A DNA stretch of 41,239 nt. Source: Methylobacter sp. Lineage in GTDB: Bacteria > Pseudomonadota > Gammaproteobacteria > Methylococcales > Methylomonadaceae. The stretch covers positions 1 through 41,239 of the forward strand of contig NZ_SCTW01000156.1 of the NCBI RefSeq assembly GCF_004322395.1, in the 5' to 3' direction. The notes beneath the pieces were generated by a model. The model made no database searches. It saw only the letters and a program-made list of their open reading frames with translations, and was not told where the DNA came from. Positions 1-41,239 of this stretch are shown one piece after another (within the stretch, counting starts at the first letter, position 1; each line of letters begins with the position of its first letter). Position numbers and translations under genes: made by a program.

Positions 1-21
1 GGGTTTGGTGGAGGTGATCAT
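1..21 (-). CDS. Partial CDS, leaderless start (first 7 codons)
   Basis: An ATG at 21 (reading M-I-T-S-T-K-P) runs off the left edge. There is no Shine-Dalgarno site. Instead a -10-like TATTCA lies exactly 5 nt before the ATG, the arrangement also seen before the genes starting at 4372 and 13430. Only the promoter context supports it, because the reading frame inside the window is too short to judge. Confidence 0.5.
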
Positions 22-26
22 GATTA

Positions 27-57
27 TGAATATGCCCAGACACCGGAAAACCGGCGG
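27..57 (-). promoter_or_regulatory. Leaderless promoter, copy 1 of the CCGCCGG/TATTCA family
   Basis: On the minus strand CCGCCGG (51-57) is followed after 18 bp by TATTCA (27-32), and an ATG starts 5 nt further on. CCGGTTTTCCGG in the spacer is self-complementary. The stop codon of the upstream gene is at 62-64, so the element fills the only gap here. Reading it as a promoter is inference from spacing and recurrence. Confidence 0.6.
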
Positions 58-61
58 TCCT

Positions 62-253
62 TCAGCCCTTGAGAGACATGATGAAAGAAGCGTAGCAGAA
101 CATAGCGAAAGCTAGGACGACCAGACCGACGATCCTGAAGAACAGCCTCAGGTAGCCGTGTCTGCAGTTGACGAGCCTGTACTCAGAGTCGTCAGAGAAG
201 TGGTTCGGGGCGAAGAACCAGACGAGACCGCTGCCGTCACAGCACTTAGGCAT
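62..253 (-). CDS. Small membrane protein, unknown function
   Basis: 63 residues. The start is the ATG at 253, which overlaps the stop of the upstream gene as TGATG; an in-frame upstream ATG at 298 would force a long overlap. The N-terminus has adjacent Cys residues (MPKCCDGSG), a short polar loop with CRHG follows, and one hydrophobic span of about 20 residues lies near the C-terminus (LFFRIVGLVVLAFAMFCYA). It is the last gene of its chain, immediately before the copy-1 promoter. No family recognised. Confidence 0.75.
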   Translation of the reverse strand: MPKCCDGSGLVWFFAPNHFSDDSEYRLVNCRHGYLRLFFRIVGLVVLAFAMFCYASFIMSLKG

Positions 254-495
254 CAGCAGCTCAGGAGCCAGTGCCTTCTGGTTCTGTCTTGCTCGCACGT
301 GTGAGGGTTGGCCTCACCGGTCTTGAAAGCCTCGTCGTGCACCTTCCAGCGGTGCTGGATGCCTGTCGGGTTCTTCATGTTGGCCAGAGACTCCACGTCC
401 TCTTGCAGCTTGATGTCGGTGCAGACGGACATGAAGCAGAGGCCCTTCGCGTAGACTACGAAACGCTCGTCACTGATTCTGCTCAGGTTCAGCAT
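253..495 (-). CDS. Hypothetical protein, 80 aa
   Basis: The start is the ATG at 495, preceded by GAGGAGGAAAGG; the frame stays open upstream to 579 but that part is antisense-like. It overlaps the end of the gene at 489. The protein is polar, with an early segment GLCFMSVCTDIK and a His/Cys/Arg-rich tail (HTCEQDRTRRHWLLSC). No recognised domain. Confidence 0.7.
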   Translation of the reverse strand: MLNLSRISDERFVVYAKGLCFMSVCTDIKLQEDVESLANMKNPTGIQHRWKVHDEAFKTGEANPHTCEQDRTRRHWLLSC

Positions 496-650
496 CTTCC
501 TTTCCTCCTCGACTTGTGCTTGTCGGATCTGGGCTGCTTGGTCGCGTTCTCCTTGGCGTGCGGAGGGCAGATGTCGCACCTGAGCACGCGCTTGAGGTGC
601 TTCCTCTTGATCGTCTTCGGGTCCGTCTCGAACTTGTTCTGCCTAGGCAC
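489..650 (-). CDS. Small basic protein with a CxxC motif, 53 aa
   Basis: A GTG start at 650 sits behind GGAGGGAAG. The protein is very Lys/Arg-rich (KTIKRKHLKRVLRCDIC, then DKHKSRRKGRC). A CDICPPH motif could bind zinc, but only one CxxC pair is present. Nucleic-acid binding is plausible from charge only. It overlaps both neighbours by 7 to 8 bases. Confidence 0.65.
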   Translation of the reverse strand: MPRQNKFETDPKTIKRKHLKRVLRCDICPPHAKENATKQPRSDKHKSRRKGRC

Positions 651-870
651 CTTCCCTCCAGACGCGGTCGATCTCGCTGGCGATCTTCTTGTTGCAGTTG
701 AAGAGCAGCTTCTCGAAGATGTTCTTGTCGTCACCGGTGCAGACCGGAGTGAGCTTCGAGACTGGCAGGCCGAAAGCTCCAGTACCTGTGACGACGAGCT
801 TCTGCTTGATCGTGCTGCCGCAGGCCGGGCATCTCCTGACCTTCGACTGCGCTTCTTCTCTCGTGCTCAT
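643..870 (-). CDS. Zinc-ribbon-like small protein, 75 aa
   Basis: An ATG start at 870 overlaps the upstream stop (ATGA). An N-terminal CPACGS knuckle is followed by two further Cys residues (TPVCTGDD and FNCNKK), enough for a four-Cys zinc site. The C-terminal half is helical and charged. No specific family is assigned; partners are unknown. Confidence 0.75.
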   Translation of the reverse strand: MSTREEAQSKVRRCPACGSTIKQKLVVTGTGAFGLPVSKLTPVCTGDDKNIFEKLLFNCNKKIASEIDRVWREGA

Positions 871-1025
871 CTGCGTCGAGCCTCCCTGGCTTCCTTCTGG
901 TTGATGCCACCGTAGTGCCTGTCAGCGTAGCCCTGTTCACAGATCTCTTCGATCAACGAGTCGCGCGGCCTGAGGTAAGGCCCGTACCAGACGAGGTAGC
1001 AGTCGTCAAGCTTGTGGCGTTTCAC
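867..1025 (-). CDS. Hypothetical protein, 52 aa
   Basis: A GTG start at 1025 overlaps the upstream TGA (GTGA), and the stop at 867 overlaps the next ATG (ATGA), so both ends fit the operon rule exactly. The sequence starts MKRHKLDDCYLVWYGPYLRP and ends in an Arg/Glu-rich helix. It fills what would otherwise be a 150-base gap. No family recognised. Confidence 0.8.
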   Translation of the reverse strand: MKRHKLDDCYLVWYGPYLRPRDSLIEEICEQGYADRHYGGINQKEAREARRR

Positions 1026-1252
1026 TTGATCTCAAGCAGGTCCTTGATCGACCTGCGCAGTCTGCCCTCTGCGATGCTAGTCACCTCTGAGACCAGCCTC
1101 ATGAGCAGCTGCTTCTGCTTCTTCGGGATCTCGCGGTAGCGACGGGCAGGGACCTTGACGCTCCTGCTGAGAGACTTGAAGTACCTGTCTTCGTACTTCA
1201 GGTCGACGACTTTGCCGTCTTCGATGAACGGAGTGATGCGATCGATCTTCAT
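1022..1252 (-). CDS. Hypothetical basic protein, 76 aa
   Basis: An ATG at 1252 overlaps the upstream stop. It begins MKIDRITPFIEDGKVVDLKYEDRY and has a Lys/Arg-rich middle (VPARRYREIPKKQKQ) and a helical C-terminus. No cysteines, no membrane span, no recognised motif. Confidence 0.75.
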   Translation of the reverse strand: MKIDRITPFIEDGKVVDLKYEDRYFKSLSRSVKVPARRYREIPKKQKQLLMRLVSEVTSIAEGRLRRSIKDLLEIK

Positions 1253-1455
1253 TCGTCGTCTCCCTGCTTCGCCTTGATGTCCTGCTCGAGGCAGTGCATC
1301 TTCATCTCGATGTCGCTGCGGAGCTCCTTGAGCCTCTCCAGGGTCTCATCAGGAGAGACAGACGTGTCCGAGAACACGGCGTCGATCGCGTCTGTGGCTG
1401 CTTGCTCGACGTCTGAGACTTCGATCCCTTTCGACTTCGGTTTCTTCTTCGCCAT
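1249..1455 (-). CDS. Hypothetical charged helical protein, 68 aa
   Basis: The start is the ATG at 1455 behind GGAGGTAGC, a strong Shine-Dalgarno, 8 bases after the upstream TAG. The N-terminus is Lys-rich (MAKKKPKSKG); the rest is acidic and predicted helical, with one His/Cys pair (MHCLEQ). No family recognised. Confidence 0.75.
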   Translation of the reverse strand: MAKKKPKSKGIEVSDVEQAATDAIDAVFSDTSVSPDETLERLKELRSDIEMKMHCLEQDIKAKQGDDE

Positions 1456-1463
1456 GCTACCTC

Positions 1464-1679
1464 CTACTCGTTGATCCTGATGAAGTCGACTCCGACGATC
1501 TCGACGGCCGGCAGACCGAACTGCTTGCACAGCGCCTTACCGACCTTGACGAAGGCGGCCTTGACCTTGAGGCCGTCGAGAGTCTCCTCCGGCAGGTAGG
1601 CGACCGACGTGCCGATCTGCCGGCTGAAGCACTTGTCTGACGGCTTGGGCTTGACTCTGACTTCGAGGTTCTTGCTCAT
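1464..1679 (-). CDS. Hypothetical protein, 71 aa
   Basis: An ATG start at 1679 overlaps the upstream stop. A beta-rich N-terminus (MSKNLEVRVKPKPSDKCF) is followed by a helix and a C-terminal VEIVGVDFIRINE strand. It ends in TAG and is followed by a short gap holding the Shine-Dalgarno of the next gene. Function unknown. Confidence 0.75.
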   Translation of the reverse strand: MSKNLEVRVKPKPSDKCFSRQIGTSVAYLPEETLDGLKVKAAFVKVGKALCKQFGLPAVEIVGVDFIRINE

Positions 1680-2023
1680 TTGAGCAGCTCCTTCGCCTCT
1701 CGGTAGAGGTCGTTGGCCCAGGCGACTTCCTTGGGCGTCTTGGCCTTGTTGACGTGGGCCTCAGCAGCGAGCATGTCGACCGTCTCCTCCAGCTTGGTCT
1801 TGTTGAAGATCAAGTGGTTCTCCTGGTACAGCCGAGTCAGGAACTGGATCTTCGTGGTCAGCCCGGCACACATCATCGCCCTCGGCGCGTTGACGACTAC
1901 GTTGCAGTTGAGGCCGTCGCAGTTCATGACCTCTTCGCAAGTGTAGCCCCCGGACTGCTCGAGGAAGGTTCGGTACTTCTCCATCCAGCTCGGCATCGTC
2001 CACTTCTTCGTCGCGGTCTTCAC
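1676..2023 (-). CDS. Hypothetical protein, 115 aa, Cys-containing
   Basis: A GTG start at 2023 overlaps the upstream TGA. The N-terminal half has four cysteines (YTCEEVMNCDGLNC and MMCAG); the C-terminal half is helical (NKTKLEETVDMLAAEAHVNK). Whether the cysteines bind metal cannot be told from sequence. No family recognised. Confidence 0.75.
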   Translation of the reverse strand: MKTATKKWTMPSWMEKYRTFLEQSGGYTCEEVMNCDGLNCNVVVNAPRAMMCAGLTTKIQFLTRLYQENHLIFNKTKLEETVDMLAAEAHVNKAKTPKEVAWANDLYREAKELLK

Positions 2024-2235
2024 AGTGACCTCCTGGCCTTCACCTTGACCTCGCCGTAGCGGGCCTTAAAGGCCTTCTTGTTTTCGTCCAAGAACTTCTG
2101 CGCCTTCTCTTTCGAGTCCCACGGCGTCTCAGAGCCGAACAGGTGGCTGCCGTGGAAGTTCGGGTCGGTCGCGCTGCAAGAGATCGAGATGAAGCACTTG
2201 CTCCTCACAGACCAGATTCCCCAGATCGGTATCAT
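2020..2235 (-). CDS. Hypothetical protein, 71 aa
   Basis: An ATG at 2235 overlaps the upstream stop. It begins MIPIWGIWSVRSKCFISIS and ends in a basic helix (DENKKAFKARYGEVKVKARR). The segment WDSKEKAQKFLDENKK resembles the C-terminal helix of many small phage proteins of unknown role. Confidence 0.75.
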   Translation of the reverse strand: MIPIWGIWSVRSKCFISISCSATDPNFHGSHLFGSETPWDSKEKAQKFLDENKKAFKARYGEVKVKARRSL

Positions 2236-2522
2236 GGCTCCTCCACTCCCATTGCCTGCCCCATCGTGAAAGCGCCCTTACCCCAACCCTTAGGGTAGAG
2301 GGTCTTGAGCGTATAGATCCCCTTGGCGTCTCTCTCGGTCACTGCCACGATCTTCTTGCCCTTGAACTCGAGCTCCCAGTGCTGGCCGTTGATGTATGAC
2401 TGCTCCTTGATCAGCTCTGCACCACCTCGGCCGATCTTGGCCAGGATCCAGCCTATCTCTGGCGTCGTGATGACGAGGTTGTACCGCTCTTTCGCGACCC
2501 TCTTGATGTGCTCAGCGCTCAC
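2232..2522 (-). CDS. Hypothetical protein, 96 aa
   Basis: A GTG start at 2522 overlaps the upstream TGA. An N-terminal helix-turn region (EHIKRVAKERYNLVITTPEIGWIL) is followed by beta strands (WELEFKGKKIVAVTER). The N-terminus could be a small helical DNA-binding fold, but this is a guess from secondary-structure pattern. Confidence 0.75.
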   Translation of the reverse strand: MSAEHIKRVAKERYNLVITTPEIGWILAKIGRGGAELIKEQSYINGQHWELEFKGKKIVAVTERDAKGIYTLKTLYPKGWGKGAFTMGQAMGVEEP

Positions 2523-2788
2523 AGGATGATCCTCGAGATGGCCTGTGCGAGCCCTGCCGGTGTGGTGGCCTGCAGCTCCTTGAGCGCCTTCTCAGTGACC
2601 TCGTCGGCGTCGACGAACCTGAGGCTCTTGACCGCGGCGTCCAGAGTGGTCTCGTCGTCGAGCAGCGAGTACATGGCTGGAGAGACGACGAGCGTGTAGC
2701 TCTTCTTGGACAGGATCGCTCTCTTGGCGTCGGTCATGCCGACGTCGACTATCACGTCGAGCTGGCCGTAGTCGGTCTCGATCTTCAT
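2519..2788 (-). CDS. Hypothetical protein, 89 aa
   Basis: An ATG at 2788 overlaps the upstream stop. Alternating strand and helix segments, no cysteines, acidic overall (LLDDETTLDAAVKSL). No family recognised. The chain of overlaps on both sides supports expression as part of the operon. Confidence 0.75.
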   Translation of the reverse strand: MKIETDYGQLDVIVDVGMTDAKRAILSKKSYTLVVSPAMYSLLDDETTLDAAVKSLRFVDADEVTEKALKELQATTPAGLAQAISRIIL

Positions 2789-2958
2789 TTGAGCCCCTCG
2801 AGCAGCACGATCCTCTTACCGCCTTCCACGTCGAGCGCAATGGTGGTCAAGGGCGAGGTCAGCGGGTAGGGCTGCCTGGCGTCGACCCAGACTTGCACGT
2901 GGAGCTCGTCATCGTCGTTCGCGAGCTCGATCCACTTCTTGAGGTCCTTGACCTTCAT
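2785..2958 (-). CDS. Hypothetical protein, 57 aa
   Basis: An ATG at 2958 overlaps the upstream stop. The pattern KVKDLKKWIELANDDDELHV followed by short beta strands resembles a common small phage protein type in which a short helix ending 'DD.EV' leads into strands, but I cannot name a family. Confidence 0.75.
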   Translation of the reverse strand: MKVKDLKKWIELANDDDELHVQVWVDARQPYPLTSPLTTIALDVEGGKRIVLLEGLK

Positions 2959-3176
2959 GCTAGCCTCCTGAGCTGAGCCTCGATCTGCTCTCCCATGCAC
3001 TCCCAGTGCTGGGAGTCCTTCCAATTATGATCTGTGGCGACGCGTCCCAGGTAGCGGTTCTTGGCGAAATCGAAGAGGTCACTCCAGCCGCCTTTGCACA
3101 ACCTGCCGCCGCGAGGGCCAGAGTGGTCGAGGATGTGGTAACGCTGAGCTCTCCTGAGGATCGCCTTGACGTTCAT
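2955..3176 (-). CDS. Hypothetical protein, 73 aa
   Basis: An ATG at 3176 overlaps the stop of the 399-residue zinc protein. Rich in Arg, His and Trp, with Cys in GGRLCKGGW and HWECMGEQ. No recognised fold. It should be co-transcribed from the promoter at 4378-4407. Confidence 0.75.
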   Translation of the reverse strand: MNVKAILRRAQRYHILDHSGPRGGRLCKGGWSDLFDFAKNRYLGRVATDHNWKDSQHWECMGEQIEAQLRRLA

Positions 3177-4372
3177 GCTGCGACCTCCTTAGGCTTCTTG
3201 ATCCTCTTCTGCTTGGGCTGTCGGCAGCGAGCGAGGACAGTGCTCTTCTTGCCCTCCTTGTCCCTGTGGTCCTTGATCGTGGCGGCGACCAGGTGGGTGG
3301 AGCCGGGCTCGGGGTTCCAGGCAGCGGTGAATGTGACGAACTCCCTGCCGTCCTTGTCCCTCATGGAGATGACGGTCTTGGGGCCGTAGAGCTCGGAGAC
3401 GTATGGCCGAGCGGTCTTGACAGTGAGCTCCAGGACGACCTTGTCGCCGGGCTTGCCGTAGTGCTCTTCGAGGCGAGGCTCGGTCTCCTTGGGCTTGAGC
3501 ATGTCCATGTGCCTCATGTAGGCCTGGACTGTGCTGGCGAGGATGCCGAGCTGGCGGAAGGTGACGTAGGGGCTGCGGTTGGCGACGCCCAGATTCATCA
3601 GGTACTCGCTGCCGGTCGTGGGCAGCTCCTTGGCCCAGGCTGAAGCGGCTGCCGCCATCTCGAGAGCAGCTGGCGTGATCTCGACGAGCTGGACCATGCT
3701 GCGACCGCTGCGTAGCTCGACGGGCATCCTCATCGGGAACATGGACCAGTACGCGATGGTCTTGGTCGGTGTCCGGAAGGCTTTGGTGGAGATGAAGCCG
3801 TACTGGATGGTGTGGCTAGCAGCGTAGGTCAGGTACTCAGCGGTGCTGAAGTGCTCGAGCTGGCCTGCTCCTCCGTTGTACTGGCCGACCTTCTTCTCTA
3901 GGGCGAAGAGGCTCTGCATGTAGGAAGCGATGGCTCTAGGGTCGGCGTGCCCCAGGAAGTCCTTGATGCAGCCGGAGCCGACCATCTTGTACTCGCCAGA
4001 GTCGTGCCTGACGAGGTAGTGCTCGGTGCGATCCCTCTTGACCCTGCAGTGGTCGCAGCGCTGGGTCTGGGTGCGCTGCTCTACTGGGAGCGTGGTGCCG
4101 GGGACGAGAGCGAACGTGCACTCCTTGTCGAGGAAGTCGACTCTGGCAGCGAAGGTCCAGCCAGAGAACTTGGGAGCTTCGCCCTCGAGCATGACCAGAG
4201 CGTACTCGACGAGCCCGGCTCCGAGGTTCATGACGTGCTCAGAGTGGAGCTCGAAGCGAGGCAGCGGAGCTCCCACCTTGGTGGCCTTCTTGGAGAGCTG
4301 CTCGAGCTTGCTCTTGAGCTTCTCGAGGTTCTCTGAGGGGAGGAGGTAGGTGTTGCTGGGTGTGGCTTCCAT
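3173..4372 (-). CDS. Phage zinc-domain protein, 399 aa, leaderless start
   Basis: The start is the ATG at 4372, not the longer open frame to 4432: a TAATCA box lies 5 nt before it and no Shine-Dalgarno is present. A helical N-terminus (residues 12-30) precedes a Cys motif CDHC at 106-109 and GSGCIKDFLG with C135, a zinc-domain signature I associate with conserved phage and plasmid proteins of unknown role. The C-terminal part (about 315-385) is beta-rich and OB-fold-like, ending in a Lys/Arg tail, so nucleic-acid binding is plausible. It is the largest gene of the left third and first gene of its transcription unit. Confidence 0.9.
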   Translation of the reverse strand: MEATPSNTYLLPSENLEKLKSKLEQLSKKATKVGAPLPRFELHSEHVMNLGAGLVEYALVMLEGEAPKFSGWTFAARVDFLDKECTFALVPGTTLPVEQRTQTQRCDHCRVKRDRTEHYLVRHDSGEYKMVGSGCIKDFLGHADPRAIASYMQSLFALEKKVGQYNGGAGQLEHFSTAEYLTYAASHTIQYGFISTKAFRTPTKTIAYWSMFPMRMPVELRSGRSMVQLVEITPAALEMAAAASAWAKELPTTGSEYLMNLGVANRSPYVTFRQLGILASTVQAYMRHMDMLKPKETEPRLEEHYGKPGDKVVLELTVKTARPYVSELYGPKTVISMRDKDGREFVTFTAAWNPEPGSTHLVAATIKDHRDKEGKKSTVLARCRQPKQKRIKKPKEVAA

Positions 4373-4373
4373 G

Positions 4374-4568
4374 CTAATGATTAGCCGGAAGACCGGTAAA
4401 CCGGCGGCCCCAAGAGAGCTCCCAGGTCTCAAGGCCAGAGAGGAGGACCCTCACTAGGTCTCCGTCGTCCTCCTTGATGACGTCCTCGTAGCACTCGTGG
4501 GCCTCGACGATCGTCTCGAAGTCCTTGTGGAAGATGCCCTTGAGGTGGAACAGAGTGACTCTGTACAC
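4374..4568 (-). CDS. Hypothetical protein, 64 aa, 3' end overlaps a promoter
   Basis: A GTG start at 4568 follows the upstream stop by 15 bases. The Shine-Dalgarno is weak; TAATAT sits 4 nt before the GTG, so this may be another near-leaderless start. The protein is MYRVTLFHLKGIFHKDFE-like with an acidic middle. Its last ten or so residues are encoded by the promoter element for the next gene, so the tail sequence is constrained by DNA function. Confidence 0.6.
   Translation of the reverse strand: MYRVTLFHLKGIFHKDFETIVEAHECYEDVIKEDDGDLVRVLLSGLETWELSWGRRFTGLPANH
4378..4407 (-). promoter_or_regulatory. Leaderless promoter, copy 2 of the CCGCCGG/TATTCA family
   Basis: CCGCCGG (4401-4407), 17 bp spacer, TAATCA (4378-4383), then 5 nt and the ATG at 4372. 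The element lies inside the last codons of the 64-residue gene upstream. The spacer again contains inverted CCGG units. Confidence 0.65.
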
Positions 4569-4583
4569 CCTGATATTAGGAGA

Positions 4584-4814
4584 TCAGGAGCAGAACAGCA
4601 GGGTGCAGCTGCAGATGCCGGTCTTCTCGTTGATGGCCTTGCACTTGCAGGTGTTGCAGCCGTCCTTCAGCTCGTAGAGCTCTCCTGGCTTCCTCTTCGG
4701 CGGTATGTGCTCGTAGACGCCCTCGGGCCAGTCGAAGTTGGGGTCTCCCGGTTGCGGGATGAACGACTTGTTGGCGCAGCCGGTGAGGAAGGCGACGAGG
4801 AGCAGGAACCTCAC
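4584..4814 (-). CDS. Phage-encoded lipoprotein, Cys-rich C-terminus
   Basis: A GTG start at 4814 overlaps the upstream stop. A short signal peptide ends in a textbook lipobox, LTGC (MRFLLLVAFLTGCANK), so the mature protein should be lipid-anchored at Cys13. The mature part is Pro-rich and ends with a cluster of seven cysteines (GCNTCKCKA ... GICSCTLLFC) that could form disulphides outside the cytoplasm. Phage lipoproteins often act in superinfection exclusion or lysis (spanin-type); which applies here is unknown. The next gene downstream begins a possible new leader. Confidence 0.85.
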   Translation of the reverse strand: MRFLLLVAFLTGCANKSFIPQPGDPNFDWPEGVYEHIPPKRKPGELYELKDGCNTCKCKAINEKTGICSCTLLFCS

Positions 4815-5161
4815 TTCTTCTTGTACTCGGCCATGATCTTCTCGAGCTCTTTCGGGTCGATGAAGACCGTCCAGGTCATCTCGCCGCAGGCGAAGACGTT
4901 GGGAGCGATCTTCTCGACGAGCTCGACCTCCCTCTCCCAGTCGAATGTGCTGACGATGATCTTCTGGCCGAACTTCTCATGGAGTGCGTCCCAGGCCAAG
5001 TCCTCCTCAGGGCTGTCGCTCTCGGAGTTGACGGCGATGTGGCTCTGCGGGACCTTCATGAAGTTGGCCTTATCAGGGCCGGGGCTGACCTCGCCTTGGA
5101 CATCGAGCCACTCGTCCCTGGTCTGGAAGGTCCCTTTCTTCGCCGACTTGGTCCAGGTCAT
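4811..5161 (-). CDS. WTK-tag protein, 116 aa
   Basis: An ATG at 5161 overlaps the upstream stop. The N-terminus MTWTKSAKKG shares the tag M-x-W-T-K-[KS]-A with the genes starting at 5487 and 5992. The body has an acidic first half (SESDSPEEDLAWDALHEKFG) and beta strands near the end. Function unknown; the shared tag suggests a common destination or processing step. Confidence 0.8.
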   Translation of the reverse strand: MTWTKSAKKGTFQTRDEWLDVQGEVSPGPDKANFMKVPQSHIAVNSESDSPEEDLAWDALHEKFGQKIIVSTFDWEREVELVEKIAPNVFACGEMTWTVFIDPKELEKIMAEYKKK

Positions 5162-5487
5162 TTCTTCTTCCCCTTGCTCTTCGCCTCGCTGATCCTCTCG
5201 ACGGTCTTCCAGGCGTTCTTCAAGTAGTCGTAGATCTCATCCACGTCGGCGTGGAGGTCTTCGATGCCCTCAGCTTCGCCGTTGCGGATCTGATCGAACA
5301 GGGTGGCCGCCGTGTCGTGCGCCTCGAGGACCTGATCCTTGAGCTTCTGGAGCTCAGCGGGCGCGTCGTACTTCATGTCAGCGGTCTTCTGGGGAGGGCA
5401 CTTGCAGTTCGCCTTGGTGTTGTCGCAGCCGTCGCAGTAGGGCTCTCCGGGGACGCTCGGGCCGTTGGCTTTCTTTGTCCAGCTCAT
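5158..5487 (-). CDS. WTK-tag protein with CxxC-rich segment, 109 aa
   Basis: An ATG at 5487 (ATGA overlap). N-terminus MSWTKKANGP carries the shared tag. Residues about 18-31 hold four cysteines (CDGCDNTKANCKC), a likely small zinc site. The C-terminal two thirds are helical and acidic (LKDQVLEAHDTAATLFDQI), ending Lys-rich. No family recognised. Confidence 0.8.
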   Translation of the reverse strand: MSWTKKANGPSVPGEPYCDGCDNTKANCKCPPQKTADMKYDAPAELQKLKDQVLEAHDTAATLFDQIRNGEAEGIEDLHADVDEIYDYLKNAWKTVERISEAKSKGKKK

Positions 5488-5681
5488 GGTGTCTCCGTTC
5501 CGGCTGTCTTGGTCCAGGACGACTTCTTGTGCTGCTTCAAGAGGCTGAGGCCGTTGCAGATGTCGCACTTCGGGTGAGGGCCGCTGAGCTTGCCGTCGTG
5601 AGAGTCGCACTTGCCGTTCGGAGCGTACTTCCTGGCCATCTCCATGAGCTCCTTCTCACGGCCTTCTGTCCACTTGCTCAT
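5484..5681 (-). CDS. Cys-containing protein, 65 aa, WTK tag at its C-terminus
   Basis: The ATG at 5681 overlaps the upstream stop as TGATG. Begins MSKWTEGREKELME; the middle has GKCDSH and KCDICNG, a possible zinc site. It ends with SSWTKTAGTETP, a copy of the tag that starts its three neighbours, encoded directly before the next gene's own copy. This looks like a local duplication or fusion of the leader segment. Confidence 0.8.
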   Translation of the reverse strand: MSKWTEGREKELMEMARKYAPNGKCDSHDGKLSGPHPKCDICNGLSLLKQHKKSSWTKTAGTETP

Positions 5682-5992
5682 CAGAAGGTCTTCCCGGACT
5701 TGGCGTCGGCGAGCTGCTGCTCCCAGTCCCAGGTGAGCTCCTCGAGCTCGCCCTTCGAGATCGCCTCTCTGATCTCATCGGCGGGAGCGCTGTCCATCTT
5801 CTGGAGGCGCTTCTCGATCTCCTTGTCCATGATCTTCAGGATCTCCTTGGCGACGGCGAGATCCTTCTTGATCATCGCGGCCTGCTCCTTGGCCTCGGCC
5901 TTCTCTTCCTTGGTCATCTGGCGCTTGATGTTCTGATCCTCGCGCTGAGCGAGAGGTCCGGGAGCGTCGTCGGCTTTCTTGGTCCAGGGCAT
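5681..5992 (-). CDS. WTK-tag helical protein, 103 aa
   Basis: The ATG at 5992 follows GGAGGAGATCAA, a strong Shine-Dalgarno; this is the first gene after the tRNA. N-terminus MPWTKKADDAPG carries the tag. The rest is a long charged helix or coiled coil (TKEEKAEAKEQAAMIKKDL onward) ending with a Trp-containing segment. No family recognised. Confidence 0.85.
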   Translation of the reverse strand: MPWTKKADDAPGPLAQREDQNIKRQMTKEEKAEAKEQAAMIKKDLAVAKEILKIMDKEIEKRLQKMDSAPADEIREAISKGELEELTWDWEQQLADAKSGKTF

Positions 5993-6022
5993 TTGATCTC
6001 CTCCGATCGACAAAGTAAATCT

Positions 6023-6094
6023 AGCCCACGCGGAGAATCGAACTCCGGACACGCAGTTTACAAAACTGCTGTTCTACCACTGAACTACGCGGGC
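6023..6094 (-). tRNA. tRNA-Thr (anticodon UGU)
   Basis: All arms fold: acceptor GCCCGCG/CGTGGGC (one G-U pair), D stem GTTC/GAAC, anticodon stem GCAGT/ACTGC with loop TTTGTAA (anticodon TGT), T stem CGGAG/CTCCG with loop TTCGATT, discriminator T. CCA is not encoded (AGA follows). It lies one base after the stop of the upstream gene and about 30 bases before the next ATG, so it must be cut out of the polycistronic transcript. It reads the Thr codon ACA. Confidence 0.95.
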
Positions 6095-6095
6095 G

Positions 6096-6356
6096 TCAGT
6101 CTAAGAGAATCCGCTTCTCTGGAGGCAGAGAGCAGATGGCGATGTCGATCCTCTTCCGGTAGAGAGGGATCGGGCCTGAGAGCCACCGAGTCCAGCGGAG
6201 CACCTCGATGGGCAGAACCACCGCGCCGACCTTGAGCAGACCCTTGATGAGGATGAGCCGGGTCCAGATCTCGACGCTGATCATCCAGTGGACGACAGGC
6301 AGCATGATCCTGCTGACGATCACGAGCTCTTCAGGTTCAGCCGAGCTCGTCGACAT
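6096..6356 (-). CDS. Small membrane protein, 86 aa
   Basis: The start is placed at the ATG at 6356, behind AGGAGG with a 4-nt spacer, which overlaps the end of the upstream gene by about 20 bases. After a polar N-terminus (MSTSSAEPEEL) come two hydrophobic stretches (IVSRIMLPVVHWMISVEIW and LLKVGAVVLPIEVL), then a basic tail. It ends one base before the tRNA-Thr. Function unknown. Confidence 0.7.
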   Translation of the reverse strand: MSTSSAEPEELVIVSRIMLPVVHWMISVEIWTRLILIKGLLKVGAVVLPIEVLRWTRWLSGPIPLYRKRIDIAICSLPPEKRILLD

Positions 6357-6891
6357 CGACCCTCCTGACGTCGCCGATGTGGAAGAGCCACCTGTTGTTC
6401 TTGTGATCCCAAGGCAGGCCGCAGCCGAAGCACTGAGGGTGACTGTCATGGTCAGCGTAGACTTGGTTGCCTGCCAGATCTCTCATCTCGCCCCAGCCCA
6501 TGATCATGCCTCGGTCGTGCTTGCACTCCTTGAGGACAGGCGTCTTCCAGTCCTCCTTCTTGACTCCGACGATCCTGGCGTAGTGGAATGCGGCCGCAGC
6601 GCTGATCGGCCCAGGCAGGTTCCAGGCGATCTTGAGCCTCTGGTAGACGAACTCGATCTGGAGAGTCGCGTAGCGGTGCTCCCAGTAGGTGTCGTGGCAG
6701 GCGCTGCCGATCATCTTGGACTCAGCCGCGAAGCGGGTGTGGAGCTGCCTGTCGAAGTCCTCAGGCGTCGCGCAGGCCCGAGAGATCTCGAAGCCCTTGA
6801 GTGCTCCCTTCAGCTTGGGCCCGGTCTCGAGGCGCTCGGCAGAGGCGATGCCTTCCTCGATCAGCTTGTCGCGCAGCTCGATGACGGTCAT
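6337..6891 (-). CDS. Hypothetical protein, 184 aa
   Basis: The ATG at 6891 overlaps the upstream stop (ATGA); the frame stays open further upstream but the overlap fixes the start. N-terminal helices (MTVIELRDKLIEEGIASAER), a middle region with scattered His, Cys and Trp (GSACHDTYWEHRY), and a C-terminal CFGCGLPWDH knuckle with further His. Could be a zinc-stabilised protein; no family recognised. Confidence 0.8.
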   Translation of the reverse strand: MTVIELRDKLIEEGIASAERLETGPKLKGALKGFEISRACATPEDFDRQLHTRFAAESKMIGSACHDTYWEHRYATLQIEFVYQRLKIAWNLPGPISAAAAFHYARIVGVKKEDWKTPVLKECKHDRGMIMGWGEMRDLAGNQVYADHDSHPQCFGCGLPWDHKNNRWLFHIGDVRRVDVDELG

Positions 6892-7040
6892 GAGATCCCA
6901 AGGCGCTTCTTCGCGACGTAGATCACGTCGTGCGCTCTCAGCAGGAGCTTCTGATCCTTCTCGGTCAGATCGCTCCACTGGTAACCGCCGAGCTGCTTGT
7001 CGATGAGCATGGCCTCAGCAAGAGTGAGACTCTTCTTCAT
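6888..7040 (-). CDS. LTLAEAML family protein A, 50 aa
   Basis: The ATG at 7040 overlaps the upstream stop. It is a clear paralogue of the gene at 18452-18607: both read KK-x-LTLAEAML, then GY-x-WSDLTEK and a Lys-rich KKxLGI end, at 50 and 51 residues. Entirely helical in appearance. Role unknown, but the duplication within one operon system shows it is a maintained phage family. Confidence 0.85.
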   Translation of the reverse strand: MKKSLTLAEAMLIDKQLGGYQWSDLTEKDQKLLLRAHDVIYVAKKRLGIS

Positions 7041-7216
7041 CTGAACCTCTTGATCAAGTTCCTGTCCTGGTCGAGGACCTCGGTGATCAGGCAGTCCTCG
7101 TCCATCTTGATTATGGACCCGCCGTAGAGAGCCTCGGTCGTCAGGACGTAGCGCCATGCGGCGTCGTTGCGAGGGTCCCTGAGGGCCTTCGTCAGCTTCG
7201 GCCCGAGGACCTCCAT
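7037..7216 (-). CDS. Hypothetical protein, 59 aa
   Basis: The ATG at 7216 overlaps the upstream stop (TGATG) and the stop at 7037 overlaps the next ATG. It reads MEVLGPKLTKALRDPRND and later GGSIIKMDEDCLITEV. It closes a 180-base gap in the operon exactly. No family recognised. Confidence 0.8.
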   Translation of the reverse strand: MEVLGPKLTKALRDPRNDAAWRYVLTTEALYGGSIIKMDEDCLITEVLDQDRNLIKRFR

Positions 7217-7425
7217 CAGCGGCAGCTCCAGGCCACGATCGGCTCGATGAGAGGCTTGACGAGCATGACGTTGCCGACGCTGAGAGGGAAGATCAGCAGG
7301 AAGCGGACCTCCTCGCTGATCATGCCCCGCTTGAGCATCTCACCGAGGCACAGGCTGCCGATCAGGGGTATGGCTCCGACCATGCAGATGATGAGCACGA
7401 CTGCGAACGCCTGCTTGACGCTCAC
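7216..7425 (-). CDS. Two-span membrane protein, 69 aa
   Basis: A GTG start at 7425 overlaps the upstream TGA. Two hydrophobic segments (AFAVVLIICMVGAIPLIGSL and FLLIFPLSVGNVMLV) separated by a short polar loop. Size and topology are compatible with a holin, but no lysis enzyme is adjacent, so this is only a possibility. Confidence 0.75.
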   Translation of the reverse strand: MSVKQAFAVVLIICMVGAIPLIGSLCLGEMLKRGMISEEVRFLLIFPLSVGNVMLVKPLIEPIVAWSCR

Positions 7426-7640
7426 AGCACCCCCAAGAGGTCTTCGAGCACGAAGTACCACAGGCTGCGGTCGCGCCTGACTCGGTGGTAGCGGATCTCG
7501 GGGTTCTTCGAGAGAGCTGACGGGTCCTTGGCGCTGAACGTGTCGTGCGCCTGCTTGGCGAAGATCCTGATCTGCTCTCCCTCAGGCACCATCATCCTCA
7601 GGCCGTCGTGAGGGCCGCCGACCATCTCGGCCGAGATCAC
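7422..7640 (-). CDS. GGPHDG-type conserved phage protein, 72 aa
   Basis: A GTG start at 7640 overlaps the upstream TGA. MISAEMVGGPHDGLRMMVPEG matches the 'GGP.DG...vP' opening that I recognise from widespread small phage and bacterial proteins of unknown role. The remainder has the Tyr/Arg-rich pattern of that type (IRYHRVRRDRSLWYFV). Confidence 0.8.
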   Translation of the reverse strand: MISAEMVGGPHDGLRMMVPEGEQIRIFAKQAHDTFSAKDPSALSKNPEIRYHRVRRDRSLWYFVLEDLLGVL

Positions 7641-7915
7641 GGGTTCCTCTTCATCGCAGCTCTCAGGGCGGCTCGACCCCTGTACCTGCGAGCGCCGAAG
7701 GAGTCGCCGTGGCCGGTCCTCAGCTTGGGCACGAAGACCGACTGGAAGCTGGCTGCGTGGCCCTCTGACCAGTCGTGGTCGTCGTACTGGAGCTTGGAGA
7801 CGATCCAGTCGACGATCTCCTTGTCAGTGGGCAGGCCCTTGAGGCGAGCGACGGCGTGAGAGGCTGCGTGGGCCAGAGCGTCCTCTTGGATCTCGGCTGC
7901 GCTCCTCTTCTTCAC
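7637..7915 (-). CDS. DWSEGHAAS family protein A, 92 aa
   Basis: A GTG start at 7915 overlaps the upstream TGA. Paralogue of 18873-19268: both contain TDK, a QY-x-D-x-DWSEGHAAS block, then GD-x-FG-x-RR-x-RGRAA and an AM ending. The His and acidic residues in the block may be functional. No outside family recognised. Confidence 0.85.
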   Translation of the reverse strand: MKKRSAAEIQEDALAHAASHAVARLKGLPTDKEIVDWIVSKLQYDDHDWSEGHAASFQSVFVPKLRTGHGDSFGARRYRGRAALRAAMKRNP

Positions 7916-8208
7916 GGGTCCACCACCAGGAGAGCTCTGACCTTGCCGCTCTGCAGGACGCGACGCCAGCTCTCCTTGAGCGTGTGCCTCTGAGTGCCCG
8001 GCTCGTAAGCCTCCTCAGGCAGCGTGATCCCTGCGCCCTCGGCCATCTCTCCGTGCCCGACGAGCCAGGTGGCGAATGAGACCTTGGCCTCCCCCACAGC
8101 GCCCTTCTCGACGACGGCCATCTGGTCAGGGAAGATGTGGATCTCTGCCTTGCCCATGATCGGCTCGCAGGCTGTGTGGTCGGGGCAGGGCTTCCTGCAG
8201 TCGCTCAA
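7912..8208 (-). CDS. Hypothetical protein, 98 aa, TTG start
   Basis: A TTG at 8208 overlaps the upstream TGA (TTGA). N-terminus MSDCRKPCPDHTACEP has three Cys and a His, a possible metal site. The rest alternates strands and helices and ends in VRALLVVDP. No family recognised. Confidence 0.8.
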   Translation of the reverse strand: MSDCRKPCPDHTACEPIMGKAEIHIFPDQMAVVEKGAVGEAKVSFATWLVGHGEMAEGAGITLPEEAYEPGTQRHTLKESWRRVLQSGKVRALLVVDP

Positions 8209-8426
8209 TGGATCCTCACCTCGGCGCCGTCGCCGAACCTGTAGAGACCGACAGGCCAGCCCCTCTTGATCTTCATGATCGCTCTTCGGACTGTACCTCT
8301 CTTGTACCCTCTGACGACGTACGTCGGGTCCAGGACTAGCTCGATCTTGTTGGGCAAGTGCTCGGGCCCGAGATCTCTGATGTCGGCGTTAGCCCAGCAG
8401 ACCTTGAGAGCTACGCGGCGCTTCAC
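8205..8426 (-). CDS. Hypothetical protein, 73 aa
   Basis: A GTG start at 8426 overlaps the upstream TGA. Basic and beta-rich (IELVLDPTYVVRGYKRGTV). One Cys. No recognised motif. Confidence 0.75.
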   Translation of the reverse strand: MKRRVALKVCWANADIRDLGPEHLPNKIELVLDPTYVVRGYKRGTVRRAIMKIKRGWPVGLYRFGDGAEVRIH

Positions 8427-8545
8427 AGCCGCCTCCAGTCGAAGACTCGCTGCCTGAGCAGGTCCAGCACGACCCCTGCAGCGACGTCCTCGTGCAGCCC
8501 GTACTCAGCGACCAGGAAGCTGACGACCTTCCTGAATCGGCTCAC
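8423..8545 (-). CDS. Hypothetical helical protein, 40 aa
   Basis: A GTG at 8545 overlaps the upstream TGA and the stop overlaps the next GTG. MSRFRKVVSFLVAEYGLHED and a C-terminal basic helix. The longer in-frame open region upstream is antisense to the neighbouring gene and is not used. Confidence 0.7.
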   Translation of the reverse strand: MSRFRKVVSFLVAEYGLHEDVAAGVVLDLLRQRVFDWRRL

Positions 8546-9021
8546 CACTGGAAGGTCTCCGCGTCCAGGTAGACCTGGCAGTGCCGTCTGAGGTGCCCTT
8601 CGGGCTTCGGCGCCTGGATGTCGACGTGGGTAGCCCTGATGAATCCTCTCCAACCGAAGTCGCCGCTGGCTGTGCCCCTGTGCTCATCCAACTGAGTGAA
8701 CCTATGCCACCTCTTAGGTGTCAGGAAGCCGTGCTTGAACTGCGTCAGGGGTGGTCCGCTGATCCAGCAGTACATCGGCAGCTCCGGCTTGACGAGCTCG
8801 AAGCGCTGGACGCCGTCCACGCGAGGGACGTTGTCGACGTGCCAGTTGGGGACGCATGGGAACTGACGGGGCATGAGCATGTGGACCTTGACGTCCCACG
8901 TGAAGCGGCTCGGGTCGTCAGGGAAGGTCTTCAGGACGTCGACCAGATCTGGCATCAGCTCCAGGACCTTGTCAAAGGGAGCCTGGTGGACGCCGCAGTG
9001 CTGCTTGCTCCAGTCGATCAT
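8542..9021 (-). CDS. Conserved-type phage protein, possible 2OG-Fe(II)-like, 159 aa
   Basis: The ATG at 9021 overlaps the upstream stop. The central segment MLMPRQFPCVPNWHVDNVPR has an H-x-D pair as in iron-binding double-stranded beta-helix oxygenases, followed by CWISGPPLTQF and a later RATHVD with a candidate second His. The assignment to that fold is inference from the H-x-D...H spacing only. The sequence type is one I associate with phage hypotheticals. Confidence 0.75.
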   Translation of the reverse strand: MIDWSKQHCGVHQAPFDKVLELMPDLVDVLKTFPDDPSRFTWDVKVHMLMPRQFPCVPNWHVDNVPRVDGVQRFELVKPELPMYCWISGPPLTQFKHGFLTPKRWHRFTQLDEHRGTASGDFGWRGFIRATHVDIQAPKPEGHLRRHCQVYLDAETFQW

Positions 9022-9281
9022 CGCTTGACGAGCTCCTTCTTGCCCATGAACTTGTGGCGCTCGTTCCAGTCGGCGTCGTCATCGTCCACGACAGTGGCGA
9101 TGCGGCAGACGGTTCGGGTGTTCCAGTTCTTCAGAGCGCCCTTGCGAGTCGGGTGGCTGGGAGCGTCAGCCCCGCAGCCGGCGCAGCGGACCCAGCAGGC
9201 GCGCTTGTTCGTCCTGCAGATCTCCACCTCGAGAGAAGGGCAGAACGGACACGACAGAATCTCTTCGAGCGCCTTAGCCAT
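9018..9281 (-). CDS. Lar-like restriction alleviation zinc protein
   Basis: The ATG at 9281 overlaps the upstream stop (TGATG). CPFC near residue 11, then CWVRCAGCGADAPSHPT and GALKNWNTR reproduce the Lar family layout: CPFCG, a V-x-C-x-x-CG knuckle, and an A-x-x-x-WN ending. Lar proteins of lambdoid phages and Rac modulate type I restriction. The C-terminus here extends about 30 residues beyond the WN motif (DDDDADWNERHKF). Function is inferred from family only. Confidence 0.8.
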   Translation of the reverse strand: MAKALEEILSCPFCPSLEVEICRTNKRACWVRCAGCGADAPSHPTRKGALKNWNTRTVCRIATVVDDDDADWNERHKFMGKKELVKR

Positions 9282-9400
9282 CACTTCTTCTCCTGGGGAG
9301 CGAAGCCTCTCACCACCGTGGCGAACACAGCTTTGACTATGTCGGGCTTCTTCTCTTCCTCCGGCTTCGGAGGCAGCTCGATCTTCGGTTGCTCTGTCAC
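9281..9400 (-). CDS. Small proline/lysine-rich protein, 39 aa
   Basis: A GTG at 9400 overlaps the upstream TGA, and the stop overlaps the next start. MTEQPKIELPPKPEEEKKPD then IVKAVFATVVRGF. Too short to classify; retained because both ends fit the overlap rule. Confidence 0.65.
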   Translation of the reverse strand: MTEQPKIELPPKPEEEKKPDIVKAVFATVVRGFAPQEKK

Positions 9401-9591
9401 TTCTTGACCCTCCTGGCCGCGTCCGTCTCGGTTACGATCGAGAAGAGCATCTCGGCCGTCAGGATGAACTTGCACGTCCCGTCGCCGGAGATGCGGTACT
9501 CGCTGGCCTTCTCGTAGTTCTTGCAGACCACCTCATCGCCAGAGACTCTGTGGGCGATCCTGAGTTCAGCTCCGTCGATCGGACAGTTCAT
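9397..9591 (-). CDS. Hypothetical protein with three Cys, 64 aa
   Basis: The ATG at 9591 overlaps the upstream stop. MNCPIDGAELRIAHR begins like a half zinc ribbon; other Cys are in EVVCKNYEKA and GTCKFIL. Ends in a basic helix. No family recognised. Confidence 0.75.
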   Translation of the reverse strand: MNCPIDGAELRIAHRVSGDEVVCKNYEKASEYRISGDGTCKFILTAEMLFSIVTETDAARRVKK

Positions 9592-9998
9592 CCTCTGCTC
9601 CTGACCGCCTCGTCGTGGGCGATGCACTCGGCGCAGCCGACGCGGCTGGCCTTGTCGTCGATGTACACGTTCGCGTAGGGCTTGCCGGTGCCGAGCCAGA
9701 TCTCGTCGTACGGGATGCCCCAGTCCTCGAGGTACTGCTCGAGAGCCTTAACCACGGCGGGGATGACCTTGTTCGTGGGGCTCGTGACGCGGCAGGTGAA
9801 GATCATGATGTAGGAGCCGGCCTTGTGCTCCTGGTTGAGGCGGGTCATCATCTCCATGCGAGGCTCGCCGATGTTCGTGAAGCCCTTCCAGCCGTCGTAC
9901 TTCGCCAGCGTCCCGTCTAGGTCGACGGCCACGACTCTCCTGTGACGGTTCTTCGACATGATCTCTGTGATCTCAGCTTCAGCAGCTTCCAGCTTCAT
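9588..9998 (-). CDS. HAD-superfamily phosphatase, 136 aa
   Basis: The ATG at 9998 overlaps the upstream stop behind GGGGAGG. Motif I is VVAVDLDGTLAKYDGW (about residue 25), giving the nucleophile and acid-base Asp pair. Motif II is FTCR, and motif IV is NVYIDDKASR, supplying the Mg-binding acids. Length and the absence of a large cap suggest a capless HAD phosphatase of the small phage type. Substrate is unknown; nucleotide or nucleic-acid phosphate is a guess. Confidence 0.9.
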   Translation of the reverse strand: MKLEAAEAEITEIMSKNRHRRVVAVDLDGTLAKYDGWKGFTNIGEPRMEMMTRLNQEHKAGSYIMIFTCRVTSPTNKVIPAVVKALEQYLEDWGIPYDEIWLGTGKPYANVYIDDKASRVGCAECIAHDEAVRSRG

Positions 9999-10243
9999 TG
10001 GTGCAGCCTCCCCAGCATGAGCTTCGCCCAACGCGTGCTGGGCTCAGCGGCGACGTGGATCGCCTTCCCTCTCCTCACGTGCTCGACGTGGAAGTGCTTG
10101 TCGGCGCTGAACGGCACGCCCTCCTTCTTGAACAGGTCGTTCATCGGCTTGAGAGCAGTGGTCACGGTCCTGTCGGTGTAGATCCTCGAGCGGATCTCGC
10201 CGAGGGCCCTCTCCATCTTGTCCGAGAGCGTCAGGGTAGGCAT
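9995..10243 (-). CDS. Hypothetical protein, 82 aa
   Basis: The ATG at 10243 follows the upstream stop by 16 bases. A helical N-terminus (LSDKMERALGEIRSRIYTDR), then HFHVEHVRRGKAIHVAAEP with clustered His. No recognised family. The Shine-Dalgarno is poor, so translation probably depends on read-on from upstream. Confidence 0.75.
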   Translation of the reverse strand: MPTLTLSDKMERALGEIRSRIYTDRTVTTALKPMNDLFKKEGVPFSADKHFHVEHVRRGKAIHVAAEPSTRWAKLMLGRLHQ

Positions 10244-10259
10244 GCTCTTAGTAGGCCTC

Positions 10260-10472
10260 TCACAGAGCCTTCACGAGGTCGATCAGGCTCTTGGTCTGCC
10301 GGGTCAGCTCGTAGCCGAACCAGTAGAAGAAAGCGAACGGGAGAGCGATGGGCCAGAAGATCACCACGACCATCGCGTCTCCTGGCTCATCCGGCCACTC
10401 GAGAGCGTCGATGCCTCCCATGACCATGCAGCAGCCGATCAGCCAGACGGCGATGAGCTTGATGAGGATCAC
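10260..10472 (-). CDS. Two-span membrane protein, 70 aa
   Basis: The GTG at 10472 overlaps the upstream TGA behind GGAGG; an in-frame GTG at 10484 is an alternative. Hydrophobic segments LIKLIAVWLIGCCMVMGGI and MVVVIFWPIALPFAFFYWF flank an acidic loop. Two short helices with a polar tail would fit a holin-type or inner-membrane effector. Confidence 0.75.
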   Translation of the reverse strand: MILIKLIAVWLIGCCMVMGGIDALEWPDEPGDAMVVVIFWPIALPFAFFYWFGYELTRQTKSLIDLVKAL

Positions 10473-11047
10473 ATCGGCCTCCACTCGGGCGGCGCGTCGC
10501 TGCCGATCGCCTGGTCCTTGCTGTACTGCGTCTCCTTGCAGACGGCGCAGTCCCTCATGTGGAACTGGTGCGGGACGTCGCCGGGCCGGCCGTAGCGCTT
10601 GACGTGGTCAGCGTCGAGGTGGAGGATCCTGGGCTCTTCGAACTGATGCTCGAGGCCTTGCTTGGTGCAGCTGACCTTGTTGGTCGTGTAGGTCACCGTG
10701 ACGGAGCGGGACCACTCGAAGTCCTTACCGCAGTCCTGGCACTTCTCGGTGCCGCACTCTTGCTGAGGGCTGAACTCCCAGGAGTCGCCGTACTCCAGCC
10801 CGCAGTGAGGGCACGTGATCTCGTCCGTCCCTTCGTGATCGATCTCCTTCTCCAAGGGTCTCCTCCAGTTGCACATCCCGACCATCTGCCGGGTGGTCAC
10901 GTCAGCCTTGTCCAGAGCCTCCTGGATCTCCTTGCCGAAGACCTTGAACTTGTGGCCGACTCCGTACTGCTCCATCAGCGTCTTGATCTCGTCCTTCGTC
11001 CGCAGGCCCTTGACGATCAGCACGTTGTGAGGGCTGTTGACTCTCAC
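10469..11047 (-). CDS. Zinc-ribbon protein, 192 aa
   Basis: A GTG at 11047 overlaps the upstream TGA. The N-terminal third is helical. A canonical zinc ribbon is formed by CPHCGLEYGDSWEF and ECGTEKCQDCGKDFEW followed by a beta strand (VTVTYTT). Further Cys and His occur in VSCTKQGLEHQF and RDCAVCKETQ, probably a second site. Likely a nucleic-acid-associated protein; no named family. Confidence 0.85.
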   Translation of the reverse strand: MRVNSPHNVLIVKGLRTKDEIKTLMEQYGVGHKFKVFGKEIQEALDKADVTTRQMVGMCNWRRPLEKEIDHEGTDEITCPHCGLEYGDSWEFSPQQECGTEKCQDCGKDFEWSRSVTVTYTTNKVSCTKQGLEHQFEEPRILHLDADHVKRYGRPGDVPHQFHMRDCAVCKETQYSKDQAIGSDAPPEWRPM

Positions 11048-11211
11048 GGCCGCCTCACGTCGACGTCCTTGAAGAGCAGCTTGATGCTCTCCACCTCGCC
11101 GAGCTGGTACTTCCTGTTCTGGCGCCAGACCCACTCAGCGCAGGACGTGTCCTCTGCGATCACCACGTGCGGCTCGGTGTACTCGACACCCTTCACTTCG
11201 TAGACGTTCAT
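11044..11211 (-). CDS. Hypothetical protein, 55 aa
   Basis: The ATG at 11211 overlaps the upstream stop. MNVYEVKGVEYTEPHVVIAE then EWVWRQNRKYQLGEVESIK. The beta-strand opening and 'VIAEDTSCAEWVW' pattern resemble small phage proteins of unknown role. Confidence 0.75.
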   Translation of the reverse strand: MNVYEVKGVEYTEPHVVIAEDTSCAEWVWRQNRKYQLGEVESIKLLFKDVDVRRP

Positions 11212-11387
11212 GAGCCCACCTTCGACGCCAGCAGCTGAGGCATGTTGTCCTGCAGGATCTCGATCGCCTTCACGACGCAGACCTTGTCGAAGGACGTGCT
11301 GATCCCGTTGTTGAACGTGACGCTGACCTTCACCGACGCAGGTCTGGGGCAGCCGTAGCTGCACGTGCACCGTCTGAGCTTAGCCAT
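11208..11387 (-). CDS. Cys-rich N-terminus protein, 59 aa
   Basis: The ATG at 11387 directly abuts the upstream TGA (TGAATG), and its stop overlaps the next ATG. MAKLRRCTCSYGCPRPASVKV has three Cys in seven residues; the remainder is beta then helix. It closes a 176-base gap. No family recognised. Confidence 0.75.
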   Translation of the reverse strand: MAKLRRCTCSYGCPRPASVKVSVTFNNGISTSFDKVCVVKAIEILQDNMPQLLASKVGS

Positions 11388-11615
11388 TCACTCGCTCCTC
11401 ACGATCTCGACCGGCCAGCGACCGCCGCAGTCAGGGCACTGGTACTCGACGCAGCGGTCGAGGTCTCTGTCCTCGATCCCGATCTCCCTGCGGTAGTGCG
11501 TGACTCCCTCTCCGTAGTAGCCCTTGTCGATGTACTCCTGCGGTATGGGGTCGCCGATCAGGCTGGCCTTGCAGTACGGGCAGTGGTCCTTGTCGATCTC
11601 CCGGAACTGGCTCAC
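11388..11615 (-). CDS. Zinc-ribbon protein, 75 aa
   Basis: A GTG at 11615 overlaps the upstream TGA. Paired knuckles CPYCKASL (about residue 12) and CPDCGGRWP (about residue 62) enclose a charged insertion (YIDKGYYGEGVTHYRREIG). A two-knuckle ribbon with a long insert is common in phage accessory genes; the target is unknown. Confidence 0.85.
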   Translation of the reverse strand: MSQFREIDKDHCPYCKASLIGDPIPQEYIDKGYYGEGVTHYRREIGIEDRDLDRCVEYQCPDCGGRWPVEIVRSE

Positions 11616-11836
11616 CACGTCTCCTTGAGGACTTCTGATATCTGGACGTGCCACGGCAGAGGCGGATCGGGAGTACCGAGGTGAGTCTCAAGGATCTGGC
11701 TCATCTTGTGCCAGTGGCAGTAGGCATTGTCGGAGCACTCAGCGCGGAGAGCGACCAGGTCAGCGACGAGGGCGTCGTTGCCTGGAGCGACCATGGGCGT
11801 GATCTTGTCCAGGACCTCCGTCAGCTGAGCTCTCAC
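11612..11836 (-). CDS. Hypothetical helical protein, 74 aa
   Basis: A GTG at 11836 immediately follows the upstream TAG. LTEVLDKITPMVAPGNDALV, with CYCHWHK-type residues in the middle (DNAYCHWHKMSQIL) and a Pro/Trp-rich end. Weakly similar in layout to the 89-residue protein at 18607-18876 (shared 'VLDKI...L...L...PWH/PPK' pattern), which would need an alignment to confirm. Confidence 0.75.
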   Translation of the reverse strand: MRAQLTEVLDKITPMVAPGNDALVADLVALRAECSDNAYCHWHKMSQILETHLGTPDPPLPWHVQISEVLKETW

Positions 11837-12205
11837 CTACGGCTGCCTCCAGCGACCGTCCTTCAGAGTGGGAGGTCCGGCGACGTCGATCCACCGGCCC
11901 TTGACCTTCTTGGCGTAGCCGCCTGTGAAGTAGCCGCTGCCTGTCACGAAGCTGTACCTGACGTTGACCTCGCCGAAGCGCTCTTGGACGACGCAGCCCT
12001 TGCGGACGTTGCCGTCTGTGCACAGCATCACGACGTTGATCCTCTCCAACGGGGTCTGCCTCCTCGGGTCCTCTGCTCCGCACGTCGGGCAGCGCATGAC
12101 GAGAGCTCCGACCGGTCTCTCGCAGACGCGGCACTGCGGTATCGACATCACGACGCAGGTGATGCGCTTACCAGGTCGTGTCGATCTACTAGGCATCTGC
12201 TTCAT
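11837..12205 (-). CDS. Zinc ribbon plus GYFTGG domain protein, 122 aa
   Basis: The ATG at 12205 overlaps the upstream stop. A zinc ribbon is formed by QCRVCERP and RCPTCGAED. The C-terminal part (VRYSFVTGSGYFTGGYAKKVKGRW) matches the segment SYTSQSGNGHYSGGMAVKEK of the 192-residue protein at 16249, so the two share a small beta domain with different N-termini. Function unknown. Confidence 0.85.
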   Translation of the reverse strand: MKQMPSRSTRPGKRITCVVMSIPQCRVCERPVGALVMRCPTCGAEDPRRQTPLERINVVMLCTDGNVRKGCVVQERFGEVNVRYSFVTGSGYFTGGYAKKVKGRWIDVAGPPTLKDGRWRQP

Positions 12206-12402
12206 CGCTTGGCGGCCTCCAGGCCTCTGACGTACTTCTCGGCCCAGCGTCGAGCCTGCTTGTACGTCTTGAAGCCGTCCTCTGCGAACTGGCTATCGTT
12301 CACCTTGACGAAGTTGTGGTAGACCTGGTAGCTGTCGTCGCACGACGTGTACTCGAAGCCGTTCATGTTCTTGATCTTGATGCCGTGCTCACTGAGGCGC
12401 AC
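12202..12402 (-). CDS. Hypothetical protein, 66 aa
   Basis: The start is GTG at 12402, behind GAGG with 6-nt spacing, inside the end of the upstream gene; ATG at 12366 is the alternative. The body FVKVNDSQFAEDGFKTYKQARRWAEKYVRG is a strand-then-helix pattern often seen in small phage proteins. No named family. Confidence 0.7.
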   Translation of the reverse strand: MRLSEHGIKIKNMNGFEYTSCDDSYQVYHNFVKVNDSQFAEDGFKTYKQARRWAEKYVRGLEAAKR

Positions 12403-12997
12403 GCTTGACCTCGAGGCCGAGAGCCCTGCTGCAGACCTTGCGGACCCTCTCGTGCAGCTCCCTGTAGGCTCCGGACCAGGTCGGGCCGCAGCGGTCTCTC
12501 TCCTCGACGAGGTCCAGAACGAGCCTGGCCAGAGTGACCATGCTCTTCGGCTGCTCGTTGTAGCTGGCGACTTGGAAGCAGGTCAGGCCCAGCGCTCGCC
12601 AGGTGTCGACGACCTTCTGTCGATCGTCGAGGACGAACAGGATGCGGCCCTTGCCGTTGGCCTCCTCCCAGTCCTCGAGCCACTGCTTCTTGAGGTCCTG
12701 GTCGGGCTCGCTCCCGTCGCCTCTGAGCAGGAAGAGCTCGTGGAAGGCGATCTCGTTCTTCTGGAGCCAGGCCAGAGTCTTCTCGTTCGTGCTGCTGGGC
12801 CGGGCGCTGACGAGCACGATGCGGAAGCGAGCCATGATCATCGCAGCGATCGTGGTGGCCACGGGCTCGTTCACAGGGTCCTGGTCGCAGCGCTCGTGGA
12901 ACGCTTCGTAGTCGCGGTGCTGGCCCTCGACCAGGTAGCGGCGAGCGCTGCAGTCGCTGAGCGTACCGTCAAGGTCTACGACGATCGTGTCCTTCAT
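12389..12997 (-). CDS. Stand-alone PNKP-type 3'-phosphatase domain (HAD)
   Basis: The ATG at 12997 overlaps the upstream stop (ATGA). Motif I is IVVDLDGTLSDCSARR; motif II is IVLVSARPSS; motif IV is ILFVLDDRQKVVDTWR. These and the RDYEAFHERC segment match the C-terminal phosphatase domain of T4 polynucleotide kinase (PseT), which removes 3'-phosphates from nucleic-acid ends. The N-terminal P-loop kinase of PseT is absent from this gene and from its neighbours, and about 50 extra C-terminal residues are present. Role inferred: end healing for DNA or RNA repair. Confidence 0.9.
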   Translation of the reverse strand: MKDTIVVDLDGTLSDCSARRYLVEGQHRDYEAFHERCDQDPVNEPVATTIAAMIMARFRIVLVSARPSSTNEKTLAWLQKNEIAFHELFLLRGDGSEPDQDLKKQWLEDWEEANGKGRILFVLDDRQKVVDTWRALGLTCFQVASYNEQPKSMVTLARLVLDLVEERDRCGPTWSGAYRELHERVRKVCSRALGLEVKRAPQ

Positions 12998-13176
12998 TGG
13001 ATCTGCTCCCAGAGCTTGTCCGTAGCCTCTTCGTTCGTGCCTGAGACCTTGACGGTGTGGGCCGGATCGCCTGACTCGTCGCACTGGACGATGTACCACT
13101 GACCGATCAGGAACTTGTACGGCTGCTTGCGGCAGATCGGGCACGGCTTGTGCTTGGACGTGTCGAAGGTCTTCAT
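12994..13176 (-). CDS. Lar-like small zinc protein, 60 aa
   Basis: The ATG at 13176 overlaps the upstream stop. KPCPICRKQPYKFLIGQWYIVQCD has the CPxC opening and V-x-C strand of Lar proteins, and EEATDKLWEQI corresponds to the A-x-x-x-WN end. The second CxxC is missing its last Cys (CDESGD), so zinc binding is uncertain. A degenerate relative of the protein at 9018. Confidence 0.7.
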   Translation of the reverse strand: MKTFDTSKHKPCPICRKQPYKFLIGQWYIVQCDESGDPAHTVKVSGTNEEATDKLWEQIQ

Positions 13177-13430
13177 GAGCCCCTCCTGGCGATCAGGCCT
13201 TCGCTGTCCCAGAAGCCGTAGCGAGCTCTGGCCTCGTCCCGGCTGATGAACACGCCCTCGTCGAGGAAGCCAGTGTTCTCGTCCTGAGCAGTGATGCTGT
13301 TCAGCGAGCGGCGCTTGAGAGCTCCGTCGTCGAAGCCGATCACGTCGTTGATCTTGGCGTGGGTCTCACCTGTGAAGACCTGGCCTGTGACCGGGTCCTT
13401 GTACGCTGGGCTGATCTTGCTGAGGTCCAT
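13173..13430 (-). CDS. Conserved-type phage protein, 85 aa, leaderless start
   Basis: The ATG at 13430 has TATTCT exactly 5 nt upstream and no Shine-Dalgarno. ISPAYKDPVTGQVFTGETHA and GFLDEGVFISRDEARARYGF match the 'I.PA...G.v..G.tH...GF....G.f..R.eA' pattern of a widespread phage hypothetical family. It heads a new transcription unit. Confidence 0.85.
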   Translation of the reverse strand: MDLSKISPAYKDPVTGQVFTGETHAKINDVIGFDDGALKRRSLNSITAQDENTGFLDEGVFISRDEARARYGFWDSEGLIARRGS

Positions 13431-13435
13431 GAAAG

Positions 13436-13466
13436 AGAATAGCCGGTCTACGGCTGCTTCAGCGGA
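13436..13466 (-). promoter_or_regulatory. Leaderless promoter, degenerate copy 3
   Basis: TATTCT (13436-13441) lies 5 nt before the ATG at 13430 and is preceded by CCGGC as in the other copies. The upstream box is degraded to CCGCTGA (17-bp spacing) and overlaps the last codons of the previous gene. AGCCG/CGGCT forms a short inverted repeat in the spacer. Confidence 0.5.
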
Positions 13467-13632
13467 TCTCTTCAGCGATCAGGCGGTAGCGCTTGTGGTC
13501 GACCAGGACTCCCTCGTCTGGCCGAGCGATCTTCAGCTGCGGTCCGTCTGCAGTCTCCCAAAGCGTGAGCTCGCTGCCTCCGGCGCCGTCGAGGACCTGG
13601 ATGACGCCTTCACCGAGCACGAGGCGGTTCAT
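13459..13632 (-). CDS. Hypothetical protein, 57 aa
   Basis: The ATG at 13632 overlaps the upstream stop. MNRLVLGEGVIQVLDGAGGS, then strands and IARPDEGVLVDHKRYR. Reads as a small beta-rich protein. Last gene of its unit before the promoter at 13436-13466, whose upstream box lies in its final codons. Confidence 0.75.
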   Translation of the reverse strand: MNRLVLGEGVIQVLDGAGGSELTLWETADGPQLKIARPDEGVLVDHKRYRLIAEEIR

Positions 13633-14045
13633 TCTGGCCAGGTTGTCTGAGAGACCGCGAACATCTCACCAGCCAGCTTCTTGTCGGCCTTGACCGCCTT
13701 CTTGTCCTTGGAGCGCGCCCTGTAGGCGAGCCTGAGAGCCTTCGAAGACGGGGACTCGCAGGCGCGGATCTGCTTCAGATCGAACTGCTCGAGGCCGATG
13801 CCAGAGAAGTCCTCCACCCTGAAGCCGGCGCCCTCGATCGCGTTCCAGGCGTACCCTGGCTGCCCGTCCCTGGCGATCGCTGCGACAGCGATGCCGAAGC
13901 CCTGCATGAAGGCTCTCTTGTCGTCGCTGGCCTTGATGAAGAGCTCTGCCGCCCTGAGGCCCTTAGCGTCGTAGTACCTCTGCTCCGCCATCAGGAGCTT
14001 CTTAGCTTTGCCGATAGACTGCAGCATCCATTTCTTGTCGTTCAT
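13629..14045 (-). CDS. Hypothetical helical protein, 138 aa
   Basis: The ATG at 14045 overlaps the upstream stop. MNDKKWMLQSIGKAKKLLMA, a glycine-rich middle (GFGIAVAAIARDGQPGYAWN), and a Lys/Arg-rich C-terminus (LAYRARSKDKKAVKADKK). No recognised family. Confidence 0.75.
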   Translation of the reverse strand: MNDKKWMLQSIGKAKKLLMAEQRYYDAKGLRAAELFIKASDDKRAFMQGFGIAVAAIARDGQPGYAWNAIEGAGFRVEDFSGIGLEQFDLKQIRACESPSSKALRLAYRARSKDKKAVKADKKLAGEMFAVSQTTWPE

Positions 14046-14251
14046 CCGCTGATGTACCTCTCCACGACGTTCTCGAAGAAGACGTACTCCTTGATCTTGG
14101 CGCCGGTCTGCATGCCGAGCCTGACCTTCTTGCCGGTGTGCTCGACGACGTCGAGGTCCCAGCAGCCGTCGGTCGACTCCTTCAGCAGCAGCTCGAACTT
14201 GCCACCGTCGACGAGGATCCTGGTCTCTTCCAGCACTCTGACCTTGCTCAA
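14042..14251 (-). CDS. Hypothetical protein, 69 aa, TTG start
   Basis: The TTG at 14251 overlaps the upstream TGA (TTGA). Mostly beta strands (TRILVDGGKFELLLKES and CWDLDVVEHTGKKVRLG). No recognised family. Confidence 0.75.
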   Translation of the reverse strand: MSKVRVLEETRILVDGGKFELLLKESTDGCWDLDVVEHTGKKVRLGMQTGAKIKEYVFFENVVERYISG

Positions 14252-14643
14252 TGTGTCGCCCTCCGCTTCATCCACTCGTTCACACCGTAGAAGACCCCTT
14301 CGAAGTGCAGCGCCTCGTCTGGGTGCTGGGCGAGGCCTTCGAACGTATCCTGCTTGCGTGGGGCGACGAATGTGCCCTCGTACCTCTGCACGAACCAGCT
14401 CGTGGCCATGACCATCTTCTTACCGAAGCTGCGGTACGCCGTCGTGCCTTTGGTGAGCGAGCAGCCTGGCCCGAGGCCGATCTCCTTGAGGATCTGCTTG
14501 GCTGTCCGTCTGCACGTGTGCTTGATCACGACCTCGATTGGATCGTCATCGTCGAAGCAGACGAACCAGCCTTCGCCTCTGTAGACGAGGTTGTCGTAGG
14601 CCTGGTTGTCGGCGCAGATGACGTAGGTCCTGACGAGGCTCAC
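14248..14643 (-). CDS. Hypothetical protein, 131 aa
   Basis: A GTG at 14643 overlaps the upstream TGA. MSLVRTYVICADNQAYDNLV, an acidic loop (FDDDDPIEVV), and a His- and Arg-containing middle (KHTCRRTAKQI). The pattern does not match a family I can name. Confidence 0.75.
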   Translation of the reverse strand: MSLVRTYVICADNQAYDNLVYRGEGWFVCFDDDDPIEVVIKHTCRRTAKQILKEIGLGPGCSLTKGTTAYRSFGKKMVMATSWFVQRYEGTFVAPRKQDTFEGLAQHPDEALHFEGVFYGVNEWMKRRATH

Positions 14644-14858
14644 AGCGAAGCCACCTTGTTGCGAAAATCGATCATGCAGCTGCTCTCGACGAAGGCCTGG
14701 ATGACCTTCACGTCGAACCAGTTCGTCTTCGGACTCATGAGGCCGCAGGAGACCATCTGCTCTTTGACCGCCTTCCCGCTGGAGCCGATCAGGTCTGGGC
14801 GTCCCTTCAGGTAGGAGACCTTCTCTCTGGCAGACGATAAAGCTCTCGTGTTGCTCAC
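14640..14858 (-). CDS. Hypothetical protein, 72 aa
   Basis: A GTG at 14858 overlaps the upstream TGA. Basic N-terminus (SSAREKVSYLKGRPDLIG), then helices with two Cys (VSCGLM and ESSCMID). No recognised motif. Confidence 0.75.
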   Translation of the reverse strand: MSNTRALSSAREKVSYLKGRPDLIGSSGKAVKEQMVSCGLMSPKTNWFDVKVIQAFVESSCMIDFRNKVASL

Positions 14859-15043
14859 TTGACCCCCAGCATCTCAGACGCCTTGGCCAGAGCCTCTGTG
14901 CGGCCGGCCGCGGCGAACGGCCCCACCACGCCGCGGCAGAAGGGGCTCTCGTACGCTTCCTCGCAGTCCTGCTCTGAGAAGTAGCGCTTGACCTGCACAG
15001 TGCCCGAGGTGTGCAGGTAGGCCCACCAGAGGATCTCAGTCAC
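14855..15043 (-). CDS. Hypothetical protein, 62 aa
   Basis: The GTG at 15043 overlaps the end of the upstream gene by 8 bases. MTEILWWAYLHTSGTVQVKRYF resembles the first strand and sheet of small phage proteins with 'W.AYLH..GT..VKRY', followed by a Cys-containing loop (SPFCRGVVGPF). Function unknown. Confidence 0.75.
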   Translation of the reverse strand: MTEILWWAYLHTSGTVQVKRYFSEQDCEEAYESPFCRGVVGPFAAAGRTEALAKASEMLGVK

Positions 15044-15305
15044 GAGAGTCGTCCTTGATCCAGAGCGCGTTCGGCTGCTGTGGTTGACCGCAGGGCAGGT
15101 AGACCTTCTCACCGCTGTCGAGCACGAGTGCGCTCAGGCCGTGGTCGTTGAACTCGAGCTTGACGATCTTGCGGTCCTTGAGGACCTCGTTCCAGTACGG
15201 CTTGTTGAGCGAGTACGGCTTCCACTTGCTCTTGTACTGCGGCTTCCCGAACACGGACTTGCTTCTGAGGAGCTTCCTGAGGTTAGTCCTCTTGCTTCTC
15301 TTCAT
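15036..15305 (-). CDS. Hypothetical basic protein, 89 aa
   Basis: The ATG at 15305 follows GAGG with 9-nt spacing and overlaps the upstream gene by 23 bases. A highly basic N-terminus (MKRSKRTNLRKLLRSKSVFG) suggests nucleic-acid or membrane-surface contact. C-terminal half is beta-rich with YLPCGQPQQP. Confidence 0.75.
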   Translation of the reverse strand: MKRSKRTNLRKLLRSKSVFGKPQYKSKWKPYSLNKPYWNEVLKDRKIVKLEFNDHGLSALVLDSGEKVYLPCGQPQQPNALWIKDDSRD

Positions 15306-15687
15306 GTGTGATATCCTCTAACGGCACGGTGAAGTTGACTGTGACGAACTCGACAGGGTAGATCGGCTTGATGAGCACGCTGCCAGGCTCACCGCCGTAG
15401 CGGATGGTGCCGTACTTCTCGTCGAACCACTCTTGACGATCACCGAGCACCTTAGGGTCGACGAAGATGCCGAGCTGCAAGAGGCACGTGTACAGGTTAG
15501 CCGGCTTGATGTACTGCCCGTCCTGCACCAGGGCGACTGGGAAGTCCTTGACCTGGAACTTAGCGGCCAGGACTCTGAGCAGATCCCTCTTCAGAGTATC
15601 GGCTGTCTGGCCGACGTAGCCGGACTCCACAAGCCTTCTGGCTTCGTACCTGACCTCTCTGGCTATCTTGTCGACCTCCTCGCTCAT
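15283..15687 (-). CDS. Hypothetical protein, 134 aa
   Basis: Two adjacent ATGs (15690 and 15687) follow AGAGGAG; the second has the better spacing. A helical N-terminus (EEVDKIAREVRYEARRLVES) and a beta-rich C-terminus (VLIKPIYPVEFVTVNF). No family recognised. Confidence 0.75.
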   Translation of the reverse strand: MSEEVDKIAREVRYEARRLVESGYVGQTADTLKRDLLRVLAAKFQVKDFPVALVQDGQYIKPANLYTCLLQLGIFVDPKVLGDRQEWFDEKYGTIRYGGEPGSVLIKPIYPVEFVTVNFTVPLEDITHEEKQED

Positions 15688-16079
15688 CATCTCCTCTTGT
15701 AAGTCGCCCTCATCAGCAGAGCCTTGACCTGCGGATCCATCATCAACCCTTCGTTGCGGACAGTGTACTCGTTCGAAGGCTGCGGTGCTGGCATGTGGAC
15801 TATGAGCTTGTGAGAGCCGTTCCACGGATCCGACTCGATCGTGACTCCGACGCAGACCTCGATGTCCTGAGAGCACTTGTGGAAGTTGAACGTGTTGCTG
15901 ATGTCGCCGACCCAGACGACCTCGTCGCTCTCCTTCGGAGACTCGGGTTCCTTTTGATCTGGCCCGAGCAGCTCAGTCGCCGTGTGCCTGATCATGGGCA
16001 GCTCGAGTGTCTTACCGCACTTGTGGCAGTACTCAGTCTCATTCTGGACCTGGCAGGTGTCGCAGTAGAGGCCGCTCAC
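15687..16079 (-). CDS. Zinc-ribbon N-terminus protein, 130 aa
   Basis: A GTG at 16079 overlaps the upstream TGA. CDTCQVQNETEYCHKCGK forms one compact zinc knuckle pair at the N-terminus. The rest is a beta-rich domain (ISNTFNFHKCSQDIEVCVGV) that may be a small immunoglobulin-like or jelly-roll fold, but this is only a guess from strand pattern. Confidence 0.8.
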   Translation of the reverse strand: MSGLYCDTCQVQNETEYCHKCGKTLELPMIRHTATELLGPDQKEPESPKESDEVVWVGDISNTFNFHKCSQDIEVCVGVTIESDPWNGSHKLIVHMPAPQPSNEYTVRNEGLMMDPQVKALLMRATYKRR

Positions 16080-16252
16080 AGGTTCATCGCCATCAGACCC
16101 TTGGCAGTCCACGTGTGTAGGGCGTTGTCCCAGAGCCCCTCATCGACCATCCGAGCCCAGTACGAGACGCAGCAGGCCGTGTTCTCCTCTGGCGGGCAAG
16201 GACGACCGCAATCCTCAGCGCCGACATCTTCTTGATCTTCTGGTCCACTCAT
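16076..16252 (-). CDS. Hypothetical protein, 58 aa
   Basis: The ATG at 16252 overlaps the upstream stop and the stop at 16076 overlaps the next GTG. An acidic N-terminus (MSGPEDQEDVGAEDCGRPCP), then ENTACCVSYWARM. Four Cys in a 20-residue stretch could bind metal. Confidence 0.8.
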   Translation of the reverse strand: MSGPEDQEDVGAEDCGRPCPPEENTACCVSYWARMVDEGLWDNALHTWTAKGLMAMNL

Positions 16253-16827
16253 GATCGCAGCTTGGCTCTGGCATCAGCCCTCCGCTTGTCCTGTCCCCAC
16301 TTGAGGAACCTGCCGAGGCGCTTGACGAACTCCTCTGCCGTCACCGGAGCTGGCGTCAGGCCCTGCTCGACCGCCCAGGCCTGCTCGTATGCGCCGCTGT
16401 CGAACGCGACTTGGAAGTTGACCTTGAGCTCCTGGCTGAGCTTGACGAAGGCCGTGATCGGCTTGAGGCCGTCCTTCGACATCGCCCACCAGTTGTAGCC
16501 GGGTTTGGCCTTCCTCGGGTCCTGAGTGCCGTAGGGCTTGTTGTCGTCGTCGAACCAGCACCACGCACCGTCACCGTCGTTGGCGCAGGGCACCCACTCC
16601 TTGCGGTAGACCTTGCCGTCGTCACCTCGGCCGATCGAGGACTGGACGACAGCTGCCGAGACCCAACGGCCCTTCTCCTTCACAGCCATGCCGCCGCTGT
16701 AGTGGCCGTTGCCTGACTGGCTTGTGTAGGATACAGCCGTCTTGCTGATGACCCTGTCGACGCGTCCAGGGATGACGTGGCGCACAGGCCACGTCTCGTG
16801 CACGTTGATCTTCTGTCCCAGCTTCAT
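16249..16827 (-). CDS. GHYSGG-domain protein, 192 aa
   Basis: The ATG at 16827 overlaps the upstream stop; an earlier in-frame start at 16845 is possible. Residues about 34-55 (SYTSQSGNGHYSGGMAVKEK) share a motif with the 122-residue zinc protein at 11837. The middle has CANDGDGAWCWFDDDNKPYG, the C-terminal third is helical and basic (GRFLKWGQDKRRADARAKLR). No family recognised. Confidence 0.8.
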   Translation of the reverse strand: MKLGQKINVHETWPVRHVIPGRVDRVISKTAVSYTSQSGNGHYSGGMAVKEKGRWVSAAVVQSSIGRGDDGKVYRKEWVPCANDGDGAWCWFDDDNKPYGTQDPRKAKPGYNWWAMSKDGLKPITAFVKLSQELKVNFQVAFDSGAYEQAWAVEQGLTPAPVTAEEFVKRLGRFLKWGQDKRRADARAKLRS

Positions 16828-17249
16828 GTGAACCTCATTGGGCACGCTGCTCTACCATGAATGACTAGGCAAGGGATGCACAGAGCTCGCGGTGCGTACT
16901 TCTCCAAGAGCCCTTCGAGGGCGTCGATCCTCTTGAGCCAGCTCCAGACCTCGAGAGCTCTGCCCGTGACCCTCTTGCCGTGAGCCTTGTCGTACTTGCC
17001 TGTGATGATCGCTTCGTCGCTAGCCTCGAGGCACATCTCGAGCTTCCTGATCCTCTCGTTCGCTTTGGCGAGATCTCCGGCCCTGCCCCTGTGTTGGTCG
17101 AGAGCAAGCATGATGATCTTGGCTGAACGGCGCCAACCCTCCTTCGTCTCTTCGCTCGACCGTTTCCATGCGAGCGGCCAAGAACCTGGGCAGTAGGCCT
17201 TGCACATCGCCTTGGCGACGACCTCGACTTCGCCTTTCTTCAAGAGCAT
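16824..17249 (-). CDS. Hypothetical helical protein, 141 aa
   Basis: The ATG at 17249 follows AAGGAGAAG. VVAKAMCKAYCPGSWPLAWK, then a long helix (LAKANERIRKLEMCLEASDE) likely to form a coiled coil, and a Cys-containing tail (RALCIPCLVIHGRAACPM). No family recognised. Confidence 0.75.
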   Translation of the reverse strand: MLLKKGEVEVVAKAMCKAYCPGSWPLAWKRSSEETKEGWRRSAKIIMLALDQHRGRAGDLAKANERIRKLEMCLEASDEAIITGKYDKAHGKRVTGRALEVWSWLKRIDALEGLLEKYAPRALCIPCLVIHGRAACPMRFT

Positions 17250-17365
17250 CTCTTCTCCTTGTCGAAGCAGGACTGGCAGAGCCAGCTGCGCTTACCTCGC
17301 CTGGTCGCCTTCTTGCGGGGCGAGCACATGGCGCCGCAGCCGGGGCGCGTCCACTTGCGCTTCAC
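17240..17365 (-). CDS. Small zinc-knuckle protein, 41 aa
   Basis: The GTG at 17365 overlaps the upstream TGA; the stop lies 10 bases inside the next gene. CGAMCSPRKKATRRGKRSWLCQSC gives C-x3-C ... C-x2-C in a very basic context, typical of a small zinc knuckle that binds nucleic acid. It carries the Shine-Dalgarno of the downstream gene. Confidence 0.75.
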   Translation of the reverse strand: MKRKWTRPGCGAMCSPRKKATRRGKRSWLCQSCFDKEKRCS

Positions 17366-17571
17366 CGCGTCCTCCACGTCTTCCAGCGGCCCTTGGCGCA
17401 GGCGTGAGAGCCGTCCTTGAGCTTGATGTGCTTCTTGGGACCTCTCACGGTCTGCTCAGTGTGCCACATGCCGCGCTGGTCGACGGCCCTCTCGCAGTGC
17501 CCGCAGAACCAGGGCAGCTTGTGCTTGAGGCCGCTGCGGGGCCTCGGTCTGATGTCCTCTGTGTCCTTCAT
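17362..17571 (-). CDS. Zinc-ribbon-like protein, 69 aa
   Basis: The ATG at 17571 overlaps the upstream stop. Residues about 22-28 (WFCGHCERAV) and HTEQ, DGSHACAKGRWK supply two CxxC/His ligands groups. Arg/Lys-rich ends. No named family. Confidence 0.75.
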   Translation of the reverse strand: MKDTEDIRPRPRSGLKHKLPWFCGHCERAVDQRGMWHTEQTVRGPKKHIKLKDGSHACAKGRWKTWRTR

Positions 17572-17729
17572 CTCGCGTCCTCGATCGCGTACCTGAACAT
17601 GTCGCGGCACTCCTTCTTCGTGAGAGCGTCTGGGTGGCCCTTGAACTTCTCCCTGAACCACGAGTAGAGCTGGTCGCCGTGGCGTTCGATCGACAGCTTC
17701 TCCTGGCTCGTGAGCTTCTTCTTGATCAT
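17568..17729 (-). CDS. Hypothetical helical protein, 53 aa
   Basis: The ATG at 17729 overlaps the upstream stop. KKKLTSQEKLSIERHGDQLY then HPDALTKKECRDMFRYAIE. Fully helical in appearance. No family recognised. Confidence 0.75.
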   Translation of the reverse strand: MIKKKLTSQEKLSIERHGDQLYSWFREKFKGHPDALTKKECRDMFRYAIEDAR

Positions 17730-18004
17730 GGCATCGTCTCCGGTTGAGGCGGCATCGGCCTCCAGTGCGTGAGCCAGTTCTCCTTGTGGCCTGAGCTGTT
17801 CCTCCACGCGCCCTTACCTGGAGCATTAGGATGGAACACCCTGAAAGACACGGTCCGAGGGTGGCTGCCCAGGTCGGTCCTGCTGCCGTAGCCGAGGGTG
17901 CAGGCGAGGATCGGCGTGCCGTCCAGAGGAGCCGAGTCCATGGACCGCCAGCAGTGGTCGCAGAACGGGCCGCCGCACGTGTGCTGAGTCAGCTTGCAGG
18001 TCAC
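17726..18004 (-). CDS. DUF551-like protein, 92 aa
   Basis: The GTG at 18004 overlaps the upstream TGA. An N-terminal CGGPFCDHCW knuckle precedes WRSMDSAPLDGTPILACT and the end THWRPMPPQP; 'W...D..P.DGTP.L' ... 'THW.P.P.PP' is the layout of the DUF551 family found in phages. Known function: none established. Confidence 0.8.
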   Translation of the reverse strand: MTCKLTQHTCGGPFCDHCWRSMDSAPLDGTPILACTLGYGSRTDLGSHPRTVSFRVFHPNAPGKGAWRNSSGHKENWLTHWRPMPPQPETMP

Positions 18005-18150
18005 AGCGTCGTACCTGCGCCACAAGCGCACTTGCATCGGCCCTTGTGGTTGTACCGCTTGACGCAGCGGTGCATCTCGGAGTGGCCATCAGCAGGCCAC
18101 TGGACGCCGCACTCGTAGGGCAGCTCTGACGTGTCGTCCCTCTTCTTCAC
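18001..18150 (-). CDS. Cys/His-rich small protein, 49 aa
   Basis: The GTG at 18150 overlaps the upstream TGA and its stop overlaps the next GTG. MKKRDDTSELPYECGVQWPA, then a C-x7-H-x-G-x-C-like run (CVKRYNHKGRCKCACGAG). This run resembles the C-x5-H-x-G-x-[CH] units of the 404-residue protein at 22975. Probable metal or disulphide site. Confidence 0.8.
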   Translation of the reverse strand: MKKRDDTSELPYECGVQWPADGHSEMHRCVKRYNHKGRCKCACGAGTTL

Positions 18151-18455
18151 TCTGGCCTCTTCGGCTTGGGCTCTTGTCGGCTCTTCCAGTTCGGACCTGT
18201 CGAGACGTAGGAGCGGAAGCCGGAGTACATTGCCTCACCGCCTTCGAGGCTGGCTGCTGCTGTCCTGAGAGCTGCGGACACTCGCTGGCCTCGCCGGTAG
18301 ACGTCGCCGTCGTCGCTGAAGTCGTAGTGCCAGTCGTGCTTGTCCAGCGCGTCCCAGAGAGCTTGGAGCGTCAGAGGTGCCTGCTTGGGGAGGCGGCAGT
18401 CTGGGCAGAGACCGCCGTGGCACTCGCAGGTGCTGCCGCAGTAGGTGCACTTCAC
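18147..18455 (-). CDS. Zinc-ribbon protein, 102 aa
   Basis: A GTG at 18455 overlaps the upstream TGA. Its N-terminus packs CTYCGSTCECHGGLCPDC, five Cys in fewer than 20 residues. The C-terminal part is charged (WHYDFSDDGDVYRRGQRV). No family recognised. Confidence 0.8.
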   Translation of the reverse strand: MKCTYCGSTCECHGGLCPDCRLPKQAPLTLQALWDALDKHDWHYDFSDDGDVYRRGQRVSAALRTAAASLEGGEAMYSGFRSYVSTGPNWKSRQEPKPKRPE

Positions 18456-18607
18456 TTGTCGAGGATCCCCAACTTCTTCTTCGAAGCGTCGATCACGGCG
18501 TGAGCCTTCAGCTGGAGCTTCTGCTCCTTCTCCGTCAGGTCGCTCCAGACGTAACCGTCCAGCGTCTTCGATGCGAGCATCGCTTCTGCGAGCGTGAGCT
18601 TCTTCAT
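18452..18607 (-). CDS. LTLAEAML family protein B, 51 aa
   Basis: The ATG at 18607 overlaps the upstream stop (TGATG) behind GGGAGGAAG. Paralogue of 6888-7040; the WSDLTEK block and KKLGI ending are kept. Second member of a family confined, in this window, to two sites. Confidence 0.85.
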   Translation of the reverse strand: MKKLTLAEAMLASKTLDGYVWSDLTEKEQKLQLKAHAVIDASKKKLGILDK

Positions 18608-18876
18608 CACTTCCTCCCTGCCACGATGTCGTCGACCAGGCACTCCCACGCCAGCTTGGGCGGCCATGAGAGCTTGTCGTTGAGGACAGCGCTGAGTTGG
18701 AGCCAGCGGTCTCTCATGGCCTCAGGGGCTGTGTACATCGCGCTCTCCTTGAGGTCTTCTAGGCCTTCTCTCGCTTCGTGGTTCTTGGGCAGGGCCTTCA
18801 AGATCTTGTCGATCACGTCTGGCAGGTGCCTCGGCTTCACGACGCTCTCATCTCCTTCTCCGCTCTTAGTCTTCAA
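18607..18876 (-). CDS. Hypothetical helical protein, 89 aa, TTG start
   Basis: The TTG at 18876 overlaps the upstream TGA (TTGA). LPDVIDKILKALPKNHEARE and MRDRWLQLSAVLNDKLS give a helical protein, loosely resembling the one at 11612. Function unknown. Confidence 0.75.
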   Translation of the reverse strand: MKTKSGEGDESVVKPRHLPDVIDKILKALPKNHEAREGLEDLKESAMYTAPEAMRDRWLQLSAVLNDKLSWPPKLAWECLVDDIVAGRK

Positions 18877-19268
18877 GGTTCGCTCCTGTCGCCCTGCTTT
18901 TCGGCCAGCATGGCTCGCCTGATCGCTGCTCTGCCTCTCAGCCTGCGGACGCCGAAGTCGTCACCAGCTGAGGTCCGGATGGGCAGAATGGCGATCGTCT
19001 GGTAGCTGGCTGCGTGGCCCTCAGACCAGTCGTAGTCGTTGTACTGGAACCGCTTGATCAGCCAGTCCAGCATCTGCTTGTCAGTCACAGTCAAAACGAC
19101 CTGAGCAGGTCTCTTGCGAGGCGCGCTCCTACTCAGGCGGGCTCCCTTCCGAGTCACGGGTTTGGCCAGCGGCTTTACGGAGACCCTAGTCGAGGGAGGT
19201 GAGGTACGCCCCACACAAGCCTGACTTAGTCTCGTCCTCTCGGGCAGCACGTGTGCCATGCGCGTCAT
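18873..19268 (-). CDS. DWSEGHAAS family protein B, 131 aa
   Basis: The ATG at 19268 overlaps the upstream stop. About 60 N-terminal residues are Arg/Pro/Ser-rich and unstructured (RKGARLSRSAPRKRPAQ); the C-terminal 65 residues are the conserved block shared with 7637-7915. The two copies differ mainly by this basic extension. Confidence 0.85.
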   Translation of the reverse strand: MTRMAHVLPERTRLSQACVGRTSPPSTRVSVKPLAKPVTRKGARLSRSAPRKRPAQVVLTVTDKQMLDWLIKRFQYNDYDWSEGHAASYQTIAILPIRTSAGDDFGVRRLRGRAAIRRAMLAEKQGDRSEP

Positions 19269-19612
19269 GGCGTGATCTTGTCCTTCAGAGCCGTGGCTGC
19301 GATCTCCCTCATCTGCCACTCGGTCTTCTTGCCATCCTCGATTTCGATGAGCGCCTTCTTGTACTTGTCAGCAGGGCTCGTCAGGTCGATCGGTCCGATG
19401 AGGTCGTCGTTGGGCGCGTAGAGCTTCGTGCACCAGGCGTAGCTGCAGCGACGGCAGCTGTTCATCAGGTGTTCTGTGTGCTCGCCCTTCGCCGGGCACT
19501 TGTAGTAGTACGCGTACAGGTGCTTGCTCTTGGCGTCCATGTAGGAGACTGCCACGTCCTCGCTGCCGCACTTGACGCAGAGAGGCTTCTTCTCGAAAGG
19601 CGCTAACCGCAT
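19265..19612 (-). CDS. Zinc-ribbon protein, 115 aa
   Basis: The ATG at 19612 overlaps the upstream gene by 10 bases. CVKCGSED starts a ribbon, with KCPAKGEH and CRRCSYAWC completing it; a strand YAYYYKCP lies between, as in TFIIS-type ribbons. The C-terminus is helical and charged. Likely nucleic-acid associated. Confidence 0.85.
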   Translation of the reverse strand: MRLAPFEKKPLCVKCGSEDVAVSYMDAKSKHLYAYYYKCPAKGEHTEHLMNSCRRCSYAWCTKLYAPNDDLIGPIDLTSPADKYKKALIEIEDGKKTEWQMREIAATALKDKITP

Positions 19613-20016
19613 ACCATGCACTCCAGTCCGTCTGAAGTATATGCGGTCGGACCTCCGCAGCCACGGCAAGGTGGGCCGGACATGCTCAGCTTCTTGTCGC
19701 ACGAAGTGCACAGCTCAGCCTCGGTCGGCGTGATCGCCATACGGCCAGTGCCCTCGCAGTAGTGCTCCTTCCAGCGCACCTCATAAGCGCCGTGAGAGTA
19801 GGCTGGTGGAGAGATGACGAAGACCTCTTTGCTGACGTGTGCGACCTCGTCGTGGATCTGCTCGACGTTCCACGGGCAGGCGCCGCACTCGAGGAGCAGA
19901 GGCTTCTTGGTCTCCTCTTCAGAGATGTTCCAGCGCACGATCTTACCTGTGGCCGTGTCGACGAGGCAGTACTTCGACGACTGCATGCCAGGCTCTCTCT
20001 TCAGCTCTAGGGCCAC
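19603..20016 (-). CDS. Double zinc-knuckle protein, 137 aa
   Basis: A GTG at 20016 overlaps the upstream gene. The N-terminal half has CGACPWNVEQIHDEVAH; the C-terminal part has CTSCDKKL, CRGCGGPTAY and CMVCG, three CxxC pairs forming one or two zinc ribbons. No family recognised. Confidence 0.8.
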   Translation of the reverse strand: MALELKREPGMQSSKYCLVDTATGKIVRWNISEEETKKPLLLECGACPWNVEQIHDEVAHVSKEVFVISPPAYSHGAYEVRWKEHYCEGTGRMAITPTEAELCTSCDKKLSMSGPPCRGCGGPTAYTSDGLECMVCG

Positions 20017-20213
20017 TCGGTCAGCCTCCTCAGGCGCTCCAGCGTCTCTTCCCTCTGCCGCTTGATCAGCGACTGCAGCGTCGGCTTCTCGATCATGATG
20101 CTCACCATGTGGCTCTTGTCCTTGCTCGGTCCCACTGCCTGGAAGTGGCGACCGTGGTCAGCGACGATCCAGCCCTCAGGCACGTACTTCGACGTCAGGA
20201 TCTTGAAGGTCAC
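20007..20213 (-). CDS. Hypothetical protein, 68 aa
   Basis: A GTG at 20213 overlaps the upstream TGA. Strands (MTFKILTSKYVPEGWIVADH) with GRHFQAVG, then a basic helix (SLIKRQREETLERLRRL). No family recognised. Confidence 0.75.
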   Translation of the reverse strand: MTFKILTSKYVPEGWIVADHGRHFQAVGPSKDKSHMVSIMIEKPTLQSLIKRQREETLERLRRLTEWP

Positions 20214-20449
20214 TTGTCCTTGTCCAGCACCGCGAACTTGACCCGCATCGACCTGTGGCCGTTCATGGTGCCTGCGCCGATGACTTCCTCGACCTCTCTG
20301 AAGTGGAACTCGCTCTCGGCCAGCTTCCTCTTGATGAGCGCCGTCAGGTCAGCGGCGTACCCCTTGGTCTCGAACCTGCCTTCCATGCTCGGCAGCTCAG
20401 CCTCGTCGACCGTGAGAGTGATCTCGTCGATCACGATGGGGACCTTCAC
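20210..20449 (-). CDS. Hypothetical protein, 79 aa
   Basis: A GTG at 20449 overlaps the upstream TGA. MKVPIVIDEITLTVDEAELP resembles a ferredoxin-like first strand, with a helix (LTALIKRKLAESEFHF) and a closing strand. No recognised family. Confidence 0.75.
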   Translation of the reverse strand: MKVPIVIDEITLTVDEAELPSMEGRFETKGYAADLTALIKRKLAESEFHFREVEEVIGAGTMNGHRSMRVKFAVLDKDK

Positions 20450-20658
20450 TTGGAACCCCTTAGCATGTCCACGAGAGTGTCGACCTGCAGGTGCAGCCTG
20501 TTCCTGACGACTTCGATGTCCGTGTCGACGAACATGTTCGGCTTGATCTCGATCTCGAGGCCCATGTCGTTTAGGTACTTGGTGCCGTTGAGCACGCGCT
20601 TGACGGGTCTGGTCAGGATCGCCAGGTGGCAGATGCCAGTGTAGGTCTTCTTACTCAT
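20446..20658 (-). CDS. Hypothetical protein, 70 aa
   Basis: The ATG at 20658 overlaps the upstream stop. Begins KKTYTGICHLAILTRPVKRV, ends in a helix. No recognised motif. Confidence 0.75.
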   Translation of the reverse strand: MSKKTYTGICHLAILTRPVKRVLNGTKYLNDMGLEIEIKPNMFVDTDIEVVRNRLHLQVDTLVDMLRGSK

Positions 20659-21449
20659 GCAGTAGGTTTAGCCTGCTGTGGAGCCGGTCCCACGGCCTGA
20701 GCGACGCAGTCGGCCTCAGGGTTCCGGCAGTCGTTGTGGTAGACGCCTTCCTCTCCGGTCCAGCTCGGTCCCTTGCCGTTCCAGCTGTTGGAGGTCGGGC
20801 AGTAGCCCCAGCTGAAGCCTTTCTGGCAGCGGCAGCACTTGCTGAACGCCCAGCGCTTGAAGGACTGGAGCGGATGGACCTGGATCCTCCAGTGCCAAAC
20901 GTGCCAGCGAGGGTGCTTGTACCAAGGCCTCAGAGCTCTGAGGATCCAGGTGTAGACCATGCCGGCATGCTGAGCGACACGCTCTTCCCTGCTCCTCGAC
21001 CTGCCGTACTTCTGGACCAGACCCTCGTACATGCTGTCCGTGTTGTTCTCGGCGAAGTAGAGGATCTGGTACAGGTGAGCGTTCATGAACGCGTTGCGCT
21101 TGTCCCAGTCGTAGTCGAACATTCGGTGCACGGCCGTGGCGAACATGTTGAGGGCGATGGCGTGCAGGCTGAGCCTCGGGTCGCCGCTGACCGGGTGGAA
21201 CCAACCGCCGGTCTCCCTGTCCCACTCGAAGTCGAAGTCCTTGACGATGGCTTCCAGGACCTTCTGGTCGGCGTGGCGGCTCCTGATGAACCAGCCGCAG
21301 CTGTCATCGCTGCCGTCGGTCTCAGGGTCCTCGTGCCAGATCGTGATGAAGCTGTCGTGGTAGTAGCTCCACTTGCCGTACACGTCCTGGTGCTTGGACC
21401 TCCACCAAGGGTACTTGATCTCGTGCGCTACTGTGGAAGGGTCGTGCAT
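20655..21449 (-). CDS. Trp/His-rich hypothetical protein, 264 aa
   Basis: The ATG at 21449 follows GGAGAAGCGAC; the open frame extends upstream but that part is out of register with the neighbours. Rich in Trp and His (SYYHDSFITIWHEDPETDG, YKHPRWHVWHWRIQ) with a late Cys cluster (CCRCQKGFSWGYC and NDCRNPEADC). An 80-residue central helical region surrounds MFDYDWDKRNAFMNAHLYQ. Unknown function; metal binding by the C-terminal cysteines is likely. Confidence 0.8.
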   Translation of the reverse strand: MHDPSTVAHEIKYPWWRSKHQDVYGKWSYYHDSFITIWHEDPETDGSDDSCGWFIRSRHADQKVLEAIVKDFDFEWDRETGGWFHPVSGDPRLSLHAIALNMFATAVHRMFDYDWDKRNAFMNAHLYQILYFAENNTDSMYEGLVQKYGRSRSREERVAQHAGMVYTWILRALRPWYKHPRWHVWHWRIQVHPLQSFKRWAFSKCCRCQKGFSWGYCPTSNSWNGKGPSWTGEEGVYHNDCRNPEADCVAQAVGPAPQQAKPTA

Positions 21450-21688
21450 GTCGCTTCTCCTCTGTGGGTGAACCTGGTGGCGAGGCTTCCGACGGTGACG
21501 CCGAGCAGGAAGACGAGGACCCAGCTGATCACCATGCGCCTCACGAGGAGAGGCTGCCAGACGTGCGCGATCCTCTCCTTGACGTACGTCTGCATCGCGC
21601 TCGCCACTCGCTCGTCGCTGACGAAGATGTCGCCTGAGTGGCCGCACTTGGTGCACTCGGCTTTGATCGGGAAGATCTTGGTTGTCAT
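21428..21688 (-). CDS. Zinc-knuckle membrane protein, 86 aa
   Basis: The ATG at 21688 overlaps the upstream stop; its end overlaps the next gene by 22 bases and contains that gene's Shine-Dalgarno. CTKCGHSGD near the N-terminus, a helical middle, then one hydrophobic span (VISWVLVFLLGVTVGSL). A small soluble domain tethered to the membrane is the simplest reading. Confidence 0.8.
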   Translation of the reverse strand: MTTKIFPIKAECTKCGHSGDIFVSDERVASAMQTYVKERIAHVWQPLLVRRMVISWVLVFLLGVTVGSLATRFTHRGEATCTTLPQ

Positions 21689-21864
21689 GTTCCACCTATG
21701 TGCTTGTACTCGACGACCTCGCTCTTGACGCCTTCGAGGCTGTCGCTGATCTTCGTCACCTGCGCGTTCTTGTATATCTTCTCGCTGCCGTCGTCGGCGA
21801 AGACGACGTGCAGGTCGTCTCCCTCCCACCAGATGTCGCTGACCTTCCGCTCAGACTCAATCAT
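21685..21864 (-). CDS. Hypothetical protein, 59 aa
   Basis: The ATG at 21864 overlaps the end of the upstream gene by 8 bases and its stop overlaps the next ATG. Beta strands WWEGDDLHVVFADDGSEKIY resemble a small barrel. No family recognised. Confidence 0.8.
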   Translation of the reverse strand: MIESERKVSDIWWEGDDLHVVFADDGSEKIYKNAQVTKISDSLEGVKSEVVEYKHIGGT

Positions 21865-22165
21865 GGCCTGCGTACTCGATCCACGCCAGGTCCTTCCTCT
21901 CGATGTCGCGGACGATGGTCATCTCACGGCAGCTGAAGCCCCTGATGTGCTTCTCAGGGCAGAGCTCTTCCTCGAGGTAGTCGTTGTCCTTCATCGTCCT
22001 GTGGATCGCGTCGTCGCACTCCTCGTGCGCTCGCCAGTCGCTCCAGAGACCTTCCCACTTGCCAGAGACCTTCACGTGCTTGGTGCCGGGCGCGATCCGC
22101 TCGACGCAGTGCACGCACCTGTAGGACTTGGTCGCTACTGGCGTCGTCACGGTCATCGGGTTCAT
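21857..22165 (-). CDS. Zinc-binding protein, 102 aa
   Basis: The ATG at 22165 overlaps the upstream stop. CVHCVERIAPGTKHVKVSGKW then HEECDDAIHR gives a C-x2-C ... H-x2-C motif, a common single-zinc module in phage proteins. The C-terminal part has FSCREMTIVRD. Function unknown. Confidence 0.8.
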   Translation of the reverse strand: MNPMTVTTPVATKSYRCVHCVERIAPGTKHVKVSGKWEGLWSDWRAHEECDDAIHRTMKDNDYLEEELCPEKHIRGFSCREMTIVRDIERKDLAWIEYAGHD

Positions 22166-22317
22166 TCGCTTCGGTGGTCCTGGCAGAGGTGATCTCGATC
22201 GAGCTCCTCTCCTTTAGTAGACACGTACACCCAGACTTCTACGGCCGCCCGGAGCAGCTTGTTCTGGAAGCACACAGAGCACCACGGAGGTTCAGGGATG
22301 CCTGTGTCAAACGTCAG
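22162..22317 (-). CDS. 51-aa protein with a CTG start codon
   Basis: The frame between two genes is open and ends in a TGA at 22162-22164 that overlaps the next ATG. Its only plausible start is CTG at 22317, overlapping the previous gene's TGA (CTGA) behind GAGGAAG. The neighbouring ATT is an alternative. The protein has WCSVCFQNKL and HLCQDHRSE, a C-x2-C ... C-x2-H zinc-type pattern, supporting translation. Non-ATG/GTG/TTG initiation is inferred. Confidence 0.7.
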   Translation of the reverse strand: MTFDTGIPEPPWCSVCFQNKLLRAAVEVWVYVSTKGEELDRDHLCQDHRSE

Positions 22318-22562
22318 AATGGGACTTCCTCGACGTGGTCCTCAGTGATGACCTGCCTGATCAGCTTCGCAGCGATCCTGACGCAGCAGCGGTCCTTGGT
22401 GTAGTGCTGGCCGTCGTTGTCGGCAATCACGGCAGCCTCCTCGAGCACCGCAAGCCTGACGTGGCCGAGCCAGCTGTCGATGATGTCGACCCTGTCCTTG
22501 TCGTAGCCTGCTGCCTTGATCTGGTCGTATAGCGACTGGGCTGACTCACGTCTCGTGCTCAT
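22314..22562 (-). CDS. Hypothetical protein, 82 aa
   Basis: The ATG at 22562 overlaps the upstream stop. SLYDQIKAAGYDKDRVDIID, then AVLEEAAVIADNDGQHYT and a Cys pair (KDRCCVRIAAKLIRQV). The 'A...CA..IR' ending is common in small phage helical proteins. No family recognised. Confidence 0.8.
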   Translation of the reverse strand: MSTRRESAQSLYDQIKAAGYDKDRVDIIDSWLGHVRLAVLEEAAVIADNDGQHYTKDRCCVRIAAKLIRQVITEDHVEEVPF

Positions 22563-22975
22563 GAGGTCTTCTCTCCTTCCATGGGTGTCCAGATGGTCTT
22601 GTTAGCCCCACCCATGAGCTTGACCATCGGACGCCCCTTCTTGTCGACAGGGCACCCGCATCCAGCGCAGGTCCAGAAGCGGTCGCTGTTCCTGTAGACG
22701 ACCTCGCCCGTCATGATGTTCCTGGCGTCACCGAACGAAATGATCAGGCCGTGCTTGGTGTGGTCGCACTCTACTATGACGGGCGCTTCCCAGAGGCGCT
22801 TGAAGCCCTTCTCTAGGCACTGGGCCATGTACCTTTCGTGGAGGCCGCACCAACAAGGATTGGGCTTGCAGGACGGGTGGAGCTTACCAGGATAGCACAA
22901 ACGTGGCAGGCAGTCGGGACAGGGACACGCGCAGCCAGCTTCTCCTTCGCAGTCGTAGCTGGAGCAGTGGTCCAT
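22559..22975 (-). CDS. Cys-rich protein, 138 aa
   Basis: The ATG at 22975 overlaps the upstream stop (TGATG). About thirteen cysteines in the first 55 residues (CSSYDCEGEAGCACPCPDC, CYPGKLHPSCKPNPCWCGLH) and a second zinc ribbon near the C-terminus (CDHTKHG, WTCAGCGCPVD). Dense Cys with Gly/Pro suggests metal clusters or disulphides. It lies directly downstream of another Cys-rich gene. Confidence 0.8.
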   Translation of the reverse strand: MDHCSSYDCEGEAGCACPCPDCLPRLCYPGKLHPSCKPNPCWCGLHERYMAQCLEKGFKRLWEAPVIVECDHTKHGLIISFGDARNIMTGEVVYRNSDRFWTCAGCGCPVDKKGRPMVKLMGGANKTIWTPMEGEKTS

Positions 22976-24189
22976 CAGCAGGGACCGTTCGTACGCTTCG
23001 GGTGCTGATCGCAGTTGCCATCACCGTCGTGGTCACGGGTGCAGCAGTGATCGTGAGGACGTGGGATCCTGCAGTCCTTGCGCCCAGGGCAATGGATGTG
23101 GACGGTCTGATCGAAGCACCCAGGCCAGTAGCACCCGCCTGCCAGCTGTGGTGCTGGAGCCTTCTTGATGTAGCCCCCGAAGCCGTGGCAGATGCTGCAA
23201 GAGAAGCTCGTGCCGTCCTTCATCTTGTGAGTGTCGAGGTACTCCCAGCCGTGCTGCTCAGGATGCTTGCCACACTGGATCTTCTCCATGCAGCGCCCGT
23301 CGTGGTTGGGCAGCCTGTCGCAGTCCCAGTAGTGAGCGCAGGTCTCACCTCTGCTCTCGCCCATCTCAGGACCTGTGTGGCAGTCAGGGCGAGGGCAGTC
23401 GTCTGCTCTCTTGACGTGGAGGTGCGGACCGGAGTGGCCGAGCGGTGCGTCGCAGGTGACCGTGTCGAGGTTCAGGTCCTCGCTCGGCGTCTCGAAGCTG
23501 GCTCCGCAGACCTTGGACCTGCACTCGCCGGTGTGGTAAGCTTGGAGACCGCACGTGTCAGGGCTGACGTCGCAGGGCCTCAGCGGCGCTTCACGGCCTC
23601 CATCAGGGCAGACGCTGCGGAAGCACTTGGCGTGCTCGATCGATGACACAGGGGGAGAAGCCGGCGGCCTCATCGCGCCTGGCCTGATCTGTTCGCGGGG
23701 CTGCTCAGCGCGCGCCTTGACGAGGTCCAAGAGGTGTTTGTCCTCGAGCAGCAGACCAGCGTGGGCCCAGATCTCTCGAGCGTTCTCGCGGCCCTGGACA
23801 GTGATGGTCTTGATCCAGAGGCAGCTGGCCTCGTGGAGCGAGATGGTAGCGAAGGCTGCGCCAGCTGGGAAGTCAGCTGCTGAAGAGCTGCGAGGCTCAG
23901 GCTGCCGAGTTTCTGCAGGCCTGCCAGCTGGGCTCTCAGCAGAGGTCTGCTGGCTGCTGAGATCTGCTGATCGGCGCTCAGCAGCGCTGCGCTGGAGCTT
24001 CAGCAGCTGCCTCCTGGAGAAGCCGACAGCTGCTGAGGCGATGAACAGCGGCGAGACCAGCAGGAACAGCAGCGTGCCGGAGAAACCTGCCAGGATCTTC
24101 AGGCCTGAATCGGCGTCGTCCCAGAAGGATTCGGGGAGGAAGTCGTGGATCCAGCTGAACGCCGCGTCCAGCAGCTCTCGCTTGGTCAC
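22975..24189 (-). CDS. Membrane-anchored Cys/His-rich protein, 404 aa
   Basis: The GTG at 24189 overlaps the upstream TGA. N-terminal helix, one transmembrane span at residues about 33-55, then a Ser/Ala/Pro-rich linker (66-115). The last 215 residues hold 23 Cys and many His, with three units C-x5-H-x-G-x-[CH] at 213-223, 246-256 and 290-300, plus C-x2-C at 331-334 and an acidic DHDGDGNCD near the end. Such C-x5-H-x-G-x-H units are frequent in actinobacterial and actinophage proteins. Possible surface or periplasm-side metal- or disulphide-stabilised domain; function unknown. No other protein in the window has this architecture. Confidence 0.85.
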   Translation of the reverse strand: MTKRELLDAAFSWIHDFLPESFWDDADSGLKILAGFSGTLLFLLVSPLFIASAAVGFSRRQLLKLQRSAAERRSADLSSQQTSAESPAGRPAETRQPEPRSSSAADFPAGAAFATISLHEASCLWIKTITVQGRENAREIWAHAGLLLEDKHLLDLVKARAEQPREQIRPGAMRPPASPPVSSIEHAKCFRSVCPDGGREAPLRPCDVSPDTCGLQAYHTGECRSKVCGASFETPSEDLNLDTVTCDAPLGHSGPHLHVKRADDCPRPDCHTGPEMGESRGETCAHYWDCDRLPNHDGRCMEKIQCGKHPEQHGWEYLDTHKMKDGTSFSCSICHGFGGYIKKAPAPQLAGGCYWPGCFDQTVHIHCPGRKDCRIPRPHDHCCTRDHDGDGNCDQHPKRTNGPC

Positions 24190-24671
24190 TTGGCCAGCTC
24201 CTTGGCGATGAACCTGCCGGCCCTGGCGTAGGGGTATTTAGGCAGCGGTGCTCTCTTCGGCAGCTTGACCAGGACCTTGGCCAACTTCAGGTCGAACTGC
24301 TGGAGGGCTGCGGTGATCCTGTGGTGTGGCTCTTTCTTGATGAGAACGGATGCAGGTTGTGCCGCCTTGCTCCGCTTCAGAGCGTACCTGCTGATTCCCT
24401 TGAGAGCGCTCGTGGGCCACAGCTTCTCAGGCAGCCTCAGGTAGCAGTCGTACCCAGGCATGATCGGAGAGGCCGTCTCCAGCAGGATCTTCTTGGTCGT
24501 GGTGACGTAGAGGCCGTCGTCGTGGACGTACTCGATGTCCTCGCCGAGAGCGTTGAAGACGATCGTGATGCGGCCGTTGGCTGTGCCCCAGACGGCGCCC
24601 GGCCAGTAGTACGTGCGGTCTGGTTCTGGTGGCTGGTGCTTGTGCCTCCTGAGCCCGGATATCCTTCTCAC
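24186..24671 (-). CDS. Hypothetical basic protein, 161 aa
   Basis: A GTG at 24671 overlaps the upstream TGA. The N-terminal half is beta-rich (ITIVFNALGEDIEYVHDDG), the C-terminal half very basic (ALKRSKAAQPASVLIKKEPH, LVKLPKRAPLPKYPYARAG). Basic tail suggests nucleic-acid contact. No family recognised. Confidence 0.75.
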   Translation of the reverse strand: MRRISGLRRHKHQPPEPDRTYYWPGAVWGTANGRITIVFNALGEDIEYVHDDGLYVTTTKKILLETASPIMPGYDCYLRLPEKLWPTSALKGISRYALKRSKAAQPASVLIKKEPHHRITAALQQFDLKLAKVLVKLPKRAPLPKYPYARAGRFIAKELAK

Positions 24672-24871
24672 TGGAGCCTCCTGAACATGTGCGGGTACGT
24701 CTCAGAGCGGTGGAGCTTGCGCTGCTTGACGAGCAGGTTCAGCTTGGGGTAGATCCAGTCGGGCTTGCGCTCCGTGCCGACCAGGATGATGGAGGCTTCC
24801 TTCGCAGTGAACCAGCCCCTGCGGGCTCTGCAGAAGCGGGCGACGCGGACTGAGGGTGAGAGGTCGTTCAC
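24668..24871 (-). CDS. Winged-helix-like small protein, 67 aa
   Basis: A GTG at 24871 overlaps the upstream TGA. RVARFCRARRGWFTAKEASI, then PKLNLLVKQRKLHRSE has the helix-turn-helix and wing cadence ('F....A......L..L...G.L.R') of small transcription or DNA-binding winged helices. This is a pattern call, not a family assignment. Confidence 0.7.
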   Translation of the reverse strand: MNDLSPSVRVARFCRARRGWFTAKEASIILVGTERKPDWIYPKLNLLVKQRKLHRSETYPHMFRRLQ

Positions 24872-25143
24872 TGGTAGTCCATGATGGCTTGGAGCTCTTC
24901 GCACCGGTTGTCCAGGCACCCGGTGTTGGGCGGTGGTAGAGGCCCTTTGCAGTAGATGATGTGGCCGTCAGGGCCTCGGAGCGCGAACAGGAGCGCCCAG
25001 ATCTCTGTCCACTTGAAGCGCTTGAGGAGCCAGCTGTCGTAAGCGCAGGCTGCTGTGAAGCCGGAGAGGAAGAGCCAGCCCGGGTGCCCACAGCGGTGGT
25101 AGGCGTAGAAGCAGGAGAGAGATGCGAGGATCCAGGTGATCAC
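24868..25143 (-). CDS. Two-span membrane protein, 91 aa
   Basis: The GTG at 25143 overlaps the upstream TGA. A hydrophobic N-terminus (MITWILASLSCFYAYHRCGH) and a second span (GWLFLSGFTAACAYDSWLL) precede a soluble tail with three Cys and Pro residues. Topology fits a holin-like or inner-membrane effector; nothing more specific can be said. Confidence 0.75.
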   Translation of the reverse strand: MITWILASLSCFYAYHRCGHPGWLFLSGFTAACAYDSWLLKRFKWTEIWALLFALRGPDGHIIYCKGPLPPPNTGCLDNRCEELQAIMDYQ

Positions 25144-25352
25144 AGTGTCCTCCAGAGCCGCTTGATCGCGGCCTGGACCTGCTCTTGAGCCAGCGTCTTA
25201 CCACAGTCGCAGGACTGGCGGTCGGCGAAGGCTGGGCAGTCGGTCTCGTGAGGTTCGCTCCTGATCCAGCGGTAGGCGTGCTGGAGGCCCTGGATGATCT
25301 CGTCGGTGGAGCGGCCTTCTTCCTTGAAGCGCGGCATCAGTCCTTTAGGCAT
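25140..25352 (-). CDS. Zinc-knuckle-like protein, 70 aa
   Basis: The start is placed at ATG 25352, behind GGGGAGG with 8-nt spacing; a second ATG at 25337 forms the TGATG overlap and is the alternative. TDCPAFADRQSCDCGKTLAQ clusters three Cys. C-terminus is a basic helix. No family recognised. Confidence 0.7.
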   Translation of the reverse strand: MPKGLMPRFKEEGRSTDEIIQGLQHAYRWIRSEPHETDCPAFADRQSCDCGKTLAQEQVQAAIKRLWRTL

Positions 25353-25696
25353 GAGAGCGCCTCCCCGGCGTGCTCGCCGGTGCGGGTGAGTATGGCGACG
25401 TCCGAGAGCTCCTTGAGCGATCTTGGTGAGCTGATGAGCGCCAGAGCGAAGGCCTCGTACTGCCAGCGGTGCTCGGGCGAGATGCGCCTCTCGTAGCCCC
25501 AGTAGTTCACCTCGACGATGACCCCTGGTAGGCGCCTGGCCTGGTACTGGGCGATGCAGTGAGCGCCCAAGTCCTTGTCCAGAGGAGTCGACAGCCGGAT
25601 GCCCAGCAGCACCCAGTCGTACTTCTTGTCGACGATCTTGAACGTCGGTACGGGTGCCTTGAGGCACGTCATCGTCGGCTGACCTCTCTTCTTCAT
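25337..25696 (-). CDS. Hypothetical protein, 119 aa
   Basis: The ATG at 25696 follows GAGGTGAGGTC. A beta-rich core (VLLGIRLSTPLDKDLGAHC and GVIVEVNYWGYERRI), then helices with ALISSPRSLKEL. No recognised family. Two Cys only. Confidence 0.8.
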   Translation of the reverse strand: MKKRGQPTMTCLKAPVPTFKIVDKKYDWVLLGIRLSTPLDKDLGAHCIAQYQARRLPGVIVEVNYWGYERRISPEHRWQYEAFALALISSPRSLKELSDVAILTRTGEHAGEALSCLKD

Positions 25697-25700
25697 GACC

Positions 25701-26021
25701 TCACCTCTTAACAGCTGAGAGTATGTACTTGACTCCCATGACCTGCGGTGCGACGGCCGTCTCCAGGAGCTGGGAGAGGGCGATGAAGCCGAACAGCATG
25801 GCGACCACGATCATCACCCAGCCTCCGACGGACCTCATCATCCTGGCCTCTTCGGCGTCCGAGCCGCCGTAGCGGTTCTTGACGAGGCCCCAGCCGAGCC
25901 CGCCGAGCGTGAGCCCGAACAGGATGCCTACGACGTCCGAGACGATCTCGGCCCGGACGGCCTGGGCGATGATGCCGGGTGTGGCCTTGATGACTGCGTC
26001 TGCGATCTGTTCTGGATTCAC
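25701..26021 (-). CDS. Holin-like two-span membrane protein, 106 aa
   Basis: A GTG at 26021 overlaps the upstream TGA behind GGAGG. An amphipathic N-terminus (MNPEQIADAVIKATPGIIAQ), a glycine-rich span (VVGILFGLTLGGLGWGLV), a charged loop (KNRYGGSDAEEARMMRS) and a second span (GGWVMIVVAMLFGFIALS). Size and topology fit class II holins, but no endolysin is nearby in this window, so holin function is a hypothesis. Confidence 0.75.
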   Translation of the reverse strand: MNPEQIADAVIKATPGIIAQAVRAEIVSDVVGILFGLTLGGLGWGLVKNRYGGSDAEEARMMRSVGGWVMIVVAMLFGFIALSQLLETAVAPQVMGVKYILSAVKR

Positions 26022-26203
26022 TTCGGTACCTCCTTGCAGATGGCCCAGATCCCGAAGCCGCCGTTCGGGTGCACGAAGCAGAGCCCCTGCTTGCCCATCT
26101 GCAGGTGGAAGTCGTTGTCCCTCTGCTGGTAGCCCACGATGGTGGCGCAGATGATGAGGAGGCTCAGGATGACCGTGCCCCCGACGATGTGCTCAGTCTT
26201 CAC
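26018..26203 (-). CDS. KxGLC small membrane protein C, 61 aa
   Basis: A GTG at 26203 overlaps the upstream TGA behind GGAGG. One span (VGGTVILSLLIICATIVGY), then QMGKQGLCFVHP and FGIWAICKEVPK. Third of three adjacent paralogues sharing a membrane helix, a GK/AK-x-G-[LM]-C motif and a closing W-x-x-C. Confidence 0.85.
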   Translation of the reverse strand: MKTEHIVGGTVILSLLIICATIVGYQQRDNDFHLQMGKQGLCFVHPNGGFGIWAICKEVPK

Positions 26204-26397
26204 TTGACGTCCTCCTTCGTGCAGGGCCTGAGCACCATGTCGGACGTCCAGCTGTTGCCGATGGGCGTGACTACTCGGGTGGTGCACATCCCTGCCTTGG
26301 CGACTCCGACCTCACGTAGGTCGCTACTGATGGTGCAGAGCGCGATGGTGGTGCAGATGGCGACGGTCAGGCAGACCAGCATCTTCTCGAAGCTCAT
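26200..26397 (-). CDS. KxGLC small membrane protein B, 65 aa
   Basis: The ATG at 26397 overlaps the upstream stop behind GGAGG; the longer open frame to 26424 is not used. Span FEKMLVCLTVAICTTIALCT, then VAKAGMCTTRVVT and RPCTKEDVK. Middle copy of the triplet. The conserved second Cys suggests a disulphide outside the membrane. Confidence 0.85.
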   Translation of the reverse strand: MSFEKMLVCLTVAICTTIALCTISSDLREVGVAKAGMCTTRVVTPIGNSWTSDMVLRPCTKEDVK

Positions 26398-26582
26398 TTC
26401 GCGACCTCCTTGCACTTCTTCCACAGCAGCTCGCTGGTCTGGGACATGCCGGAGCCGGTGATGACCCGCTCCTGGCAGAGTCCCATCTTCGCCATCTGCA
26501 CCCGCTCCCTGGACTCGAAGCAGTTGTAGATGGTCGCCCCGGCGATGCCGAGGACTGCGATGATCGTGAGCATGAGCTCCAT
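26394..26582 (-). CDS. KxGLC small membrane protein A, 62 aa
   Basis: The ATG at 26582 lies one base after the upstream TGA. Span MELMLTIIAVLGIAGATIY, then MAKMGLCQERVITGSGMSQT and LWKKCKEVAK. First of the three. All three keep the order helix, K-x-G-[LM]-C, 10 to 20 residues, C; this is a tandem expansion of one family. Confidence 0.85.
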   Translation of the reverse strand: MELMLTIIAVLGIAGATIYNCFESRERVQMAKMGLCQERVITGSGMSQTSELLWKKCKEVAK

Positions 26583-26583
26583 G

Positions 26584-26952
26584 TCAGTACCAGTCCCTTC
26601 CGTCGTATGACTCCAGGCGCTTGAGCGTCGGGAGGTAGAACGTAGTGCGCTCCAGCTGGACCTCATCGTCCTCCATGCTGGCGAAGCTCTTGTGGATGAT
26701 CTCGATCCAGATCGTGTGCTCGTCCGTGTTGCAGGCAGAGCCAGCGACCGTGTTGTTCTCTTTTGTCTTCACCTTGTAGACGCAGCCGGCCTTGAGGTAC
26801 GCCCAAGCCTGGCCGACGTCGCGCTGAGAGTGCGGCGTGTCTCTGTTGGACCACCGCCCGTGAGGGACGATGGCTCTCTCGCAGATGTCGATCAGCTGCT
26901 CCCGAGAGTAGTCGATCTTGACCTTCGGTGTCTTCTCCTTCATCTTAGGCAT
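26584..26952 (-). CDS. Hypothetical protein, 122 aa
   Basis: The ATG at 26952 lies within the last codons of the AAA+ gene behind GAGGGG; ATG 26943 is an alternative. Begins MPKMKEKTPKVKIDYSREQ, with a helical N-terminus and beta-rich middle (VYKVKTKENNTVAGSACN). Translationally coupled to the ATPase, so it may act with it. Confidence 0.8.
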   Translation of the reverse strand: MPKMKEKTPKVKIDYSREQLIDICERAIVPHGRWSNRDTPHSQRDVGQAWAYLKAGCVYKVKTKENNTVAGSACNTDEHTIWIEIIHKSFASMEDDEVQLERTTFYLPTLKRLESYDGRDWY

Positions 26953-28684
26953 CGGCGTTGGTCCCCTCAGTGGACTTGAACTTCAGGACGTACTCCAGGA
27001 CGTCGAAGGTGATCGGGGCCTTGCGGGCCTTGCTGATCAGGTTGCTGAGCTTGACGAGGTTCTTGATGTCCCGGCCGGTGGTGTTCGGGTGAGCCTTGGC
27101 GAACTTGGTGATCTCCTTCATGTCCACCTTCATGTTGGAGTTCTTGATCATGATGCCCCAGATCTGCAGCTGCTGCTCGAGCGTGGGGACTTTGTACTCG
27201 ATGCGGGCGGTGCAGCGAGAGGCGATGGCGTCGTCGATGAGGACGGACCGGTTGGTGGTCAGGAAGAGGACGCCTCTGTAGTACTCGAGGGTTCGGAGGA
27301 AGACTCCGACGATGGCGTTCTGCTTCAGGTCAGAGCCTCTGGCGTGGATGAAGACGTCCGCCTCGTCGATGAGCAGGATAGCTCCCCAGCGAGTAGATCT
27401 CTGCAGGACCTGCTTGAGGTGCTTCTCGAGCTGGACAGCCTCGGTGCCGAGCTGGCTGGACTGGACGTTGTAGAGCGGCCTCTTCATGACCTCAGCGTAG
27501 ACCTCTGCGGTGAGGGTCTTGCCGGTGCCGGGGACTCCGGCGCAGAGGACGATGGAGCCTCCAGACTTGCCGGTGATGATGTCCTTGAAGTTGCTGTTGG
27601 CGTGCTCGATGAGGATCTCGACGAGCTCCTTGTTCTCCTCGGGCAGGACGAGCTGGCTGTGCTTAGTCTCGTCGTACTGGTACTCCTGGACGTTGGCGAC
27701 GTGGACGAGGCAGTGGTCGTGGGTGCTCATGTTGAACACCAGCAGGTAGGGGTGGACCGGAGTGGGGATCGTGCCCTCGTCGATCTCCTCGTCGTCGATC
27801 TCCTCGTTGTCCTTGTTCCAGACCTCGTCGTCGGCCAGGATCTGCTTCTTGGTCATCTTCCAGAACGTGATGTCGGTGGTCGTCTCGTCCGGGTCGACGG
27901 ACTGCTTCTTCGAGCGGCGCTGGTTCTCGTCGGCGTCCTGGGTGTCGACCCTGTCGTCGATCACGAGGCGGGTCTTGATGCCGTCGGTGATGAGGCTGTC
28001 GAGGCGACGGCGGTGGGAGAAGGAAGCGGCGATCGAGTAGTCAGTGTTGTGGAGAGGGCGGGCGAAGCCGTCGCCGACGAGCTGCGTGCCGGTCTTGTCG
28101 ATCAGCTCGTTGTACTTGGCGAGCTGAGCAGCGTACTTCTTGTTCAGCTCCTTCGTGGCCACCGTGAGGTCGAACTGCTCGAGGATCTCCTTAGCGTTCT
28201 TCCCTCCCTTGATGTTCTTGCGGTAGACCTGGATGCTCTCGTTGACCTTCTCACCGTCGAGGAAGGACTGGACGTCGAGCCTGACATGGGCGGGTTCTCT
28301 GTTCTGGCCTCGGCCCTGCTTCTTGTAGTACATCACCTTGGTGACGATGTACGGGAGGGAGATGTCGGAACCCTCGTCGACCTTCTTGTACAGCATCAGG
28401 CCGGGAGCTCTCTTGATGTACTCCTTGAGGATTCCCTCAGCTTGCTCGACGTTCTGGGGGATGGCCTTGAGCGGATCCTTGCGAGCTTCGTCCCAGGTCT
28501 TGATAGCGGACAGAGCTCTCTTCGAGACGCCCGGAGTCTTTGAGATGCGGACGATGTCCTTCTCCTCGAGCATCTCGAGGTCGACCCTGATCTTGTCGGC
28601 CTTGTAGATGTTGCGCTTGGCCTCGGCGATGGCCTTGATGTCGGAGAGCTTGTCGTAGACTTCGGGTTCGAGTGTGATGTTCAC
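26945..28684 (-). CDS. AAA+ ATPase, 579 aa
   Basis: The GTG at 28684 follows AAGGAGGTAGCACCAG. Residues about 1-310 are family-specific and mostly helical with charged loops (acidic run at 291-303). The AAA+ core has Walker A GVPGTGKT (383-390), Walker B ILLIDEAD (436-442), sensor 1 TTN (476-478), a conserved R490/R494 pair as Arg-finger candidates, and a sensor 2 GRD (537-539). It uses ATP to remodel a protein or nucleic-acid complex; the target is unknown. It has its own leadered promoter (28718-28748). Confidence 0.95.
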   Translation of the reverse strand: MNITLEPEVYDKLSDIKAIAEAKRNIYKADKIRVDLEMLEEKDIVRISKTPGVSKRALSAIKTWDEARKDPLKAIPQNVEQAEGILKEYIKRAPGLMLYKKVDEGSDISLPYIVTKVMYYKKQGRGQNREPAHVRLDVQSFLDGEKVNESIQVYRKNIKGGKNAKEILEQFDLTVATKELNKKYAAQLAKYNELIDKTGTQLVGDGFARPLHNTDYSIAASFSHRRRLDSLITDGIKTRLVIDDRVDTQDADENQRRSKKQSVDPDETTTDITFWKMTKKQILADDEVWNKDNEEIDDEEIDEGTIPTPVHPYLLVFNMSTHDHCLVHVANVQEYQYDETKHSQLVLPEENKELVEILIEHANSNFKDIITGKSGGSIVLCAGVPGTGKTLTAEVYAEVMKRPLYNVQSSQLGTEAVQLEKHLKQVLQRSTRWGAILLIDEADVFIHARGSDLKQNAIVGVFLRTLEYYRGVLFLTTNRSVLIDDAIASRCTARIEYKVPTLEQQLQIWGIMIKNSNMKVDMKEITKFAKAHPNTTGRDIKNLVKLSNLISKARKAPITFDVLEYVLKFKSTEGTNADA

Positions 28685-28717
28685 CTGGTGCTACCTCCTT
28701 GTTTGAGAGCTACCTGA

Positions 28718-28748
28718 TGAATATGACCGGCGCAGCGGAAACCGGCGG
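28718..28748 (-). promoter_or_regulatory. Leadered promoter, copy 4 of the CCGCCGG/TATTCA family
   Basis: CCGCCGG (28742-28748), 18 bp, TATTCA (28718-28723). Unlike the leaderless copies, about 30 nt and a strong Shine-Dalgarno separate it from the GTG at 28684. It starts directly at the stop of the upstream zinc-ribbon gene. Confidence 0.65.
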
Positions 28749-28931
28749 TCACTGAGCCGGAGCAGCGACGCTGTTGTGGTAGGTCCGCTGAGGAGGGACG
28801 ATGAACTGGACTCCTACGAAGTGGCACTCAGAGCACTCGCCCCAGGTCGACTCGAGTGGCATGCTCCTGAGCTTCCTCTTGCAGCACTTCTCGCACATGT
28901 ACACAGGCTTGTTCCTGACTCTCACATCCAT
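28749..28931 (-). CDS. Small zinc-ribbon protein, 60 aa
   Basis: The ATG at 28931 follows GGGAGGACGAGAC. CEKCCKRKL and CSECHFVGVQ form a two-knuckle ribbon with short spacing; a Pro-rich tail ends HNSVAAPAQ. Single-gene unit between a hairpin and the AAA+ promoter. Nucleic-acid or protein binding is possible. Confidence 0.85.
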   Translation of the reverse strand: MDVRVRNKPVYMCEKCCKRKLRSMPLESTWGECSECHFVGVQFIVPPQRTYHNSVAAPAQ

Positions 28932-28952
28932 GTCTCGTCCTCCCTTGCCTGT

Positions 28953-28958
28953 TGATTA
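28953..28958 (-). promoter_or_regulatory. Probable -10 box for the 60-aa zinc-ribbon gene
   Basis: TAATCA at 28953-28958, preceded by GGGCA as in copy 1. The expected CCGCCGG is poorly kept (CCGAGGC at 17 bp), and it overlaps the arm of the upstream hairpin. Leadered, with Shine-Dalgarno. Weaker than the other copies. Confidence 0.4.
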
Positions 28959-28971
28959 TGCCCTCACGCTA

Positions 28972-29003
28972 AGAAGCCTCGGCTGTGAGAGCCCGAGGCT
29001 TCT
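28972..29003 (-). terminator. Perfect 11-bp hairpin after the 86-aa gene
   Basis: AGAAGCCTCGG (28972-28982) pairs without mismatch with CCGAGGCTTCT (28993-29003), loop 10 nt. It lies 8 bases downstream of the stop at 29011 on the minus strand. The T tract after it is short (CTTCTTAG), so it may end transcription weakly or protect an mRNA 3' end. Confidence 0.7.
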
Positions 29004-29010
29004 GGGTTGA

Positions 29011-29271
29011 TCAGGAGAATTTCTCGGCGAGAGCTACCTGGTTCCATTGAGCCTTCTTCCGGAGGAGGTCGTTGGCCTTGGTCATCCGGGTGATGAGGCC
29101 TTCGGAGGAGTCGTCGATGATGTTGACCAGGGCGTCGATGTCCTTGGTGTTGAGGAAGAAGCGGTAGTTGTCTTTGCGGAGGAAGACGTAGTTGGTCTTG
29201 TCCTGGATCCTCTTCTTGCCTTCGAGTCTGATGGTGAGAGCCTGGAGGAGCTTCTGGATCTTCTGGTTCAT
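29011..29271 (-). CDS. Hypothetical protein, 86 aa, monocistronic
   Basis: The ATG at 29271 follows AAGGAGATACCG. It has its own promoter and is followed by a strong hairpin, so it is a single-gene unit. Helical and basic (KIQKLLQALTIRLEGKKRIQ), with a middle VFLRKDNYRFFLNTKDID. No recognised family. Strong independent expression suggests an abundant protein. Confidence 0.85.
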   Translation of the reverse strand: MNQKIQKLLQALTIRLEGKKRIQDKTNYVFLRKDNYRFFLNTKDIDALVNIIDDSSEGLITRMTKANDLLRKKAQWNQVALAEKFS

Positions 29272-29307
29272 CGGTATCTCCTTGAGGTAGTGAAGTGTGC
29301 TACCTTA

Positions 29308-29338
29308 AGAATAGCCGGTTCTGCCGGAAAACCGGCGG
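29308..29338 (-). promoter_or_regulatory. Leadered promoter, copy 5 of the CCGCCGG/TATTCA family
   Basis: CCGCCGG (29332-29338), 18 bp, TATTCT (29308-29313). The spacer contains GCCGGTTTTCCGGC, a perfect small inverted repeat. GGTAG/CTACC in the leader (29286-29304) could form a hairpin before the Shine-Dalgarno. Drives the 86-residue gene. Confidence 0.65.
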
Positions 29339-29340
29339 TC

Positions 29341-29529
29341 CTATTTTGGTATGAGAACCTTCTTGATCATGGCTTCATGCCCGACGGTGATCGTAGCATG
29401 CCCTCCGAGACCGGTGGGGACGCTTCCCTCGACCAGCTTGCCTTCCTTTATAGTGGCCAGCTCGATGTCCGTGAGGGCGATCTGTAGCTCGATCTTCTGC
29501 TGCCCGACGACGTTGTATGTGGCTCTCAC
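29341..29529 (-). CDS. Hypothetical protein, 62 aa
   Basis: A GTG at 29529 overlaps the upstream TGA. Beta-rich, Thr/Gly-containing (VGQQKIELQIALTDIELA, GGHATITVGHE). Last gene of its chain; the promoter box follows its TAG within three bases. No recognised family. Confidence 0.75.
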   Translation of the reverse strand: MRATYNVVGQQKIELQIALTDIELATIKEGKLVEGSVPTGLGGHATITVGHEAMIKKVLIPK

Positions 29530-29795
29530 CTTTGGATCTCCAGTAAGTACCGGCTGTTCTGAGTGCCGATCTCGTACGTCTTGTCCAGCTCCTTGTTGAC
29601 CACGAACTTGACCGGGCTGGTCTCGACGAGGCGGATGGCTCCAGCTTTCTTCGCCTCAGGATCGAGAGCTTCGCCGGTCATGACAAGCGGCTTCTCCAGC
29701 TCGATCGGGAGCTGGACGTCACCAACGAAGAAGCCCTCGCGGATTCGACACGGATTCTTGCTGTCGAGGAACGTCAGCTTGGCCTTGACGATCAC
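29526..29795 (-). CDS. Hypothetical protein, 89 aa
   Basis: A GTG at 29795 overlaps the upstream TGA. Beta-rich (IVKAKLTFLDSKNPCRIREG, YEIGTQNSRYLLEIQ), one Cys. Looks like a small beta-barrel or sandwich. Function unknown. Confidence 0.75.
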   Translation of the reverse strand: MIVKAKLTFLDSKNPCRIREGFFVGDVQLPIELEKPLVMTGEALDPEAKKAGAIRLVETSPVKFVVNKELDKTYEIGTQNSRYLLEIQR

Positions 29796-30070
29796 GGCAG
29801 CAGTTTGGGCAGAGGGAGCTGGTCGGCGGCAGGGGCGTACTTGTTCGGCTCGGGGTCGAGCACGTCCTTGGCGATCTCCTGGAGCTTGGCCTTGTCTGTC
29901 CTCTTCGCTTCCATCGAGGCGATGTGTCCTCTGACCGTTTTGTCGCTCATCGGCTTGTGCAGCCTGACGAGCGAGAGCTTACCGGTCTTGGGGTTCTTGA
30001 CGGGGACGATCTTCCTCGGGTTGTGGCCGAACGTCGCCAGGTCCGAGAACATCTCGGTCATGCTTCTCAC
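29792..30070 (-). CDS. Hypothetical basic protein, 92 aa
   Basis: The GTG at 30070 overlaps the upstream TGA; ATG at 30061 is an alternative. PRKIVPVKNPKTGKLSLVRL and HIASMEAKRTDKAKLQEIAK give a basic protein with a Pro-rich end. No family recognised. Confidence 0.75.
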   Translation of the reverse strand: MRSMTEMFSDLATFGHNPRKIVPVKNPKTGKLSLVRLHKPMSDKTVRGHIASMEAKRTDKAKLQEIAKDVLDPEPNKYAPAADQLPLPKLLP

Positions 30071-30276
30071 GCTTCCTCCTCACCTTCGCCTTCAGCACTC
30101 GGGCCCTCCTGCGGTGGAGGGCCTTCTACGATGATGTTTATGACTACTGCCTTGATCCTCGACGGATGCACGCCGACGTGTTCCATCAGCGTCTCACCGA
30201 GACCCATCTCCACGTTCGGGAACAAGACTTCTGCGCCTTCGTACGTGATGTAGAGGTTCGCCTTGGCTCGGTCCAT
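30067..30276 (-). CDS. Hypothetical acidic-tailed protein, 69 aa
   Basis: The ATG at 30276 overlaps a possible short upstream ORF as TGATG. Beta/alpha core (ANLYITYEGAEVLFPNVEMG, VVINIIVEG) and a Glu/Pro/Gly tail (EGPSAEGEGEEEA). Function unknown. Confidence 0.75.
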   Translation of the reverse strand: MDRAKANLYITYEGAEVLFPNVEMGLGETLMEHVGVHPSRIKAVVINIIVEGPPPQEGPSAEGEGEEEA

Positions 30277-30365
30277 CAGAAGATCCTCACGAGCAAGCGC
30301 ACGAGCAGCTTCACGAGAGCGGCCACCAGACCTGTCCTGCCGTGCAGGTCACCTCTTGGTACCAC
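30276..30365 (-). CDS. Possible 29-aa hydrophobic-basic peptide
   Basis: A GTG at 30365 opens a frame ending in TGA at 30276-30278, which overlaps the next ATG as TGATG. The peptide ends with a regular Leu/Val/Arg heptad-like run (VAALVKLLVRLLVRIF), an amphipathic helix. Shine-Dalgarno is weak. It fills the 72-base gap between two genes, but its small size keeps confidence low. Confidence 0.3.
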   Translation of the reverse strand: MVPRGDLHGRTGLVAALVKLLVRLLVRIF

Positions 30366-30558
30366 CTGTCAGCGGCAGGTCGTCCTGCCTCTCCAGCGAG
30401 ACTCTGCCGAGCGCGACCAGAGAGTCCTCTTGAGCTGGTGTGAGACCGAACTGGAAAGTCACCTGAGCGAGCGTGAGCCCCTGTTCGATGAAGCGCCCGC
30501 CGGATGCCACGAGGTAAGAGCCGTCTCTTTCCCTGATGACGTCGATCTTAGCGCTCAT
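30349..30558 (-). CDS. Hypothetical protein, 69 aa
   Basis: The ATG at 30558 follows AGGAGAG. MSAKIDVIRERDGSYLVASG, then FIEQGLTLAQVTFQFGLT and helices. Starts 30 bases after the 416-residue gene's TAG, so it keeps its own ribosome-binding site. No family recognised. Confidence 0.8.
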   Translation of the reverse strand: MSAKIDVIRERDGSYLVASGGRFIEQGLTLAQVTFQFGLTPAQEDSLVALGRVSLERQDDLPLTGGTKR

Positions 30559-30588
30559 CTCTGCTCTCTCCTAGCAGATGCATGAATC

Positions 30589-31839
30589 CTACCGGCCGAG
30601 AGACCTGAGCAGGTAGTAGCCCAGGAGGAAGTCCATCCTGTTGATCTTGACGTCTTCTGCTCCCTTGACGTCGTACGGGCAGCGCTGCCAGATCACGTCC
30701 TGTGGTGGCCGAGTCCAGACTGGCACTGGCTGCTTGGCCTGGATCTTGCCCTGCCAAGAGACCTTAGGTACGTCTGCGTCTGCTGACATCGGCTTGGCGC
30801 CGACAGGGAACTCTGCGAGAACCTGGATCGCCTTCTCGATCCTGCCCTGCGAGACGTCGATGCCGAGAGATAGCGTGGAGAGGAGCAGGAAGGAGTTGCC
30901 CTTGTCCGCGTGCTTCTCGACCAGCACCTGCAGGCCCTTGATCGCGCTGCTGCGCCCGAAGTCGCCGTCCTTAGTGCCGATGACGAAGGCCAGGTTGGAC
31001 AGCATGGCGAGGTGGTCGTTGAACCATGCCTGCATCCAGAGGAAGTGCGTCTCCGTCCTCTCGAACTCGAAGCCGTAGTCCTTAGCGATCTTCTTCCACT
31101 GCTCGCAGCCGCAGAGCAGGCTCGGCAGCGTAGCCGCCAGGATCCTGACTGGGGCCTGGATGAGCTTCGGCTCGCAGTCGCCGTACTTGGTCATGCTGCC
31201 GTCCCTGTTGGTGAGCTTGCAGCCGGCGTCCCTGAACTCTGCGCAGAAGTTCGAGAGGTTCTCGAAGCAGTCGATGCTCTCCTTGTCCTTACTCAGTCGG
31301 AGGACGACTGCGATCCCGTACATGAGACCGACGAAGCTGTCGAGCGAGGCGTCCTCTCTGTAGACCATCTCGCCGAAGTACGGGTGCATGTTGCGGAAGT
31401 ACTTGTCGGCCTTAGTCGCATCAATGTGGAAGAGGTCGCCTTCCAGAGAGGCGGGCATAGCCCCCCTGCAGACGATGTTGTAGTCCCTGTTGATGTACAT
31501 GCTCAGGGCCTTCGCAGCCGCTCTCATCGTGGCCAGTGAGGAATCTGTCTGCAAGACCTTGTGGCGGTAGACCGTCATCGCCGTGTAGATGCCCTGCCAG
31601 ATGCACGCGTCTCCCATGTCGGTCTGCTTGAGCTGGACGTAGAAGCCGTCCCTGACGAAGCCCTCGAGCTCCTGCTCAGCTGACATGGCGATGGTGTCGA
31701 GGCGCTCCCTGACGTTGGTGAACAAGACAGACGGGTCAGGTGAGATCGGGCGCGTGAACTTCTCCCATGGAGAACCGTTCTCGTTCACCTTGTCGATAGC
31801 TGAGAGCAGCAGCGCCTTGAGAGCTGAGAGTCCTTTCAT
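30589..31839 (-). CDS. Unknown large protein, 416 aa
   Basis: The ATG at 31839 overlaps the upstream stop. The protein is mostly helical with aromatic clusters (ACIWQGIYTAMTVYRHKVL, HFLWMQAWFNDHLAMLSNL) and scattered Cys, and ends with RMDFLLGYYLLRSLGR. The alternation of helix pairs and Trp/Tyr/His recalls alpha-alpha barrel or toroid enzymes (glycoside hydrolase or lyase scaffolds), but no catalytic motif can be named. It lies between structural-type genes and small unknowns; a virion or cell-wall role is a guess. Confidence 0.85.
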   Translation of the reverse strand: MKGLSALKALLLSAIDKVNENGSPWEKFTRPISPDPSVLFTNVRERLDTIAMSAEQELEGFVRDGFYVQLKQTDMGDACIWQGIYTAMTVYRHKVLQTDSSLATMRAAAKALSMYINRDYNIVCRGAMPASLEGDLFHIDATKADKYFRNMHPYFGEMVYREDASLDSFVGLMYGIAVVLRLSKDKESIDCFENLSNFCAEFRDAGCKLTNRDGSMTKYGDCEPKLIQAPVRILAATLPSLLCGCEQWKKIAKDYGFEFERTETHFLWMQAWFNDHLAMLSNLAFVIGTKDGDFGRSSAIKGLQVLVEKHADKGNSFLLLSTLSLGIDVSQGRIEKAIQVLAEFPVGAKPMSADADVPKVSWQGKIQAKQPVPVWTRPPQDVIWQRCPYDVKGAEDVKINRMDFLLGYYLLRSLGR

Positions 31840-32033
31840 CTGTTCACCTCGATTGGTAGGTCTTTCATGTCACGTGGCCCGAGCACTACCTTGCCGATCC
31901 TCTTGTAGACCGGCTCGTGCCAGATGCAGATGGGTATCCCGTCGACGATCTTAACCATCGCTGGGCCGCTCTTCGTACACGGGTGCGTCCGTGTGTAGCA
32001 GCCCTCCTTAGCCCAAGCACGACACTTCTTCAT
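31836..32033 (-). CDS. Cys-containing protein, 65 aa, no Shine-Dalgarno
   Basis: The ATG at 32033 has no visible ribosome-binding site; CATAGT lies 6 nt upstream, so it may be another leaderless start. CRAWAKEGCYTRTHPC and IPICIWHE supply four Cys and two His, a probable metal site. Followed by the 416-residue gene with an ATGA overlap. Confidence 0.7.
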   Translation of the reverse strand: MKKCRAWAKEGCYTRTHPCTKSGPAMVKIVDGIPICIWHEPVYKRIGKVVLGPRDMKDLPIEVNR

Positions 32034-32040
32034 GTAAAGA

Positions 32041-32205
32041 CTATGAGGGCTGGACGTCTTTCTCGAAGCGCTTTTTGGTCACCGGTTGCTCGCCTTTACG
32101 CTTCGCGTCCATCGCCGCTACAGCATCTTCCTTACGTAAGGCGTCAGGAACCTTGGCGGGCTCGAGGTTGAACACGTGCAGCTGCTTCCCTTTCGGCCTG
32201 GGCAT
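32041..32205 (-). CDS. Small basic protein, 54 aa
   Basis: Two adjacent ATGs (32208 and 32205) follow AGGAGG; the second has workable spacing, while the first gives the ATGA overlap. Pro/Lys-rich start (MPRPKGKQLHVFNLEP) and a basic middle (AMDAKRKGEQPVTKKRFEKD). No family recognised. Confidence 0.75.
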   Translation of the reverse strand: MPRPKGKQLHVFNLEPAKVPDALRKEDAVAAMDAKRKGEQPVTKKRFEKDVQPS

Positions 32206-32660
32206 CATCTCCTCCTGAGGTAGTAGCGACCTTTGAGGACTGGGCTCTGCTGGCCGAACGAGACGTACCTGATGCGCAGGTAGAGACCGATCATGATGTA
32301 GGCCCCGTCCTCCATCCTCATGTCGAAGCGGTATCCGTCGACAACTGGTTCACTCTCGACGTACCTGTCGAGCACGACTCCAACGCCGAAACCGAGGACG
32401 TTGTCGATGTCGACGACTTCGAACTCGATGTAGTCGTCTACGTGGCTCCCGCTCACGTGGTATGAGCCGCCCCAGATCCAGACGTCCTTGTCGAACTTCT
32501 GGTTGAACTCGCTCGTGGCCCCAGCGACAGGAGAGTGCTTCCATCCCTTCAGCCAAGCGTTCTTGTCGTACTTCCTGAAGTCTGTCGTCTGGACAGGCTC
32601 ACCTGACTGAGTGATGACCTGCTGTGTCGCGATGTCGTAGACCTTCAGCTTAGCTCCCAT
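32205..32660 (-). CDS. Probable virion-associated beta protein, 151 aa
   Basis: The ATG at 32660 overlaps the upstream stop (TGATG). Beta-rich with Gly/Tyr/Trp (VWIWGGSYHVSGSHVDDYIE, GVGVVLDRYVESEPVVDG, LYLRIRYVSFGQQS). It directly follows two likely virion genes in one operon. Assignment to the virion is inference from composition and position. Confidence 0.75.
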   Translation of the reverse strand: MGAKLKVYDIATQQVITQSGEPVQTTDFRKYDKNAWLKGWKHSPVAGATSEFNQKFDKDVWIWGGSYHVSGSHVDDYIEFEVVDIDNVLGFGVGVVLDRYVESEPVVDGYRFDMRMEDGAYIMIGLYLRIRYVSFGQQSPVLKGRYYLRRR

Positions 32661-33247
32661 CAGCCCCCCAGCGCGTACCCTCTAGTCTTGATCGTCGTCT
32701 GGAGACCGTTGATCGCCGCTCTAGCTAAGACTCTGATCTTCTCGAAAGGCCTGTCTTCTGTCAGGTCGACTCCCTGGCCAGCGCCGACGCCCTGGTTGGA
32801 GACGATGGTGATCACGTTCTGATTCGAGTCCGGATCGGCGAAGATCCCGACGACAGTGATCTGAGCAGCGTTCGAGCCGACGTTCTCGAGGTAGAACTGC
32901 TTGGTCTTGAACCTCGAGCAGGGGAAGTCGCCCTTGATAGGTCTCGCGTTGCCGTACGCGTTCACAGTCGTGTACGTGTCGAGCTCGTAGATGACGTCAG
33001 CCGAAGCTGTGAGGATCTTCCCGGGCTTGTTCGCCTTAGGTTTGTAGTTGTTCTCGAAGTCAGAGAGCCCTTCGTCGCCCGGGTCCTGACCAGCAGCTTT
33101 CCTGAGATTGATCGCCCTGATGATCCCACTCGAATCAGACCAGACGTCGTACGTCCTCCCGTCCTCAGTGTACTGGACACCGAGGCCTGTAGCGTCGATG
33201 TAAGCTTTGAACTCTGCCCAGGTCTTCAGATTGATGAAGCTCTCCAC
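32660..33247 (-). CDS. Probable virion structural protein, 195 aa
   Basis: A GTG at 33247 immediately follows the TAA of the fibre-like gene. A short helical start (FINLKTWAEFKAYIDATGLG) precedes a long beta-rich part (FYLENVGSNAAQITVVGIFA, NVITIVSNQGVGAGQGVD). The SNAAQITVVGIF pattern resembles head-decoration or tail-associated beta domains in phages. Family not assigned. Confidence 0.75.
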   Translation of the reverse strand: MESFINLKTWAEFKAYIDATGLGVQYTEDGRTYDVWSDSSGIIRAINLRKAAGQDPGDEGLSDFENNYKPKANKPGKILTASADVIYELDTYTTVNAYGNARPIKGDFPCSRFKTKQFYLENVGSNAAQITVVGIFADPDSNQNVITIVSNQGVGAGQGVDLTEDRPFEKIRVLARAAINGLQTTIKTRGYALGG

Positions 33248-34882
33248 TTAGACCTCCGCCCAGTCAGCCATGACTCCGATGACCGTGTTGTTGGCGTCCA
33301 TCTGTGCTGTGATGAGGATGTCGTTGCCGGGTTCCAGGATCGGTGCCAAGTCGAAGTCGATGTGGTCGATGAAAGCGTTCGTACCCCTGCCGACGAAGAT
33401 GTGGCCGAACTTCGTGCCGTTCACTGAGATAGTCGGTAACGTGAAGGACTGCATGATTGAGACAGGCGGCGAAGCAGTGATCCTGTAAGATGTGATCGGA
33501 GAAGCCGTACCAACTGCTGTGACAGTCGGTCTCGCGTAGATCCTGATGACTCCGCTAACCGTACCAGTGTTCGCGACGATTGGTCTGAGGTCGTTGAGCC
33601 TGATGTTCTTGCCAGACCCAGCTGGGTTCCGGATGAGCATGTAAGGAGTTTCTACGTTGGCTGTCGGGATGTTGACTTCACCGTTCGTGAAGAACATCTG
33701 ATTGGCCTCAGCGAGCCTAGCCTCGACGTTAGTGGCCGCGACCAAAATCTGGTCGTGCCCAAGTATCGACTCAGCGTGCATCTGGACGTACGTCCCATCA
33801 GACTTATGTCCGAGGATCGTCGCTTGGACGAGCTGAGCAAAGTTTTCCTGCGTGACTGTCTGCTTGATCGGCTTCGTGATGAGCCCGTTCCCACTCAGGT
33901 GGTAGACGACACCGAGCCTGAAAGAGACTTGTGGGGCCGCTCCGTTTGTGTAGACGACTCTGAAGAACCTCGCCCTCGGTGTGATCGCGAAGGCCCTGCC
34001 AACGCCAGCAAGCACGCTGGTCATCTCGGTCCTGTCGACATCGACACCGTTGTGAGACCACTGAAATGAAAGACCGTCGGTCGCAGAAGCGACGTCGGAG
34101 ATGACAGAGAGCGTCAAGAATGCGTAGTCCTTGACCTCCTCGAAGGCGCCTGTGAAAACAGCCGCGGCAGCGAGTAGTGCTGTAGAAGAATTGCCGGTAG
34201 AGACGACACCAGGCTTCGTTATCGGGATTGCGCTCTGATCGCTGGGCAAGACAACAGGCGTCGAGGCCACCATCGCCTTCTGACCAAGCGTGTTGATCCT
34301 GCCTGTGAAGGTCGAGTCTGCCAGCAGCAGGTCAGCTCTCGTCTTCAGAGCGGCGAGAGTCGACTCAGTCGCGAGCAGATCAGCTCTGGCTTTGAGAGCA
34401 GCCAGAGTCACCTCTGACGCTCTCGTGTTGAGCGACACGTCCAGGTTGTCCGTCTTGATCTGGATCAGAAGTAGAGTCGCCTCTGTCGCCAAGAGGTCAG
34501 CTCTAGCCTTGAGCGCGGCCAGTGTCGACTCAGTGGCCAGGAGGTCTGCCCTAGCCTTCAGAGCTGCGAGCGTTGCCTCCGTCGCTGCACCCGCTGGCAG
34601 CGGTAGCTCGTTCGCAGTGATGAGGACAGCGTACTCTCCGCCTGACTGCTTGACCTTGGTACGGACGTTCGTGTCGCCGTCCTTGATCTCGACGGCACCG
34701 ATCTGGATGTCTGAGACTGTCAGGTCAGCTGCGATGTAGAGCGTGTAGGTGCCGTCGCCGTTGTCGATGACCCTGAGGGGCTTCATGTTGCCCAGCAGGT
34801 CTGTGCCGATCAGCGGCGGCGCTGGGACGAGGTTAGCGTCCTGCGGGCAGTGCTGCTTCTTGAATTCGTCTTCGAAGCTCAA
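33248..34882 (-). CDS. Repeat-bearing fibre-like virion protein, 544 aa
   Basis: The TTG at 34882 follows GTGAGG. An N-terminal domain (1-95) with DGTYTLYIAADLTVSD is followed by a 16-residue repeat, T-E-x-T-L-A-A-L-K-x-R-A-D-L-L-A, at about 101-186, likely a trimeric coiled coil, then VVLPSDQSAIPIT, a string common in phage virion proteins, and a 330-residue beta-rich C-terminal part (HGVDVD... to VMADWAEV) that could be a receptor- or capsid-binding head. The repeat and VVLPSDQS motif are seen; the fibre role is inferred. Confidence 0.85.
   Translation of the reverse strand: MSFEDEFKKQHCPQDANLVPAPPLIGTDLLGNMKPLRVIDNGDGTYTLYIAADLTVSDIQIGAVEIKDGDTNVRTKVKQSGGEYAVLITANELPLPAGAATEATLAALKARADLLATESTLAALKARADLLATEATLLLIQIKTDNLDVSLNTRASEVTLAALKARADLLATESTLAALKTRADLLLADSTFTGRINTLGQKAMVASTPVVLPSDQSAIPITKPGVVSTGNSSTALLAAAAVFTGAFEEVKDYAFLTLSVISDVASATDGLSFQWSHNGVDVDRTEMTSVLAGVGRAFAITPRARFFRVVYTNGAAPQVSFRLGVVYHLSGNGLITKPIKQTVTQENFAQLVQATILGHKSDGTYVQMHAESILGHDQILVAATNVEARLAEANQMFFTNGEVNIPTANVETPYMLIRNPAGSGKNIRLNDLRPIVANTGTVSGVIRIYARPTVTAVGTASPITSYRITASPPVSIMQSFTLPTISVNGTKFGHIFVGRGTNAFIDHIDFDLAPILEPGNDILITAQMDANNTVIGVMADWAEV
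34313..34582 (-). repeat. Tandem 48-bp coding repeats inside the fibre-like gene
   Basis: Four good copies and one degenerate copy of a 16-codon unit encoding T-E-x-T-L-A-A-L-K-x-R-A-D-L-L, with a diverged segment (ATLLLIQIKTDNLDV) between copies two and three. Copy-number change by recombination here would lengthen or shorten the shaft without altering the ends. Confidence 0.85.
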
Positions 34883-34883
34883 G

Positions 34884-35096
34884 TCAGCGCCTCACTCTCG
34901 TCCACTTGCTGTTGACAGCGATCGACGTCGCCACGTCGTCCTGCTTGGGGAAGACCTCGTGGCTGCCGGTCTCCACAGCGTCCTCCTTCACGTCGCGGTG
35001 CCTCACAGAAGGAGACTGCGTGCGGCGTGGCTTGCTGCGGACCTCTTCCTGAGAGCTGGCAGGAGAGTCACCACCGAGCGTGCTGTCTGTGTCCAC
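34884..35096 (-). CDS. Hypothetical acidic/polar protein, 70 aa
   Basis: A GTG at 35096 lies just after the upstream TGA. Ser/Asp/Arg-rich and low-complexity (TLGGDSPASSQEEVRSKPRR), probably disordered. Ends two bases before the TTG of the fibre-like gene. No family recognised. Confidence 0.7.
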   Translation of the reverse strand: MDTDSTLGGDSPASSQEEVRSKPRRTQSPSVRHRDVKEDAVETGSHEVFPKQDDVATSIAVNSKWTRVRR

Positions 35097-35098
35097 TG

Positions 35099-35290
35099 TC
35101 AGGCCTCCAGCTCAGCGAGCGCCTTCTGGACAGCTTGCCTGACCCTCCTGGCCCTCTCCTTCTCAGCCTCGCTCTTGGACTTCATGAGCGTCTGAGTGAG
35201 GATGCGGTCAGCACCAGCGAGCCTGGCCTTGACGACTTTGAGGCCGAAGCCTGACGCTGCTGCGAAGGCGACGTTGTCCTTGTAGCTCAC
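35099..35290 (-). CDS. Hypothetical basic helical protein, 63 aa
   Basis: A GTG at 35290 overlaps the upstream TGA. A glycine/alanine start (DNVAFAAASGFGLKVVKARL) and a Lys/Arg/Glu coiled-coil tail (KSKSEAEKERARRVRQAVQ). No family recognised. Confidence 0.75.
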   Translation of the reverse strand: MSYKDNVAFAAASGFGLKVVKARLAGADRILTQTLMKSKSEAEKERARRVRQAVQKALAELEA

Positions 35291-37449
35291 TCTGCCTCGC
35301 CGCCGGCTGCGAGAGCGTCGTCGAGCTCAGCGTCCACATCCTTGAGCTCGGACAAATAGACCTCCATCCAGGACAGAGCGGGTTTGGCGACAGACATGGC
35401 GAAGTCTTTGATCTTGGCCCAGAACTTCTTGACCTCTCCAGCGAACTTCTTCGCCGTGCTCTCGTCGGACGCGTAGCGGTAGGAGCCCTTCCTGTCTCCA
35501 GCGAGCTCCTCAGTCTTCTCTTCGATCTCCTCTCTGACCTCAGGGACGCCGGGGCCCTCTTTGGGGATGCTGGCGCTGAAGGACTCTGCGACTTCGGAGA
35601 TCACGTAGAGCTGCTTGTGGAGCTTGTCGAACTGCTTCTCGCTGCCCTTCTTGATGATCTTCTGGATGTCCTTCATGACGGTCTCGAGCTGCTCTGCGTT
35701 CGCAGCCGTGACTCTCTCGTGCGCGTTGCGCAGCTTGAACTCGATGCCGCCGACGATCTTCTCCTGCTCGTCCAGAGTGTTGAGCAGGGCCTTGACCTTG
35801 TCCTCGACGAGAGCGGCCTTGTCCTGCAGGCCTGCGAGGCCGAGAGCTTCCTTGAGCTCAGCCTCGTAGTTGCGGAGCTCTCTCCTGATCGCCTCCTTGG
35901 CGATGAGGGACTGGCTGACGATGGCTGCTGCTGTCCTGAGCTCGCCTTCGATCTTGGCCTTCTTCTCGGGGGAGAGAGACTTGGCAGCCTTCTCCCTCTT
36001 CTTGCCAGCCTCGTCCTTGGCCTCGACCCTGTGGGAGTAGACTGACTCGTGAGGACCTGCGCTCGGCATCTGGTTCGTGTCGATCATCGGCTGTGCCCCG
36101 AGGGGGTCCATGATGGCCGAGGTGCCCTGCTCAGACGGTTCTGCCTTCCAGCCGCAGCCGGGGCAGCCAGTGTCGGACTCGTCTGTCGTGAAGTCGTACG
36201 GTGCTGCGACGTCGATCGACTTGTGGAAGCCGCAGCTCGGGCAGGTCTCCGAGTCGTCGTGCGGCTGGATGTCGCCGACGCCCATCTCCCAGGTCATGTC
36301 GGCGAGCACTGCGAAGCTGCCGGCGGCGTTGGCGTGCTCCATCATGCAGGCTGCGGCTTCGTAATCCAGCCTCTTGCTCAGCCTGACGAGGTACTCAGCG
36401 GCCTCGACGACCGTGGCTGCGTAGATGGGGCAGCGGAGCTTGGCGGACTCGATCTTCCACTCGTGCTCTTTGTCCTTTGAGACCCTGAGCCAGGACTTGA
36501 CGATCTTGGCCTTAGGTGCTTCGTCGTCGGCCTTCTCGAGCTCCTTGCCGTCGGTCGTCTTGTAGTCCGGCTTCTCAGTGTTGTCGGCGCCGGCCTCGAG
36601 GTCTGTGATCTGGTACTCGAAGGTGAGTGGAGCTTCGGACCTGAGCTTCTCTGCCTCAGCTTCTGCGTCCTCCTTCGTTGCGAACTCCTTCTTGTCGACG
36701 TAGGACTTGGTCTCTGGATCGAGGACGTCGAGCCTCCAACGCTTGTTGGCTGAGGCTCTCTTCTGTTCGGAGAAGTCGAAGTCCCACTCGTTCATGCCCG
36801 AGTCCCAGCGGACCTTGTGCTGGCGGCCGCAGCCGGGGCAGGTCAGCATCGTCGGCTCGCCGGTCTTTGCTTCTTCTGTGAGGCCGAACTCCTTCTCCTG
36901 GGCCGAGAGGTCGCATCCGGGGCAGATGAGCTCTGTGTCGAACCAGCGCTGGTTACCGCCCTCCTGGCAGGCCTCGCACAGCTTGGGAGTCTTGCCGGCG
37001 ACCATGTCCGGGGTCATGAGGCCGACCCTCTCTCTGTCGTGGCACTTGGAGCACTCGAAGGACTCGATCTCTTCGTCGTCGCCCTGATCAGATGCTTCTG
37101 CGTAGATCTTCTTGACCTCGGCCATGCCGAGCTCAGCCGGAGCTTTCCAGGCCTTCTTGACGAACTTGGCCTGCTCTTCCAGGTCAGCTGCGAGGGATCT
37201 GACGCCCTCCAGCTCAGTGCTGACCTCTTCCCTCTCGATCGAGTCCTCTGGATGTGACTCGAGCTCGGCCTCGAGCGCTGCGATGCGCTCTGTGTAGACG
37301 CCCTCGAGCTTCGCGTACGTGCTGCAGAAGCGGCTGAGAGCCTTGACCTGGCCTGAGACGTCGACGCCGCGTTCAGTCAGCGACGAGACCACCGTGAAAG
37401 CGTTCTCGAGCGCTGCCCTCGCTTCGATCGACTTGGAGAAGTAAGTCAT
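35287..37449 (-). CDS. Coiled-coil protein with internal zinc ribbons, 720 aa
   Basis: The ATG at 37449 follows AGGGGG. N-terminal coiled coil (residues about 1-115); zinc-knuckle pairs C133-C136/C158-C161, C176-C179/C204-C207, and later C403-C406/C429-C432; an acidic region between (KADDEAPKAK); a second long coiled coil (about 480-630) with KKREKAAKSLSPEKKAKIEG; and an acidic C-terminal tail. First gene of the structural chain, divergent from tRNA-Arg and near the packaging module. The size, coils and position suggest a head-interior, scaffold-like or chaperone role, but the embedded ribbons are unusual for those classes. Unnamed. Confidence 0.85.
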   Translation of the reverse strand: MTYFSKSIEARAALENAFTVVSSLTERGVDVSGQVKALSRFCSTYAKLEGVYTERIAALEAELESHPEDSIEREEVSTELEGVRSLAADLEEQAKFVKKAWKAPAELGMAEVKKIYAEASDQGDDEEIESFECSKCHDRERVGLMTPDMVAGKTPKLCEACQEGGNQRWFDTELICPGCDLSAQEKEFGLTEEAKTGEPTMLTCPGCGRQHKVRWDSGMNEWDFDFSEQKRASANKRWRLDVLDPETKSYVDKKEFATKEDAEAEAEKLRSEAPLTFEYQITDLEAGADNTEKPDYKTTDGKELEKADDEAPKAKIVKSWLRVSKDKEHEWKIESAKLRCPIYAATVVEAAEYLVRLSKRLDYEAAACMMEHANAAGSFAVLADMTWEMGVGDIQPHDDSETCPSCGFHKSIDVAAPYDFTTDESDTGCPGCGWKAEPSEQGTSAIMDPLGAQPMIDTNQMPSAGPHESVYSHRVEAKDEAGKKREKAAKSLSPEKKAKIEGELRTAAAIVSQSLIAKEAIRRELRNYEAELKEALGLAGLQDKAALVEDKVKALLNTLDEQEKIVGGIEFKLRNAHERVTAANAEQLETVMKDIQKIIKKGSEKQFDKLHKQLYVISEVAESFSASIPKEGPGVPEVREEIEEKTEELAGDRKGSYRYASDESTAKKFAGEVKKFWAKIKDFAMSVAKPALSWMEVYLSELKDVDAELDDALAAGGEAE

Positions 37450-37561
37450 CCCTGTGTCCCCCTTGAGACGCGTGTGAGCAGAGCTCTCGGCCCTGTCTCA
37501 GAACGATTAATCCTGACGACCGGCCGACAGGAACCCAGATTTGGACGCTATTAATGAAGAC
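37450..37561. promoter_or_regulatory. Divergent intergenic region
   Basis: 112 bases between a minus-strand gene and a plus-strand tRNA. On the plus strand TATTAA at 37549-37554 lies 7 bases before the tRNA 5' end, with TTGGAC just upstream; on the minus strand GATTAATCG is the best -10-like match before the 720-residue gene. GGCCGG near 37520-37530 is shared with the promoter family. No copy fits the CCGCCGG spacing, so these are tentative promoters. Confidence 0.35.
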
Positions 37562-37636
37562 GCCCTCGTCGTCTAACGGATAAGGCTCCGGTTTCCTAAA
37601 CCGAAAATAGAGGTTCGATTCCTCTCGAGGGCACCA
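37562..37636 (+). tRNA. tRNA-Arg (anticodon CCU), CCA encoded
   Basis: Acceptor GCCCTCG/CGAGGGC is perfect; T arm AGAGG/CCTCT with loop TTCGATT; D arm GTCT/AGGC; anticodon stem CCGGT/ACCGA (one mismatch) with loop TTCCTAA, anticodon CCT, reading AGG. Discriminator A and encoded CCA at 37634-37636. It is the only plus-strand RNA in the window and precedes the DUF4326 gene by five bases. Confidence 0.95.
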
Positions 37637-37641
37637 CTTTC

Positions 37642-37920
37642 ATGACACAGGTCGTCAACATCAAGTTCGGCAAGGACTACGACGTGCTCATCACACGTCC
37701 AGGGCCGTGGGGCAATCCTTGGAGCCACCTGCCATGGTGGCCACCACACATGCGAACGAAGACACGGCGTGATAGTATCGAGAAATTTAGAAGATACTTG
37801 CTCTCCAATCCAGACCTGATCGAGAAAGGTAGAAGATATTTGAAGGGCAAGGTGCTTGGTTGTGTCTGCCGACCAGAGGAATGCCACGGAGACGTCTGGG
37901 CCGAAGTGCTTGACGCCTAA
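37642..37920 (+). CDS. DUF4326-family protein, 92 aa
   Basis: The ATG at 37642 has no Shine-Dalgarno; only CTTTC separates it from the tRNA CCA end. VVNIKFGKDYDVLITRPGPW, WGNPWSHLP and KGKVLGCVCRPEECHGDVWA are the diagnostic DUF4326 motifs ('V.N......DVyIGRP...GNPf' and 'LKGKvLGCwCkP..CHGDvLa'), with conserved Cys, His and Asp. No biochemical function is established. It is the only plus-strand protein and has more A/T-rich codons (GATAGTATCGAGAAATTTAG) than its neighbours, consistent with a separately acquired cassette. Confidence 0.9.
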   Translation: MTQVVNIKFGKDYDVLITRPGPWGNPWSHLPWWPPHMRTKTRRDSIEKFRRYLLSNPDLIEKGRRYLKGKVLGCVCRPEECHGDVWAEVLDA

Positions 37921-38144
37921 CGTTTCCGCTTCTGCAGCTCCGTGTTCAGGTCGTTGCAGAGATCGATCTGGACGTGCATGAGGTTGTTCTGCATCCTGAG
38001 CCGCATGAGCTCTCCGTAGGCGAACTCGCACTTCGGTACCATGTCCATGCACATCGGCACGATCGTCCTGCATTCCCTGATCTCAGCTGTGCTCGCACAC
38101 GCGAACATCCTCGTGCAGAGCAGGAGCGGCAGTAGCCTCTTCAT
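37917..38144 (-). CDS. Small secreted or lipid-anchored protein, 75 aa
   Basis: The ATG at 38144 follows GGAGG; an upstream GTG at 38150 would overlap it. A hydrophobic N-terminus (MKRLLPLLLCTRMFACAST) suggests export; the lipobox is weak. The mature part has several Cys (CRTIVPMCMDMVPKC) and Met. It ends convergently with the plus-strand DUF4326 gene, overlapping by three bases. Could be spanin-like, but the partner is not visible. Confidence 0.7.
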   Translation of the reverse strand: MKRLLPLLLCTRMFACASTAEIRECRTIVPMCMDMVPKCEFAYGELMRLRMQNNLMHVQIDLCNDLNTELQKRKR

Positions 38145-38146
38145 GT

Positions 38147-39916
38147 TCACCTCCGGAAGCTGAAACCGTCTGCATTGTCGGCAGAGAAGCCGGCTCCGCC
38201 CTCGATCACTTCGCCGTCGCCACCCATGTCGATGTTGGACTCAACCATCTCACCTTCGTCAGGGCTCGAGACCTTCTTCTTGTCGCCATCAGACAGAATC
38301 TTGATGGCTGCGAACGTAGTCACAGAGTAGTCGTTGTGCTCACCTGGTGGGTGATCAGAGCCGTCCTCCTTCGTGCGCCTGAGCCTCTTGAGCTCTAGGA
38401 TCTGAGCCGGATCGTCGATGAGGTGTACGTTGCCAGAGTAGAGCCTGACCCTCGCGTCGCGGTGGTCCTGAGGAGTGAGCCTGTGCGTGAGCGTCTTGAA
38501 GCCCTTCTTCTCTAGGCTCTGCAGCATCTGAGGGCTGTTCCACTGGTCTGCCGTGACGATGTCGATCGGCAGCTTGTAGTGGACGCTCAGTGCTGTGATG
38601 AAGGCCTCGATGTCGTTGATGTCGACGATGAGGTTCTTGTCTTTGCTGGGGATCCACCTCGTGACGAAGTCCTGGTACAAGTGGTCCTGGAATCCACCGT
38701 CCGGCAAGTACAACCTCTCCTTGTGCCAGATCGCCAGAGCGGCTGGGTCACCGCTCAAGCCGAGGTCTGCGATGACTGCGTACCTGTTCTGTGTCACACC
38801 GAAGTTGGCGGACATGATCCTCTTGCAGACGTACTTGCCATCCCTGACCCAGTCGTCGCTCTTGATGATCGGCGTCACACCACCGACGCACGAGTCGAGC
38901 CGCTCCGGCTCTGTGAAGAACGGGTCGTCGGACTCACCCGGCACGCAGCAGTACATACGCAGCATCGTCTCCGGATCCTTCTCGAAAGACTTGAGGTACT
39001 CGAGCGGGATGCGGATGTTGCGGTACTCTGCCCACTTGCCTGAGAAGCAGCGCTCAGGCTTGACCTCCCAGGTCATCGCGATGTCGGTGTACACGTCGAG
39101 GTCAGCCTCGTACTGCTCCCTGTACCTCTCGATCGCGTCACCCTTGTAACGAGGGAAGCTGATCAGGAAGCCCTTGAACTTGCTGCCGAAGCGTGACTCA
39201 GAAGAGGTCTTGAGCGTCTCGAAGATCTTGTCAGCGTTGTGCGTCTTGTTCTTGTCCTGGAAGGCTGCGAACTCGTCGCAGACCCACAGGAGTGGGTTCA
39301 GACCTTCGAAGCTCTCCTGCTGGCTGTGCATCGAGAAGGCTCTGATGCCCTTCGGGAAGAAGACGCTGTTCTGGTTGATCGTGACCCAGTCGCCCCAGAT
39401 GTAGTCGTCGGAAGGGCCTGAGTACTTGCCGCTGACCTTGAACTTGTAAGTCTTCTTCAGCCAGCGCCAGTTCAGGACTGCCGTCTTGAGCTTGTCGAAG
39501 AAGACCCTGTTCGCCTGCCCTGCGGACCAGGCGATGTTGACGCAGTCGATCTTGTCGGTCGCGCTGATGCCAGGGAAGAGCGACTGTGGGTTCTTGAGGC
39601 ACATGAGGACGTACTCGACGTAGAGCACCATGTGCACGCTGACCGTGTCCTTGCCAGAGCCCTTGCCCCACTCGAGGACTGCGAGCCAGTGGTCGCTGTC
39701 GAAGATCTTCTTGGGGTCCTCGCCGAGCATGAAGTCAGGCACAGCGTACTGGCGAGCGCTGTACTCAGGGAAAGCCATGTGGTCTGACGACGTGAGGAAC
39801 TCTCTGAACGTTACCGGCTCGTGCTCCCAGACCTCGACTGGCGCTCCGCTCGACTCCTTGGTTGCCTGCACCGCTTCCGAGTCCAGCATCCTCTCGAGGT
39901 CTTGGAAGTCGCTCAC
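38147..39916 (-). CDS. terL: Terminase large subunit
   Basis: The GTG at 39916 overlaps the upstream TGA behind AGGAAG. ATPase: Walker A-type loop GKGSGKDT (84-91), Walker B LLWVCDEF (209-216, D214/E215), coupling motif LISFPR (251-256). RNase H-like nuclease: acidic residues D384 (VIADLG), D457 (TADQW) and D529 (HNDYS). 589 residues is typical. It packages DNA into proheads by ATP hydrolysis and cuts it. The GKGSGKD loop is a variant used by a subset of phage terminases. Neighbours supply TerS and small proteins. Confidence 0.95.
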   Translation of the reverse strand: MSDFQDLERMLDSEAVQATKESSGAPVEVWEHEPVTFREFLTSSDHMAFPEYSARQYAVPDFMLGEDPKKIFDSDHWLAVLEWGKGSGKDTVSVHMVLYVEYVLMCLKNPQSLFPGISATDKIDCVNIAWSAGQANRVFFDKLKTAVLNWRWLKKTYKFKVSGKYSGPSDDYIWGDWVTINQNSVFFPKGIRAFSMHSQQESFEGLNPLLWVCDEFAAFQDKNKTHNADKIFETLKTSSESRFGSKFKGFLISFPRYKGDAIERYREQYEADLDVYTDIAMTWEVKPERCFSGKWAEYRNIRIPLEYLKSFEKDPETMLRMYCCVPGESDDPFFTEPERLDSCVGGVTPIIKSDDWVRDGKYVCKRIMSANFGVTQNRYAVIADLGLSGDPAALAIWHKERLYLPDGGFQDHLYQDFVTRWIPSKDKNLIVDINDIEAFITALSVHYKLPIDIVTADQWNSPQMLQSLEKKGFKTLTHRLTPQDHRDARVRLYSGNVHLIDDPAQILELKRLRRTKEDGSDHPPGEHNDYSVTTFAAIKILSDGDKKKVSSPDEGEMVESNIDMGGDGEVIEGGAGFSADNADGFSFRR

Positions 39917-40119
39917 TTGATCTTCCTGAACTTCACCTTCACGCTCGAGCTCCTGTGCAGCGGTATCTCGAGGTCCTGCCCCTCCTCGATCCTGCAGCAC
40001 TCGAGGAAGTACTCAGCGCCCCTCTTGACGACCTTGCCGCGCTTCTGGTACTTGGTGCCCGTCTCGACGTCAGTGAAGACGGCGATGACCTTCTTGCCGA
40101 GCAGCGCAGCTGTCTTCAG
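39913..40119 (-). CDS. 68-aa protein with a CTG start codon, between TerS and TerL
   Basis: An open frame starts at CTG 40119, overlapping the TerS-candidate stop as CTGA behind GAGGAGG with 7-nt spacing, and ends in a TGA that overlaps the TerL GTG. An in-frame TGA just upstream excludes a longer start. The protein is basic and beta-rich (LLGKKVIAVFTDVETGTKYQ, LEIPLHRSSSVKVKFRKIK). Its tight fit between two packaging genes suggests a packaging accessory role. CTG initiation is inferred. Confidence 0.75.
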   Translation of the reverse strand: MKTAALLGKKVIAVFTDVETGTKYQKRGKVVKRGAEYFLECCRIEEGQDLEIPLHRSSSVKVKFRKIK

Positions 40120-40904
40120 ATCGCGTCCTCCTCACCGACGCTGATCTCAGAGTCAGACATCTCAGTGAGCGCCTTGATCATCTCTGTCTTGAACTCTTTG
40201 ATCGCCAGCTCCTTCTTCTCTGTCGGGATGTGCACGACGAGCTTCTCCATGGCCGACTTGGAGACGGTGATCGCTGTGCGCTCGATCAGCTTCTTGATCT
40301 CGTACTTCGTGATCCAGCCCTCGACGTACTTGTAGTTCTCGTGCACGGACTGGTAGTACCTCTGCAGCACTCCTTCGAGGTCAGCTCTGATGCCGAACTT
40401 AGAGATGTTCTCGCGGAGCAGGGCGTCGAGGTACTTGAGAGAGCCTTGGACTCTCTTGCCAGACTCCTTCAGGATCTTGATGTCGTCCTGGCTCATGATC
40501 TGCTCGACCTCAGCAGACAGCTTCTGGATCTCGAGCACGATCACCTTCGCCAGGCTCTCCCTCTCCTGGGCAGCCTTGACGATCTTGATGCGTGACGAGA
40601 TCTCCTTCAACAGCTTACCGCGGCGAGTGATGACTGAGAGGACCTTGCCGAGCTGGCGGTCCTTGGTCTCCTTCTCCAGCTCGTCGATGATCTCCATCGC
40701 CTTCGCTTGCACGAGGTGGCTCTCGTTAGGGTTGCCACGGACCTCCTGCAGGAAGAGCGTGACGACCTTCTTGGACACGGTCCACTTCTTGTCGTCGCGG
40801 AACCACTTGTAGAGCATGTCGCGCGAGCAGCCGTCCTGCACCTTCTTGACGGCCTCGGCGTAGTACGGTGAAGAGGTGACCCTCTTCGTCGTGGTCATCG
40901 ACAT
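40116..40904 (-). CDS. Terminase small subunit candidate, 262 aa
   Basis: The ATG at 40904 follows the upstream TGA; a second ATG lies two codons in. An N-terminal segment (PYYAEAVKKVQDGCSRDMLY) has helix-turn-helix character, followed by long helices (EEIVKAAQERESLAKVIVLE-type) suited to a ring oligomer, as in small terminases that bind pac or cos DNA. The call rests on position one gene upstream of TerL and on fold pattern, not on a family match. Confidence 0.65.
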   Translation of the reverse strand: MSMTTTKRVTSSPYYAEAVKKVQDGCSRDMLYKWFRDDKKWTVSKKVVTLFLQEVRGNPNESHLVQAKAMEIIDELEKETKDRQLGKVLSVITRRGKLLKEISSRIKIVKAAQERESLAKVIVLEIQKLSAEVEQIMSQDDIKILKESGKRVQGSLKYLDALLRENISKFGIRADLEGVLQRYYQSVHENYKYVEGWITKYEIKKLIERTAITVSKSAMEKLVVHIPTEKKELAIKEFKTEMIKALTEMSDSEISVGEEDAI

Positions 40905-40905
40905 G

Positions 40906-41109
40906 TCAGCGCACCAGCCACTTGAGCCAACCGGGCGCGGTCTCCCACTTCGTGAGAGCCTGCTGGTAACCGTAGTAGAACGCCAGTACGACTGTCACCA
41001 GCAGACCTGCTGCCAGGAACAGCTTGGCGAACGAGAAGAGCCACATGCTGAACACGTCGACTACGGCGTCGAAGTCCTCAGCTGCCTTTTTGAACTTCAC
41101 CTTGTCCAT
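40906..41109 (-). CDS. Single-span membrane protein, 67 aa
   Basis: The ATG at 41109 follows GAAGGAGG. A charged N-terminus, then one long hydrophobic stretch (FAKLFLAAGLLVTVVLAFYY), then a basic C-terminus ending WLKWLVR. Membrane-inserted next to packaging genes; holin or accessory role cannot be decided. Confidence 0.75.
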   Translation of the reverse strand: MDKVKFKKAAEDFDAVVDVFSMWLFSFAKLFLAAGLLVTVVLAFYYGYQQALTKWETAPGWLKWLVR

Positions 41110-41209
41110 CTTTCTTCACCTCCTTCGGCTCCAGCGATGCGAGCTGAGCCGAGAAGATGTGGTCGATGGAGGGCTCTTCGACCTTCTTGACCTCCGCCTT
41201 CTTCTTCAT
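41078..41209 (-). CDS. Small charged protein, 43 aa
   Basis: The ATG at 41209 follows GGGGAGAA; the frame stops at 41078, about 30 bases inside the next gene. MKKKAEVKKVEEPSIDHIFS then EPKEVKKDGQ. It contains the ribosome-binding site of the membrane-protein gene. Function unknown. Confidence 0.65.
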   Translation of the reverse strand: MKKKAEVKKVEEPSIDHIFSAQLASLEPKEVKKDGQGEVQKGS

Positions 41210-41239
41210 TTGGTTCTCCCCTTCTTGTCGAGAGTATTG

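Follow-up and report, generated by a model that had tools for sequence, protein, structure and literature searches.

A two-box motif on the minus strand

The window, that is, the whole 41,239-nt stretch analyzed here (contig NZ_SCTW01000156.1 of the Methylobacter sp. assembly GCF_004322395.1, belonging to a bacterial virus), carries on its minus strand six sites with a −10–like hexamer, each oriented toward its downstream gene; four of them also have a conserved upstream block at a set spacing. The four copies reported in the initial annotation are present as described, all on the minus strand and all with an exact CCGCCGG 17 or 18 bp before the hexamer.

27..57, minus strand: strong copy 1, CCGCCGGTTTTCCGG..., 18 bp, TATTCA
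4378..4407, minus strand: strong copy 2, CCGCCGGTTTACCGG..., 17 bp, TAATCA
13436..13466, minus strand: weak site, CCGGC-TATTCT; CCGCTGA at 17 bp, 2 mismatches
28718..28748, minus strand: strong copy 3, CCGCCGGTTTCCGC..., 18 bp, TATTCA
28953..28975, minus strand: weak site, GGGCA-TAATCA; CCGAGGC at 17 bp, 3 mismatches
29308..29338, minus strand: strong copy 4, CCGCCGGTTTTCCGG..., 18 bp, TATTCT

The block CCGCCGGTTT, identical in all four strong copies, occurs in the window exactly four times on the minus strand and never on the plus strand, while CCGCCGG by itself is unremarkable (9 matches versus 7.4 expected). TAWTCW is found eight times on the minus strand and is absent from the plus strand; six of the eight belong to the sites, and the remaining two lie at 26, right after the box of copy 1, and at 7113, in coding sequence. 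Four of the eight have an exact CCGCCGG at 17 to 18 bp. GGC[A]TANTC occurs five times on the minus strand, every time at the sites, and not on the plus strand. The −10–like box GGC[A]TAWTCW is common to the six sites, copy 3 having GGTCA before the box, and the upstream block CCGCCGGTTTnCCG is present at four of them. At the two sites proposed earlier as weaker copies (13436–13466 and 28953–28958), the −10–like half and its flank match, but the CCGCCGG half hardly does; the CCGAGGC of the latter sits inside the 3′ arm of a hairpin. The spacer sequence said to recur, CCGGTTTTCCGG, is exact in two of the four strong copies and overlaps the CCGCCGG box.

Genes and gaps behind the sites

The genes that follow the sites, with their start codons, are listed below.

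Start at window position 21, minus strand: gene behind copy 1, running off the contig; ATG 5 nt past the hexamer, leaderless geometry (ATG judged by eye; gene absent from the gene calls)
3173..4372, minus strand: gene behind copy 2, 399 aa, PHROG 2319 family; ATG 4372, 5 nt past the hexamer, leaderless geometry
13173..13430, minus strand: gene behind the 13436 weak site, 85 aa, without Shine-Dalgarno; ATG 13430, 5 nt past the hexamer, leaderless geometry
26945..28684, minus strand: gene behind copy 3, 579-aa AAA+ adenosine triphosphatase (ATPase); GTG 28684, inferred leader of ~27 nt with AAGGAGGT
28749..28931, minus strand: gene behind the 28953 weak site, 60 aa, two CxxC pairs (zinc-ribbon–like by eye); ATG 28931, preceded by a Shine-Dalgarno sequence
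29011..29271, minus strand: gene behind copy 4, 86 aa, having promoter-like and terminator-like sequences of its own; ATG 29271, inferred leader of ~30 nt with AAGGAG

At three of the six sites, an ATG thus lies exactly 5 nt past the hexamer with no Shine-Dalgarno sequence; at the other three, the distance from hexamer to start is 21, 33, and 36 nt. The CCGCCGG box ends at least 28 nt before the start codon. The PHROG 2319 profile speaks for ATG 4372 as the start: its match to the longer open reading frame (ORF) behind copy 2 begins at profile position 4 and spans residues 27 to 403, the first of which is residue 7 when counting begins at ATG 4372. The C-terminal part of the 579-aa ATPase resembles a PBS1/AR9 “ATP-dependent protease.” The 86-aa protein behind copy 4, modeled singly (mean pLDDT of 75), has no confident relative and no fold match at E ≤ 0.001. 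The predicted model of the 399-aa protein was unusable (mean pLDDT of 35).

The statement that the element marks the few breaks in the gene chain was too strong. Among the 17 called gene gaps of at least 14 nt, two contain a strong copy, two a weak one, and 13 neither. Copy 1 lies in an additional gap (22–61) at the contig edge, and copy 2 is outside any gap, overlapping the 3′ end of ORF 4374–4568. A stop codon lies close before five of the six sites.

Statistical weight of the motif

The weight matrix suggested as a check was applied to the window, where the four copies scored 32.2 to 37.7 bits and the next independent site 13.3; the maximum in 20 dinucleotide shuffles was 15.9. Since the matrix was built from the same four copies that it scores highest, its informative part is the empty score range beneath them. 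When the 7-mer and the TA-type box were chosen freely, the CCGCCGG dyad, with four copies, was the commonest in the window. In 200 controls, made by synonymous reshuffling of genes and shuffling of noncoding bases, some dyad reached four copies once and three copies 21 times. When the genes were shuffled 200 times among synonymous codons, the CCGCCGG dyad itself never appeared.

It had been asked whether the motif might be equally common inside coding regions. It is nearly absent from them: we observe a repeated, oriented motif upstream of genes and outside coding sequence, copy 2 with its overlap of an ORF end being the exception. Taken by itself, the upstream block also occurs outside this contig: across the assembly, ACCGCCGGTTTTCCGG with up to two mismatches gave 20 matches, of which 3 fall in this contig (reversed-pattern control, 3).

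Contig context and search for relatives

The GC content of the contig is 60%, compared to 43 to 53% in seven other sampled contigs of the same assembly, and the organism represented by the assembly is probably not the host. A search for relatives of the assembly returned 1 of 200 genomes, the assembly itself, and a 16S search with the assembly gave no match. No near DNA match to window positions 25000 to 41239 was found in 50,697 phage records, and single-protein scans of viral contigs with the AAA+ protein and the terminase gave no close relative. Terminase alignments yielded distant relatives only, the best at about 38% (L028 and L031), and among 398 genomes of the phylum, the three terminase matches were the window itself and two at 25 to 26%.

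CCGCCGG-N16-19-TAWTCW is absent from L028 to L031, and the called gaps of these loci (rough gene calls) have no shared block discernible by eye. In viral contigs overall, the motif matched twice, at loci of 36 and 48% GC and without a start codon 5 nt behind. The much looser pattern CCG[CT]CGG-N15-20-TANNNT matched once in L028. A search with a looser pattern gave 82 stretches, with one match each among the 80 of 82 listed. In a scripted examination of those newly obtained from this search, a flank loosely resembling GGC was present at 10 matches, but no match passed the tests for a start immediately following TATTC or for a Shine-Dalgarno–led start within 45 nt; they were taken as chance for lack of a qualifying start. 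No motif-bearing relative of the phage emerged from these searches.

The sites as candidate promoters

We consider it probable, from the sequence, that the six sites are promoters of one class. This assessment concerns the promoter class only; the alternatives considered below partly overlap with it, as they bear on who reads the sites or on an operator laid over them. The promoter reading is well supported because the two boxes have a fixed spacing, the sites always point toward the downstream gene, the motif is nearly absent from coding sequence, and three sites have leaderless start geometry. Against it stand the number of full copies (four, on a single contig), the 13 of 17 called gaps that have no site of this kind, the absence from TATTCA and TAATCA of the terminal T of a σ70 −10 box, the failure of the searches above to yield a related phage with the motif, the lack of a recognizer among the called window proteins, and the occurrence of the upstream block elsewhere in the assembly.

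That the sites act as promoters, where transcription would begin, and how a polymerase would recognize them are inferred as follows. Transcription would start 6 to 7 nt past the last base of the hexamer, which would place the start at the A of the ATG for the three leaderless genes (21, 4372, and 13430) and 15 to 30 nt upstream of the Shine-Dalgarno–led start codons for the other three. The upstream block would then span about −37 to −23, at the place of the σ70 −35 box or the T4 MotA box. The sites may serve to reinitiate transcription within a long minus-strand operon. In place of the usual −35 contact, the RNA polymerase reading them would rely on a sigma-like protein encoded by the phage or, if it is the host polymerase, on an activator from the phage.

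The σ70 −10 consensus is TATAAT. Like σ70/SigA promoters, the sites have two boxes, with a spacer of 17 to 18 bp, within the 16 to 18 bp of such promoters. Unlike them, they lack TTGACA; as noted in the initial annotation, the upstream box is of a different kind, with CCGCCGG in its place at all four strong copies. The hexamers of copies 1 to 4 match TATAAT at three, two, three, and four of six positions, and among the six sites, a terminal T is found only at copy 4 and at the 13436 site (both TATTCT). Sites of the σ70 type were not enriched in the parts of the window scanned (1 versus 2.6 expected and 0 versus 2.0). An archaeal BRE/TATA arrangement was rejected because the AT-rich box lies only 5 nt from the ATG.

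In T4 middle promoters, the −35 box gives way to a phage block centered near −30, and a −10 box follows it; the MotA box, consensus WWWTGCTTtA, is separated by 12 ± 1 bp from a −10 box that must match that of σ70 excellently (PMC2988021). The window block would likewise be centered near −30, provided that the proposed starts hold. The differences are that it is the GC-rich CCGCCGGTTT, with no TGCTT in any of the four blocks; that it lies about 9 to 11 bp from the hexamer, depending on where its end is set; that the hexamer falls short of such an excellent σ70 match; and that no relative of MotA or AsiA, the proteins of T4 sigma appropriation, was recognized among the called window proteins.

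One specific form of the promoter reading is possible, and we put it forward tentatively: a phage of an unsampled lineage may redirect transcription with a factor of an uncharacterized family, sigma-like or appropriating the polymerase in a MotA-like manner, that recognizes the GC-rich CCGCCGGTTT block (about −37 to −23) and drives leaderless as well as Shine-Dalgarno–led genes, in places from inside the preceding gene's terminator-like hairpin. Through phage-specific promoters, new routes of reprogramming bacterial RNA polymerase come to light. If a GC-rich block indeed serves leaderless and leadered genes alike, it would offer a defined bait with which to find the factor, along with a compact, portable set of promoters. 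No literature on CCGCCGG phage promoters was found, as far as titles and the openings of abstracts tell.

Who reads the sites

Among the 109 called minus-strand proteins of the window, no sigma factor, RNA polymerase, MotA-like or AsiA-like protein, or repressor was recognized with Pfam (E ≤ 0.01) or PHROGs (E ≤ 0.001); the full genome probably extends beyond this contig. Regulator-like families gave weak matches, to a plant bHLH ACT-like domain (E = 0.0011) and to zinc ribbons (E = 0.003 and 0.0096). In Streptomyces phage Coruscant, a gene annotated as “putative RNA polymerase sigma factor” directly precedes the terminase gene. The window gene 40116–40904, which occupies the corresponding place, was considered as a sigma homolog; with 11 to 21% identity to six compared genes and no confident family, homology is not claimed.

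That no phage factor was found among these 109 proteins, together with a 17- to 18-bp spacing that is usual for σ70-family factors, would suit reading of the sites by an alternative sigma factor of the host with no phage factor involved. We regard this as unlikely: CCGCCGG-N16-19-TAWTCW occurs seven times in the assembly, four of them in this contig (reversed-pattern control, 2), and the three matches elsewhere lie in stretches of 46 to 50% GC with no comparable start codon seen behind them. Were it so, the motif would be a pointer to the host of the phage.

The recurrence of CCGGTTTTCCGG and the two sites that have the −10 half without the block, as expected of an add-on, agree with a CCGG-rich dyad (GCCGGTTTTCCGGC in copy 4) that binds a putative dimeric repressor or silencer over promoters with the −10 box as their sole core element. 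However, copy 3 has a disrupted dyad (CCGGTTTCCGCT), and yet CCGCCGGTTT never varies; conservation thus falls on the asymmetric half. The constant 17- to 18-bp distance between block and hexamer, the absence of any window copy away from a start, and the lack of a recognized repressor among the called proteins also make such an operator rather improbable, although it could coexist with the promoter class.

Hairpins at the sites

Hairpins at or near the sites include the following.

13441..13455, minus strand: 5-bp hairpin overlapping the weak site, then ATTCTCTTTC; flagged terminator-like
28972..29003, minus strand: terminator-like hairpin, 11-bp stem, right after the stop of gene 29011–29271, without a long U-tract
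29314..29336, minus strand: 9-bp hairpin overlapping copy 4, then TATTCTT; flagged terminator-like

If each site were a GC-rich hairpin after the stop of the upstream gene, with TATTCTT as its U-rich tail, the upstream stop codons would be accounted for, as would the two of six sites that pass the terminator-like scan (29336–29314 and 13455–13441) and the stable hairpin in gap 28932–29010 (z = −3.3). Yet the fold z scores at the four strong copies are only −1.6 to −2.8, the U-tracts are poor (e.g., UAAUCAUU) with no U-run in most tails, and the total of terminator-like sites is no higher than chance would give (16 versus 13.7 and 14 versus 13.3). A terminator needs neither an invariant 10-mer at a fixed distance from TAWTC nor an ATG 5 nt beyond. 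Invariant sequence and fixed spacing suit DNA recognition better than termination, despite the overlapping hairpins, and we give the terminator reading little credence.

The start-associated sequence (SAS) of cluster K mycobacteriophages is typically 3 to 7 bp from the start, in the ribosome-binding-site position (PMC3203893). The window sites resemble it as short repeats directly upstream of phage start codons, but with a variable hexamer-to-start distance and with CCGCCGG well outside the ribosome-binding-site position, a translation-start sequence of this kind is very improbable.

Chance repetition selected post hoc is hardly credible: 101 different minus-strand 10-mers occur at least four times (the controls average 54), which leaves a fourfold 10-mer little weight by itself, and one control did reach a four-copy dyad, but chance does not account jointly for the spacing, the near-absence from coding sequence, and the placement at starts.

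Returning to promoters read by a phage factor, those of AR9 are AT-rich, AAATATATATTAT-(6N)-G for early and AACA-(6N)-TA/G for late genes (PMC5312081). The window differs from the AR9/PBS1 jumbo phages, which have multisubunit polymerases, in its GC-rich block and in that no polymerase subunit was recognized in it; the likeness lies in a phage-specific promoter class, here a candidate one, spread across the genome and in the AAA+ gene, which resembles one of PBS1/AR9.

A promoter-like element on the minus strand

The window carries a real and sharply defined promoter-like element which, judged from its sequence, probably represents a predicted class of phage promoter. The four copies reported in the initial annotation were recovered at exactly their positions, all on the minus strand, and the CCGCCGG box at 17 or 18 bp proved exact for four of the eight TAWTCW hexamers in the window. 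These hexamers occur only on the minus strand; two lie outside the six sites listed below, at 26 (directly behind the box of copy 1) and at 7113 (coding sequence). CCGCCGGTTT was found four times on the minus strand and never on the plus strand. On the minus strand CCGGTTT is present only at the four copies; its single plus-strand occurrence, at 37588, is within a plus-strand tRNA.

Sites aligned on the -10-like hexamer, with flank
27-57, minus, copy 1: GGGCA-TATTCA
4378-4407, minus, copy 2: CCGGC-TAATCA
28718-28748, minus, copy 3: GGTCA-TATTCA
29308-29338, minus, copy 4: CCGGC-TATTCT
13436-13466, minus, weak site 13441: CCGGC-TATTCT
28953-28975, minus, weak site 28958: GGGCA-TAATCA

GGC[A]TANTC occurs five times on the minus strand, always at one of these sites (five of the six), and is absent from the plus strand. 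The weak sites, previously listed as weaker copies, do share the flank of the -10-like half, but the upstream half, complete at four of the six sites, is CCG-like at these two rather than CCGCCGG.

A two-box weight matrix, as initially proposed, was built from the four copies, which score 32 to 38 bits. Because these copies also trained the matrix, high scores for them are built in; what carries information is the lack of scores in the range beneath them, with the best independent site elsewhere at 13.3 bits and the best among 20 dinucleotide shuffles at 15.9. Shuffling synonymous codons in the called genes 200 times never produced the dyad (CCGCCGG plus TAWTCW). When all combinations of a 7-mer and a TA-type box spaced 17 or 18 bp apart were searched freely, the CCGCCGG dyad ranked first with four copies, a number reached in 1 of 200 controls (three copies in 21). 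By itself the CCGCCGG box shows no enrichment in the window (9 copies against an expected 7.4), and copy number alone is weak proof, since 101 10-mers occur at least four times on the minus strand. Across the assembly, ACCGCCGGTTTTCCGG with up to two mismatches gave 20 matches, 3 of them in the window (reversed-pattern control, 3); the conserved upstream block alone is thus also present outside the window, which was counted against the element.

Hairpins and start codons at the sites

All six sites can fold to some degree (fold z of -1.6, -1.6, -1.9, and -2.8 at copies 1 to 4; the weak site 13441 gives -1.1 and the 28958 stretch gives -3.3). An 11-bp stem after a stop codon (28972-29003) is terminator-like and is followed by the hexamer of the weak site 28958; at copy 4, the hexamer lies directly at the end of a 9-bp stem, and a terminator scan also flags 13455-13441. 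Although these hairpins would suit terminators, that reading is disfavored because the invariant sequence and fixed spacing favor DNA recognition. We read the sites as places where terminator-like and promoter sequence partly overlap in a compact genome.

At copies 1 (by eye), 2, and 13441, an ATG without a Shine-Dalgarno sequence stands exactly 5 nt past the hexamer, and a polymerase initiating there would take the A of ATG as its first base. The ATG at 4372 has independent support from the PHROG 2319 profile. The leaders of copies 3 and 4 and of the 28958 site carry AAGGAGGT, AAGGAG, and GGGAGG. The occurrence of both kinds of start, with and without a leader, is what a promoter would give and does not fit a translation signal. 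GTG 4568 (4568-4583, minus) also lacks a Shine-Dalgarno sequence, has TAATAT 4 nt upstream and no block, and may be a further leaderless start served by a promoter of another type.

Position in the gene chain

That the element marks the few breaks in the minus-strand gene chain was an overstatement, since 13 of the 17 called gaps of at least 14 nt lack a site and copies 1 and 2 are not in called gaps. Strong copies occupy only two gaps (28685-28748 and 29272-29340) and weak sites two more (28932-29010 and 13431-13458); copy 1 falls in an additional gap where the contig ends, and copy 2 overlaps ORF 4374-4568 at its 3′ end. Among the remaining 13, one (5993-6095) holds a minus-strand tRNA and another (37450-37916) a plus-strand tRNA, and several would be partly filled if longer alternative ORFs were used.

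Plus-strand features
37562-37636, plus, tRNA-Arg(CCT), from the tRNA call
37642-37920, plus, 92-amino acid ORF directly after the tRNA

These two appear to make up a separate plus-strand unit, the rest of the contig being minus-strand; the ORF product may resemble DUF4326 proteins.

Candidate readers of the element

Sigma70-type sites are below chance in the two parts scanned, with 1 found versus 2.6 expected in 21240-41239 and 0 versus 2.0 in 1-20000. No sigma factor, polymerase, or known activator was recognized among the 109 called proteins; the reader could be either a host sigma or a factor that the phage encodes beyond this contig. If transcription starts where predicted, the position of the block would resemble that of the T4 MotA box (PMC2988021), but sequence and -10 quality differ and no matching factors were recognized among the called proteins, so the element was not filed as a T4 middle promoter. 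No relatives with the motif were found among the IMG/VR matches listed (two patterns), the 4 nearest terminase loci, or 199 relatives of the assembly. The element is unusual in sequence and ordinary in kind.

Nature of the contig

The window is an entire contig (C95) of an assembly of 157 contigs and 4.59 Mb. Its GC content is 60.4%, versus 43 to 53% in stretches of seven other contigs (C46, C59, C74, C79, C94, C135, and C138), and the assembly has no 16S match; from this we infer that a phage fragment was placed in the bin of a foreign genome. At the overlap lengths tested, the two contig ends share no exact sequence, so nothing indicates a closed genome. The 109 usable minus-strand genes called are mostly small, with frequent 4-nt overlaps.

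Terminase gene
38147-40000, minus, large terminase, ~27% identical to terminases from ~130-kb phages of Streptomyces and Rhodococcus

The best metagenomic contigs reach ~38% identity to this terminase. Terminase relatives (28 to 29%) also occur in archaeal-labeled assemblies (L108 and L116; uncultured archaeon LFW-28 and a Micrarchaeota MAG), whose contigs may be misbinned phage. An AAA+ ATPase (26945-28684) shares 33% identity, across ~80% of its length, with a PBS1/AR9 jumbo-phage protein that is named ATP-dependent protease; the terminase encoded in the window is closest to other groups.

A 111-nt repeat (34311-34421 and 34476-34586, 74% identical) lies within a 544-amino acid ORF (33248-34882). 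A 93-nt stretch recurs 11 kb apart at 80% identity (7736-7828 and 18993-19085) within two called small genes, which are probably paralogues. Among the products of the small genes of 62-15043, one is a polynucleotide-kinase-type phosphatase (PF25109, E = 1.3e-23), and two match Lar restriction alleviation (PF14354, best E = 1.2e-7).
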